From positions 9,450,163-9,514,162 of the forward strand of contig NC_088297.1 in NCBI RefSeq assembly GCF_032854445.1: a stretch of 64,000 nt of DNA, given 5' to 3'. The notes under the pieces were generated by a model. It saw only the letters and a program-made list of their open reading frames with translations. It had not been told where the DNA came from and did not search any database. Each line of letters starts with the position of its first letter. Within the stretch, counting starts at the first letter, position 1. Of the stretch, positions 1-64,000 are shown piece by piece. The DNA is from Liolophura sinensis. Lineage: Eukaryota; Mollusca; Polyplacophora; Chitonida; Chitonidae. A program made the position numbers and the translations under genes.

Positions 1-1156
1 CATGAAATTCTCACCTCTTAGAGAGCCAACATGGCCGCTACATGTCCTCTATTGCAAAACACAACAGTAACGCATTAAGTTAAAAATCTCAATTGTTGTA
101 TTTGTGACTTAAATGGTAGGCCACAACAAGTATTTCAGCAAATGATTTCAATGTGTTTATATATACATGTATATGTAAAACGATTAACATTATATAAAAA
201 TTAAAAACCGAATCATATTTAAAAAAAACACACAGGCAAACATTATTCTTTTTAAAATTTACCACACATCATTAACCGCACACAAAGCTTCCACATGGAA
301 ATTTTGCCAGAAATAGGATCTTAAACTTAAAAGACTTCCCGAATCTCTGGTTAAATCACTTCTCTTTTCTTTTTCGTGTCAAAGACGACATGCGAAAATA
401 AAACGTCCAAAATTCCTCTGCTTTTTGAGACAAGGCAAAATAACATAAGGAGTTCGCCGGACAGCGAAGTGAGATGTTTCCCGTTGCAAAGATGATGCTG
501 TCATGACAGTATACACGACGAGGAACCACTTCAAGTCATCACGGCAATACTGAATAAGGTCAAGCGGTTGTCCATGACTGCTTTAAGCTGTTTAAGAAAC
601 AGTCCAAGATGAACTGTGACTGTGCCAAAACTTCTTGTAAACAAAGCAATGAACAGTGGTTGAGCGAAGATTTCTTCTCAGAATACATATACCACTTGAT
701 CAGTCCACTGATTTGAAACACCAATGTCACTTAAAAGATGGATCAAAGTAAACACTACTGAAAGGCTCCGTACGCCGGTAAAACTGTTCAATGGCGGAAC
801 ACCTCACCCTGTATGCGCGCTTGCGCGGACTGACTTCCGCCCATTCACCAGTCAAATAAAAACTGTCATAATTAGCAGGACTTGTACCCTGCTGATTTTT
901 GATGAACGATCTCATTAGAGGCCTTTTGAATGATACACACGTTTTTCACTGGGGTCAAATCAACAACGTGAAATTTATCTGAACATTTATGTTTGGGCTC
1001 CAGATGTTACAACTGGGAACATTTAACAAACGATATATGACAAGATATATGTATTTCAATCTGAACTTCTACGCATGCCCCGTGAACTGTGCAACATATT
1101 GACATTTTACTTTTTCACTTCAATGGAGTCAGAATAAGTCACTGGTCATGGTAAAG
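1..1156. other. Gene-free flank left of the last zinc-finger exon
   Basis: I see no domain-bearing reading frame here. Overlapping short open frames on both strands near 0.72-0.92 kb have no recognisable content. No clear AATAAA on the minus strand lies close behind the stop of the neighbouring exon, so its 3' UTR end is undefined. More terminal exons of the locus could lie beyond the window edge. Confidence 0.5.
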
Positions 1157-1374
1157 TCACTCAGGAATTTCAGCGCCCATATCTTTCCGTTTCACACAGC
1201 GCGCCAGGTGATTTCTGGCGTACTCTTTTCGGCTGAATTTGGCACCGCAATACTGGCAGCTGAAGGGTTTGGGGTTGGCTTGGTGGAGCCGGAGGTGTCT
1301 GGTCAAGCTGTCAGGACGGGTAAACACTTTCTGGCAGACGAAACAAATTCTGGATGTTGTCTTCCGCGGAGGGT
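1157..1374 (-). CDS. Unit B alternative terminal exon: C2H2 + C2HC zinc fingers
   Basis: Encodes 72 residues and its own TGA. A good acceptor (tatttctgttcattccag) precedes it, and splicing in phase 1 to a shared exon 2 gives a first residue Asp. Finger 1 has C11, C14, H27 and H31 (C-x2-C-x12-H-x3-H) around QKVFTRPDSLTR. Finger 2 has C40, C43, H56 and C60, a C2HC variant around GAKFSRKEYAR. A short basic tail (VKRKD) follows. Paired fingers on a private last exon are the arrangement seen in lola-type transcription factors, so the inferred role is sequence-specific DNA binding in the nucleus. It is the leftmost exon of the array in this window. No ATG-initiated gene is evident around it, which supports an exon rather than a free-standing gene. 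Confidence 0.8.
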
Positions 1375-3280
1375 CTGGAATGAACAGAAATACGGGCCGT
1401 GGGCAGAAGGTGTCTTCGATTATTGTCTTTGTATGCCATTACATATTCTATAGGGAAAAGTGATTTATGGTTGATAGCTTAAACAAAATTCCGTTACGAT
1501 AAACTGACAGGGACAGTCTAACCAAACCATGAGACACCGTGTGAAATCATGTTTATAATAGCAAATTCTCCCGGACTCTGCCCGCTTTCTTCCCACCGTC
1601 AGTGAAATAATCTTCAGCACAACAGTAAAACACCTATCAGATAAATTTAACTACACACAACAGCTGTATGGTTAGTACATCGGATTCTGTAAGACGAGCT
1701 CTACATTGAAAATTCCATTTCGTTGTCTATGATGGAGTAAAGACAGCATTTCCGATTCCGTGTTGACACACTGTCTGTAACTGTCTACCTAAAGCATTCA
1801 GCAGTATATCCATTCTGTGCTGAAAAAAGTCTTTACGGTAGTTTGGCTAAAGTACAACAAAGCATCAATAACTTGATGAAGTCTTATCGGTATATAGACA
1901 CATGTTTAAGAGTATCACAACAGAACATATTCTATTGGAAAAAATGTCTATATGATTGGATAACTAAAGAATTATGCTGTACATCGGAACCATAGTGACA
2001 AGTGTTTAAGACAATAACTGTACCACTGTGGTACCCATATCCGTGTTAACGGATTATTATTTAACTTATAGGTAACAAATTACATATCTCATAGCCTCTC
2101 ATTACCTATCTCATGTGGACAAACTCTGCGTGAGCATGGTGAAAGTATGTCTCTCTAATTACAGCAATATGTGTTGTCGATGTGTTGCTAATTGTTAGCA
2201 GGGTCCTAAGAACAGTGAGTGCCAAAGAATCAGTGTATCTCACGACTGACAATCTCAGACATAAATCTCAACCGCATGGCCTCGGTCCGTCCACGCGACC
2301 GGTACTAGGACAAGTGTAGATCTTACAGGTGCGACTTCTGAAGGTTGCTCGTATCAGACAAAATTTTAATGACTATGTATACTTTTAAACATGTGTAAAT
2401 ATCAGAAACTAGATGTAGGCTCTTCAATATGTATGAAGCTCAGGATAAACACTGCTCCATCCGATATGTGAACATCAATGATTTACTTTTTTTATAGGTG
2501 TTTTACGCCTTACTTAAGAATATTTAACTGATACAGTCATAGGGTGAGTGAGGCTAATCGTTAACAACTGTTTAGTTCCATTAAGCATGATTGGTTCCAT
2601 CTTTTTTTTAGCAAGTTCACAGATGTACGGAAGAACATTTCACAAAGTCGATTGTTGACACGGTTTTGCTCAGAAAACAATTATGCAATATGCATAATGT
2701 TTTGTTCCAATAGGCCCATAACGCGTTGTAAACTCTTTCACGTGGCCTACAATTAATATATATATATATCACTATACTGTCATATAAGATTAGTTTTTCC
2801 TATACAAAGATTGTCATTTTTGATCCAGCGTCTTCCATTAGGCTTGGATTCTTCCAAGATTCACTCAAAAATCACATATATATTGTATTACGGGTCATAT
2901 ACAAGTTTTTTCTCCAAGCCTCGCTGTATATGGTCTGCTGTACATAATATTTTTCTCCACTATCCACAGCTTAATCTGTCAAAATTCCACGTTCTTACAA
3001 CGTTTTCCCTTATGCACAGGTTCTTCCTTCACATTCATGATCTCTATATTTTATACACAAGTCTCTTTCTTTTGGACACGATCCGTTCAAATACTATCCA
3101 TTTATCCCCACCGTGCATACACGTACATGTGTGTAAGTCTTTCAAGAGCTCTGAATACATATAAAATTTAAAAAAGCTTGCACCTGTTCTCTTTGAAATG
3201 GTCCATATGCATACACATTTTAGTATGTTCTATCCGAGGGATATAGTGTCCGTTTTTAGTCACTTCAAAGATGTCAAGTT
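1375..3280. other. Intron/intergenic DNA, no gene seen
   Basis: AT-rich sequence with a short TA run at about 2756-2770. The longest open frame (2811-3164, plus strand) is Phe/Ser/His-rich and has no domain signature; I regard it as chance. Confidence 0.5.
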
Positions 3281-3711
3281 TCATACGTTCTGTTTTGTTC
3301 CATTCTGCAACGCTTCTTTCTCTTTCAACAGACGAAACTTCTCTTGAAATGCCTTTTGACTCTGTAAAAATGTGGGCGATTTCGTGATAGACATCGGGTA
3401 GCCGTAAGTCTTCAGATAGTACTGCAAGGATTCTCGCAACCGTCTCAATCCACTTGAATGGTACTCATTGCCGTCCTTACGTTCCACAGAGATGAAAAAT
3501 TCCGTGAGGTAAATGTCTAAAGCATCTGGTGGTATGTCTGTGATACAGCATGTTTCACTGTGGCCTTTGTCACGTAACCAGCGCGTGAAAATGCCTGCTG
3601 CGCTGTTTGCGTTTCTACAAGTGTATGACCTGTGATCAGAACCCCGTCTGAGCTTTTCCTGTCTTCCTGGAAAACGCCACGTTTGAAATCGAGAATCTGT
3701 CGCCACCCCAT
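3281..3711 (-). CDS. Unit B alternative terminal exon: Crypton-type core-binding domain
   Basis: Encodes 143 residues ending at a stop. The acceptor ttcccttaacttatag puts it in phase 1 (first codon G|AT, Asp). After a basic leader (residues about 10-35) comes the domain shared with four other exons here: TDIPPDALDIYLTEFF, then K-DGNEY, then RRLRESLQYYLKTYGYP, then SPTFLQSQKAF. This is the pattern of the N-terminal SAM-like core-binding domain of Crypton tyrosine recombinases, as retained in domesticated vertebrate relatives (KIAA1958, QRICH1 and ZMYM proteins). The catalytic domain (Arg...His-x-x-Arg...Tyr) is absent, and there is no room for it before the stop. Inferred role: a DNA-binding tail with no recombinase activity. 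It is the most divergent of the intact copies in its N-terminal third. Confidence 0.75.
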
Positions 3712-4357
3712 CTATAAGTTAAGGGAAAAGGAGTGGCTATTAGATACAAGAGAAGCAATACTACTTTCCTTTTGGTAAAGATTTTCGCATGAAAGGTTGT
3801 AAATGTATTCTAAAGAAACCGCAAAGCTATGTTTTGTGTATGCATTCAGATTCCCAGAATGTGGAGTTGGGATGCTCCTATGAAACATGAGGTGAGTTAA
3901 AGCCCATTGGAATAACAGAGAAAACGAAAGTAAAATCATTCACAGGTAAACAATGGTTTCAACACTCTCTGACATATTTCGCAGTAATATAAACAAGTGT
4001 TTTAACCGCACACTAGATTGCCTCATTCTGAAAGTTGTATCACTGTCAACAGAAAAGATCACGGGAAGAACTGAAATACACCTGTACTGTACTGTGCTGT
4101 AAGGCCCTTGTAAATTAAACAAAAAATTAAACCAGATTTAATACTTCTTATAAACAGTCGTTTTCACTTAGCAGTTGATAATCGAACTGCATAATTTTCA
4201 GAAGAGTAGCAAGGCAGTGCATTTCATTGGATGCCACTGGCGGTGGGTCAGAATCGTGATCTATATAGCATTGCCTTGCGTACTTCTTTCTGAATAGGTG
4301 TTCCTTGTGACGTCAGATGTGATCAGTGCACAACAAAATAAGAATACGATGCTCGGA

Positions 4358-4659
4358 GTCCCCGGTCTGCTCTAGTAATGTATGCATTAGCAAAAGTGTA
4401 TACATTCAGATTGAGAACGTATTGTATAACCAAAACAAGACAGAAACGAAGCACTCTACGGCACGGTGCGGCGATAATACTTTCTTCCGCTGCACGTTAC
4501 ATTTGGCCGTCCCCGGTCTGCTCTAGTAATGTATGCATTGGTAAAAGTGTATACATTCAGATTGAGAACGTATTGTATAACCAAAACGAGACAGAAACGA
4601 AGCACTCTACGGCACGGTGCGGCGATAATACTTTCTTCCGCTGCACGTTACATTTGGCC
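4358..4659. repeat. Tandem duplication of a 151-bp unit
   Basis: Copies 4358-4508 and 4509-4659 directly abut and differ at only about three positions, which indicates a recent duplication. The open frames through it on the plus strand arise from the repetition and carry no domain. It lies between two Crypton-type terminal exons. Confidence 0.9.
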
Positions 4660-4850
4660 CATTACGTCACAATTTGACAGCCATGACGGCTATAGGCCTT
4701 GTCCACAGATAGTTTTGAAAAGAAAGGGAATTTCCTTCCTCTCCGTGCAGATATTACATTTGCATCCTGCGTACAAACATGAAGGTATTATTCCTTAATA
4801 AAGGAACAGGTAAATGCTATCAAACAACCTTTGCATATGATTCTGATCCA

Positions 4851-4856
4851 TTTATT
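4851..4856 (-). terminator. Candidate poly(A) signal AATAAA
   Basis: A minus-strand AATAAA about 340 nt after the stop of the 5.2-5.6 kb Crypton-type exon, a plausible distance for a 3' UTR. The assignment rests on position only; the motif is common in AT-rich DNA. Confidence 0.3.
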
Positions 4857-5192
4857 ATACTAGAAAAAGAAACTATAAAACACACAATTGACACACAAAT
4901 GATTCGTCACGTCAGCACCTTTGCGCTGTCAAGTCATTGGGCGAAAAGAGCTACATGTATTTAAGTGAACTCAAACTACCCGCCGAAGATGTCAAAGTCA
5001 TCCCTGACTCTTTGATCTCTGGTACAGCAAGAATGTCTTAAACCGGATTCCCTTTGATCAAATTTGTTATGCCTGCGATTCCTACAGAATATGTCCTTCT
5101 CTTTCGAGTGTACCCAGCTGTTTGTGTACTCAACGTTAACCTACTTCCACTCCTTTCTGTGGCAAAATGCACCATGCCCAATCACGCATAGA

Positions 5193-5632
5193 TCAGGCGA
5201 CAAGTGGGTCAGAAATGGGGTCGTATTTCTTGAGGTTCCGTGTAAAGGCAGCCCGACTTTTTCTGAAGTGCTCGTCTTTCGTGATACACGCCGGGTAATT
5301 GTTATCCTTCAAGAAGCGCGATAATGACGAGCGAAAGTTGAACACGTATCGAGCGTCATGACACTCTCCGTCGTCCTTGCGGAACACTTCGAAGAACTCT
5401 GACAAGTAAGCGTCCAGGGTATGGGTCGGAAGTGACTCCACGCGCCTCTCGTCGTTATGCATCTCCCAATACCACATCTCCACAGCTCTCACCGCCTGGG
5501 TCATATGGTAGACGGTCGAGGCAGGTTGCTGGCGGTTTGCTAAGACCCTCGAGCGAATTGCCTTTTGGTAAAAGCGGGCCGGTAGGTGAGGATGACTTGC
5601 AGAGAGAAAGTTTGCTGCTTTAGATCCACGCA
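5193..5632 (-). CDS. Unit B alternative terminal exon: Crypton-type core-binding domain
   Basis: Encodes 146 residues and a stop. The acceptor ctggatttttcag sets phase 1 (G|TG, Val). Residues about 25-60 form the helix block STVYHMTQAVRAVEMWY. Then come ERRVESLPTHTLDAYLSEFF, the FRKDDGE turn, FRSSLSRFLKDNNYP, and HFRKSRAAFTRNLKK at the end. It matches the 36 kb exon of unit A block by block, so the two look like close relatives in different units. As with the other copies, only the core-binding half of a Crypton recombinase is present; the catalytic half is missing. Inferred role: a nuclear DNA-binding tail joined to the shared N-terminus of unit B. A candidate poly(A) signal lies about 340 nt downstream. 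Confidence 0.8.
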
Positions 5633-7489
5633 CTGAAAAATCCAGATTTTTAGAAATTTAGATCCAGACAAAAAAAGCGAGGAATCGGCTTTCATATCTG
5701 GCATGTCTTTGCGCTGGCATGTATGTATGTATGCTTGGACAATGACATTTAGTGTCATAGTCTACTTTGGTATACACCCCACGAGTTTCCAAATCCATGA
5801 TCACAACGACCGCTAGCTACATCCAAAAACTGTTTATAGTGGACTTCACAAAAAATATTGGAATATACATCATACCGCCCAAAATTAGGTTTATGCAACG
5901 AAGTTGGTCTCAGTACAAAAAATACAGGCTATTTTTTTTTACTATAGTACAAGTATCACAACAATTCAACCAGCAATTAGATAACTGTTCCAGCTGAACC
6001 AAAAGTTTAACTGGCTGCCACCACGGAACAAAATACTTAGATTGGTCTCAACATAATACGTTAAAGGTACAATGCAAGCATGCTGCTACCATACAAGCAA
6101 AAATCACTCCTCTGTTTTCATAGCTCCTCTGTTTTCATACAGTTACTATCAAAAATTAGCCTCCTGTCCAGAACGTAACCCAAAACTCAGGCTTTTGTTT
6201 CAGCTAACTATAAAATTGAAAAAATTGATTTTGTGCCACAATAAAAACAAAAACAAAAAATACAATAAATAACTAAGTAAATAAATTAAATCTTCGGGGT
6301 TAAACGATTTTGTCTCTACAACGAACGTCGTATCTGTTTTATTTATTATTCTTGTTTATTGATTTATTACTTTTTACCTGCCAATGGAAAGTCTACTGAA
6401 ACATTACCACAGCTACAGAAGGACAAAACAATATATATATATATATCGACAACAAATGTTCCACCTGTAACATGCCATGACTGTACAAAATACCGTTAAC
6501 ATGAAAATCAATCATCCAAAGATACACAAATACATCAAATTTAAAGGAAGGTGAATCTCAAAACTTACAGGGTATAGCTTTAAAACTTTATTGCTCATCG
6601 CCTGAACGTCTTAAAGACTCTGTCTTGTGCTTGCTGGCTTGCCCGTCCTGTTTGACGATCGTTATGAAGGGTAACTGTTCAGTTTTCGACATATATGGTT
6701 CGACATACAACCTTGCCCCACTGCATTCTACCCAATCCTTGCCCGGAGTTGTGGTGGACACTCACAGTTATACATAGCTCAAGAAGAGCAAAAAGCATAC
6801 AAACGTTAACTTCTCACTGTATTCATCATGACTGTGAGACAAACCATCATGATAGAGCTTGGAACTAATCACTTCTTGATATGGCACACTTGGCAACTGA
6901 AATACTTTACACGTACATATATATACTCAAACAACGGAAAAACTGATGACTATTAAGTCAGCCTGAAGAGGCAGAAAACCAGAACTGCATCCTTACATAA
7001 TTAGAATAGTCTAACATAAATGCATGATAATCAATACATTTACACATGGTTTGCTCACAATTGTCAATAAGGCAGATTGTGAACTTGTTTCATTATTTTT
7101 TACTGATTGACTCTTCTTCAACACCATATTTTTAGAATTTTCCTTGACCATGTATTAAATTTACAGTACAAAATCTAAGACGCTGCTTTCTCTTAAAATT
7201 GGTCCCTTTTTTTTTTTTTTTTTTGAAATTTCAGGTATCTGTCAGAGTTTGCCAAAAAATATATATATATATATATTATAAGAAAGTAACATGCCAATCT
7301 GAGAAAAATTCCACAACAGTCAGTGTGTTCAGGTATTACACTGGGTATTAGTTCCTTATCCTTAGCAGACTACCAGTTCACATGCGCTATTGTACACAAA
7401 CATATATCATACACAATACAAAACATACACAATATCATGATTACTAACTAAAGTAATTTCACGAAGTCAATACTACAAATCACGCAAGA
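5633..7489. other. Intron/intergenic DNA, no gene seen
   Basis: Low-complexity A- and T-rich DNA with short AT microsatellites (about 6432-6446 and 7258-7276) and a T-run near 7208. Short open frames are Asn/Lys/Ile-rich and unconvincing. Confidence 0.5.
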
Positions 7490-7960
7490 TGTCCCAACGT
7501 CGCTGGCACTGTCACATCTCCTGAAATTGTGACATGTGTCTTGGAAGTGTCATAGATGGGTTTTACTGAGATAAAGCTCACGCTGAATGCCAAGCGAGAA
7601 AGCTATTAGGTAAAGACAAATGTGTCCAATTGTCTACCTCTAGAACTAAAAACTACGCGTTGTAAAGAGGTTTAAATTTTGTCTTAAGTCAGAAATGGCT
7701 TTGTCCAATTGGCCCCAGTATATGTATACTGCAAGAGATCTCCTCATTGTACTCCATCTCCTGATACCATAACACGTCTATTGACACTGTAACACAAACT
7801 CATGAGATTGTAACATATCTTCTAATATTGTCACAGATATCTTGGTATTCCTCATGGGTCAGCCTGATACTGTAACAGATATGATTGTGACAGTTTTCTT
7901 GTCACTGTCGCACACCTATGACAATTCCTTGGAGTTGTCACATTTCATTCCCTGGCAATG
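7490..7960. repeat. Degenerate tandem repeat, about 25-35 bp units
   Basis: Variants of (ctcctgata-ttgtaaca-tatct) recur many times, interspersed with gaps, and stop just before the 8.0 kb exon. Divergence is high, so copy number is uncertain. The plus-strand open frame at 7842-8462 starts in this repeat and runs antisense through the exon; it is not a gene. Confidence 0.55.
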
Positions 7961-8036
7961 CTCATCATCATCCCTTTGGTTTAGTTCGAAAAATCTCCTA
8001 GCAAGTTATAACACACCAAATCATTGCTTTTCAGGA

Positions 8037-8449
8037 TCACCATTTCGGTTTTACAGGGAGGTTTTTTCTCCGTATCTGAAATGCCTGGTGGCTTCGTGCA
8101 AAAGCAGAAGACTTGCGCAGAGAGAAGCGATAACCCTTGTCCACAAGAAACCTCTCAATGTACGATCGGAGACAAGCGAACGACGTCGGGTCATAATCCC
8201 CTCCGTCCAGCTTCTTGACGTTGCTGAAGAAGTCCACCAACAAAGGATCCAGTTCCTCAGGTGGGATGTCCTCCGTGCATCTGTGTTCTCCACACGCTTG
8301 CAGCCAGGTTTCCAGGGTGGCCACCGACCCTACCAAGTGCTTCACGGTGATGTAACTTTTGTCCTGTATGTTATCTATCCTGGAGCGGACGCGTTGGCAG
8401 GTAGCGCGGCGCCGGGCCAGCATGGCCTGGGTCGTCATGTCAGGGTAAC
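8037..8449 (-). CDS. Unit B alternative terminal exon: Crypton-type core-binding domain
   Basis: Encodes 137 residues ending ...NLPVKPKW-stop. The acceptor tccttatcccttccag gives phase 1 (G|GT, Gly). The leader is Arg-rich (LARRRATCQRVRSRIDN), followed by the helix block VKHLVGSVATLETWLQ. Then come DIPPEELDPLLVDFFSNV, the KKLDGGDYDP turn, CLRSYIERFLVDKGY, and SSAFARSHQAFQIRRK. All blocks align with the other Crypton-type exons in the same order, and again no catalytic domain follows. Base composition is clearly more GC-rich than the flanks, typical of a real exon in this window. It is the second exon met downstream of unit B exon 2, after the helix-turn-helix exon. Confidence 0.8.
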
Positions 8450-9595
8450 CTGGAAGGGATAAGGACACTCTTCAGTGGGCAGACAGCGCTGTGGGTCAGT
8501 CAAGCACCAAGGGGAAAAAGACAAGGGAAAATGAGCAGAGCTTGTGGGTCTGACGTCAAGAAACAGTGTACAGTGTTCCATGCAGAGTGTTGGCAGAATC
8601 CATCAAAAGGGCTCTTTCAAAAATCAAATGGACATACATCAAATGGAACGACAGCAAGTTTTGCCAGCAAGTCTTCATTGCTTTGTGTCCTCAAAATGAT
8701 TTTCTTCTTGAGAATCCACTGACACTTTTCACATTGAAAATAACTGTAATGCTCTTAATGGAGCTTCTTTTTTATCATTTCTGTTGCCTTTTAGTTATTT
8801 TTTTTCCCCCAAATTATCAAACACAAAAAATTCTGGATATACCCATGTAGGTAATACAACCATATTCCATTTTTCTCCAGTTCACGGGTGTAAAATTGTG
8901 GGATTATACATTGTACTTAATCCGCAATGTTTGTGTGTATTAAGCTCCTGATTCCACCTTTCTGGAAAAGGTGTGAAAGCATGATTATCCTTTCTTACCG
9001 TGTTCACAAGCACAAAAATGTTGAGATGTTATGGTTTCTTCCCAGAAACTCAAACAATTGTTTGTGTGTACACCTATTATCAAATTCTTTCCTACAGAAA
9101 TGAAGAAACTGAAAAACATTGTTTGGCTTTGAATTTTTTCTATAAATATTCTAATGAGATTGAAATTTCCAATCATCTTTCCATATATCCATGGATTTCC
9201 AAAGGTAATGATCTCTGAAATACATCATATAAATTTTCCAGCTAATAACATACATGTATTCTTGCAATATTTCAAAATGGGCTCAGACATGTTCCTGTCC
9301 CACTAGCTGTTTCATCTTTCGACAAGATTCTGTGGGCCCTACAAGCCCATAGATGAACTTGCTATGAGCTCACACTCTACACCTTTTCTATATCTTGTCA
9401 GGGGTTCATGATCATGATATCTCAAAAATCACTCCAGCCATCAGTTGCAAGGAATTAAACATAAGAATGGATTTCCAACAAGTTTCTGGCAATGGTCACA
9501 AACAGTTGGCCATGTCACAGGGAGTAGCTCCTCACACTTGGATAATATTCAGGTATACTTCTCGGGATGTCTAGCAGACTGTCCGGGTGTTTCCT
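8450..9595. other. Intron DNA between two terminal exons, no gene seen
   Basis: AT-rich sequence with no repeat copy or domain-bearing frame that I can recognise. Short frames on both strands near 9.0-9.2 kb are antisense to each other and lack any motif. Confidence 0.5.
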
Positions 9596-9750
9596 TCAGT
9601 ACAGGTTCCGCTCGCCAAATCTTGACTTCCACGTCATTAATGTACTGTGTGGAATGTTAAGCAGTCTAGAAGTGGGTCTCCATCCTTTCTGTTCAGCAAG
9701 TCTGAGAGCTTGTATCTTCTCCTCTACAGAGTATGACCTCTTGGTTTCTT
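9596..9750 (-). CDS. Unit B alternative terminal exon: psq/Brinker-like helix-turn-helix
   Basis: Encodes 51 residues and a TGA, in phase 1 after the acceptor atgggtatttcag. Nearly the whole exon is one small domain: KRSYSVEEKIQALRLAEQKG, then RPTSRLLNIPHSTLMTWKSRF. A basic-aromatic start (RSY), a helix with A-E-Q-x-G, then a helix-turn-helix ending in W-K is the pattern of Brinker/psq/CENP-B N-terminal DNA-binding domains, also found in pogo-type transposases. Inferred role: a DNA-binding tail. An open frame extends upstream through the acceptor to an ATG, but that part (Phe/Tyr/Lys-rich, A/T tracts) looks like intron. It is the first terminal exon downstream of unit B exon 2. Confidence 0.75.
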
Positions 9751-10571
9751 CTGAAATACCCATATTGCCCATTATAATTGTTTTGTTTTTTTCGCTTTTT
9801 TTTTTTAAGTAAGCCATTTGTTTGAAACAAAAACTAAAGAATCGAAAACAGTAACCAGTCTTTAAATATAAACAATCATAGAATAAAATCCTAAATGACG
9901 TAATTTGACAAGAGGCCATATTTCACTGGCTAGGTTTGACCATTTGCTAACTATCACACTGTCGTCAATGTTCCGGTTTTTCTCTTTATGCCGTACGTCT
10001 TAATTATACTGATAGTGAAAACTGTAAATCGTGTTTTAAACATGCATGTTGAACTCAAAATGTGGAATAAAAGATTGAAAAGCCCTTGAATCTCTAAGCG
10101 CCTCAAGCAGAAAACTACACAGACAACAACATGTCATAACTACCTTCACACAGGAAAATTAAGAACTCTCTCAACATGACTACTGCCAGCCTGTAAATAA
10201 GCCGTCTCGACCATGTCAGACATAAGAACCGATCATGTCGGGCACAGAGAAAGCGTCAATGAAAATAACTTAAGGAACCTTTACAACACTAGTTGGGTTG
10301 AACGAGTTTAGGAAATTTTTCAGCCAAGCTTCAATTAGTTATTTGCAGACCTGTACTGGATTGTCTGTCAAATAAGGCTTTATTTGATGCAGTATAAACT
10401 CACCTAAAATATAGCTGGAAATAAAACAGTCCAAAATAACACACAAAAAAAACCCAAACACTGAAAAAACAAGGAATACTCCAACCTAATCCTAAACTGT
10501 TCAACAGCACATAACGTCAACCTGTCATTGTCACTCCAGACCCGATGGCCTTTCCAAGGGAGTTTATTCTG

Positions 10572-10728
10572 CACAGGCCACCTGTGTGCATGGGCCACCT
10601 GTGTGCATAGGTCATCTGTGTGCATGGGCTACCTGCCTGCATAGGTCACCTTTGTGCATAGGTCACCTTTGTGCATAGGTCACCTGTCTGCATGGGCCAC
10701 CTGTCTGTGTAGGTCACCTGTGTGCAGG
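10572..10728. repeat. Minisatellite, 16-bp unit
   Basis: About ten imperfect copies of (gcataggtcacctgtgt). Lies in the long intron between unit B exon 2 and its terminal exons. Confidence 0.85.
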
Positions 10729-11136
10729 TGTATTAATGATGTAATATACACAGAAAGTGTATAAACAATTTCCACAACAAAAACACGAAAAACAGCCACA
10801 ATCTTTTCCTCAAAACACAACAAAACTATAACGTTTCACTGTACCATAATGTCACCAAACCTAGTATTTTTGCAAACGAAACTCACAACGACTGCACTGC
10901 CCAAAGATTCCTATTAACGACTCTATCACAGAGGCTCATAATGTAACATTTTTTATCAGATATTTTCTTTAATACATGACAATGGGTTGTTAAAACTGGG
11001 CCTCACATACCCAAACTACAGAGAAATCTACATGTATATCTGTATGTGTTTTACACACATATACCAGCCAGATGTTAGTAACCTCGGGAATTCAATACGA
11101 TACACAGAGCATCATACATATATTTATACGTTACTG

Positions 11137-11254
11137 GATTGTATGGTCCTGTATGGACTGGATTGTATGGTCCTGTATGGACTGGATTGTATGGTCCTGT
11201 ATGGACTGGATTGTATGGTCCTGTATGGACTGGATTGTATGGTCCTGTATGGAC
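11137..11254. repeat. Minisatellite, 24-bp unit, near five copies
   Basis: Almost identical copies of (gtatggtcctgtatggactg + gatt). Because 24 is a multiple of three, open frames run through it in several frames on both strands; these are not genes. A CA/TA microsatellite follows at about 11448-11485. Confidence 0.9.
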
Positions 11255-11443
11255 GAGTCCTGGGCGCCCAGGAAAGGGACGAACTTGGACAGTTGTGTTT
11301 ACTACATAATATAGTATAGGCACTGGACACTTAGGTGTATAACAAGATATCACACACATGTACCTTCTCTTTCAGCGGATATATTTTCTGCTCTAAGAAT
11401 ACTCCTTAATCAGTGATACTAAAACTGTATATAACCTGGTTAA

Positions 11444-11485
<42 letters not shown>

Positions 11486-11939
11486 GTTCACTGTAAATGC
11501 AGGTTTTCAGAGTAAATTTTCAATAATGAGAATAATTGTACATGTTTACACATATCTAAAATCCACGCGAATTTTTCTCCAATCAGCATAACCTTTTCTA
11601 GCTTTGCTGGAGTAAAATTATGAAGTCCTCCTCGGACCTCATTTTTTTTTTTCCGTTTCCTTTTTTAAAATGACATAATCGGACAAATTCCATGGCATAG
11701 TACATACATGTACATGTTGACGACATGACAGTTTCTCAAATCTAAAGCATGAAACACTGTTATAGTTTGAAGAATCACAATGGTTGACTTTGTGTAACAC
11801 AATCATTGGTTGTTCTTGTCAGGCACGTGACATAACTAATCATTAATCCATACACCAGGATTAATACTCATCACATGTGACAACTTCCTGAATATGAAGT
11901 GATATAAAAAAAGATACAAAAAGGTATAAAACTACAGAG

Positions 11940-12010
11940 GAGGTGTGCGGCGAAAATGTTAGAGTTACCTCCCCTCGACTGAGTTGCTCTCCCTGTCAGA
12001 CCAGGTCCTG
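11940..12010. repeat. Dispersed GGGAGATAACTC-type element copy
   Basis: On the minus strand this stretch carries agggagagcaactcagtcga followed by ggggaggtaactctaacatt. It aligns with part of unit B exon 2 (about 14880-14930). A second, shorter copy lies near 12410-12450. Only the motif core is recognisable; element boundaries are not. Confidence 0.55.
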
Positions 12011-12892
12011 AGATAACAAAGCAATCTTTGACTTTCAGATCATTTTAAAACTGGTATTACTTATGTAAACAAGTTATGTAAGTTATCCTTCAACAAATTT
12101 CAGCCAAATTAACAGAACGGAATATACCAAATTTAATGATTAAAATTTTAACTATAATGCTAAATATTATGGTCCAGAGCTAAAGCAAATTTAACAAAGT
12201 TCACCTGTATACTCTGTGCAGAAAATCACGCTCTGTGTATGAACAAGCATGTCAGTGTGCCCCACAACAGCGTTTGGAACGCGAGTTACTATCAGACAAC
12301 ATACCCAACTCATAAACTTACTGTACACTGTAAGAGTTTCAAACCCTGTCTTTTGAAAATGTAAATGTAAACATCTTACAGGAGCTGTATGCTGATCATG
12401 GTTTCAATGAATTACCTCCCTTGAAGTCACTCTCCCAGACAAAAATGCGTGTGATTTGTAGCACACTGTAGTTACATTTACATAAAGGTGGAATCTTAGT
12501 AACTTAAGTTTTGAAGTTAAACAGCATAAATTGAAAACATATACAAACATATGAATTCAGACATATGGACATGTACCACTCACACAAAAGGGTGATTTAA
12601 ATAAAGAAAATCCTTCTGTCTGTCCAAGTGACTTTCTTAACAAAAGAATAGACACAACTTTGGCAACATTCAGGCAACTTCAAAGAAGACTAAAGAGCTG
12701 ATTTAGCTTTGTTAAGTAGTTCAGAAAACCATGAATAAATGCTGTTATATTCATTTACGTAATGTATGTTTTTTTATTTAATCTTCTAGAAGTCGCCTGA
12801 AACTGTGAAGGGATATATTCTACCTCAGTTAAGAAAGATCAACTGAACTTCATCGAAGATCTCTGAACATTTCTGCAACTTTCAAAGGCTGA

Positions 12893-13165
12893 GGGGCCTC
12901 CGTGGCTCAGTCGGTTAGCGCACTAGCGCAGTGTAATGACCCAGGAGCCTCTCACCAATGCGGTCGCTGTGAGTTCAAGTCCAGCTCATGCTGGCTTCCT
13001 CTCCGGCTGTAAGTGGGAAGGTCTGTCAGCAACCTGCGGATGGTTGTGGGTTTCCCCCGGGCTGTGCCCAGTTTCCACCCACCATAATGCTGGCCGCCGT
13101 CGTATAAGTGAAATATTCTTGAGTACGGCGTAAAACACCGATCAAAAAAAAAAAAAAAAAAAAAA
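12893..13165 (+). mobile_element. SINE family 1, full-length, tRNA-headed
   Basis: Starts ggggcctccgtggctcagtc with an A-box-like TGGCTCAGTCGG and a B-box-like GAGTTCAAGTCC. It continues through the conserved body and ends in the ...cggcgtaaaacaccgatc tail and a long A-run. It is flanked by an 11-bp target-site duplication, TCAAAGGCTGA, at 12882-12892 and 13166-13176. This is the best reference copy in the window. Confidence 0.9.
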
Positions 13166-13454
13166 TCAAAGGCTGATGTCGTGGTTTTCCTACATTCTGC
13201 CACCCACAAAATAGTTGTTACTGTCAGACAACGCCTATGAACTGCATGCTCCACTAGATGAGGCCTGACTTGTGGCGTCTCATCATATTTTAAAAGTAAT
13301 CTCTTGATACTAGTACATGTAGATCGTGGGTGCTGGTGTGCAACAAGGGAGGTAATTCAGTGAAGGCCTATTGTGATCAACAGATCAAATACACACTGAC
13401 ACAGCCGCTAAAATACATGTCAATTCAATTTGAGAACCACAAGAAATCTGGCTG

Positions 13455-13548
13455 GTCATGTACATATTCACATGTATGTGTTAAGTACATGTATGTGTTA
13501 AGTACATGTGCATGTATGTGTTAAGTCCATATATGTGTTAAGTACATG
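13455..13548. repeat. Minisatellite, about 17-bp unit
   Basis: Copies of (acatgtatgtgttaagt) with small variations, five or so. Confidence 0.7.
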
Positions 13549-14731
13549 TAGTCAGTGAAAACTGCAAGCCACACACAACAATCAGTCTTTGCCTGAGAAC
13601 ATCAATTAAAGAATCAAAAATTTAATTATCAAATGTTTCATATCCATGATCTTGTATTGTTTTGCCTGGACAGCCAATAAGGAAGTTTCAAGTTCAAACT
13701 CTTTGTCTCTAAAAGTCAAAAAAAGGTCCTGTTGTGATAGCGAATTGTCAAAAATATTGGGCAAATTTTGTTTAAATAATTTAATCTGGAGATAAAACAT
13801 ACAAATGGCACATCAGGAACTTTTTGATTTCACAAAGGTTCTAGACCTCAATTTTCTACACCATTTGTTTACTCTAAATAGCTTTATGAGGAATTTTTTC
13901 TGACGCCCATGTTATAGTTATCGTAAACAAAAAGCTTTATCCAACTTTTTTTCCAGGTCACATGGTACAATAGGTCTTTTCTACCTTCGCTTTTTCATAA
14001 AGACAAACTTTAAATTGTCATTTGTCTATTTCACAGTGTGTAACGTTCATCTGCTGTCCTTTTTCCTTTTAAATTGCCATAATTTTGATCACAACCATAT
14101 CGAACAAGTTATGCCCCAAAAGACATTCTGAATGGAACATACAGGGCTCCAGAACTACATCTTCCCTACAGGTTCCCTTGATCTGTAGTATATACAGTAA
14201 TTTTGGTCATATCAGTTCCTGGCCTTGCAAAAACAGAATCGACTAATAGAGCTTTCCTATGTGTAAATCACTTCAAATGCACGCACATATATATATATAT
14301 ATACATGTATCACTCTCACTGGACAAGCACTCCATTACAACAGAGTTATTGGCAAATTAAAAAAGTTCTGAATAAGCAATGTCTTCTTCTGCTCATAAAA
14401 GCTGGCCAAATTTTCGTATCACATCCATTTTTCCGCTTACACTTTCAAACTTTTCAAAAACAAAGAAAAAGAGATTTTTGAGTCATAAAAAAGGATTACT
14501 TTGTTCACGATCTGAGGAATTGATTTATCAGCTGCTCTTGTGACATGTACAGACAGGAGCAGGACCAATCACTTGATCTTCATTTTAAGGTCCGAGTTTT
14601 TGAGGAAATCTTTGATCCCTGCTGGTTTATGCACATTCCTATTGCAAATAGCCTAAAGACTTACACAGGCAAAGACCTACTTGTTGTGAATGTCTCAGCT
14701 TATCAGTGAAAACTAAAAAAGTTAAACTGAC

Positions 14732-15424
14732 CTGCACCATGTCCTGTATCTTGAGATAATGACTGCTCCCCAGGAGGTGACTGGAATGACATCACATGTT
14801 GTATTGAGCTTGAATCCTCTGTTGAAACTGATGGAGACGATGAGTAATGAGCAGCTGTGGAAGAGGCCTGAGGTGAAAATGCTAATGAGTTATCTCCCCT
14901 TGACTGGGTGGCACTCCCCGGCTGATGTGACGATATCAAAGTCCTAAAATCATTGTCTGTCATAGATGTTGAGTGATGGTCATCAGGATCAGAGTCTTGG
15001 ATGATAGACATCAAGCTCTGATTGTCCGTTTCACTGATTGACGTGTCTTCAATGTGGCGCATTTTTGATGGAGATGAATTTGAAAAGGAATCGCGTGATC
15101 TGGATAATGAGTCTGGTAATGGTCGTTTTCTAGCGTTCTGATTGCTGGGCTGTACACGGTGAATACTGATAGGGAACACATCCTGGTCATCTTCTGTAAC
15201 TTCCTCTTTGATCACCACGACTCCCGGGGACAACCGATCATCTGGCTGATTCTCCTCGTACACTACCGGTTCAGGAGGACGTGTCTTCTGATAGCTTTTC
15301 GACCCAGGTAAGGCAGTTCGGGACAAACTTTGAGGACTGTAGGCATCATCTGTCCTTGTAATCACTGGTGAGTGTACCTCATGACCTTTTAACCACACTG
15401 GGTCTGGACTCTCCCCTGAGCAGT
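14732..15424 (-). CDS. Unit B shared exon 2: Ser/Pro-rich linker
   Basis: A 693-nt, phase 1-1 exon encoding 231 residues. The acceptor tttgtctgtttaccag joins unit B exon 1 as G|AC, giving DCSGESPDPVWLKGHE. The donor GGTGCAG|gtcagt leaves phase 1, matching every terminal exon downstream. Blocks conserved with unit A exon 2, in order, are: DCSGE-PDPVWLKGHE; an acidic stretch ending VFP[IV]S[IL]HR; NSSPSK[MF]R; NSL-FSPQA; LS-DTG. A canonical sumoylation consensus (VVIKEEV) lies about one third in. No folded domain is recognised and the sequence looks disordered. Inferred role: a flexible constant linker between the N-terminal domain and the variable tail. The NSL-FSPQA segment is encoded by a copy of a dispersed GGGAGATAACTC-type element. 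Confidence 0.8.
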
Positions 15425-16185
15425 CTGGTAAACAGACAAAAACTTTGATTTAATATTCTGATGACCAAAATTTTGTCCATGACCAAGTTATTCATTTTGC
15501 ATCATTTGCAGAGTTCAGTTCATCTGAGAAAGATATTTTGATGTTTGTTCGAAACATGTATTACAGCACATCATCCTACTAAAATAGTTTCAGTAATAAA
15601 AGGGATACTGTCTGATCTTTAACATGCTTATTTGCATTAACTTACATCTGGCAGCAAGGAGATGCAAAATCTCCACTCAATACCTAAAGTACTGAAATCA
15701 TAAATTTGGTAATTTACAATAATTGATATGCACACACATCATCAGCGATGGAACATCCCTCTTGGGTCAGCATGTTTTATATGCATATAGAAGGTCAGGT
15801 CTATGCATGCTGTATTTTTTAGATACCACCCCTTTAACATTTGTTTACCTTTGATTCTAATACACAATACACTAAGTCAGGGATTTGGTCATTTACAGTA
15901 TTTAATACACACATACCATATCAATAATTGAATATCCCCTCGTTTGTGCAAACCCTGAACTCAATAAATGCAGTACTTTTTGAGATACCACCCCTGACAT
16001 TTTGTTTAACACTGATTTTAATGCACATTACACTAACTCACGAATTCAGTCATTTATAGTACTTAATACTTTGTCATGGCGAGCTAAAAATGTACACATG
16101 GACAAGAATATATTTACTTAAATCTTCACTTGAGTCGTTTTCTAAAAATTACAAACTTCTTAAAATCAAACGTATTCCACAATGA

Positions 16186-16935
16186 AATAATATGCAAAAT
16201 TTACAAAGACACAGTGTCAATGCATGTAACTGTAAGTGTATGCATTCACAACAAAGATACATTTACAAAGACACACAGTCAGTGCATGTAACGAAGTGTA
16301 TGCATTCACAACACAGATGCATTTACAAAAACACAGAGTCAGTGCATGTAACTGTACGTGTATGCATTCAAAACACAGATACATTTACAAAGACACAGAG
16401 TCAGTGCATGTAACTGTAAGTGTATGCATTCAAAACACAGATACATTTACAAAGACACAAAGTGAGAGCATGTAACTGTAAGTGTATGCATTCAAAACAC
16501 AGATACATTTACAAAGACACAAAGTGAGAGCATGTAACTGTATGTGTATGCATTCACAACACAGATACATTTACAAAGACACACAGTCAGTGCATGTAAC
16601 TGTAAGTGTATGCATTCAAAACACAGATACATTTACAAAGACACAGCCAGTGCATGTAACTAAGTGTATGCATTCAAAACACAGATACATTTACAAAGAC
16701 AGAGTCAGTGCATGTAACTGTATGTGTATGCATTCACAACACAGATACATTTACAAAGACACAGAGTCAGTGCATGTAACTGTAAGTGTACGCATTCACA
16801 ACAAAGATACATTTACAAAGACACAGAGTCAGTGCATGTAACTGTATGTGTATGCATTCAAAACACAGATACATTTACAAAGACACAGAGTCAGTGCATG
16901 TAACTGTAAGTGTATGCATTCACAACATAAATATA
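16186..16935. repeat. Minisatellite, about 60-bp unit, about 12 copies
   Basis: Units read (cacagatacatttacaaaga) + cacagagtcagtgcatgtaa + ctgtaagtgtatgcattcaa with small indels. Long Cys/His/Met-rich plus-strand frames through it come from the repetition and should not be taken for zinc-finger genes. Lies in intron 1 of unit B. Confidence 0.9.
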
Positions 16936-16955
16936 TACATATGTATAATTCATTT

Positions 16956-17100
16956 ATTTGATTCATGGTGTTTAACACCATACTCAAGGATACTTCACTT
17001 AATCAACAGCAGCCAACAATTATGGTGGGAGGAAACCCGGCAGAGCCCGGGGGAAACACACAACCATTCCCCAGGGTGATGGCAGACCTTCCTACGTACC
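16956..17100 (-). mobile_element. SINE family 1, headless copy
   Basis: Carries only the 3' body and tail of the element and stops at the point read on the plus strand as cttcctacgtacc, so it lacks the tRNA-like head. Possible short target-site duplication ATACATAT on both sides. It sits about 44 bp inside intron 1 of unit B. Confidence 0.75.
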
Positions 17101-17143
17101 AATACATATATAAGGGCTGAGAGTTAATAAGGAATAAACCAAC

Positions 17144-17330
17144 CTAATGAGATGGCTCCCTTCGCTTTGTACTCTGCCAGACGTAAATCAAGCCATATTG
17201 CAAATTTGGACAAGACAACAGGCTCACTGCAGAGTTCCCCAATGATACAGGCAAACTTGTTCTGTACTCGCTCCAGAATGGCATCCATATCAGTCAAACA
17301 TTAAAATACCGAACGTCAGAACAGGTTAAG
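17144..17330 (-). CDS. Unit B shared exon 1: conserved N-terminal domain
   Basis: The coding part is 17144-17288 (145 nt, 48 codons plus one base). The start ATG lies in the same place as in unit A. A 42-nt 5' UTR follows the acceptor agatctcttcttgcag-like tract, so at least one non-coding 5' exon is expected upstream. The donor TTAG|gttggt leaves phase 1. Residues 5-48 begin LERVQNKFACIIGELCSEPV and end AEYKAKGAISL. They differ from unit A at one position, while many codons differ silently, so the protein is under strong constraint. I do not recognise the fold; it looks all-helical and small. It is not a BTB domain. By analogy with lola-type genes it may be an oligomerisation or partner-binding module, but that is inference. 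Confidence 0.8.
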
Positions 17331-18133
17331 CTGCAAGAAGAGATCACATCACAAATTAATTTTGATATTTTATCATGTACTAATACATGTACACAAGGTT
17401 CATACTCATGAAGATTTCAAATTTCCACAGAGATGTAGGAAGAGGGAGGGGGGGGGGGGTCAAGGTGGCCATGTGGAAGGGGACAGCATATCTCTTGGTC
17501 CCCCCACTTTTCAGGTTCCAGAAATAATATATACCTGAAACACAAATAGGCCCCTTCACCGAATAAAACCGTTGCAAATATATTTTCTTGGTAAAATAAA
17601 CATGGTAAACTGCAATATATGCACTCATCGGTGTTGAGTCACTTATTTCATTATGGCTTATCGTCATTTCCAAGATCAATTCACTCAGGACGGGTCACAA
17701 GATTCATCAGTGAAGGAAAGATAAGTAACAGCTGTAACCACCGAATTTGGTGCATTACTGACAATTGCCAAAAAATCAGACGCACGCCGTTTTTCTCAGC
17801 CAAAGGCCTGATCAAAAATTATATGTATACATGTGAATGACATTGATTTTAATCAAAAGCAAGCCAGCGCGCGAATAAGCCAGCAAGTTTACCATCAAGG
17901 TCCAGTAAAAACAAGGGTGTTTCTTTCCACCAATTTTCTTCCATACAAGTTAAATGCTTGAATTAGTCAATCTACACCAACCTTTCTCTGACATGCATAA
18001 ATTTAATGTTGCATTCTAGATAAATTGTTACAATGTTCTTGGTTGACCAGTGATTCTCCAGGCAAAAGCATCAACCATTGAGCTAAACATTTATTTCAAT
18101 TTTGTCAGTCAGGCTTAAATAGTCAATAACACT
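17331..18133. other. Spacer upstream of unit B exon 1
   Basis: A G-rich run on the plus strand lies near 17448-17460. No convincing promoter or exon was recognised; the unit B 5' UTR exon should lie somewhere upstream (to the right). Confidence 0.4.
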
Positions 18134-18255
18134 TCAATTGGCATATCTTAGATACGCCAAATCGCCTCTAAAGCGATACAGCTCCCTCAGAGCTTCCGGG
18201 ACCTTGGCGACCTTCCCTTTCTTTGCTGGGACTCTTGGCTTCCCCCACTTTGAAA
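18134..18255 (-). other. Possible extra exon between units, frame uncertain
   Basis: A GC-richer island. In one minus-strand frame it encodes a basic peptide containing VSKWGKPRVPAKKGKVAKVP and ending LRELYRFRGDLAYLRYAN-stop, which looks protein-like. That frame needs a weak acceptor (taagaagcag, phase 1). A better acceptor a few bases upstream (gaaatctcctag, at about 18274) would instead read another frame, in phase 0 or 1. In phase 0 it could continue the YPF-domain exon at 24.6 kb, whose possible internal donor is also phase 0. It is either a tail exon of unit A or a relic. Confidence 0.3.
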
Positions 18256-19059
18256 CTGCTTCTTAAGTCCTAGGAGATTTCAAGCCTTTGCTGAACACAA
18301 AATTCACATTTTTCAGGCTTCTTGAAATAAATATTCTACACTTACATGTACAAGAATACAAGCTTAAAGCAATGTATAATAGCATTAATTAGTTGAGTCA
18401 CAGTCACAGAAGTGCATGAATAAATCACCATAAATTTCATCCATGACTAACTTGCCCATTTTTCATGATCCAGGGATCTTTTGATTTTAGACAAGGTGTT
18501 TTGGGGTTTGCTTGAAACATGGGATGATATCTCACTGGAAAATTGTAAGTTTTAGCGCCAAAAAGAATATTTTGGGACATGCACTTTTGAGGACGAAATT
18601 TGAGATCATTTAAAGAAATGTTGAAGTTGGAAAATGAATTTCCCTGGAGAATGTCAGCATACTACATATACATCTCATGTCGATTTCCTTGTGTTAATTC
18701 CAAGCCTTTTCCACGCCCCACTTTTACCAAAAAACCTTATTTCTGTCAAATTCCAGGGTTTTCAAATCTGTATGAACCTTGTGACAATGGATTTTGTTTT
18801 AATGAAAAACCAGAAATATTTTCAACTTGGATATGTGTACATACAGGTGACCCCAGTCCTGAATAAGTTAAATACAGCATACGTTCACATAGGGGCAGAC
18901 CTTGAGAGCTGTTCTGTTCTACACTCGAAGGCTTCTGGAGTTCTCGTGCAGAACTTGTAAAGGTATAAAACAAATTAATGTAAAATGGAGATAACGGGAG
19001 AAAGTAACTTCTCTTTAACAGTGTGTGGGTGGGTATGATTAAAATGCTTTCTGTCTTTG

Positions 19060-19326
19060 ATTTTTTTTTTTTTTGATTGGTGTTTTACACCGTACTCAAG
19101 AATATTTCACTTATACCACGGCGGCCAGAATTATGGTGGGTGGAAACCGGGCAGAACCCCGGGGGAAACCCACAACCAGCCGCAGGTAGCTGACAGACCT
19201 TTCCACATACGGCCGGAGAGAAAGCCAGCATGAGCTGGACTTGAACTCACAGCGACCGCATTGGTGAGAGACTCCTGGGTCATTACGCTGCGCTAGCGTG
19301 CTAACCAACTGAGCCATGGAGGCCCC
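19060..19326 (-). mobile_element. SINE family 1, full-length
   Basis: Reads on the plus strand from the T-run and ttgattggtgttttacaccg to the head end gagccatggaggcccc. A short duplication (GTCTTTGA) flanks it. The antisense open frame through it is not a gene. Confidence 0.85.
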
Positions 19327-20739
19327 CTTTTTGTCTTTGACGCATAGGTTTTGACACAAATTTATATTTTACTGACAGCTCTGCTTAGGAATTAGATTAA
19401 TACAAAAATACATGTATTTACGATGGAAGTCGTCTTGCATGTGAACTACACCTTAAGTTAATACCCAATACTGATTTCACAGTCGAGATTTTGGCTAGCG
19501 AATGTCGAGTGGCCTTGCTAAGTTGCTGGATGACTTTCGAGCAAGACCATCTAGTTAAGGCAAGAAAATGTATGTCATGTATGCTTCGTTCAGCAGGAGC
19601 ATGGTGTACAAATTTTCAAATATACGAACTTAAACATCTCTGACGTAAAAGTTAATGTTAAATGTGATTTTCATTATATTTTTATCACTCCTTGTAGCCT
19701 TGTTGACAACTCACTAGAGAACTGTTTACAAACATGTACAAACAGAAGTACAACTGAATATAAAGCCACCGCTCCGAAGTCAAGATGCACCACATGTAAT
19801 TAGATCTGAACAGTCAGCCAATGTCCTATTTCACCGTTCATGCTAAATCTCTTTGTATCAGACAGGTAGGGCATTGGTAACTGAGCGAGCAGAATGTCTT
19901 CTCTTTTTTTTTTTTTTTTGACATTTTTTTCCGAATTTTCTGACAAGAACTTGCACGCCTACAGCAGATATTGTGATAAGCCTAACAGAGAGCTTCAGCA
20001 ATGTTAATTGGAAAATGTTAATCATTCTAAATAGCGCGACTTCTGACTATAACTGCGGCATACATTTGGCTTATCACAAAATATGCTGTAAGTCCTAGTC
20101 CGAACAGGTAGGCCTACAGTACATTATAACATGTCAGAATCAAAACATAAGGAGAGAAGACATTTAGCTTTCACAATTACTAATGTCCTAATCACCCCAT
20201 ACTGTTTCCAGGCAGTGGAATTTCATGGTATGAGAACAACAGCAAATTACCCATCCACAAATAAAACATGTCTGTATATATGTCAACCATGTTGAACCAT
20301 GGACAGACCTCCACAAAATGGCGGACAAAGCCAGTTGTTGTTGCATTTTTAGCATTAATACCCATATTTCGGAAAATATATGATAGAATTCGACAATACA
20401 TAAAATACTTTGCTACCCGGCATCACTAAGTTAATCCTGCGGGCTTAAGTGAGATTTGCAATACCACAGATATGATAATAAATCACATACTCGTTAAAAT
20501 GTTTCCTCCTCCAGCGAGAGCACCTGCGTAGACTTTTCGGACCTCTGACAATGGAGAGCGAATACACGAGGGAGCAGTAATTGTTTTTTTAACAACGCCA
20601 ACCAAAAGGGGTTAGATGCAGTATGCGTTAAGTGTTACGGTTTTACTGTTACATGCATAATAGACAGTAAATGTGATATGGTACACAAAAATGAAAAAAA
20701 AAAAACACACGTAGTGTAATGTAATTTGGGGCAATTTAT

Positions 20740-20888
20740 TTATTCATTTATTTGATTGGTATTTTACGCCGTACTCGAGAATATTTCACTTACAGGACGG
20801 CGGTCAGCATTATAGTAGGAGGAAACCGGGCAATGTCCGGGGGAAACCCACGACCATTCGCAAGTTACTGGTAGACCGTCCCACGTAC
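20740..20888 (-). mobile_element. SINE family 1, headless copy with 13-bp TSD
   Basis: Contains body and tail only and stops at ...cccacgtac. It is flanked by a perfect 13-bp target-site duplication, TGGGGCAATTTAT (20727-20739 and 20889-20901), so this is a complete insertion that never carried the tRNA-like head. Shares the diagnostic variants gggcaatgtccg and cattcgcaag with the next copy. Confidence 0.85.
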
Positions 20889-21019
20889 TGGGGCAATTTA
20901 TAGTGATTTCCTATATTGGGCTCTAGATCTTCTCTCTTATATTGCCAGGAGATCCCATTCAATAATATAGCATTAATACTTTGTTTCAAACCACAATCAA
21001 TCTAAATGAGCATGTTGGA

Positions 21020-21164
21020 TTTGATTTGATTGGTATTTTACGCTGCACTCAAGAATATTTCACTTATAGGACGGCGGCCAGCATTATAGTGGGAGGAAAC
21101 CGGGCAATGTCCGGGGGAAACCCACGACCATTCGCAAGTTGCTGGTAGACCTTCCCACGTACGG
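21020..21164 (-). mobile_element. SINE family 1, second headless copy, own TSD
   Basis: Nearly identical in extent and diagnostic bases to the copy at 20.8 kb, but flanked by a different 12-bp duplication, GAGCATGTTGGA (21008-21019 and 21165-21176). It is therefore an independent insertion from the same sublineage and not a tandem duplication. Confidence 0.85.
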
Positions 21165-21624
21165 GAGCATGTTGGAAAGTTACCTATGACGTGATGGATG
21201 AGAAAAGTGTCATAGGAACACAAGTGTGTGTTGAGATCTTTTGCGTTTTTCTATATCACACTGGTGTATTTACCTGGTCGGACAGCGAATCCTTAGCATT
21301 AACTAAGCGGAAATCTAAGTTTGACACAACACAACATTGTGATATCGATATCACAAAATTATAAATCATTTTATTGTGAATCAACTGTATATTACATTCG
21401 TCGAATTGTTGGCAATACAATCTAATAAACATGACAATAATTTCCAGATTTCATAACTCTATGGGCTATAAATAACACAACGGATTCACATGATCATAGA
21501 ACATAATATTGATGGATATCGATCTGAAATGAACATTATAATATAAACCATCCTGTAAATTACTGGCTGAGACAGATGACGCGGTCTACTCTCTGACATA
21601 ATTTGCTCTCCGAAAATTATGTAC

Positions 21625-22085
21625 CTGATAGTCTGAGAAAGGGCAGTGGGAATTCCCTATCGGACAGTCTGCTATGGGAAAAGGCAACTGAAATTTCCTA
21701 TCTGACAGTCTGCTATGAAAAACTGCTGTTGAAGTTGCCTATCTGACAGTCTGCTATGAGAAAAGGTTGATGAAATTCCCCATCTGACAGTCTGCTATGA
21801 TAAAATGCCATTGAAATTACCTATTTGACAGTCTGCTATGAGAAAAGGTTGATGAAATTCCCCATCTGACAGTCTGCTATGATAAAATGCCGTTAAAATT
21901 GCCTATCTGACAGTCTGCTATGAGAAAAGGCTGTTGAAATTCCCCATCTGACAGTCTGCTTTGATGAAATGCCATTGAGACTGCCTATCCGACAGTCTGC
22001 TATGAGAAAAGGCTGTTGAAATTCCCTATCTGACCGTCTGCTATGAGAAAATGCTGTTGAAATTCCTTATCTGACAGTCTTCATT
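21625..22085. repeat. Minisatellite, about 42-bp unit, ten to eleven copies
   Basis: Units alternate between two related forms: (tatctgacagtctgctatga) + gaaaaggctgttgaaattcc, and a form with gataaaatgccattgaaatt. The alternation suggests a higher-order dimer unit. Confidence 0.85.
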
Positions 22086-22215
22086 GAAAATAAATCCTTA
22101 TATATTTGGTAGTCTCAAAAACTTTCATTATTCCGTACCGGTACATGATAGTTTGACCTGAGAACATGCAGTCCCCACAAATTCTGCATCTGGCGCTCTG
22201 TTCTCAGAAAGTCAT

Positions 22216-22427
22216 TTAAACTAACTTTCTGATGTCATGGATATCTGTATTTAATGTCGGACAAACTGTCGCGGTGAGTGAATCGTTTAGCACTAAACAG
22301 TGGGTGACCCTGCCAACGAGCCGATGATGTGGAAGCCTCTTTTGTTTCACTAAAATGTGTTCAACTCCCCAACTATCCACCACCAGATTCAGGGGCTTGC
22401 TTAACCAAGGCGCAGAAAACTTGGCTG
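22216..22427 (-). other. Possible terminal exon, no known domain
   Basis: A 70-residue frame is open from a possible phase-1 acceptor (catatgttgtcag) to a TAA. It contains KFSAPWLSKPLNLVVDSWGV, KQKRLPHHRLVGRVTHCLVL and TATVCPTLNTDIHDIRKLV. The phase matches the array, but the pyrimidine tract is weak and no domain is recognised. It could be a terminal exon of unit A, an old transposon piece, or chance. Confidence 0.25.
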
Positions 22428-22499
22428 ACAACATATGACACAGAAGTGGTTCGTGTAGCTCACGGTGAACACATTTGGTGCATCGTAATAACTGCCTGC

Positions 22500-22745
22500 T
22501 AAAAGAAGTCTCCTTGCCATTGCAGAGTTCTGTACAGTGTACATTTGTCTGATGGCGTAATATGGTTCTCTGTTCCTGATGACGTCACATTTATATATTT
22601 GGGACGTGGCATAATGCTGTCTGGTGTCGTCACAGAATACTACGTGTCAGATGTTGTCACACGAGAAGACATGACCGATGCGAACACATCATACTACGTG
22701 TCTGATGATGACATCTGATGTGAATATTTCTGCTGGCGCCATCGG
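22500..22745. repeat. Degenerate repeat rich in gatgtcatcaca / actacgtgtc variants
   Basis: Several imperfect copies of (gatgacgtcaca...tactacgtgtc) at irregular spacing. CRE-like TGACGTCA occurs once (about 22579). Confidence 0.35.
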
Positions 22746-23092
22746 ATATTACGAATCTTCTGAGAAAGCTTCTTGCAAAATGTGGTCTGAAGAGAAAAAA
22801 AAACCAACTTAGCATTGGAGGTAACTACAGCATATGCGTCGGTTATTGTTATGTGGGTTGTAAACCATATTCTTTGTGTTCCATATATGGCCTAGTCCAA
22901 TAAATGGCGGACTTTTTGTACCATAATTGCTTATTCTGATTACAACATTTAACGAAAAGCTTTGTACAAGTATGTGTTTGTTGGCCCCGTTTTTTAATTG
23001 CTTCACACTGCTGCGGTTCTATAGCATCAAGTGCTACCTCAATGAAACGCTATTATTGCCATACTGGAGAAACAAGAGAATATATTTATGTA

Positions 23093-23315
23093 TTTACTTG
23101 CTTGCTCTTTAATGCCACACTCAAGAACTGGTCACTTACATAATGGCAGTCAGATTTATGGGTGCAAAGAACCGGAGTGCTTAGCATAAACCACCGACCT
23201 TTGGCAATTTACACTGAAAAACTTTTCCAAATGTGACGTTCACATCAAATTGGTGGAAGACAAGTGGTCCGCAATGGACGTTAGACTGCGCAAACATTCA
23301 CAAGAGCGCCGTTAA
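23093..23315 (-). mobile_element. SINE-like repeat, family 3
   Basis: Shares the core aaaccaccgacctttggcaa...ggtggaagacaagtggtc with copies near 31.1, 42.7, 47.9 and 59.4 kb. Its tail resembles family 1 (aatgccacactcaagaa). Orientation is inferred from the tail. Boundaries are approximate. Confidence 0.6.
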
Positions 23316-24609
23316 CCATTTACAGGAATCGCTGTCAACTTTGGACAAACACATACAGAAAATAGATGAATTCTACACCAAAAAAGGAGGTCTGTGGTAA
23401 ATTTCTGGAAAAATTAGGAGCACTTATAGGAATAGAAAGCAAAGAAATACCCAAGCACTTATAATTATAATAACCTCCAACATTCATTAAAGAAATTGGA
23501 ACCCGCCTTTTTTTCCACAAGAAGGCAAATATTGAGAACAGCAATGAAAAGGAGCTGAATGTCATGAAGGCGAGAAAGTTTTTGTTATAGGGACCAATTC
23601 TGGAAGACATTCAAATGATTGCACACCATCTATATTCAGGTCAGACTCTTTTCACGGATGTCTCACTCACCAGACACCTGTCTTTTGTACCACTTTTGCC
23701 AATAGTTTGATGGAAAAGGAACTTTCGACATCAGTATTTCCACGAAAAATTGCCAATACAATTGTTACAAATTTTTTGGTCCATCAATAGTATTCTGCAA
23801 TTGTGTTAGAATAAACGGAAAATAAGAAATGCTGCATGGACATCAGATGATAGACAATGAGAATATCACGGGGTAATAGATAACGGACTATCAACAAACA
23901 AAGAATACAATTAGCAAAGGGCGGTAGACAACGAAGAGTAAACAACAAAGAACAAGGTGAAAGGCAAATGGAGAATTATGGACAAATAATTCAAAATGGG
24001 GTGAGGTATAGTGCAGTATCGAAACAAGAAAAGCAACGTTCATAGCATAATAGAGAAGGGGACAAATAGATGACAAAAGAATGCAGTCAACTAAACAAAG
24101 GGTGAACAACAAAGAATATGCTTGACACTGGTTGACAAACAATGGAAAATGAACAACACAGAAATGACATGGTGTGATAGCTAGACAGTGGAGAATACAC
24201 TGGCAAGAATGTAACTGACAGCGTGTGATAGGCAACTGAAAATAAATAACGTCACGGAGTGATAGACAAAAGGAGAATAACAAAGAATGGAACGGACATC
24301 AGATAGCCTGCGTCCATGTTGGCGTTTTAGTTGCACATGATTTTGCGCCATAAAGAGTTAAAATTATAGAAAAATATGAATTTTCCTGAACATACAGGAC
24401 ATTTACAGGATCCTGTATAAATATAAGAAATATAAAACGGCTGGGATCACTAGTGCAATATACCCAGTACGAGCGTGGCAATCTACATATTCTCCTTCCA
24501 TGGCGAGGTCTGAACCCGGATCTCGTCCTAGCGATCAAAACGCAAATCCTGTAACCAATAAACAATACAGAAGCACTATGTGTTTTCTGTCAGCGTTAGC
24601 ACAACGTCG
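23316..24609. other. Spacer downstream of the YPF exon, no gene seen
   Basis: The long minus-strand frames at 23.3-23.6 and 23.9-24.3 kb are Phe/Leu/Cys-rich and antisense to A-rich sequence, so I treat them as chance. A degenerate tRNA-like stretch with a B-box-like GGGTTCAGACC on the minus strand lies at about 24440-24560 and may be an old SINE head. Confidence 0.4.
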
Positions 24610-25013
24610 CTATACTCTCACCCATGGAAAGGTTCCCGGTCTTTCGATGAATGGGTAAGCGGCGTACATCCTGCGGCCCAGCTCCTCGTATTCCGTCTTG
24701 CTGCCAATGTCCACGTACATCAGTATGTGGTAGGCCGTCTCCTGCACCATAATACTCATGAAGGGGGCGTTGTGCTTAACTGCAGCCATCACTCGACTCG
24801 AGAACTTCGGTAGCGGGATGGTAGAAATGTGAGTGAGTTTGCTAGGTGTCTGTCGGGGATGTGAGGTAGACCAGTCTTTTCTGGAACCGTCACTAGGTAA
24901 TGGAGTCCCACTGTTGGCATCGACTTTTTCGGACAACTGATCTTTGGTGTCGGGTTCGGACGTTTCCTGATGGTCAGTGTTTGGGGACTTTGTCAGCTTG
25001 GTTTCCGAGGATT
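24610..25013 (-). CDS. Unit A alternative terminal (or penultimate) exon: YPF-motif domain
   Basis: Encodes 134 residues if read to its TAG. The acceptor tactttatttacttcag sets phase 1 (G|AA, Glu). Residues 1-65 are Ser/Thr/acidic and look disordered. From about residue 67 comes a compact domain: PKFSSRVMAAVKHNAPFMSI, then MVQETAYHILMYVDIGSKTE, then YEELGRRMYAAYPFIERPGT-FPW. The Y-x-x-L-G-x-x-(6)-YPF-x(8)-PW pattern resembles domains in many uncharacterised animal proteins where, from memory, it continues past PW with a basic helix. The sequence CCATGG|gtgaga is a good donor exactly at PW, so the exon may splice on in phase 0 and not end in VRV-stop. Both readings are kept open. Confidence 0.65.
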
Positions 25014-25805
25014 CTGAAGTAAATAAAGTAATAAAACATAGCCCAATTAGTAAATTACACCGATTAGATCAACAGCATGAGGCATGGCCACAACCCGACT
25101 ACTGTAAATACCTTGAGATTTTGGTCATCACTGTTTTTGTTCAACAAAAACCATCAGCTGCACATGGATTATGTCACAAAGCCTTCATACGTTGGTCATT
25201 AATTTATGTGACTGGTTGTTTAGTAGATACTAGAAGATAGCATGCAATACAGCTGTCAGGCTTACAAGTGAACGGAACCGGGCTATAAGCTCAGTTGAAA
25301 CGCCATCAACATGCATCGTACAAAGCTTCCAACGTTAGCTAGTGATTTTTAACTAGGTTTCAAACTCTCGGCAAGCACGTGCCTTCGAAACCACTGAAAA
25401 TATTTTAAAAGCAGAAACTTTCAACTTCATATCGCTTTCACAAGCAATGGAACTTTCTTACAATGGATCAAAATGGAACAGTGACGTATCAATCGAAAGA
25501 GCATGCGAACACCTGGAACGTGTACGGTAGCATGAGCGCTTTTGAACTTGTTGAACGATACAACCATTTTATAAATATACACATTTAGTGGTGATAAAAA
25601 TCCTAAGGGTAGTCTTGACTATAGCACGTTTCGTACGAATTTTGTCGCCCAAAATGACTCCTGACAGTCTGTCTTGGATTCAAATGGCGTAGCACGTCTA
25701 GAAGTATCCCTAAAGACTCTACAATTCCATAAATACTGGAAACACTATCGCTCCTCTGCAAAAAAAATCCTTTAATAATCTATAGAAATTATAAGTTTTC
25801 ATAGA

Positions 25806-26010
25806 TGACCCCAAATAATCGTCACTTTCTGAAAATACAAGTTTTAATGGTGACTCCCCTGTACTAGGCAGGTTCCAATAACGAAAATTTTCTTAAAAGT
25901 TTTGGATGACCCCAAATAATCGTCACTTTCTGAAAATACAAGTTTTAATGGTGACTCCCCTGTACTAGACAGGTTCCAATGACGAAAATTGTCTTAAAAG
26001 TTTTGTAATA
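25806..26010. repeat. Tandem duplication of an about 100-bp unit
   Basis: Two nearly identical copies, beginning gatgaccccaaataatcgtc at about 25805 and 25904, and ending gaaaattt(g)tcttaaaagttt. Confidence 0.85.
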
Positions 26011-26239
26011 ACGCTGTCTCACTTGAACGTTATTAAGACAAAGACGACCCGCTCAAAACAAAATATACAAACATCCAGCCAGTATTTATCTGCGTACGCA
26101 GCTTGCTAAGCCAAATAACAAGACTGCCAACGTCTTATTCCCCGGATGAATATGCAAACAGGCAATTGTTAATGTATGTACATGTAAACATGGACATTTT
26201 TTTACTCCATAATCGTCCGTTAAACATCTAACATTATTT

Positions 26240-26395
26240 TATATTTGATGGGTGTGTTACGCCTAACTCAATAATACTTCGCTTATAATGTTGTGAGGAA
26301 GGAGGTGGACTTCAAATCACATCAACTGTATTGGTGAGAGCCTCCCGATTCATTATCTGCGCTAGCACGCTAACCACTCGGCTATGGTGTCCCCT
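26240..26395 (-). mobile_element. SINE family 1, diverged and internally deleted
   Basis: Tail (gggtgtgttacgcctaactc) and head (ctaaccactcggctatggtg) are recognisable, with much of the body missing. Confidence 0.6.
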
Positions 26396-26506
26396 AAACT
26401 TTTAATGAAATCTTCCCCCCTATATGGAATTTTGTTTGCTGTGGTAGCCAAAAAAGCCCCGTGACTTTAACAGTTTGTACATGGCAACTTTAAATGAGAG
26501 GACGCG

Positions 26507-26874
26507 AACCAGTCCCGAAGGCTCAGTTGCTAGAGCGTCCGTTTCGGGAGGCGGTAGATTCAGGGTCAATCCTGGGTTGGGTCTCATCTAAGACCTTAAA
26601 TGAAAAAGTTGCAACCTTCTTGCCTGGCGTTGAGCATTAAGGGAAGTGCAACGGCTGGTTGACCCGCATCAGTATAATTGCTTGGTTGGCGCGGCTTATT
26701 TGCCTTCGGCAAGCAGTATCAGTTAAGCAGCACTAGATAAAAGAGCGGTGGAAGTCCGTCCTGAAACCAGGAGGCAATTTAAATTCACTCTAAGGACTCC
26801 ATCGTCGTCATATGACTGAAACAGTGTTAAGTACGACGTTAAACCTCAAGCACTCACACACTCATTCACTCATT
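26507..26874 (+). mobile_element. SINE family 2, tRNA-headed
   Basis: The head cagtcccgaaggctcagttg has an A-box-like GGCTCAGTTGCTAGAGC and a B-box-like GGGTCAATCCTG. The body ends with the tail acgacgttaaacctcaagca + ctcaca repeats. Flanked by an imperfect 12-bp duplication, TGAGAGG(A/G)CGCG (26495-26506 and 26875-26886). Related minus-strand copies lie at 31.4 and 62.4 kb, with a tail fragment at 29.9 kb. Confidence 0.75.
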
Positions 26875-28019
26875 TGAGAGGGCGCGGCGCAGCCTGTTGG
26901 TTTGTCTTTCTTTCATTATAGCACTATGGGGCTTTCATTCTCTCCACCATTAAAACCCCAGGATATGTATCAAAGGACCACGCGCATCAACGGGAACAGT
27001 ATCTCCTTGCTTATACTAGCAGTGGGAATATAGTGGGAGGTTTTGTTTCACTTGGTAGAGTATGGGTTTCAGACGAAAATATCCGAGTTCAAATCCCGGG
27101 GTGAGCCAAAATGTAAATCACTCGGCCGTTGTTCTGTCGCCATAGTGACGATTTCTCAAACCGCGCCAACCAGGATCACGGAAATGTTGTACACAAGGAA
27201 ATGTTGCACATAACACACAAGGAAATGTTGCATGAAAAGGCCATCGACTCCTAGTACAGAAGTCATACTCTGTAGTAGAACACATTCTGCTTGGAAGCCT
27301 ACTAGTAGGTAAATCAAATAAATAACTTGAATAGTACAATATGACATGGCAAAAATCATTTCGCCTGTCAACAAATTGTTTATTTATGCTAAAATGAGAA
27401 GCTTTCACCATTTTACACATACACATATGTATAGGAAGTTTCGGAAGCATTGCCTTTTAAATCCACATTGTATTCTACCTTTTTCAGGTCCTTTCCCAGG
27501 TAAACTTCACTTGTAGGGTACAACTAAAAGTTCAACACATACTTGAATTGGGTTGAGCAGTTAAACATTTGTCAAATTTAAAAAAAGACATTCCTTATGT
27601 TGTTTTCATAATTATTTGCAAAACGTTAGAAATTACTAGCATCAAGTTTTAATAATTACCACAACTCAGAGAAAATTGAAAAATTGTACCTGTGAGAGTA
27701 TCTCGAGAAAAGCAAAGATGACCAATCCATGGTATCGAATATCAGAGGAAAATCAACATTATTTATTTTTTCTGAGGACATGTCCACTTAAGGAATCTAC
27801 CGGTCGGGACTTTCTGACACACGGGTATCCATCTGCCGTCATCTGAATAACGTTATTGGTCCATCGGGCAGCACTTTTGGGTGCGCAGACGTTCTCTTGG
27901 CGTTCTTCTTCAAATGCACCAAGCTACCCAGCTTTGTTAATGTTTAATGATGACTATTACAAAAACAATGAAAAGTTTCATTCACAAAAGATAAGTTTCA
28001 CTCACACTTTCACAGAATA

Positions 28020-28400
28020 TTCAGTCCCAGAGCAGGTTTGGGGGGAAAAAAACAAGGTTTTATGGAAATACCAAGTTTATGTAGAACCAAGTATCCCAAG
28101 AACTTACAATCAAGGTTCTGTGGAACAAAGTGGGTTTTACAGAACTAACAAAGTTCTGTGAGGCGTGAAAATATAAAGGTTCTGTGGAACCACAAAGCCT
28201 CATCGGAGCTAACATTCGGTGGAGACACCAAGGGTTTGTGGAAGTCAGCTACGGGGAGCCAGTAAGGCTTCGTGGAATTAACACGGGTCTGTAAAACTAT
28301 GACGTTCCCTTAGATACATCTAGTTTTTTCGGAGCTATCAAGGTTCTGTGGAACCACCGAGGCTTTGTGGAAATACAACATTCAGTTCTTTGGAAAGAAG
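28020..28400. repeat. Degenerate repeat of (aaggttctgtggaac) units
   Basis: Recurrent aaggttctgtggaacca/ctcatggagctaac variants at about 30-bp spacing, strongly diverged, ending just downstream (in minus-strand sense) of the 28.5 kb zinc-finger exon. Confidence 0.6.
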
Positions 28401-28486
28401 CATGGCTCTGTACTCCTTTAATTCTCCGTGCTACCGGGGCTTCTCACGAATCACGATTAAGTTGTCGAAGAACTGGTCTGATTGCT

Positions 28487-28725
28487 TCACAGAGGCTGCG
28501 AGTTCTGATCCGAGATTGGGGCTTTGTTGGCATTGTCCCCAGAAGCAGGGTGAACCCGGCTCATGTGCTGCTTCAGATTATCCTTCCTGTTGTACACACG
28601 ACCACACACTGGACACGAATACCCACCGCCCTTCACTTCGTGCGTCTTTAAGTGACGTTTAAGGCAATAATTTCGCGTAAACTGACCTCCGCAAATGGCG
28701 CACGTTGGTACTTTCCGTCTAGGCC
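28487..28725 (-). CDS. Unit A alternative terminal exon: two C2H2 zinc fingers
   Basis: Encodes 79 residues and a TGA, phase 1 after the acceptor catgtctgcttgcag (G|GG, Gly). Finger 1 has C9, C12, H25 and H29 around AICGGQFTRNYCLKRHLKTH. Finger 2 has C38, C41, H54 and H59 around CPVCGRVYNRKDNLKQHMSR-VHP. The second finger's NL-x-x-H-x4-HP ending is typical of insect lola/fru/ttk-type fingers. The cysteine and histidine positions are identical to those of the 33 kb exon, so the two are duplicates. A 20-residue Asn/Ser/Gln-containing tail follows. Inferred role: sequence-specific DNA binding. The nearest minus-strand AATAAA downstream is about 720 nt away (27762-27767). Confidence 0.85.
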
Positions 28726-29625
28726 CTGCAAGCAGACATGTAATGGCGTCTAAGAAAGTCTCAACATGGTATTTCAGTATATTTAGACTTGGGATGTCAT
28801 AAGAGAAAACAGCTTTTTTCGGGATAAATTCGTTTGTCCACGAAAAAATCGTTGCCTAAGACGATCAAGTAAAGTGTAAAGAAAAGTTTAAGGCAATATG
28901 AAACCAGAAGACAATTTTGTTGAGTGCATGCGCTTGGGTTTGTATTGTTGTTTCTCTTTTTTTTGGGGGGGGGGAGGGGGGAGAGAATAAAAAAAATTAA
29001 AACCTGAATTGCCCTTTTCAAGTACAACAAATATCATAAATGTATATGATATATACAACTCTATATCATATACAGAGACTTTTGAAATAAATGGAAAAAA
29101 TCATGGGTACTACAATAAATAACATTTAACAACTATATAATAACATAATAACAACTACAATAACATTTATACAGATGGCATCTTGATTTCTTCATCACAG
29201 CATAAATGTTTCGCAGTTACGTATATACAGAGGCCATTTTACAAACCAATCACAACGCTACGCCATGCGCAATTACTATATGAAAACATAGGACTTCAAC
29301 ACATATTGCTACGGACGTTACGCCATACAGGTTCCATTAAGGACTCGCAGCTTCGTGAACTGGGCTCATGGAAAGAATTCACATTTAACGTGTGCACCAA
29401 TAAGTGCAATGGTTTTCACTGGCTTGGGATAAACCTCTCGAATTATAATACAAAAGAGGACAGCAAAGAGAGCAGAGCATCCATGCGCGACAAGGTGATA
29501 TTTGGCAAATCGTCACACGTAATCGGTGAATCCGGTCCCTTATCAATTTACCTCAGTTATGGTATAACTTAGGCTTAAGATGAATTACGTAGAAAACAAT
29601 GCAGTGGTGCTTATTAATGACTTAC

Positions 29626-29705
29626 TTTCACTTACTAGAATAACAACTTTCACTTACTAGAATAACAACTTTCACTTACTAGAATAACAACTTTCACTTA
29701 CTAAA
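29626..29705. repeat. Minisatellite, 22-bp unit, three to four copies
   Basis: Copies of (ctttcacttactagaataac + aa). A family 2 SINE tail fragment (gagtgcttgggggtttaacg) lies separately at about 29893-29945. Confidence 0.85.
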
Positions 29706-29982
29706 CTAAACTGTCCACTGTTCGTCCACGTCGTTCTTTATTCCATATTTTGGGAGATGAAGTCGACTCCTTTCTAAATTTCTTTTCTTTTTTTCTTGGT
29801 TTGTACTTAGATTCGATCTCACAACTAAAACAGAGGTTATTGGATGTACTTCAAGCTTGTATTAATTCACATCAAATAAAATACGTTAGAGTGAATGAGT
29901 GAGTGAGTGAGTGCTTGGGGGTTTAACGTCGTATTCCACAAGTAAGAATAATAGGGTACCCACCCGCGAAAGAAAACGGTTA

Positions 29983-30098
29983 ACTTGTTTCAAGGACCTA
30001 ATATACTATATTTTCCAGCACTTTCAAGGACCTTATTTGCTGTATTTTCCAGCACTTTCAAGGACCTAATATCCTATATTTTCCAGCACCTTCAAGAA
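29983..30098. repeat. Minisatellite, about 42-bp unit, about three copies
   Basis: Copies of (caaggacctaatatactata) + ttttccagcactt. Confidence 0.8.
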
Positions 30099-30454
30099 CC
30101 ACACAAACCTTCATGCTGAGATAAATGAGTACTAATTTGGTAACTTATTTATCGGTTCATTTATAACATAACACAGTTCTAAGTATATACTTCAAGATCA
30201 CCCCAAAATAAACCATTTTTCAAGGACAATTCTAGAAAGCCATTCAACAGATCCCAAATACTTTTGCGGATTTCGATGACAATTAGGAACTGCTGCATGG
30301 ACTGGCTACTGTAGACCAGATTTCAACTCTAGTATGAATGAATGAAACAGTCACATCTTCAAGGGACACTAGCAACGGGTTAGCTTAACTGTGACTTCAT
30401 ATATATGATAAGATTTTGGGCCATAGATGCCAGTAACACATAACCTATTTGTCT

Positions 30455-30668
30455 GATTTTTGTTTTACGCCGTACTCAAGAATATTTCACTTATACGGCG
30501 GTGGCCAGCATGATGATGGGAAGAAACCTAAGACCATCCGCAGGTTGCTAACAGGCGACAGGTGAGAAAGCCAGCATAAACTGGACCTGTAACTCACAGC
30601 GACCATACTGGCGAGATGCTCCTGGGTCACTATGCTATAGTAGTCTAACCACCAGGCCATGGAGGTCT
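30455..30668 (-). mobile_element. SINE family 1, diverged
   Basis: Tail gttttacgccgtactcaaga through head ccaccaggccatggaggtct, with a deletion in the GGGCAGAGCCCGGGGG part of the body. Confidence 0.75.
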
Positions 30669-31059
30669 AGCGCTTGACATCAGTTAGTCCAGTTGCGGTT
30701 TTAAGTGAGGAAATTTCTACCTAAAACCTGGACACCTGCGCAAATTCCCTCCACATTTTTGCAATAAAAAAAACACCCAAACTTACGACTCTGATCTGAT
30801 TTAATTTGATTGGCCTACTTTGCCGAGATATCTTGAATTGTATCGTACCTTTTCAAAACTGGCTCGATACTGGATTAAGACAATGGAAGGACATTACGTG
30901 AGGCACAGCTTCATTCTGTATAGAGCCAAAGTCAGTTCCACGTCATTGTTTAAAATTTTGGTATTTGATACCTACATAGTGAAAAAGCAAAAGCTTACAC
31001 CGAACTTATTTATAAGGCCCTAGAGACTCTCGTGTAGGTATATTTCAAGACCACATCCA

Positions 31060-31250
31060 TTTCATTTTCTATTTAACGCCATGTGCTCAGGAATTTTTCA
31101 CTGCTACGATATCACACAGTGCGTGTGCGGATAAAACCACCGACCTTGTATTAGCTATACTTGCAAATCTTTCCAGCTGTGACAAACATCATATTGATGG
31201 AAGACGAGTAGTCTGCAGCAAACTTCATGCACGACTGCACGACTACACGA
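31060..31250 (-). mobile_element. SINE-like repeat, family 3
   Basis: Core gataaaaccaccgaccttgt ... ttgatggaagacgagtagtc matches the family 3 copies elsewhere. Boundaries are approximate. Confidence 0.55.
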
Positions 31251-31364
31251 GGGTGCACCGTGGGTCGCTCACTGCCACCATTCAAACACAGTAATCCCCA
31301 GACTGAAAAGCAAGCTACACTTGCGACTTCAGCATAGATTAATAGCCTATGGTATGCATGTATG

Positions 31365-31645
31365 TATGCATACTTGGGGTTCAACGCCGAACTTAACAAT
31401 TTTTCAGTTATATGACCACGAGTTAGGTGTGTGTACATATATTCTGTCTCCTTGTGGCAGGGCGAGTCTATGCCACCAAAGTGCTGTCGCCACCGACGCA
31501 CCATGCCGAAGACACCAGATATGAAACCCCACCCAGTCACATTATCTTCACGTAAGTAACGTAAGTCTTTGGTATGACTCGACCCGGTTTGATCCCGGGG
31601 TCTCCCGACTTCGAGGGGGACGCTCTAACTAACAGCCACCGAAAC
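31365..31645 (-). mobile_element. SINE family 2
   Basis: On the minus strand the head reads ggtggctgttagttagagcg with a B-box-like GGGATCAAACCGGG. The tail, seen on the plus strand as acttggggttcaacgccgaa, matches the family 2 tail. The 129-codon antisense frame here is repeat-derived. Confidence 0.65.
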
Positions 31646-32524
31646 GGTATATCGCACAATAAGCCAGTATCTATGACACTGGTTTGCAATCATCATTCAC
31701 CGTTAACCTTCTACGTGCAATTTACATTTAAAGGTCCAGCTTAATGACGGTCAAGTTCATTTAATATTTTATGTAAACATGTCCAATGATCTAGGGCCAT
31801 TCCCAAGAAGGCTCAGACGACAAGAAAGTTCAAAAAATTCAAATAGGGGTATTATATTTATATTCTTAACACAACAATACAACATTACACCTCAACAATA
31901 GACAAATTTCGAACATAAAATTCAACACAAATGTAGAAGGCATAAACTGAGAATCTTAAATAAATATTTCAAATTTAATAAACAGACTATGCAGAAACGT
32001 TGCATTATGGTACATCAATACTACTGTGCACATACTCTTCCACAGTCACTTATAATATTATGACTAGGTTTTATGATTATGATCATATTATGACTGTGTT
32101 CACCTTAGACCAAAACTGTTATGCGCAACTCTTTTAAACTGGAGAACAGGTTGAATAGGGTAGCATTGGACATGGTTCCCCACGTCGTCCGCGTCACCAT
32201 TCCTGTTCTGTCTGGCATCGCTAAATGTCTTGTGAACACTTCGTATGAGTCTTTACATAGATCTAGTCTTTACATAGATCTAGTCTTATCAGGCTGAACA
32301 CACCGCACAGCTAAGCACACAGTTGTCCCCGATCCACATTTACAAAATCACACACTCTCCGTCTTTTTCTTCTGGAACTTATGTTGTTATTGCTTGCCTG
32401 GAATGAGTTTCATTTTCTTTATAATTGAGAAAAATTTGGACTAACCTCGATTTTCATGAAACCTGTCACCAAGTTATCATGCTGTCAACTTTTTCCTCTC
32501 AAAATCACGAGGTTTCTTGCAGGC

Positions 32525-33065
32525 TTAGTTTTCGATAAGCGTCAATGCTCTCGTCAGTGGAAGACGTATTGACACTTTTCTTGGACTCAAGATAAGTAGT
32601 TCAAACTAACGTTTTCGTAAGGTAGAGAAAAAATGTGTTAAGACTTCTGGTAATCATGTAGTTTTCAATGACTGCCCACGTTGTAATCTGGGACTTTTAC
32701 AGACAATTTATTAAGGCTTTTCTTGTACTCATAATTTTTAATGAGCGTCCACTTTTTCCTCTGGTACAGACAGTGTCTCAATGCTTTCTATTACTCATAT
32801 TTCTTAATAAGCACCAACGTTTTCGTCAATTACGGAAAATGTGTTGAGGCCGATTGTTTTCTCGCAACCGTTGTCTTCAGTGTACATCCATGTTTTGATC
32901 TGGTACTTATGCAGTCGATCTGTTAAGGCTTCAGAACTCTTTTAATCGTAGTTTATCAACGACCGTACATGTATGTACAAACGATCTGTTAAGGCTTTTC
33001 TTGTGCTCTTACAGTACTGTTTCACTGAGCGTCCGCGGTTTCGCCCGGAACACGGGCTAAGGCGT
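32525..33065. repeat. Degenerate minisatellite, about 75-85 bp unit, running into a zinc-finger exon
   Basis: About seven diverged copies of (tgttaaggcttttcttgtac) + tcatagttttcaatgagcgt + ccacgttttcgtctggtac. The last copy on the right overlaps the 3' end of the 33.0-33.3 kb exon. Confidence 0.7.
32707..32712 (-). terminator. Candidate poly(A) signal AATAAA
   Basis: Minus-strand AATAAA about 310 nt after the stop of the 33 kb zinc-finger exon, lying inside the minisatellite. Positional evidence only. Confidence 0.3.
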
Positions 33066-33269
33066 TACTGACAACCTGTCCCCAGTAGACCGGATGTATT
33101 CGCCTCTGATGGTTTCTCAGATGCTCCAGGCGTCGGAATCTGGCCGGGCACAGCTTGCACGTGTGACGTCTAGAGCTCGGATCGTGCAGAGTTCGGTGAC
33201 GCCTCAAAGTACTGCGACTTGAGAACACCCGATGGCAAACACTGCATTTGAGTTGGTTACTTCGACCGC
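33022..33269 (-). CDS. Unit A alternative terminal exon: two C2H2 zinc fingers
   Basis: Encodes 82 residues and a TGA, phase 1 after the strong acceptor caacttctgttttcag (G|GC, Gly). Finger 1 has C9, C12, H25 and H29 around SVCHRVFSSRSTLRR. Finger 2 has C38, C41, H54 and H59 around KLCPARFRRLEHLRNHQRR-IHP. Spacing of all eight ligands is the same as in the 28.5 kb exon; the inter-finger linker differs (DPSSRRHT versus EVKGGGYS). The final 15 or so residues (LARVPGETADAQ) are encoded by one copy of the minisatellite that occupies the next 500 bp, so the C-terminal tail appears to have been captured from, or to have seeded, the repeat. Inferred role: a DNA-binding tail for the unit A N-terminus. 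Confidence 0.85.
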
Positions 33270-33377
33270 CTGAAAACAGAAGTTGTTTCCGGTTTTAAAA
33301 AGTGGGACGTAGTTTCAATTACAAGAGTTTTAATGCTTCATCAGAGAAGCTCAATTAATTAGTCTAAAGACATGGAC

Positions 33378-33387
<10 letters not shown>

Positions 33388-33436
<49 letters not shown>
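33388..33436. repeat. TA microsatellite
   Basis: Uninterrupted (TA)n of about 48 bp. Similar runs lie at 34334-34389 (about 56 bp), 39349-39402 (about 54 bp) and 40578-40610. Confidence 0.95.
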
Positions 33437-33437
<1 letters not shown>

Positions 33438-33439
33438 AC

Positions 33440-34330
33440 ATGATGCATGACAATAGACGTGTAACTGTGTAAAACTTTCAAACAATATGGGTGAGATTTC
33501 ACATCAGGCTCACAACGAAACAACATAAAGGCTATAAAAAAGCCTATGTAAAAACAAAAAATGTACATCTCAACGTTGTAGTAATGCTTAGGCACTACCA
33601 AAATTACTAACAGAAAAATTCTTGGCGGTGAAGAGATGAGATGTAATAATTAGAAGACACACGGCTAAACGAAAGCATACGCTGATCGCCACACTTATAC
33701 AAATGTACGCTGTGAGGAAAAAAGGTAAGGTTTTCTACAACATATTCCACAAATCTACCAGGCTGGAAGTTAATTACACTGATATACTAGTATATAAACA
33801 ACGCAATTTCTACGCTAGTTGATAAAGTATTGTCAGTGTTTCTAAAAAAAGGCCTTATGCGTCAAGCATGTATCCATCAAGAGGGGGCATTGTTCAAATG
33901 TTATCAAAACCAATGAGGTTTAACACAGTGGACTCTCAAGAATATTTCATAGCGAAAGGCAGGACTATGGGTGGAGGAGCCTACATACGCAAAGCTGGTA
34001 CAGAAAACGAACGCCATTCGCCAAGTACTTAAAAGAGAGTTCAAAAAGCCGGATTGAAAAGCTTTATTGAAAACTGTTATAATCGGGCATAAGAAGCCCC
34101 AAATTTGATTTTTTTCAAAAACAAGAGCTCATCAAAATTATTAACTTAAAGCTGACATCATGATGTCAGTGTTCCAAACGACCCATTTAAATTTAAAGTT
34201 AAAGCAGACATAATTCTATTCTGGAGTTCTCCGCGCGCGATGAATTCAAACAACAAACCTAAATCAACGTCCTGCATAGGCAGCAACGTTGTTGTTGAAT
34301 GGACCAGTGAGAGCTCAAACATACTGTCTG

Positions 34331-34391
<61 letters not shown>

Positions 34392-35958
34392 TTGGATATT
34401 CTGTGGGGAACATTGTAGACATGTTCACAACCGTTCACCCTTATATTAAATCAGGAAGCAAACTTTACAAGTAAACTCAAATTCTTTTATTTGTAGATGT
34501 AAACAGCATGAAACGATATTAATCGGGGAGGTAAACGTGCCGGCCGGTGTGTTGCGTGACACACTCAATGTTGTTTGAAAGGTCATCTGTATTTAATATG
34601 TATATTTGTACACGGCCTGCAACTAACAGCGCGGTAGAATTAACCTCACATCGGCAATAGTTCAGTCATATCGTAGCGATAACATGTTTGAATCAGCGAA
34701 TAGCATGGTTTTCGATATAAAAATGGCAACACTGAATATTGGAACTACAAGTAAAAAGCACATATAGCCTAAACGTTTCTTAAAAACCATCTAAAAACTG
34801 CTAAAAATACAAAAAATATTGAACTTTTTATAACGTATCGGAACAGTGTATAGTTAATATATCTTTCATTATAGACTAATGCACGGCTTTCAAGCCTTTA
34901 TTTACAGCATCACTATCAGTAAGAAAACGCGTTTTGTATTTGTCTCTTTTCATTTAACTGGCTTTTTCGGTGGGGTAACGGGATTTTAAAAACTCTTTCC
35001 GGCACTTCACCACAGTTTTCTTTAATAAAGAGGCTATATCAGAGATTATTGCCTTTCAGTAATTATCACAGTCCTACCTGTACTATTTATCTACACAGTG
35101 TTAAAAAAATTCTGAAGTTTGAAAAAAATTTAAAGCGTCCACCTTTATAAATGTCAGGAACTCTAGTACCGATTTTGAACCGTAACTGGTGTACATATAT
35201 AGGAGTTATTTGGTGAAAGATAATTATTTGGGCTGTTCTAAAATAGTAGAAAAAATGCTGACCAGTCCCAATGCCGATGTACAGTCTTTAAAGGGCTACC
35301 AGCCCAGGGCAAGAGACAGTACAATACATGTTTACCATCACAGGGTCAACTAAAACTTGCCTATTCCCTTCCACTGCATTAGCTCCACATGTGAAAGTGC
35401 TGAGTCGCATTAAGTCCTGCTCGGGATTGAACACCGGTCCGTATAAATGCTCCGTGTTTAGTCACATAGTCAACCATAGCTGACTTAATGTCAGCAGCTG
35501 AAGAGTTATGGATGAATGACAGTTGCTAAAACACGTGGGAAACTACACCACCTGGCCAGTGAGTTCACGGCCATATTGTAAAACTGCGAAAATTTTTTTT
35601 CAAATGCGTTACTCCATGTTTTCAATGTTTCTTCACGATGTTCGGTGGAATTGAAGTCATATCGTTACATAGTGGGTGGCTTTCCCTCCATTGTCATTTT
35701 CTACATCATTTCAAGCTTGTCAGATTACTCTGATCACTGTTTCCGTTTAGTTTTTTGGTGTGGCAATAACTGAAAGAGGAGGTGTTATGCCTAATCCCAA
35801 TGAAACTATCAGATGACCTTTTTTCACACTACAGATATGCCACGATAGAAAATTACAGCCTCCGAGTCTGTGCACCTGAGCCGCCTTGGAATTGCTTGCT
35901 CCACATCATCTTTTGCAGCAAACATTAGACCAAAACCAAACAAAGCTACATTTTAAAA
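33440..35958. other. Intron DNA, no gene seen
   Basis: AT-rich, with a second long TA run at 34334-34389. A tRNA-like B-box remnant (ggattgaacaccgg, minus orientation) near 35430 may be an old SINE head. The minus-strand AATAAA nearest the 36 kb exon's stop lies about 1 kb away (about 34898). Confidence 0.45.
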
Positions 35959-36401
35959 TCACATGTCCTCAGGGCCACACAAGTGCATCCTTTTAGAAAT
36001 CGCGAATGCTTGCTGACTTCTAGCAAATCTCGGCGAGCAGGCGATAGACTCAGGATAATTATAGTCCTTCAGATATCGAGCAAGATATGAGCGAAAACTG
36101 GACAGAGAGCGAGGGTCATATGGAGTACCGTCATGTTTGCGGAAATGCGTGAAGAAGTCAGAAAGGTACTCGTCCAGAACCTCTGGCGGTAGTGTTTCCA
36201 CCTTCCTTGTGTCGGACTGTCTTTGGTGGTACCACCGCTCCACCCACAACACCGCCTGAGCTATGTGCATAATGGTCGACCGCGACTTTGAGGCCTTGTC
36301 CACTATCCGGGAGCGCACAACCTGTAGATGAGAGCGCTTTGTCTGGGACCTACAGAGCGCGTACGAACTCCTCATCGAATCACAGGAACCGCCACGATTA
36401 A
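35959..36401 (-). CDS. Unit A alternative terminal exon: Crypton-type core-binding domain
   Basis: Encodes 147 residues ending LCGPEDM-stop. The acceptor ggcttttgtcatttcag gives phase 1 (G|TT, Val). After a basic Ser/Arg leader (residues 1-45, with KRSHLQVVRSRI) come STIMHIAQAVLWVERWYHQR, then VETLPPEVLDEYLSDFFTHF, the RKHDGTPYDP turn, FRSYLARYLKDYNYP, and SPRFARSQQAFAISKR. This is the cleanest copy of the family and fits the core-binding fold of Crypton tyrosine recombinases best. The catalytic domain is absent. With unit A exons 1 and 2 it would give a protein of about 394 residues. Inferred role: a domesticated DNA-binding domain. A longer frame extends upstream through the acceptor, but that part is intron-like. 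Confidence 0.85.
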
Positions 36402-38100
36402 CTGAAATGACAAAAGCCAGGGCAGTGTTTAAGGTCCCATGTTTTGAGAGCAGCACGAACATAGCCATAAAACAACGTTGTCCGTCATTCGGATTCGCAA
36501 TCGACATTCACCTTGGCTGTTGCTGTTGCAGTCGATTTGAACAGACCGGAGCAAATCAGAATGAATGAATACTGCAATCGTACCCCGGCGAGGTGGGAAC
36601 CAAACCAAATACACATAACAACCAGAACAAAGCGATCGTTCTTTGGTGCACACTGTGCATGATGTAAAAAAGACAAGCACTGAAGTCCAGGACAGCTAGG
36701 AATAAGGACTAGTTCACACGAGCCACAGGCAAAATTATTGGCATTTAGCACGCGGTTATGAGCATGAACGGAGAAAGCTGAACAAAAAATGTAGCCAACG
36801 ATGATAAGAGAAACTGGTCTTCAAAACAAGAAATATATTGTTTATTGTAATGGCAACTAACTGTCTATGTGAACAGTGCCAATCAGAGGTTTCAATTCCA
36901 CAGTGCTTTTTGCCGTGGAGAAAGTCTTCAAAGAAGGATCGGCAGAGCCAATGAAACCACGCTTCATGTGAGTCACAATCACTAAGCAACCAGGAAACAA
37001 GATGATGTGGCCCTATTTCAATTAATGTGTATACGTGCGAATATTTGCCAATTACTACACGGTAGTCGCTGTTCTGGTTTCACTCTTTATCCTACAGTCT
37101 TTTGTATTTGTCTTAAAAATAGCCAATCCTTCGTCTAAGCGCCATACAAAATTATACCCAAAAGTTTTTTATAAAATGTTCTTGAACGAAGGCATTTCCC
37201 AACATGTTCACACAATGCAACCGAAACGAAAGTTGATGTCGTATACCTTACATGAAGAACCAGTCAACGTCACTGCGTATGTTTCACAATACGTATTTAA
37301 AAAATGTTTACCGCCGCTTTGAAGAAGTGAAGCGCCAGGAGGGTATCTGGGCATCTGTGACGGCAAAATATCAGACTGACCCACCCACAGGGAACCACAA
37401 CAGCTATACCTAAGTCCAAATGGATTGTGTTTTCATGTGAGGGCTACTAAGCAGAGCTAGTAGGAAAAATCAATCTCCTTGGCTTCAGACTACAGCCAAA
37501 TCAGGAAGCGCTGTATTCGCAGTGTTAGATCTGACCACACTGATGCATTAAGGGTGCACTGACTGTAGCAGGTGGGAAGGCCTCAGTGGTCTCAGCGAGC
37601 GAGAGATCCTTCAGGACTTTTTTTTTCAAAACTGTGTTTATAACATGTCGCACATATATAACAAACTCCAGCTGCTTTAATATGCACATATAGTATACGA
37701 TAAGCACACTGTTACTAAACAGAACATTTTCTCTTCTTAACGGAACTCAAGGTTCCAACTAAGGGCTATAGTATATAAGGCAAATAAACACTGAAACAAC
37801 TTCCTTGCTTAACATCTTGAGTACGGCGTAAAACACCAAGCACCCTGTTAAACACTTTAAAATCAGAGCTATTCCTTTGTTTGTGTTGGCTGCAGCAGTT
37901 TTCGTAAATAAGATCTGAAAAAAAATGGAACACTTTGTTTTTCATGAATACTACACAAGTCCCGGAGGGAACTATAGCTTTATTGCGTCAACTGTCACAG
38001 AACAGTTTTCCGGGATTCTAAAGTTGCTACAAGGCTTTACTACGGTAAGTTAGAGATTTTCCCGATTCTAAACTTGCTACAGGGCTTCACTACGGTAAGT
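36402..38100. other. Intron DNA, no gene seen
   Basis: No domain-bearing frame on either strand. A short family 1 SINE tail fragment (cttgagtacggcgtaaaaca) lies near 37815-37842. A duplicated stretch (aacttgctacagggctttac-tacggtaagtt) lies near 38020-38105. Confidence 0.45.
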
Positions 38101-38104
38101 TCGA

Positions 38105-38238
38105 GATTATTTATTTATTTGATTGGTGTTTTACGCCGTACTCAAGAATATTTCACTTATACGACGGCAGACAACATTATGTTGGGAGGAAACCGGGCGG
38201 AGTCCGGGAGAAACACATGACCATCCGCAGGTTGCAGT
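38105..38238 (-). mobile_element. SINE family 1, headless copy
   Basis: Body and tail only, ending at catccgcaggttgcagtcag. A short GAGATTA duplication is present on both sides. Confidence 0.7.
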
Positions 38239-38694
38239 CAGAGATTAAGATTATCCACTTTCAAAACTATTATGGCCGTTCAGGACATCGACAAATTTGT
38301 AGAGATTTTTTTTAATAAATGGTTTGTCATATTAAATTTTTCCCACCCCTTTCATTTCAAAATATTTCGTTCTTATGAACAGTAATTTGGCACATGGATC
38401 TACCAACACTGATTACAGATTAACTTTCAGTTTTGGGTCTTATTGTCCATTTCGGACAATATCGTCATTTTAATTCTGCTTGTGGACTTTAGAGCCTGTG
38501 CCGGTATGGTAGAGATGTATTACGAACATAATATAATTTCCAAAATGCTTCTTTGTTTATTTGTTGGTTTGACTGGTGCTTTAAATCATAAAAAAACTTG
38601 AAAATCATACTTGGCCTCCTGATTTAATGGGACAATTCAACGAGTCGGAACTGAGCTGAAATAAGACAGGTAATCTAAATGAGCTAGGGTATAT

Positions 38695-39225
38695 TCTAAA
38701 AAACAAACACTCTTTCACAGACGACTAAAACTACTATTTTTATTACGAATTCAACCTGCAGGAAGAGGAAGTACAACATAACTTTTTTTCTGCCTTGGCA
38801 ACCTTTGACGTCTTGGTTCATAATAACGGTGAAGTCATAACCCCCCACCCCCACCCCTTCAAAAACCTGCTCAAACACGATTTCAGTGAAGACAAAGCAT
38901 ATCTTTCGTAATCGCTGCCGCATTTTATTTTCACGACGTAGAGAAACTGGGCAAGGTATATGTTCAGTTCCACGGGTAGAATATTCTCGTTGTGACGTGA
39001 TTCCCTTGTGCGTCGTTTGAAGTCAATACTCAAAGCTGCCCACTACGCCAGTCATGTGCCATACTGTACTCTCACTCTTCCCTTTCGGATCAACAATACG
39101 CCGCCTTACCCTTCTCCAAAAAATGCTGCGGTCTCGGAACTCGGCCGGATGGCTGCCACTGCTCCCAAAAGAAAGAACCATGCCTGTACTATCTACATTT
39201 CCAGTCGCTCCAGCAAGAGACGCGG
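38695..39225 (-). pseudogene. Unit A broken Crypton-type terminal exon
   Basis: It starts like the intact exons: a usable acceptor (cgctgattactgctcag, phase 1, G|CC, Ala), a basic block (RRVRRRIVDPKGKSEST), then VWHMTGVVGSFEY. There the frame shifts at TATTGAC (about 39020) and the domain resumes in another frame with NILPVELNIYLAQFL, KIKCGSDYE and LSSLKSCLSRFLKG. A G-rich simple-repeat expansion (GGGGTGGGGGTGGGGGG on the minus strand, about 38840-38858) shifts it again; GYDFTVIMNQDVKGC continues in a third frame. The conserved second-helix Phe-Phe is FL here. With at least two frameshifts this exon cannot encode the full domain. It lies first in line after unit A exon 2. Confidence 0.75.
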
Positions 39226-39345
39226 CTGAGCAGTAATCAGCGTCAAAAGTCCTTCCCATGACTTCTCAAAATGGCAAAGGACTCCAGGTCAACTGGTACA
39301 CTTTCCTAAAAATAGTTATAATTTACAATATTTTGCTTTTGGATA

Positions 39346-39348
<3 letters not shown>

Positions 39349-39402
<54 letters not shown>
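39349..39402. repeat. TA microsatellite
   Basis: Uninterrupted (TA)n, about 54 bp, just upstream (minus sense) of the broken Crypton-type exon. Confidence 0.95.
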
Positions 39403-39405
<3 letters not shown>

Positions 39406-41239
39406 TGTCTATACAAGGTACAAGACAAACTGTCCCCTTAAAGTCTGAAAATGGCTATATTTTCAATTAAAATGAACATAAACGATAATTTCGGTGTCAT
39501 TCAAAGCGACCTGCAAACCTCGATACCCAAAACTTTTTGGTTTATTTGTGTTTTAAACTTGTTGATGCCCAACAGAAAGAGCTAAAAGTAGGCTGACGTA
39601 TGGTTGTCTTTTCAAGCCACATCTAAGTAATATGACGTCACATGTGACTTTCTTCATCAGAATTATCATTATTCGCCCACAGAAAATTTTGGAAATATTT
39701 CCATTCTGTAAAATCAACCCAAACTACCTTAAAATGTTGAAATTACCAGAGAAAACATTTGTGTTTCCTTCGGAATATACCAATGTCCAGATTTAATTAT
39801 TTTTCAGGTGTGCAAACACTTGAACTAAAAAAATTCAAAGAAAAAAAAGCATTCAAAGGTTGAGTAATCTGCAACATCTCCTACGGGCGAGGCAATCCCT
39901 CTAAAACTAAATAACATTAGCGAAAAGTAAAGGATTTTCCACCTGTCCTGCTTCATGAATATCAGTTATCTCATAAAATTCAGTGAAGATGAAGTGTATT
40001 TTAGTGCCACAGCAGTAACAATCTCTTTCTTAGCATTTTGATTTTATGCTTTTTGCTCCGCTGTTGCAGGGATCTAGGAATCCTTGGGGTAAATCAACAT
40101 GCTGACATGGCCATATAATATCATTGGTTCAAGGCAAGTGGTCTCCAAAAAATCCTATTAGTTAGACGGTTATTCAGTTAGAGGATATGAAATTATATGG
40201 TGTCAGTAACCCTCACTTATCCTACAGAAGACCCAGCAATGAGGCCACAAGGCTCACGGATGGGCCAATGGCTTCAGCAATGTTTTCAGGTCTGTTTTCA
40301 TAACCAAACAAGGAAAGATACCCTACTCAACGGATACGAACAAGTATGGTGCCAGTTGCAGGAAAAGCAAATATATACACTTACTTCACACATTACTGTT
40401 GCTATCCAATGAAAATGTGTATTTTATCTGATCTGATGTGGGATAAGTACATGCCTGCATACATACAGGATCACCAACATGTATGCTGTATACAGTAAAG
40501 GCAGGAAAAACTAAAATCCAATCTTAAACTTCCACCTTACGTTACTGCGCAACCACCAACCCCATTTAGTACAATACATATATATATATATATATATATA
40601 CATATATATGTACACTGTACCTCCTGCTGAATTTAACCCAGCTACAAAACCAGTAACATCACTGGCAGTGGCATTTGAACCTCACCTTATAACATTAAAT
40701 CACTGCCCACATGACAATTGGTAATTGTGAGTAATTATTTCAGTAATGACCACATTATTAAGTCAGGCTCTTTGGACCATAATAAGCTATTCAGTTACTT
40801 ACCCCTGATCTTATCACAAAATCAGTGCCCTTCATTTTCAAAAAATTAAAGAATACATGATACTGAATACATATGTATTAAAGTAGGATGAATTGGCCTT
40901 TTTCATACCACATCTCATGAACAAATTAATTTGTACCTTTGTTCTAGCGAAATTTTCTCATTGAACAAACATGTACAAAATGAGCATTTACACTGCCAGT
41001 CAGATTGGCAGCCAGGCCAATGCACTCTAAGCATTTTTTTTTTTGAATGGGAAAAAACAGGTACTTTTACACCCGTATATCAGGTGTGCTACAGCTGTAA
41101 TAACTTTCTGAAAACTGGCTGGCAAAGTTTCTGTATGTTATTTACACCTGAACAGTAGGTGGACATTCTCTGTAGTACTAAAATGTAGCTGAAACCTCTC
41201 TAGGTTTTGAACCAACGACCTTACAGTCTGGTATGACAC

Positions 41240-41475
41240 AAAGAGCAGGTTGTGACCTAGGAACCTCACACCAATGAGGTCACTGTGAGTTCAAGTCCAG
41301 CTCATGCTGGCTTTCTCTCCGGCCGTACGGGGGAAGGTCTGAAAGGAACCTGCGGATGGTTGTGGGTTCCCCCCGGGCTCTGCCCGGTTTCCTCCCACCA
41401 TAATGCTGGCCGCCGTCGTATAAGTGAAATATTCTTCAGTACGGCGTAAAACACCAATCAAATAAATAAATAAAC
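41240..41475 (+). mobile_element. SINE family 1, head partly lost
   Basis: B-box region (gagttcaagtccagctcatg) and full body through the tail cggcgtaaaacaccaatcaa + ataa repeats. The A-box region is degraded. Confidence 0.8.
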
Positions 41476-41675
41476 GTATGTTATTTACACCTGAACAGTT
41501 GGTGGGATGGGATTTGATGCCTGACAATGCCCTTATCAGGTTGTTATGTGCACAGGTTGTAGTTGTATTTGTACTTGTATATGTATCCATATCACAGTAA
41601 CACCTGACAAAATCTCAGCTTTGTTACTCTTATATGTACATGTTTACACAGTCTACAAACGTTGTGTCACAGAGT

Positions 41676-42212
41676 ACAATACTTCACTGTGCCATACAGT
41701 ACAATACTTCACTGTATCATACAGTACAATACTTTGCTGTGCCATACAGTACAATACTTCACTGTGCCTTACAGTACAATACTTCACTGTGCCATACAGT
41801 ACAAGGCTTCACTGCATCATACAGTACAATACTTCACTGTGCCATACAGTACAATACCTTGTTGTGCCATACAGTACAATACTTCACTGTGCCATACAGT
41901 AAAATACTTCACTGCATCATACAGTACAAGGCTTCACTGCATCATACAGTACAATACTTTGCTGTGCCATAAAGTACAATACTTCACTGTATCATACAGT
42001 ACAATACTTCACTGTGCCATACAGTACGATACTTCACTGTGCCATACAGTACAATACTTCACTGCACCATACAGTACAAGGCTTCACTGCATCATACAGT
42101 ACAATACTTTGCTGTGCCATACAGTACAATGCTTCACTGTGTCATACAGTGCAATACTTCGCTGAGCCATACAGTTCAAAAACTTCACTGTTTCATACAG
42201 TACAATACTGTA
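41676..42212. repeat. Minisatellite, 25-bp unit, about 21 copies
   Basis: Units (catacagtacaatacttcac + tgtgc) with recurrent variants (gcttcactgcat, actttgctgtgc) that recur in the same order, suggesting higher-order blocks of several units. Since 25 is not a multiple of three, open frames of up to 167 codons pass through all frames; none is a gene. Confidence 0.9.
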
Positions 42213-42639
42213 ACCCTTTGTCCACCGAATTGGTCACTAAAACAGTGAAGGTGAAGTGTTCTTAGCACTGCTTGAAAAACAATCATGATCCCTTACAAAA
42301 AAGGTTTCAAATTCACCAAGATGTTAGAAGGTTGAGCCGTCAAACACCGGATCATAGGTCAAAAGCCACTGTAACATAACTACTCACAAAACCAGATAAA
42401 TCACTTTTCTCTCATCTAACTCTTTTGCTAGCCAAGATGTACAGGTTGATTTTGGTGTTACAAACAAAAAGGTAGAGAAACTTTTCATACATGTTTCCAG
42501 GGCCTAAAAAATAAGGTTTTTGGGTTCAAAAATGTTTTAGCACCCAAACTACATCAAGCTGTTGTTAAACTAAGAAGCCAACGAGTGCATGATGATTTAC
42601 AAAAACAAGGTTTGTTGTCATAAAATGTATTTATTTATT

Positions 42640-42935
42640 TATTTGACTGATTCTTTCCTGTGTCTTACTCAACAAGTTTTCCCTTGTTAATGTTTACGGA
42701 CAGTGCGCCTCGGTTCTCTGAGTGGCGAAAACAAGAGTGCCCAGAGTAAACGCCCGACACAAGTCCCTGACGAAGTTTCACATGTGACACACAGATGTGC
42801 ACAGATGTATCAGTGGAAGTCAAGTGGTCTTCAAAAAACATGACTGTGGAAAACTCCCAGAAATGTTGTTGATCGCTTATTGTCACCAAGATCTCAGGAG
42901 AAGTGAGGTCTAGAAATTCCCTGTGCAAGGCCGGG
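42640..42935 (-). mobile_element. SINE-like repeat, family 3, diverged
   Basis: Begins tttatttatttgactgattc and contains the family 3 landmarks in weakened form: agagtaaacgcccgacacaa ... cagtggaagtcaagtggtct. The 87-codon minus-strand frame is repeat-derived. Confidence 0.5.
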
Positions 42936-44040
42936 GTTTGAACAACAAGTGCAGCCGTTCATGATTGTGACCAAGTCCTTTAATTTTTTTTCTAAATAAG
43001 GCCCTGCCTTTAAATAAAACTAATCATAAAATAACAGGCAGCGAAAGTAAATTTACATATACATACGTACGTGCCAGGCTAGTAGCAATGCATACAACTG
43101 TATATTAGCATTAAAAGAAAGTCAATAATATTTACATGATGTGAACAGAAATATATTGTGCACCATCCTGACAATACACACATGTGTATCATAACATATG
43201 TATATGTACACGTACATGTAGTCACTGTTCGACACGCATGAGTACATACACTGACATTCCGTGTACCACAACTCCTCAACCTTTTCTTCACCAACACTGT
43301 CCTTACATGTAAAAGTCGAATTCATACACTCCTATCAAACTTTAATGTACTCCAATAAACATGTAAATAATGATATGCACATTAAATTTTCAACAAAAAA
43401 AATAATAAATAAAAGCTGCCTGTATGAAAAGGTTGAAGAGTGAAAGTACCAAACAGGCCCGACAGCCTATTCCACAAAGTAGTCGCAGATACAGCATTAT
43501 ATTACAGTGTTTCTTCTACAGCCCTTCACTGTTTGCATTTAATAAGCACTGGGTTAAAACATGTATGTTCAAGTCTAAAGATGTGAAAACTTATAAAAGG
43601 AAAATAACAGTTACTGTTATAGTTTGGTACAGGAAATTTTCATAGCTTAAAATACAAACTACATCCACAATCCAGAACAAACGCATTTTAAAGCCACATA
43701 AAGACGATCAAATTTGAGGTTTGGCAAGTTATGGGAGCAGCCATTGTGTGACTTTGTAAATGTCATTGGCCTAGCTCTAAACTCTGCTTAAAACAGATGT
43801 GTTATTATTGTTTTTATGTAATGTACATGTACATTCAAGGCAGAACACAGTGAATTGAGCAAAGACGAAGAAGAATGAAAATTGGGGCAAATAAAGTCAT
43901 TTGTGAATAGAGTTAAATCAACTGAGAAATGGCCATCTATATAGAGTGCTTGCATATATATATATACATACATGTACATGCATGAACTGTTGTCATTTCA
44001 GAAAATGATTGGTACTAAATGAGCTCATATATATTACTCA
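42936..44040. other. Intron/intergenic DNA, no gene seen
   Basis: AT-rich. Overlapping short frames at 43.1-43.4 kb on both strands are Cys/Tyr/His-rich chance frames in tacatg-type sequence. Confidence 0.45.
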
Positions 44041-44044
44041 AACC

Positions 44045-44152
44045 TGTTGATGGTTTCCCACGGGCTCTGCCCGGTTTCCTCCCACAATGATGTTGGTCGC
44101 CGTCATATAAGTGAATATTCTTGAGTACAGTTTGAAACATCAGTCAAATAAA
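44045..44152 (+). mobile_element. SINE family 1, 3' fragment
   Basis: Body from gatggtttcccacgggctct to tail catcagtcaaataaat; no head. Confidence 0.75.
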
Positions 44153-44477
44153 TATACTATATAACTGTATAACTAAATATACTTTGTAAATTACTAGTTG
44201 TATTCAAGATTTTTGACAAGCCGCAAAACAAAATGATACATACATGTACCTTCCAATACTTTATTTTTTCCTATGAGCCTATTGAAGAATCAGTCTAGCT
44301 CCTCCATGTTTTTAATGGTCTAAACTGAACTATACTATCTGTGTTCTTACAAGAGTCAGGCATGCCAGTTCGACTGGTTTGTCTATGATAATGCGACTGT
44401 ACACATACAAGGTGCAAATTGCAACTACTTTTGTGGAATACGCTGCAGATCAATCAAGACAGACTGATAAGACTCAC

Positions 44478-45074
44478 CTGTGTCATGGCTCAGTGAAAAG
44501 TCTTCTGTCTTAGACTGGAGAGCTAAAGTCTGCTGCAAGGAGTTATCTCCCGCCTGAGGTGAAAATGTTAATGAGTTATCTGCCCCTGACTGTAACAACA
44601 TACTGCTTTGGTTTGATGAGAATACAGAGGACAAAAAGCCCTCGTCAGGGCCATTTGACTGGTCAAAATCAGCATGAGTATCTGTGGTATTAAATGAAGA
44701 AGAAGGCAGTGCTGGGTCTACTGTATTTTCTGTGATATCTTCCACAAAACGTCGAAATTTGGACGGTGAGGAGTTGGGATGCGTTTCAGTGATTGAGCGC
44801 TTGTGATCCTGACTACGGTGCAAGCTGACTGGGAAGACGCACTCAATGTCACTGTCATTCTCTTTTTTGCACACAGTTTTTGCTGGGAATGATGAATCCT
44901 CTGGTGATTCCGTGAGACTAGATGTGAAGCGTTGACGAGATCTGTGTACACTGGGTTCGGTGTGGGATTGGGGCGGGGAAGGGTTGTAGTGATAATCCTG
45001 TGAACTCTCGCACACAGGGACATCTTTTTCATGACCTTTCAACCAAACTGGGTCGGGGTTCTCCCCTGAGCAAT
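44478..45074 (-). CDS. Unit A shared exon 2: Ser/Pro-rich linker
   Basis: A 597-nt, phase 1-1 exon encoding 199 residues. The acceptor tatgtatgttacag joins exon 1 as G|AT, giving DCSGENPDPVWLKGHEKD. The donor GACACAG|gtgagt is near-consensus and leaves phase 1. It aligns with unit B exon 2 through DCSGE-PDPVWLKGHE, CVFPVSLHR, NSSPSKFRR, ADNSLTFSPQA and LSHDTG; between these blocks the copies diverge and B is 32 codons longer. It is rich in Ser, Asp, Gln and Pro with no recognised fold, so probably disordered. The ADNSLTFSPQAGDNSL stretch contains two imperfect GGGAGATAACTC motifs, in frame. Inferred role: a constant linker that carries the N-terminal domain to whichever tail is spliced on. 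Confidence 0.8.
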
Positions 45075-45499
45075 CTGTAACATACATATAAGAGAAACAT
45101 TCACATCAATGCATATAGTTCGGCATGATACGTCTAGAAAATTGCTGATGTGGCGTTAAGCCATTATCACTCATTGATTCAATGGTGAATCATCATTCTT
45201 ATCATCCTAGACAGGATACTAGGAACTCCAACCGTTCCTAATATTGTAGGTACCAACATATTCTGATATACGTAACTAAATTTTTATTCCAAGTGTACAA
45301 ACACGCTGAGTGTCAAACAACACGAAATTTTAGACAATTGGATGAGCTTATGTTTCCATCATTGTGTAACTCATAAAACAATATGACGCTGATGGTCGGA
45401 TCGTGGTACACACATCTGCGTATGATGTGAACATCTTCCTCAGCCTTCCTACACAGATGCTCTGATCCACATCCATGTACATGTAAGATATATCATTAT

Positions 45500-45767
45500 T
45501 TATTTATTTAATTTGATTGGTGTTTTACGCCTTACTCAAGAATATTTCACTTATACGACGGCGGTCATCATTATGGTGGAAACCGGGCAGAGCCCGGGGG
45601 AAACCCACGACCATTCCCAGGTTGTTGGCGGACCTTCCCACGTATGACCGAAGAGGAAGCCAGCATGAACTGGACTTGAACTCACAGCGACCACATCGGT
45701 GAGAGACTCCTGGGTCATCATGCTGTGCTAGTGCGCTAACCAACTGAGCCACAGAGGCCCCCTGAGG
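45500..45767 (-). mobile_element. SINE family 1, full-length, in intron 1 of unit A
   Basis: On the plus strand, tail ttgattggtgttttacgcct to head actgagccacagaggccccc. Flanked by an 11-bp target-site duplication, TATATCATTAT (45489-45499 and 45768-45778). Confidence 0.9.
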
Positions 45768-45947
45768 TATATCATTATGATCTGGTCATACTGTAGCAGA
45801 AATAATATACATTTACATGTATTAGGAACATAATTAATGCTGTGTTTTGGATTTGGAATTCAACCCTTGTAATGATTTTCAAGAAAGAAAAATAATTAAA
45901 ATATTGCACAATAACATGTCACTGTATCTTTTTGTGTCATATCGCTG

Positions 45948-46025
45948 TGAGTTCAAGTCCAGTTCATGCTGGCTTCCTTTCAGGCTGTACGTGGGAAGGT
46001 TTGCCAGCAACTTGCGGATGGGCGT
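45948..46025 (+). mobile_element. SINE family 1, internal fragment
   Basis: Contains the B-box region gagttcaagtccagttcatg through caacttgcggatgggcgt only. Confidence 0.65.
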
Positions 46026-46345
46026 GAAAAAATGTGATATTACTAGATGTAATAATACCAGAACAAAAACTTTTATTTGCCTTTAAAAATGTTTTTTGTG
46101 GGGGTTTTTTTTCGGGTAAATCTTAGGCAATAGTATATTATTTACTTATTAATTTGATTCCTGCTCAACACAATAATTGACAATTTAGAATTTTACTATT
46201 TATCAAATTATGTGACCGTGCAGAGTTCAGTTTATGGAAGAAATCAATCCAATCCATTCTCTTTACATCACAGAACTCTTTTACATCATGTGGAGGAGGG
46301 TGGGTTAATGCTCATACAGCATGTACAACAGATTTACCATCTCAC

Positions 46346-46554
46346 CTAAGGATATGGCTCCCTTGGCCTTGTACTCTGCCAGTCTCAGGTCCAGCCATAT
46401 TGCAAATTTGGACAAGATGACTGGCTCACTGCAGAGTTCTCCAATAATGCAGGCAAACTTGTTCTGTACTCTCTCCAGTGTCACACCCATGTTTTACAAA
46501 ACACCATTGAACAGCCAAGACAAGGGGCACAGTTCACCTTTACTAGAGGATACT
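46346..46554 (-). CDS. Unit A shared exon 1: conserved N-terminal domain
   Basis: Coding part 46346-46490 (145 nt, phase-1 donor TTAG|gtgaga). A 64-nt 5' UTR follows an acceptor (ctcgtttcttacag), so a non-coding exon lies upstream, possibly ending near 47.53 kb. The 48 complete codons begin MGVTLERVQNKFACIIGELC and run to AEYKAKGAISL. After residue 4, unit B differs only by Ile/Val at residue 25, whereas roughly 16 silent changes separate the two copies. The predicted structure is a pair of helices with conserved Cys, Trp and basic residues. I do not know the family; it is not BTB, SCAN or zf-AD. Inferred role: a common protein-interaction module for all isoforms of the unit. Confidence 0.8.
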
Positions 46555-46939
46555 CTGTAAGAAACGAGAGAAGATAAGCAGCTGAACGTTTCTTTTTTAT
46601 TTTACATAAAAAAACATGAATTGCACAAATTAGACATAATATAATTAGATATAATATAATGTGCGTATTTTCGTTCTGAACTTCTAATATTCGCCTAATT
46701 TCCATTCTATAGGCTTAAGACCATGTAAAAAATTCCCCCATACTGCAAAAAAGTGAAGACTTTTTTTTTTCGCCTTAAACTGAAAATAACAAGCTGCTGA
46801 CCAAGAAAAAAAATGCAAATGCCAGCAATGAGCAAGTCAATGTGAGCCATTGAACCAAAGCTTTATGTTACAATAAAAGAAAAGATATGTTCCAGAGCAC
46901 CAGTTTCCAGCATTGTCGACACTTGGATGAGTCAGTTTT

Positions 46940-47062
46940 ATTTATTTTTTTGATTGGTGTTTTACGTCATACTCAAGAACATTTCACTTATATGACGACG
47001 ACCAGTCTTATGGTGGATGAAGCTGGGCAGAACCCCGGAGAGAGCCACAACCATCTGCAAGG
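46940..47062 (-). mobile_element. SINE family 1, headless fragment
   Basis: Tail ttgattggtgttttacgtca through body to cacaaccatctgcaag. Confidence 0.7.
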
Positions 47063-47299
47063 ATATAATTCAAGTGTGTCTTTATCTAATTGCAACCAGG
47101 GGTAATTTATTTAATTACCCCTATTTGCATCATGCAAGGTAAGAATTCATTGATGTGCATTCCAAGTATTGCTCACATGAAGCTACTGTTTTCCAAGTCA
47201 CTTGTGTCATAAACGCTCTATGAAAAAATCTGTTAGTGTGTTTCACGGAAGTTGCTATCAGCTTTGCGTATATGTATAAGGTAGCTTTGTCGCACTGGG

Positions 47300-47765
47300 C
47301 TGACTGTTGAATTATCTCCCTTTATCGCTGTCTTCGCGCAGTCAGTTTTGTTTTACAGCGCTAAACACAGAATTATTCAAAATGCATTAAGCACACAGTT
47401 CTGCCGTTCTGCAGATCTGACACCATCGTGTTCCTGATTTCACTCTGGCTTGTCACAGCCTTGCAACATCCCGCGCAACAAAATACAAGCTGATTTGGCA
47501 CAAATCATAACGCTGTTGTGCAGCTCACCGCCATTTTGATTTTCAGTACAGAGCCTTTGGAGATGCACCTTACGCATGCTGTTCGCGTCGTGCATGAACT
47601 GCTAATCGGTTTGACGCATGGATTAAACAGAAAAGAACAGCAATGCTTAAAATATTGAAAAGGCAAGAACAGTTTTAGAAGTGTAACGTTCTTACATACA
47701 TCACAGATCCTTGCAGAAGCGGCTTTCACTTTATTTAACTTCAGATAGAGGAGAGCTCTCTATTG
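47300..47765 (-). promoter_or_regulatory. Candidate promoter / 5' UTR exon of unit A
   Basis: On the minus strand an AAAATGGCGG motif (typical of animal promoters and 5' exons; YY1-like) is followed directly by a donor, ATGGCG|gtgagc, at 47529/47528. Splicing to the acceptor at 46554 would put this AUG in a short upstream frame ending at TAG, leaving the exon 1 ATG as the main start. Sequence around it is less AT-rich than its flanks. It is a positional guess with no TSS evidence. Confidence 0.3.
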
Positions 47766-47887
47766 GGGAGCGGTCATTGTTGTCTATTTGCATAACTTTG
47801 AGATCTTTTGTCTGTAATTTCATGGCGTCATATCATGAAAAGAAAAACATTGATGGATGAAAATACAAATCAAATACATGCATTTAA

Positions 47888-48085
47888 ATTTCTTTGACTG
47901 GTGTTAACGCCATACTCAAACCTTTTTCACTTATACCGTGAGTGAATGAGTGCCAGGAATAGGTCTAAACCACCGCCCTTTGGCAAGTTTCTGACAAAGT
48001 TTCCAGCCCCTGGCATACAAATATCCGTATAACATATTGGTTGAAGACAAGTGATACTCAACGAACGTTAGCGTGTGCAAAGGGC
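47888..48085 (-). mobile_element. SINE-like repeat, family 3
   Basis: tttctttgactggtgttaac ... aaaccaccgccctttggcaa ... ggttgaagacaagtgatact matches the other family 3 copies in order. Confidence 0.6.
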
Positions 48086-48685
48086 CTCAAGGGGGTTGTA
48101 CACACACCCGTAGTGTAATAAAAGACCGTAATGTAATAATTACTACATGTACATTGGTGTAATAATTATTACATCGTGGATAACTTCCGCCGAGTAGTCC
48201 CATGATGTAATATGTGTTAAACTAGGCCTGGTAACCAATACATCTTTCTGAGCACTGTATCCAGGTGCCCATAATGTAAAGCACATACGTGTATTCAACT
48301 GGACTGTGTTCTCATAGCTGTTATTTTCCTCTTTCCGCCGATCTCGTCAAGGATGATCAGCTGCATGGGGAGTTAATTTTGAAAACAATTTTTTATATTA
48401 AAACCAACTGGCTTTTTGTCTATAAAGCATTATTCTCATTGCCTAGATCTTATACTTAAAATAGATTTTTCCCTATATAAACCATTCTGAACTACATCCA
48501 TTTAATTAGGTGTCAGCAATTTTCAATTTCAAGACATAATATATGTTTAACAAACCAAAGACCAGACTGTAGAATGGCTATACTATAATGCATAAATATT
48601 ATATTATTCTTGTGTAAAAAAAAAATACATGGTTGCTGAAACTGCCCAGATTGGAGGAGGCCACAGCACCAGCTTTGACGGGTAC

Positions 48686-48689
<4 letters not shown>

Positions 48690-48716
<27 letters not shown>

Positions 48717-48898
48717 GATTGGTGTTTTACGCCTTACTCAAGAATATTTCACTTATACGACGGCGGCCAGCATTATGGTGGGTGGAAACCGGGCAGAGCC
48801 CGGGGGAAACCCACGACCATCCGCAGGTTGCTGGCAGACCTTCTCACGTACGGCCGCCAGCATGAGCTGGACTTGAACTCAGAGCGACCGCATTGGTG
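48690..48898 (-). mobile_element. SINE family 1, 5'-truncated, with 13-bp TSD
   Basis: A long T-run followed by tail and body, cut short at gagcgaccgcattggtg within the head. Flanked by a perfect duplication, GACGGGTACAAGA (48677-48689 and 48899-48911). Very close to consensus, so probably young. Confidence 0.92.
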
Positions 48899-49237
48899 GA
48901 CGGGTACAAGACCACCAGGAGCCGAGTGTGAGCATAACCTCTGGTCAAGAATTTGTGATCTACATCAACGACCAACAACTTAGACCGCCAGAGCCAGCAA
49001 GAGCCCGACAGGGGTGTAATATATTCTCTTATCACATCAGCATGTATATATATTCATGTGCAAGCAGAATTCTATTCACACAAAATATATAGGCCTAGTA
49101 GTGTACAGCACTAAAAATAAAACATATATGAAATATGTACCGGTATATTAGGTACGGTGTAAAAACATCAATCAAATAAATAAAATTAGACAAACAGGTG
49201 TATACAGTGGTGATGTTATGGATATAAAAGACTAAGC

Positions 49238-49468
49238 GGGGCCTCCGTGGCCGAGGTGGTTGGCGTGCCATCGCTGTGAGTTCAAGTCCAGGTCATGCTG
49301 TCATCCTCTCCCGACCGTACGTGGGAAGACCTGCCACCAAGCTACGGATGGGCGTTGGTTTCCTCCTGGCTCTGAGCGTTATCCTCCCAGCATGGTGCTG
49401 GGCGCCGTTGTATAAATGAAATATTCTTGAGTGCGGCATAAAACACCGATCAAACAAATAAATAATAA
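49238..49468 (+). mobile_element. SINE family 1, full-length variant head
   Basis: Begins ggggcctccgtggccgaggt, a head variant lacking part of the region between the A and B boxes, and runs to cggcataaaacaccgatcaa + aaataa repeats. Short duplication ACTAAGC on both sides. Confidence 0.8.
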
Positions 49469-49479
49469 ACTAAGCACCA

Positions 49480-52108
49480 TAATGATATACATCCGGAGAA
49501 CAAACCGACCAAATATGAAGAGACGTTGGTAACTTAACTTCCATATAGAGACGTTTTATAAATACACAGAGATTTACCGGCATTTTAGAGATTTTTTGAA
49601 AAAAATCGACAATTTAGAGATCAATACTCTACCAACCAATTCCCCAATGAATCATTGAGCAGGTCAATTAGCGACACTGAATGTATCGATCTTTTTGTAG
49701 TTAGGCGCATTAGTCTGCAGTATAGTTCACACCACAATGGTTGATAGAGTACTGGTGTCAAGAGCTATTGCTTTGAAGTGTAGCACCCACTGAACGGCAG
49801 CAATATAGCATTGGGATGCTAATGGATGAGATTGTAGTCAGTCCGACGACATGCAACCCCTCTAGTAAATTTCTAAAATGTCTTTGATGGAATAACCCTT
49901 GACACAATCGTTTTTGCAGTGATAACGTGTAACGTTGATTGAAATCGCCACATATGCAGAAACCTTTGGTACATTGTTGTCCAAGTAAGGATAATTTACA
50001 CCTAAAGTCAAAATTAAAACTATCTCTAGACTATGCTCTAGACTACCTTCGTTTGGCCATTTGCGTTGTCTAACGTTTGCTCTAGAACCAATAACATGTG
50101 CATTGTGTGTATATCTGCAGGCGGCATCTATATGGGAGAGTTTGGTTAGTAACTTGCCGAAGGTGGGTGTTTATCCCGGGAACCCGTTTTTCTTCCACCC
50201 ATTAACATTACTCAAATCGTATATAAAGGTGAGAAAGGTGTTAAACAACAATGATAAAATGAACTAATAAATACTCAGCTAGGCAGCTGTGTTAGGTCAG
50301 ATTGGGAGCCACCAAGATAATAAAAATTTCGTTCCTGTCGCCTAAATCCTTAAACAATATCGAAAGATTGATTTATCTTTTTTTTTTTATTATTTGATTC
50401 GTGTTTTACACCGAACTCAACAGTATTTCATTTATATGACGGTGGCCAGCATTATGCATGGTTTGGGGAGGGAGTGTCTACGCACTGACCCCCTGGAGAA
50501 ACAGCCTTTCGTCGTGTACCTGCACAAACTGTCTGACCATAAAGCCTCAACCCAACCAAAGATAACTGGCATCCAGTCTGAGACCGACCGTGGCTATACA
50601 GCGAACAAACTCTTTGAAGTAGCAAGCGGGATACCCTACCAATTTCAGTACAGCACAGACACTCGTGTGATACAATCTCACTCAAAAAGTATTGTGTAGG
50701 CCTATTATCGCTCAAGAGCTGAACCACACAGGTGAAGTCGATTATCCTTCGTCGTGAAAGTGAAACGTTTTTCGGGATTATCACAAATATTTCATAACAA
50801 ATGTGAATTTTCCCGATCAAATCTGACAATAGTTATGATTCCCACCAAATCAGATGACAAAATTACGCAGCCAGTAGGCTTACTGGGCCATTAAATGACG
50901 TACAGCTTTGGCCTCGAGGTCACAAAGCAATCTCAGGCTTTAGTCAGAATTTCAAGGGACTTTAAAGCGAAGTAGTCGGATCAAGGTTCGAAAAGTGTTG
51001 TGGTCATGCGACGCAATAGCTGTCAATCAAAGTGCCGGTGAACGAGAAAGGCGACAGGAGAGAAAATACGCGTGAGTCTGCGAGAAAGAAAGCGAGACAA
51101 TACGTGCAGGATAGAGACAGAGATAAGCAGAGATTGAGAGAAAGAAGTACTGAAAAGAGACAAGAAAAGATAAGATGGACTTGAAACTGAAATTGTCGAG
51201 TAAACTCCAAAGTTTTTTCTTCAGCACATAAGTAAAAGAAATTGCTGCAGTAAGTTGAGCAACAACGACCTGTCACTGCCAGTGTTAGTGTAAGTGTCAA
51301 TAGCTCGTTCTCGATTTCTGGTGACAGCGATCGTTTTCTTCTGAGTTAAGTTGAATGTCTTACGTTAATTTCGTCTTAACATTACTTGTAACTGAAAATA
51401 AATTCGTAACCGGACAATAAGGCAAGATTATCTCATAATAATAGCGGAGGGATCTAGAACTTGTAAAAGTTGGGCTTTCAGCTCAGCAGATAGCTCTCGA
51501 GAGCGGCAGGCTTAAGGCGCCGCCCAGTCCTGGAAGTTCAGGCGATCTGGAAATTGCGTTGTCAAGACGCGTCGAAAGTCGGCCATGAAGGATGTAAACA
51601 AACGCGTTCTGACTTCGTTACATACTGCAAAAGCGTATGATTAAAAAGACCAGTCGAACATATCCAAATGTTTCAAAGTATATCGCGGAAATTTTCCCCA
51701 AAACTTATCCCACTACATCGTTTTAAAATTGCCATTTCTGATGTGACAAGGTCAAATTATTGTTTGACAATGTATATTCTGGGTATGTTCTCGTACAACG
51801 ATTTTCAGCTAAAATGCCGGAAGGGAACATACCAAATTTAATGATTAAAATTTTGACATAAGTCATAAAGATCGCTTCATGATTCCGGGGTCAGATGTTT
51901 TACCATCAAATCTTTTCAGGACCTCCTCCAAAATTTTCAAAAATTTATAACCTTTTTTGACAAATTAAAGACATGACTGTTCTGAGGTTTTCGTGACCGT
52001 GGCAACCTTACTTCTTGAGCATACGATCGACTCCATTCACATCAGTATATCATTATTGCGTTTAAAATTCCTCTCAGAAGCTAATGTTCCTGAATTACAT
52101 AAAACATG
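49480..52108. other. Intergenic DNA, no gene seen
   Basis: A short family 1 SINE fragment lies at about 50388-50460. Open frames at 50.4-50.8 kb on both strands begin in or cross it and are unconvincing. A purine-rich stretch (51.04-51.23 kb) generates a Leu/Ser/Phe-rich antisense frame by composition alone. The area at 51.48-51.62 kb is relatively CpG-rich and might be regulatory. Confidence 0.45.
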
Positions 52109-53347
52109 TTAATTAGCCTGTGTTAGGACCTCTGTAAAAGAAATTTGTCGAGTACTTTTCAGGGAATTCAGAAGTAACAGCTGATCCTTCACTAATGTGT
52201 TGTACCCTGTCACATCCTGTTTGTCGGCCGGCACCCGCAAGTAGCGACACTTCGACACGTTCTGCCAGCTACGAGACACTCGCTTCTTATACTCCGCTTC
52301 CGTCAGGCGTGAAAATTCTTCCTTCTTCTTCTTCCGGTGCGATCGCTTGGCCTCCTTGGTAGCTTGCTCTAATTCCGCTGCTAGTAATGCCTCTGGTGTG
52401 ATAGCCTGCCAGGCCTGTGACAGTTTCGGAGCTGGACTAACAGAGAGTTTTGTTTTGCTTTTTTCGATGTAATCCTTAACTGTTTTCAAAAACTTGTTTT
52501 TCCTGCTAGTCAGCTCATCTACTTTTACGGTTTCCTGTTTCAACATCTCTGCCTTGCGTTCATGATAAATGTCTGCTCCTATATTGCTGTCAATGGACAC
52601 GACGGATTTACTACGGGGTCGTGACGTCATTCCGATTACGCTGTTCAACGTTCTGACCTCCTTTCCAGGCTTCTCGTGACAGTTGTACGGGGTGTGCGAT
52701 TTCACAACAGGGGCGGTTCGCGCTCGTTCCCGGCTTCCCGCAAGTAGTGGAATCGCTATCGTTCCCGAAGACTGGTCGCACTGTGAAGTCAGTGGCCGTA
52801 TTGTTGCCTGTGCAAACTTTGGGGAGCCATTATTGCGCGATGCGATAGCTGTTTCAAATGCAGTCTGAGCCCCAGAAGTGCTGTCCACCATGGACAGAGT
52901 CGTCCGATGATCGTCTGTATGAAAATCTGTCGACAGTCCCGCTACAGACCGACTTCGCGAGGTGAATCTCGGATCTTCCAGTCGAAATCCTTCCGTTGCT
53001 ATGGATACTGAGGTCCGCGGACGAGAACTCATCAGTTTCAGACATTTTTCAGCGGATGTAATTTTTAAAGATGACGACGAAATCGGGGCTCGGTAGACAG
53101 GTTTGAGCTGACCTCTAGCTTCCATATCTGACAAAACCTCGATCTCCTTTGCCGTTAGAAACGAGCTGATTCGGGATACCTTGTCCTTGAGACGCCGGTA
53201 GTTGACCTTGACGATTCGGTGATTTATTTCTAACAATTTTAAGGATCGTGACTCTTCCAAACTCAAGCTATGCATCGCGTTCTCCAGAACTCGCCTCTGT
53301 TTGATGTTGACACCGATGGCAGCCGTCTCTTTGTCTCTATAACTCAT
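52109..53347 (-). CDS. Hypothetical protein, 412 aa, basic, single coding exon
   Basis: A continuous minus-strand frame far longer than any chance frame in the window, with coding-like composition. A strong acceptor (tctatcgtttgtgtcgtttcag at about 53359) lies just upstream. The 11 nt between it and the ATG include an in-frame stop, so the start is well supported and the upstream exon is non-coding. Residues 1-90 look helical and charged (LENAMHSLSLEESRSLKLLE; KLKDKVSRISSFLTAKEIEV-like region). The middle is Ser/Arg-rich and probably disordered (TSRSRSVAGLSTDFHTDD). The C-terminal third has a Lys/Arg-rich helix (KEAKRSHRKKKKEEFSRLTE) and a compact end with YKKRVSRSWQNVSKCRYLRV. No signal peptide, membrane segment or known domain is evident. 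Function unknown; nothing links it to the array beyond strand and proximity. Confidence 0.75.
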   Translation of the reverse strand: MSYRDKETAAIGVNIKQRRVLENAMHSLSLEESRSLKLLEINHRIVKVNYRRLKDKVSRISSFLTAKEIEVLSDMEARGQLKPVYRAPISSSSLKITSAEKCLKLMSSRPRTSVSIATEGFRLEDPRFTSRSRSVAGLSTDFHTDDHRTTLSMVDSTSGAQTAFETAIASRNNGSPKFAQATIRPLTSQCDQSSGTIAIPLLAGSRERARTAPVVKSHTPYNCHEKPGKEVRTLNSVIGMTSRPRSKSVVSIDSNIGADIYHERKAEMLKQETVKVDELTSRKNKFLKTVKDYIEKSKTKLSVSPAPKLSQAWQAITPEALLAAELEQATKEAKRSHRKKKKEEFSRLTEAEYKKRVSRSWQNVSKCRYLRVPADKQDVTGYNTLVKDQLLLLNSLKSTRQISFTEVLTQAN

Positions 53348-53359
53348 GGCTCATATCAC

Positions 53360-56300
53360 TGAAACGACACAAACGATAGACAAATAAGGTAACGGCATTG
53401 CTACATGACCTATTCACACACGGTGCTTTTCAAACACACGACCATGCTAGTATACCAGGCGGGCGTTCCAAGTAATTGATCACTAGAGCCCTTACCAAAA
53501 CAATCTAGACAACATTAGATCCAAAAGAGCGAAGCAGTCAACACTTTGCGGAAATTCTAGGCAATTACAAACTCGAAGTCCCTGAATAATTACCACGTTG
53601 CGTACAAATATAGGAGTGTCAGTCGCGCTTTGATTACAGTTATTCCGTAATGCTTCATGTTATTGTAATTAACAGGGGTGATTATGCACCACTATATGGC
53701 CCCTAAAGGTGTTTGATAGAATATTCTTGACACATCATTGTGTAATGGTCACAATACACAGTCAAACATATGTCAGGTCTAAGGCGAGATATATGCACAT
53801 CATATGCAGGATCCTTCGGTATCCTGTTACACGTAGTAAGGATAATTAGCAATAACCTAACCTTTATTGCACCCCTGAATGCATGAGTTCTCTGCATGGC
53901 TTTATGCTTTTCTATATCATTTCGTGGATTTCTACATTATTTAGTAAACTATTACGTAAGAACATAGGTGGTGAGACAATACGCAATAAACCAGATGGTT
54001 GATTTGAACAGATTTATTCTACAAACCTGATTAAAATCTTATGATGCACGCAGCCAGTGGAGTTAAGCCACGGTGGATTGTACAAAGGGCTTCTTGTTCT
54101 GACAACAAGATTGTACAGTTTCTTCGTGATGTTAGACCACTGACCGTATTAAAGGATTGTATGTAAACATGTAAACTTTCAGAGCCCGCACTGGCTAAGA
54201 CGTTAAAATCCGTCGTTCCCTGAGATTACCAGGCCCTATGAGCCACCGAGGGCCTCTCAATTCAAACAGTATTTATACAATATTCTGGGGCTCATATGAA
54301 GTTCATATTCATAACGGCCAAACATAAAGAAATACATACACTTGAAGAGCGCGAGGCAAGAGAAAAAAGATTAAACGAAAACTAAGCTATAAACATATAT
54401 TCCACTGTAACCACAGTAACGTGGTTTTTTGATTTATCAAGTATTTGTTTCATGCTGTTAGTTGATTGTAGATTAATCTCAGTTGTGGCGTTTATTGTAG
54501 AGAGAAACACTTTAAACATAGCCAACACCAAAACGATTATAACTTCAGCAAAGTGAATAGAAAAATCGTGAAACTCTTAGTATTGGACTGGCATATAGTT
54601 TATTATGATAGAGTTTAAACGAGTACTATCTCAAAATATTCGGCCGAATCGAAGAGAAATTTATTCCACAATTTCCATACAATTAAATGTTTACAGTTTT
54701 ATACATTGTACATGATATAAAACAGACTACAGCACAGAGAGTAAAACTAGAGCAGCGACGCCAGTCTGATAGTTGACAAATGATCAAACTTAACCTACGA
54801 AACCTAATGTCACTTTACCTCATTTAAGGTTTTAGTTTAACTGTTCAAGTAAATGCTTTAGTTGATGCCATTCACACGCCCCTTTTCAGCATGGGATAAG
54901 CGGAATTAGGTAAAGAAAAAACCCAGTGATGGTAATTACAATTAATTAATAGTCACTGGTGTATAATTACTCACAATACTGTGTTGTCATCACATTTAAA
55001 ACATAAAAAAAAACATTCAAATATTGACAACCAAAGCAAGATACAACAGAAGTATAACCGGTACTCAACTCAAACGTACTCAATTGCCCCTTATGTCTTT
55101 AAACTTGCCTTTGTCTTCGATCTGAGCTGTACATCAGGGTTTTACTATCCACTATGTTTTCCCCTACTCCAGGCAGATAATCAGGTAAACAAGGTTACTG
55201 GCTGGTACAAACGTCATCACAGTTGACAGGTATAGACCTCCTGAAGAGAAAAATGTACACGTTTGAATACCGGTTGTACAATAATTAGTAAGCGGCCTTG
55301 TTAAGACTTTTAGGAGTCTTCAAAATAGAGTCTACCGGAATCTATGATAGTGTCGAAATCGTTGTCTTTATATAAACACTGCGTGGTGTATAGTTACATC
55401 GCATTCCGCCTGACACAGGAAAGCTTTGTTTTGGATCCAGCAATTCTGTAACGTTCAAACATCACAGATTTTATGATTGTCATGGCTGAGTGTTGGATCG
55501 CCCAGACTTCATGAAGCGTGTTATGGCAATGATGCTCCAGCGATTCCATTCATACAACCTGTATACGCGAATGGTGTCAACAGCTACAAACGGCCACAAA
55601 AACACACTAAAGTTTGTGTCCGTGCGAACTATATCGTTGATCCAGTAATTAAATGCTCAGCCAATGCCATTTAACCAATGTCTTCGGGGAGCATAGATCT
55701 TGTTCGCGAAACAACGACGCTTAATATTACCTCGAGCATAACAAATCGCAAAGTCGGAGACCATGTGAATACAATCCGAGTATTCAACCGCCCGCCAAGG
55801 ACGTGAAATATTTGTGGCACTCACTCGATATAATAGATCTCAAGACATCCATGCACTACTAGTCTCAGCGCTATGCAGTATAGAGATGTAGTGGGTTCAT
55901 TGTCGTTTTTTTAGACTCCCTCTGTGACATCTGGCAATTTTATGTTAACCCACACGGGGTAAAATCACACGTATAGAAACTCCTTGGTTAATTTAAAAAT
56001 GCCTCGCATCGTAAACAATACATTGTTTAAAAGGAAATCTGTGTACGGTTGTTGGAATCACATTCCCTTGCCTGCTAATTTATACCATATTCTGAAGCAT
56101 GAATAGCATACTGTACCATGTAAAACAAGTATAACTGGTATATTTCAGTTCGTTTGAGATATTTTTTTAAAAAATGCCATTGTATTAATATGAATAAATG
56201 AGGAATATAGTTAAAGGCCGTTCACCACATGTCATGATAATCATCAGAACATATCAATACAGAACTAACAGGATTTTGATGATAGATACATCATCCGATT

Positions 56301-56545
56301 AGGTCTCACTTCGATTAAATCTGTACTTTTAGCTTAATTTTCAATTTGCACTGATTGAGTCACACCTAAAACTTTTCCCTGTGTCCTTTCCTCCATCGGG
56401 GGTCGCGCCGCTGTTGATAACCTGTTTACACAGTTGAATATACTGAATGTCAACATCTGTGGCTCATTTTTATAAAAAAAACCCGAATATATAATAATAT
56501 ATATTACTGATTCCGTCAGTTTCTACGCGAATATCAATCAAGCAA
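53360..56545. other. Intergenic or intron DNA, no gene seen
   Basis: Presumably contains the 5' UTR exon and promoter of the 412-codon gene, but I could not pick them out. Short frames at 53.7, 55.0 and 55.5 kb have no domain content. Confidence 0.45.
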
Positions 56546-56549
56546 ACAA

Positions 56550-56905
56550 AACCTAGAAAGCAAGCAGTAAATCAAGCAAACAAGCAGTCAATCAAGCAAA
56601 CAAGCATGCAATCAAGCAGCCAATCAAAACAACCAGCAGCTAATCAAGCAAGCAAACAAGTTGTCAATCAAGCAAGTACATAAAGCAAGTCAATTAAGAA
56701 AGTAGTAAAGCAAGCAAGCAATGAAGCAGCCAATCAAGCAAACAAGCAGTCAATCATGCAAGCAGGTCAATCACTCAAGCGAACAAGCAATCAATCAAGC
56801 AATGAATAAAATAAGCAAGCAGTTAATCAAGCAAACAAGCAATCAATCAAGCAAACAATCAATCAGGCACGCAAGAAGTCAGTCAGTCATGCCACGAAAT
56901 CATCA
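56550..56905. repeat. Degenerate repeat of (aagcaaacaagcagtcaatc)
   Basis: Short A/C/G units (aagcaa, acaagcagtc, aatc) recombined irregularly over about 350 bp. The 68-codon Gln/Ser/Lys frame within is repeat-derived. Confidence 0.8.
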
Positions 56906-57666
56906 AGGAAACATGAAAGCTCATTGAAGGGGAAAACGTAATTTGCTCTTGCTCAAGCCTTGTATTGAATGTTTTCTTACCATTGTTTGTGACGTCAGCC
57001 ATGAGTTGTGCAGACACAGTATATATAGTGAGACTAAAAATCATATCCTACCTTAATCCTAATGATACACACGACTACAGCATATAGAGTAAAACAACAG
57101 GTGTGATTTAGGTGGGAAAATGGTAATACATAACCAATAAAATATAGCCTCTAATCAATTTACTTCAGTTGGGTTTTTATTCTAACTGTTCATGTAAATG
57201 CCTAAATGGTAAGTTACACGCCGCCCCCTACCCCCTCTCCCCCAAGCACCACGGCTCAAGCAAAATTAGATTTTAAAAAATATGCAGTGAAGTTGATTGG
57301 AATATACATGAATTAGACGTCATTGGTCTAGAGTTACTCAACATGTTGCATTGCCATCACATGTAATAATTGCTAAAATATACCTTCTCTCCGGAAGAAG
57401 AATTCAGAACTTGGTCTACCGCATGAGAACGATATAGTGATGCGTACAATTCAGATGAACACTGGGATATTGCAGCAATCAAAGACACCCTGGTAAAGCG
57501 CTTTAATTATGTCGACTAATGGCCAGTTACCTGTATGAACCCACCTGTAACTGATTGATTTGTTCGCTCTTATCGATCGCCTGACAGCGGCATTGTGTTC
57601 CCACCATGTGATCGTAAGACCCTATTGTCATTGGCAGGCTTCGTCAACGGTTAAAATCTGATCATA

Positions 57667-57810
57667 CTACACAGTTAGGCACAGTAGTGCATTTCTATAT
57701 GCCATGTCATTTGATGATTTAAGCTGACCGGGCGTGTACGAGAGCTTAGAAGGCGACTCCACTCCACTCGTTGTACAGAGCTGGTCCCAATCGGCGACTT
57801 GAAGATTCAC
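57667..57810 (-). other. Possible terminal exon, frame ambiguous
   Basis: A good acceptor (ggagtcgttatgtgtttacag on the minus strand) is followed by two usable frames. Phase 1 gives a 21-residue tail, GESSSRRLGPALYNEWSGVA plus Phe. Phase 0 gives 47 residues beginning VNLQVADWDQLCTTSGVESP and would match the phase-0 donor of the candidate exon at 58.7 kb. Neither shows a domain. Confidence 0.25.
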
Positions 57811-58701
57811 CTGTAAACACATAACGACTGGAGAATGACTCCAGTTGGCACGACGCTAAACCCCAAGCGCAGGTGTATAACATGGCGTAGGAAACTGCCA
57901 AGTGTTTAACCAACAAAACCCAAAGCTTTGCTAGAATCATTGGCGTTGAAGACAATAAATAATTGTAACATACACAAGGCCATATAAACGAATTTATAGA
58001 AATATGCGAGTGACATTGTATGGCAACATACATTTTCTGCTTGGAAATACAAAATTCTCGCTATAATATTATACTCGGACCTAAGATCTAGCTCGTGCAG
58101 TCGAAGAGGTTTTATTCCAGAATTTGAAATGGATCGGGTCTTGAGCGTTTTTGGACAAGATGTAATAACATCGCCGTTAGTAGAAGCACAGCATGTGAAT
58201 GCCGGAAACAATCGCACGGACTATCGCAAACGAATCGCATTTCCCTTGAAAGACAGCATAACAGTACATAACCCCGACGTCAGTTAAGTTTTACACATGC
58301 ATTCTGATCTCGGGTAATAAACTAAAGACAGCAACAGCAGAAATGACCAGGGACTATATACGTGTAGCTATTAGCTTAATCCGTGAAGGTTTGAAACGTT
58401 TAGGTAACAGTAAAACAGTCGCGCCTCCCAGAAAACTTAAATGATTTTAAAAAACAGGCATTTTACAACGGTGCAAGGTTTGGACAAGATATGATCGCTA
58501 ATGGGTTGCCTACGGATCTCTTAGCGACTCATGAAAGCCAAATCGATCAATCACAACGGACTTTCTACGTGAACCTTAAGAAGATGGAAATCGATATGAA
58601 TTTAAGCCGCTATATAGACGGTAAAATAATTCGCGGTGACCTTGCGTGTAGTCTTGTTCGTCGATTGTCATAGATACCACCTTGTGCGGATTCAATATTA
58701 C

Positions 58702-58850
58702 CTTCCACGAGCGCTGTGTCCTCACCAGTTCAGCCGTCGCTCTCATTCTGGGTCCCTCCTGGCTGGAACCCGTCCGCTGGGAGGAACACCTTCCCCGGCC
58801 ATCACATTGGCTACAGACCTCGCAGGATTGATCCGTGGCGCCCTTACAGC
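58702..58850 (-). other. Possible internal exon, Cys-rich
   Basis: 149 nt between an acceptor (gtttattgtgttgctag-like) and a donor (TGGAAG|gtaata). In phase 1 it encodes a segment with C-x(7)-C-x2-C-x2-C-x5-C (SCEVCSQCDGRGRCSS) and leaves phase 0. A second frame is also open for 35 codons. The phase-1 acceptor is the phase used throughout the array, so it could belong to a third unit whose shared exons lie beyond 64 kb; that is speculation. Confidence 0.25.
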
Positions 58851-59394
58851 CTAGCAACACAACAAGCCCTGTTTATTAGAGACGTAACATAACAATGGGG
58901 TTAGCTTCCACAACAAACATACAGCATTATTAAAGGCAGTATAAATTGGAAGATTCGACCAAGTCTGAGGGGAGTGCAATTACAGACAATCTGCTGTCCT
59001 CCAATTAAAACAACGGCCCTTGTGCTGACTCATGCACTAGACCAGCGAAATCAGCGAATTCCCGAAAGGAATGTTTTTATTAGTGCATGGTAGCGCCATA
59101 TCCTGTAGGTTTTTCCCACTTAATTAACACAATTAATCTGTCACTTTTAACGGAAAATCTGTTGTCTGAGTTATGCTAGAATGTAATATGTTACTGTAAC
59201 ATAATACTTTGTCACATTCAACATTATATCCTGTTAAACTAATAAAATCGTATGTTGAGATCATAGAGCATGCGTATTATATTTAACAGAATAATAGAAG
59301 AATCTTATAGCAGAATACACTCTAGCATCACCCAGACAATAGACATTCTGTTAAAATTAACAGAATAATGTTTTGAGTGTATATACGATGTTAG

Positions 59395-59627
59395 TTTATA
59401 TAGTGAACGTCAGAGAGGGCGTAGTAAACCACTGACTTTTGGCAAGTAACAGTCAAACGTTATGCCGGTCGTAAATACCAAAGAGGCACATGCCGTCAGT
59501 ATGCGACGTCACGGTGAATAGGCCAGTGTAACATTACGACCCCTTTGAGAAACAGCCATTACTACTCTCAACGTCAGCGCCATGTGTACATCGCCAAATT
59601 GGTGGCAGGCAAGTAATCTGCAACCAA
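59395..59627 (-). mobile_element. SINE-like repeat, family 3, diverged
   Basis: gtagtaaaccactgactttt + ggcaagtaacag and later aaattggtggcaggcaagta match family 3 landmarks. The end of this copy appears to have seeded the adjacent minisatellite. Confidence 0.5.
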
Positions 59628-59815
59628 CCGTCATGTGTACATCACCAAATTAGTGGCAGGTGTTTATCGCCATATTGGTGGCAGGTGTACATTACCATAT
59701 TGGTGGCAGGAGTACATCGCCATATTGGTGGCAGGTGTACATCGCCATATAAGAGGCACGTATTCATCGCCATATTGGTGGCAGGTGTACATCGCCATAT
59801 TGTTGGCAGGCAAGT
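59628..59815. repeat. Minisatellite, 25-bp unit, about seven copies
   Basis: Copies of (ggtggcaggtgtacatcgcc + atatt). The unit resembles the end of the adjoining family 3 repeat (gtacatcgccaaattggtgg), so it probably arose by amplification of that end. Confidence 0.9.
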
Positions 59816-59989
59816 GATCACCATCCAACTTCATGTAAGACCCAATGAACGCCGTTTAAGCGCGAAACACCCTTTATTTTGCCACCCAGGATCGGCACTG
59901 AAATTATCTAAAGATAAATGATGTAATAAACTGATGTGTGTCCGCTATCCTTACCACATTGAAATATTTTTTTGTTTTGTCTGTTTCTT

Positions 59990-60417
59990 GATTGGTGTTT
60001 TATATATTTATTTATTTGATTGGAGTTTACGTTGTACTCAAGAACAGATTAGTGTTTTAAGTCGTATACATATACTTCAGATTATTTTACTTATAGGGGT
60101 CCTTACTCACCAGGTTTAACTATGGGTGAAGAGCCGGTAACCGAGGAGAGTATTTTTCCCTCACTATGACGAGATAAAAGTTCGAGAAGTCCAAGTTACG
60201 TGCCGTTTCGTTCATTTTCCACCAATTTATGACTAATTTTTTCCTGTTTGCGATCGTGACCAGCCACCATCCGCAGGCTGCTGAGAGATCTTCCCACGTA
60301 CGGCCGGAGACAAAACCATCATGAGCTGGAGCTGAACTCACAGCGACAGGATTGGTGGGAGGGTTCTGGGTCATTGCGCCGTGCTGACGCCCTAACCACC
60401 TCGGCCACGGAGCCCCA
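59990..60417 (-). mobile_element. SINE family 1, composite or nested copies
   Basis: Two tail fragments (about 59990 and 60012), a diverged stretch, and then a head-proximal piece from ccaccatccgcaggctgctg to cacctcggccacggagcccc. It looks like one insertion into another with later rearrangement. Confidence 0.65.
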
Positions 60418-62145
60418 AAACCCTACACAAACACCACCACCGCACTTTGTTCGAGTATTCAGTCATTCAGTTAATTTTTGACAAAACGATGGCCGTTTGT
60501 GTTATGTTTGACAGTTATTTTTTCAGATTAGCGTCGTATTGATCTAAAAGTCGGCAAATAGTCTATTTGTGACGAGTTCAGGCCGTTGAATTGAAAAGCT
60601 GGGTACTATCGACGTTCACGTCCTTGTCATAGCCATGTTACAATGCTAACATTAACTAATAGCGATCTCTTTCTCCCAACGCTACTAGCACATCTCATTA
60701 GTAATTAGATCTTATTGTTGTGAGAATATCACGTCAAAAATGATTATAATCCGGCGAGCTACCGGGATTCTCTGACACGCGTCGGTGTCGGTGTACTTCA
60801 CTATTGGTAGGTTAGATTCAAATGTAAACCTATTCCGCATCCAATTCGATGGAATTTAAAGATTAGTAGACACTTGTATAAAGTGTTTATCCATATTATA
60901 ATATTGTAATGTTTTTCAATGTTTCTTATATTTTTACAATTTCTAAGTATATTTTTATTGACATGGAGGATTTTCTATAAGCGGAATATGCGCTAAAAAA
61001 CCAAAGGTTTCATCAGGCGGACGCTGTACTCTCGGTTATCTCCCCTGGACTCGAAATGTGTTTAAAGGCAAAGAAAACATGCACTGATATGACGTATATG
61101 TCAGATGAAAGATCATTCAACACTGCCCATAAATAATTTGATTCACTTTTTTTTTCAACTTATTCAAATGTACACACTGACAGTTAGATTTTATCACCCA
61201 AAATACATATACAAACAAGTCTGTGAATGCTCTGGCCGAATGGATCTTGGAGCGATCTACATTTAAAAAACATTTATGTGACGTCACTGATACTCTCTAC
61301 GTCACTACAGACCACCATAGAATCTGATGTTTTAAAAACATTTTACTCGGTTAGAAACATTCGAAAAATATAAATCGAATTATTTTTGCAGACACTGTTT
61401 GATGGTATACATACTCTATTTTAGTGTTTTCTTTCACCTTAAGGCGGTAGCATAACGTGTATGAAACACGTTATTTAGTTTTGCTATAACACAGTTTAAA
61501 ATTATATTACATAAAGCAACCAACAAGTTGGATGACGATGTAAGCGTTGCATATGCGCTGATGAAATAAGAAACATTAGTTACATGCAAATGTGGACGTT
61601 CTATTGACTTCCTACTTGGTCCACTCAGCCTAATGATTGTATAGTGATTATATACTCTACCATACCACTGGCCATCGTCGCGTTTACTTCTTAATACTAC
61701 AGACATCACGCTACTTGCCGTGATAGAGTCACTACTGCTAAAAGGGATCTTGATTGCCTGTGAAAGGCGCACAACCGCAGGCTGCGTTGACTGATCTTAA
61801 ATACAAATTCAATACGCATTACAGTCCAGGGAATCGCAATTTTAGTAGGAACTAACAAACGCATAGATACATATTTACTCCCACGCAGCTTTTCAATTTT
61901 TTTTTTTACCTGTTTCTATATATATATGTATTTTTTAAACATCAATTTGCTTGCACGCCGAATGAAGTCATGTGATCTGAAACCTTCTCTTTGTGTCATG
62001 AGGGAGATGTTTTCTCGGTTATCTCCCCTGATCACTGGCAAACCTGCAGGAATTTTCAACTTGTATTCATAGGGCACAGGTACCCAACTGAAGACCTTTC
62101 TCACACGGTATGACATACAGATTTGTCTTGGAGGCAGTTATACAG
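60418..62145. other. Intergenic DNA, no gene seen
   Basis: Two GGGGAGATAACCGAGA-type motifs on the minus strand (about 61035 and 62020) are dispersed-element remnants. The 112-codon minus frame at 61.4-61.8 kb has no domain and ordinary intergenic composition. Confidence 0.45.
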
Positions 62146-62159
62146 CGATATTTATTTAT

Positions 62160-62413
62160 TTATTTATTTGATTGTTCACTGAACATTATTTCATTTATAC
62201 GACGGCGGTCAGAATTATGGTGGAACAAAATCGAGCCTAGCCCGTGGGGGGAACCCACGACCATCGGCACGGGTTGCTGGCAGACCTTCCCACATACCGC
62301 CGGAGAGGAAGCCAGCATGAGCTGGAGCTGAACTCACAGCGACAGCATTGTTGAGAGGCTCCTGGGTCTTTGCCCCGCGGTGGCGTGCTAACCACCTCGG
62401 CCACGGAGGCCCT
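62160..62413 (-). mobile_element. SINE family 1, near full-length
   Basis: Tail missing the ggtgttttacgccgta segment, then body gacggcggtcagaattatgg through head gtgctaaccacctcggccac + ggaggcc. Confidence 0.8.
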
Positions 62414-62431
62414 ATTGGTAATATTCAATGA

Positions 62432-62760
62432 GTGACTGAGTGAGTGCTTGGGGTTTAACGTCGCACTTAACAACTTTTCACGGAAGGATGGACGAGGGAA
62501 TCCTTAGAGGGCACGTATTGTGCCTTCTTGTTGCAGAACGGATTTTCACCCCCTTTTATCTAGTGCTGCTTTACTGAGATGCCTTACCGAAGGCAAGTAA
62601 GTTGCCCAGCCCGAGCCATTATACTGATACGGGTAAATCAGTCGTTCCACTGTCCCCTTCATGCTGAACGCCAAGCTAGGAAGTTACAACTTCCTCTTTT
62701 AAGGTCTTAAGTGTGACTCGACCCATGATTGACCTTGGATCTACCGCTTCCGGATATTCA
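62432..62760 (-). mobile_element. SINE family 2
   Basis: On the plus strand, tail gagtgagtgcttggggttta + acgtcgcactt, a middle with gtgctgctttactgagatgc, and a tRNA-like head remnant with gactcgacccatgattgacc. Aligns in reverse with the 26.5 kb copy. Confidence 0.7.
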
Positions 62761-62794
62761 ATGAACGCAAATGGACCAAGATTTATGATGACTA

Positions 62795-63930
62795 TGCCTG
62801 GGCAAATGTAGAGCATGTGATGACTATATACTTGAACATATGTTAAGTACACGATGTCTATATATTTGAACAAATGTAGAGCACATGACGACTATACTTG
62901 AACAAATGTAGAGCACATGGCGACTATACATGAACAAATGGAGAGCATGTGATGACTGTATTTAAACAAGTGTAGAGCACATGACGACGACACATGAACA
63001 AATGTAGAGCGCGTGATCACTATACATGAACAAATGTAGAGCACGTGATCACTATATACTTGAAGAAAGGTAGAGCATGTGATGACAATGTACTTGAATA
63101 AATGTAGAACACATGACGACTATACATGAACAAATGTAGAGCACGTGATTACTATACATGAACAAAAGTAGAGCACGTGATCACTATGTACTTGAATAAA
63201 TGTAGAACACATGACGACTACACATGAACAAATGTAGAACACATGACGACTATACATGAACAAATGTACAGCACGTGATGACTATATACTTGAAGAAATG
63301 TTAAGCACGTGATGACTATATACTTGAAGAAATGTTAAGCACGTGATGACTATATATGAACAAATGTAGAGCACGTGACGACGACACATGAACAAATGTA
63401 GAGCACGTAATGACTATATACTTTTACAAATGTTAAGCACGTGATGACTATATATGAACAAATGTAGAACACGTGATGGCTACACATGAACAAATGTTAA
63501 GCACGTGATGACTATACATAAACAAATGTAGAACACATGATGACTATACCTGAGCAATTGTAGAGCATGTGATGACTATACATGAAAAAATGTAGAGCAT
63601 GTGATGACTATATACTTAAACAAATGTTAAGCACGTGATAAATACACATGAGCAAATGTAGAGCAAGTGATGATCATACATATGAACAAATGTTAAACAC
63701 GCGATGACTATACATGAAAAAATGTAGAGCATGTGATGACTATATACTTAAACAAATGTTAAGCACGTGATAAATACACATGAGCAAATGTAGAGCAAGT
63801 GATGATCATACATATGAACAAATGTTAAACACGCGATGACTATACATGAAAAATGCTAAGCACGTGGAGATTATATACATGAACAAATGTAGAGCACGTG
63901 AAGACTATATGCAGTAACATATACGCAGCA
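62795..63930. repeat. Minisatellite, about 31-35 bp unit, about 33 copies, E-box bearing
   Basis: Units read (acatgaacaaatgtagagca) + cgtgatgactatat(acttga). Many carry a perfect CACGTG palindrome; others have CATGTG or CACATG variants. A block of several units is repeated near 63575-63840, showing higher-order duplication. It continues almost to the window edge. Confidence 0.9.
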
Positions 63931-64000
63931 CGTGAATGAATGAATGATATTATGCTTTACACAGTGCCCATATCGTGTCGAGAATATTAGGCCCAAAAGA

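Follow-up and report, generated by a model that had tools for sequence, protein, structure and literature searches.

Chiton loci that combine constant 5′ exons with many alternative DNA-binding-type tail exons

Are the short domain-bearing exons that follow two sets of 5′ exons in this DNA independent genes, or are they alternative ends of shared transcription units? The window, i.e., the whole 64,000-nucleotide stretch analyzed here, comes from the chiton Liolophura sinensis, a marine mollusc, and contains the units LOC135463872 (unit A) and LOC135463699 (unit B), both on the minus strand. The original prediction described a lola-like locus of two tandem units, and two minus-strand copies each of exon 1 and exon 2, with phase-1 donors, are borne out by the sequence. 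Both units are confirmed, but they are two of about 45 genome-wide. Treating A and B as one locus had to be rejected, as they have separate exons 1 and 2 and the seven RefSeq proteins that map to them use tails of their own unit, with none joining exons across units. We find that each unit is very likely one transcription unit, in which exons 1 and 2 are followed on the same strand by a row of alternative tail exons with phase-1 acceptors.

In unit A, exon 1 (46346..46554, minus strand as are all features below; coding 46490-46346) encodes the N-terminal module and ends in a phase-1 donor at 46345, while exon 2 (44478..45074) encodes a linker and ends in a phase-1 donor at 44477. The one broken tail exon that had been predicted is a recombinase-like tail at 38821..39160 (read 39160-38821), present as two pieces in different frames. 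The unit further holds a recombinase core-binding-like tail (35959..36401), two C2H2 tails (33022..33269, used in isoform X2, and 28487..28725) and a tail exon with an unassigned domain (24622..25013), used in isoform X1. Each tail was expected to carry its own stop, and this fails for the 25013 exon, which in the RefSeq model is internal, has a donor after 24622 and is spliced on to 22786-22697, in the last exon of isoform X1 (22694..22786). Unit B has its exon 1 at 17144..17330 (coding from 17288; phase-1 donor at 17143) and its exon 2 at 14732..15424 (phase-1 donor at 14731), which encodes an IKEE SUMO-type motif and RKR. Its tails in the window are an HTH-like candidate (9596..9750), three recombinase core-binding-like tails (8037..8449, isoform X5; 5193..5632, isoform X2; 3281..3711, isoform X4) and a C2H2 tail (1157..1374, isoform X6). 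Unit B reaches further than first described: more candidate tails lie beyond the left edge of the window, at -3213, -5633, -10431, -14618 and -16852, and the one at -3213 is used in a RefSeq isoform of this unit.

The RefSeq models join exon 2 to the tails at 1374, 3711, 5632 and 8449 in unit B and at 33269 and 25013 in unit A, whereas three of the nine junctions named beforehand, to 36401, 28725 and 9750, are absent from the RefSeq isoforms mapped. As a rule, Gnomon gives alternative variants only where there is transcript support. A phase-1 acceptor had been proposed for all nine intact tails, and the named site is the best-scoring one in seven of them (1374, 3711, 8449, 25013, 28725, 33269 and 36401). 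At 5632 it comes second by 0.2 bits, yet it is the site chosen in the RefSeq model; the 9750 exon is doubtful because its weak phase-1 acceptor ranks only fourth, at 3.6 bits. The sequence and the RefSeq models show exon 2 joined to alternative tails, each from the unit to which that exon 2 belongs. The idea of shared 5′ exons with alternative tails has held up in the RefSeq models, and strand, phase and genome-wide tail position agree with it independently of annotation.

The regularity extends beyond the window. Over 324 kb with 53 recombinase-like and C2H2 tails, scored with an acceptor matrix not trained on Liolophura sinensis, the best acceptor was in phase 1 in 48 of the 51 that were scorable, where chance would give one third; the 48 include a partial tail whose site is very weak. 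The three exceptions are in phase 0 (two tails, one of them the broken exon) or phase 2 (the 5632 exon). Adding to the 51 the HTH tail at 9750 and the tail of unassigned type at 25013 brings the phase-1 count to 49 of 53. Of 98 proteins, 16 map to the 324 kb, each inside a single unit, and multi-exon tails occur in at least two RefSeq isoforms (P0008 and P0037). Poly(A) hexamers were not enriched behind the tails: in 24 of 50 cases one occurs in the 500 nt that follow the stop, against a random mean of 26.6, and this lack of excess leaves them unsupported as a mark of separate 3′ ends.

Five tails in the window, including the broken one, match the family's own recombinase-like profile; against Pfam, the four intact ones give weak matches to PF25561 that are below cut-off (E 0.0047-0.13). 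The 8037..8449 tail, the sole tail modeled, has a predicted fold similar to the core-binding domain seen in QRICH1 and in Cre. Judged by sequence, the recombinase-like tails are the core-binding part alone. They are about 135-150 residues long in the window, and PF25561 was the sole Pfam match among 80 proteins (E ≤ 0.01), with the two recombinase halves, core-binding and degenerate catalytic, not found together; this length and the PF25561-only matches speak against full recombinases, a possibility that we reject. The remaining tails are C2H2, weakly BEN-like, CENP-B/Tc5 HTH or unassigned. Elsewhere, an open frame (L002) has a core-binding-like and a catalytic domain together. By sequence and by the RefSeq models, the products share an N-terminus and differ in their C-termini, which are mostly recombinase core-binding-like and otherwise C2H2, BEN-like or transposase-type HTH.

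The constant part is a module that is nearly invariant at the sequence level: among 21 pairs of exon 1, compared over 43 codons each, dS was unsaturated in 14, and in all of these dN/dS is 0-0.10. The prediction of an N-terminal domain other than BTB is upheld, in that searches of the N-termini revealed neither BTB nor another Pfam domain. BTB had no match in 80 + 10 proteins at E ≤ 0.01, and one N-terminal piece and two C1 relatives matched no Pfam family at E ≤ 10. Exon 1 also had no match in the PDB by sequence profile, or in Pfam or NCBIfam (a prokaryote library). A whole-protein profile returned one PDB row, TATA-box-binding protein (E 0.19), at positions 205-280, outside exon 1, and fold searches were dominated by the tail domain. 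Exon 1 is modeled as two helices, and we claim no fold because confidence is moderate only (pLDDT 59-79 by blocks). The linker, a low-confidence model, carries a SUMO-type and a basic motif; a SUMO-type motif follows exon 1 in 28 of 29 proteins, where shuffling expects 2.9. As exon 1 has no known domain, regulatory action would rest on the tails and these short motifs.

The chiton family is real and larger than earlier described. About 45 exon-1 copies are present in the Liolophura sinensis genome, comprising up to approximately 43 putative alternative-tail loci on three chromosomes and two divergent copies on a fourth. Of 305 candidate tails genome-wide, 150 recombinase-like tails were scored, and every one lies on the same strand as, and downstream of, an exon 1, at most 70.1 kb away (145 within 60 kb), with no second exon 1 in between. 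When the strand of the tails was flipped as a control, an exon 1 lay within 60 kb for 35 of the 150. At least one scored tail is owned by 34 of the 45 exon-1 copies and none by the other 11. A single-sequence search with the N-terminus found 89 proteins, all from Liolophura, and a profile search found 42, namely 40 from Liolophura and two on short contigs, which we take to be other chitons. The tail search gave three proteins, with one tail 86% identical on a contig read as another chiton. Within the scope of these N-terminus and tail searches, the family appears absent from other animals. Our searches of openly licensed literature brought up no paper on it, nor did we find a mention in the portions available of PMC11068029, PMC12005716 and PMC11545220.

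The tails appear to multiply within units. Of 109 tails (103 of which have a unit-mate), 64 find their nearest tail in their own unit, compared with a shuffled mean of 9.4 and a maximum of 21, and the tail tree requires 41 changes of unit label against a shuffled mean of 79.3, with none of 200 shuffles as low. Tails of one unit are barely more alike (median identity 0.35) than tails of different units (0.33), and in the tail tree the 35959..36401 tail of unit A is the sister of the 5193-5632 tail of unit B. We suggest that tail exons could be duplicated in tandem within a unit to give new tails, and that duplication of a complete set could give new units. In 11 of 11 tail pairs pN was below pS, a result biased because the pairs were chosen by protein similarity, which favors that outcome; dS was saturated in nine.

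Could the tails instead be independent short genes or decaying pieces of mobile elements near exon-1 genes, with the RefSeq isoforms as merging artefacts? One tail in the window is indeed broken (39160-38821), a tail of a neighboring unit has an in-frame stop at the end of its isoform, L002 combines both recombinase-type domains, and an in-frame ATG precedes the domain in 29 of 49 tails. However, the other 20 tails have no such ATG, and neither the position of all 150 scored tails, each at limited distance from an exon 1 of the same strand, nor the predominance of phase 1 (48 of 51) fits this explanation, which we consider highly improbable. Trans-splicing, by which any unit's exon 2 would be combined with tails that have their own promoters, is unlikely but less so. 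The exon anatomy is that of loci for which trans-splicing is described in the available parts of PMC12692577 and PMC11426971, and a common phase would let any unit use any tail; against this, each scored tail has a same-strand exon 1 upstream, whereas mod(mdg4) acceptors lie on both strands, and the 16 mapped proteins include no cross-unit isoform. We favor cis alternative splicing, with 3′-end formation after the chosen tail, as the way in which a tail would be selected within each transcription unit.

With this arrangement, a single start could probably be combined by splicing with each of several ends and yield many regulatory proteins. These may act in the nucleus as DNA-binding regulators, with the tail selecting the target and the N-terminus recruiting or dimerizing. 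A further proposal, about what the system is for, does not conflict with the anatomy that we favor: by analogy with KRAB zinc-finger proteins, the family could be a repertoire that recognizes mobile elements or foreign DNA, with a constant silencing N-terminus and fast-turning tails. The many units, the duplication and loss of tails, their element-type domains and the SUMO-type motif, present in all but one of 29 linkers, point this way, but in the compared tail pairs, a biased sample, pN < pS is not fast protein change, and we regard the proposal as rather doubtful. Also less likely than not is the broader suggestion of a chiton-lineage repertoire of up to about 43 loci (plus two divergent copies), in which a nearly invariant recruiting module is combined with probably hundreds of exchangeable element-type DNA-recognition tails, and which may provide regulation or genome surveillance on the scale of KRAB zinc-finger proteins through alternative last exons, not one gene per protein.

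The closest parallels known to us are lola and mod(mdg4) of Drosophila, which likewise join constant 5′ exons to many alternative 3′ exons that share one phase and encode DNA-binding domains. As stated in the accessible text of PMC11426971, 17 of 20 lola isoforms have different C-terminal C2H2 fingers, and mod(mdg4) has at least 30 isoforms, most with FLYWCH domains; trans-splicing is reported for these loci, and the acceptors of mod(mdg4) lie partly on the opposite strand (PMC12692577, seen in part). The N-terminus is a BTB domain there, and no BTB was found in the chiton units, which would work in the same way but are not members of that group. The scored chiton tails, furthermore, are on the strand of exon 1 and mostly recombinase-like, and the constant module exists in about 45 copies. 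In the available part of PMC3212892, vertebrate KIAA1958 is described with two isoforms carrying different Crypton-derived domains on different exons, which resembles the chiton arrangement of alternative exons with different recombinase-like domains. Those are two longer DUF3504 alternatives (the domains compared there are ~270-350 residues), whereas chiton tails are many, hold the core-binding part only and are mixed with unrelated types. In the parts of the literature available we found no description of QRICH1 as an alternative-tail locus. QRICH1 and ZMYM are Crypton-derived DUF3504 genes.

Chitons combine a conservative morphology with strongly rearranged genomes, according to the portion of PMC12005716 available. 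If our reading is correct, a lola-type solution evolved once more outside the arthropods, built on another constant part, and expanded to dozens of loci with probably hundreds of tails. A recombinase-type domain would then have been taken up as a multiplying exon set, not once, and the chiton family would make it testable how new DNA-binding specificities can be gained when neither a promoter nor a gene is added.

In the RefSeq models, both minus-strand units of the window, unit A (LOC135463872) and unit B (LOC135463699), join a common N-terminus to alternative tails, 3′ exons of DNA-binding type that we name by acceptor position. As the original prediction had it, exon 1 and exon 2 each occur twice on the minus strand and end in phase-1 donors; exon 1 encodes a 48-residue start (MDAILERVQNKFACIIGELCSEPVVLSKFAIWLDLRLAEYKAKGAISL in unit B) and exon 2 a long linker. 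RefSeq proteins of LOC135463699 (n = 5) and LOC135463872 (n = 2) match exon 1, exon 2 and a single tail exactly, and one isoform uses a tail beyond the window. Six of the nine exon 2-to-tail junctions that had been proposed are found in these proteins, while those to 36401, 28725 and 9750 are absent from the ones examined, a set clustered at 90% identity in which some isoforms may be hidden. The 9750 acceptor is weak, and the 25013 tail is not the terminal exon it was taken for, as a further exon follows at 22786. Across 324 kb (C3:9300163-9624162; C3 is the chromosome of the window), 51 recombinase-like and C2H2 tails were scored with a simple general acceptor matrix in the reading frame set by each tail's domain; the best acceptor falls in phase 1 for 48 of them, more than chance would give, in phase 0 for two and in phase 2 for one. 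This stretch holds 53 tail rows, including a fragment and a tail without any acceptor, both left uncounted, and every one of the 53 lies downstream of an exon 1 on the same strand. Recombinase-like tails tend to come first in a unit and C2H2 tails last, with the C2H2 tail at 1157-1374 as an exception.

The window (C3:9450163-9514162) belongs to a genome of 609 Mb; the published assembly of the chiton L. sinensis, the new name for L. japonica (PMC12441733), is described as having about 609 Mb in 13 pseudomolecules (PMC11068029). Two dissimilar queries each gave 45 exon 1 copies genome-wide (45 of 59 matches, 41 strong and 4 weak, and 45 of 46), with 35 on C3, seven on C7, one on C6 and a divergent pair on C1. 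All 150 scored matches of the tail query (305 candidates, 155 unscored) lie downstream of an exon 1 on the same strand, at a median distance of 19.7 kb (maximum 70.1 kb) and with no second exon 1 intervening. As this query is neutral to position, the tails are tied to exon 1 independently of annotation. Among the same 150 of 305, at least one tail belongs to 34 of the 45 exon 1 copies and at least two to 26, and none lies on C1. The C1 pair, L035 (70.53 Mb) and L036 (79.76 Mb), has an exon-2-like start (PDWMKG/PDWMQG) and is a possible stem of the exon-1 module. On C2, which lacks exon 1, an open frame (L002, C2:17160731) pairs a tail-like core-binding domain with a PF00589 match.

We suggest that tails would be chosen by alternative splicing in cis together with 3′-end choice. 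This reading is favored because all 150 scored tails have a same-strand upstream exon 1 and because no cross-unit isoform occurs among the 16 proteins (of 98) mapped in the 324 kb. Poly(A) hexamers are not enriched downstream of the tail stops, which counts against this reading. Because their tails are of DNA-binding type and they carry short motifs, the products may act as regulators.

Differences between exon 1 copies are chiefly silent: of 21 pairs compared over 43 codons, seven are saturated and the other 14 have dN/dS of 0-0.10. Exon 2 has diverged (dN 0.55-0.97, ten pairs from five exons). Between unit A (window 46346-46490) and LOC135463857 (C3:9588018-9588161), exon 1 has dS 0.24 and dN 0, while silent-site divergence has reached saturation in exon 2; the low dS can be read either as gene conversion of exon 1 or as silent-site constraint. 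The nearest relative of a tail is in its own unit for 64 of 109 tails (shuffled mean 9.4, maximum 21), median identity is 0.35 inside units, barely over the 0.33 across them, and the tail tree (106 inner branches, of which 10 are starred and 54 open) requires 41 label changes, where shuffled labels average 79.3 and the minimum is 22. Together these point to tandem copying of tail exons inside units, plus old tail types held in common. The 36401 and 5632 tails, of units A and B, are sisters with support 99, as expected from unit duplication. In 11 tail pairs pN is below pS, but protein similarity guided the choice of pairs and nine of them have saturated dS, so selection on the tails is only suggested. 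Tails are also lost, the one near 39.0 kb being broken. A neighboring unit's tail on C3 (window coordinates -47680 to -47166, left of the window) has an in-frame stop at which RefSeq isoform P0016 ends, leaving the annotated tail truncated.

The window also holds a repeat family with the motif TTTGATTGGTGTTTTACGCCGTACTCAAGAATATTTCACTTATA at twelve places (19056-62223; at least 12 copies of an 84-bp core, plus inverted copies), which looks like a SINE, and tandem arrays at 41567-42266, 62793-63935, 16186-17060 and 21593-22131 (periods 25, 32-34, mostly 62, and 41 bp). Upstream of unit A, a 413-codon open frame (52109-53350, minus strand) gave nothing over the cut-off in a Pfam search and is probably a separate gene.

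The units resemble lola and mod(mdg4) in their way of working but stand outside that group, because the chiton N-terminus has no BTB domain. The nearest precedent we met for alternative Crypton-derived exons is KIAA1958, described with two of them (PMC3212892). Our searches of an open-licence library gave no paper on the exon-1 family, and most of the isoforms are entered in RefSeq as uncharacterized proteins, with numbering up to X31 for one gene. On these grounds, we rate the chiton units as a known principle, of the lola type, that is unusual in scale.
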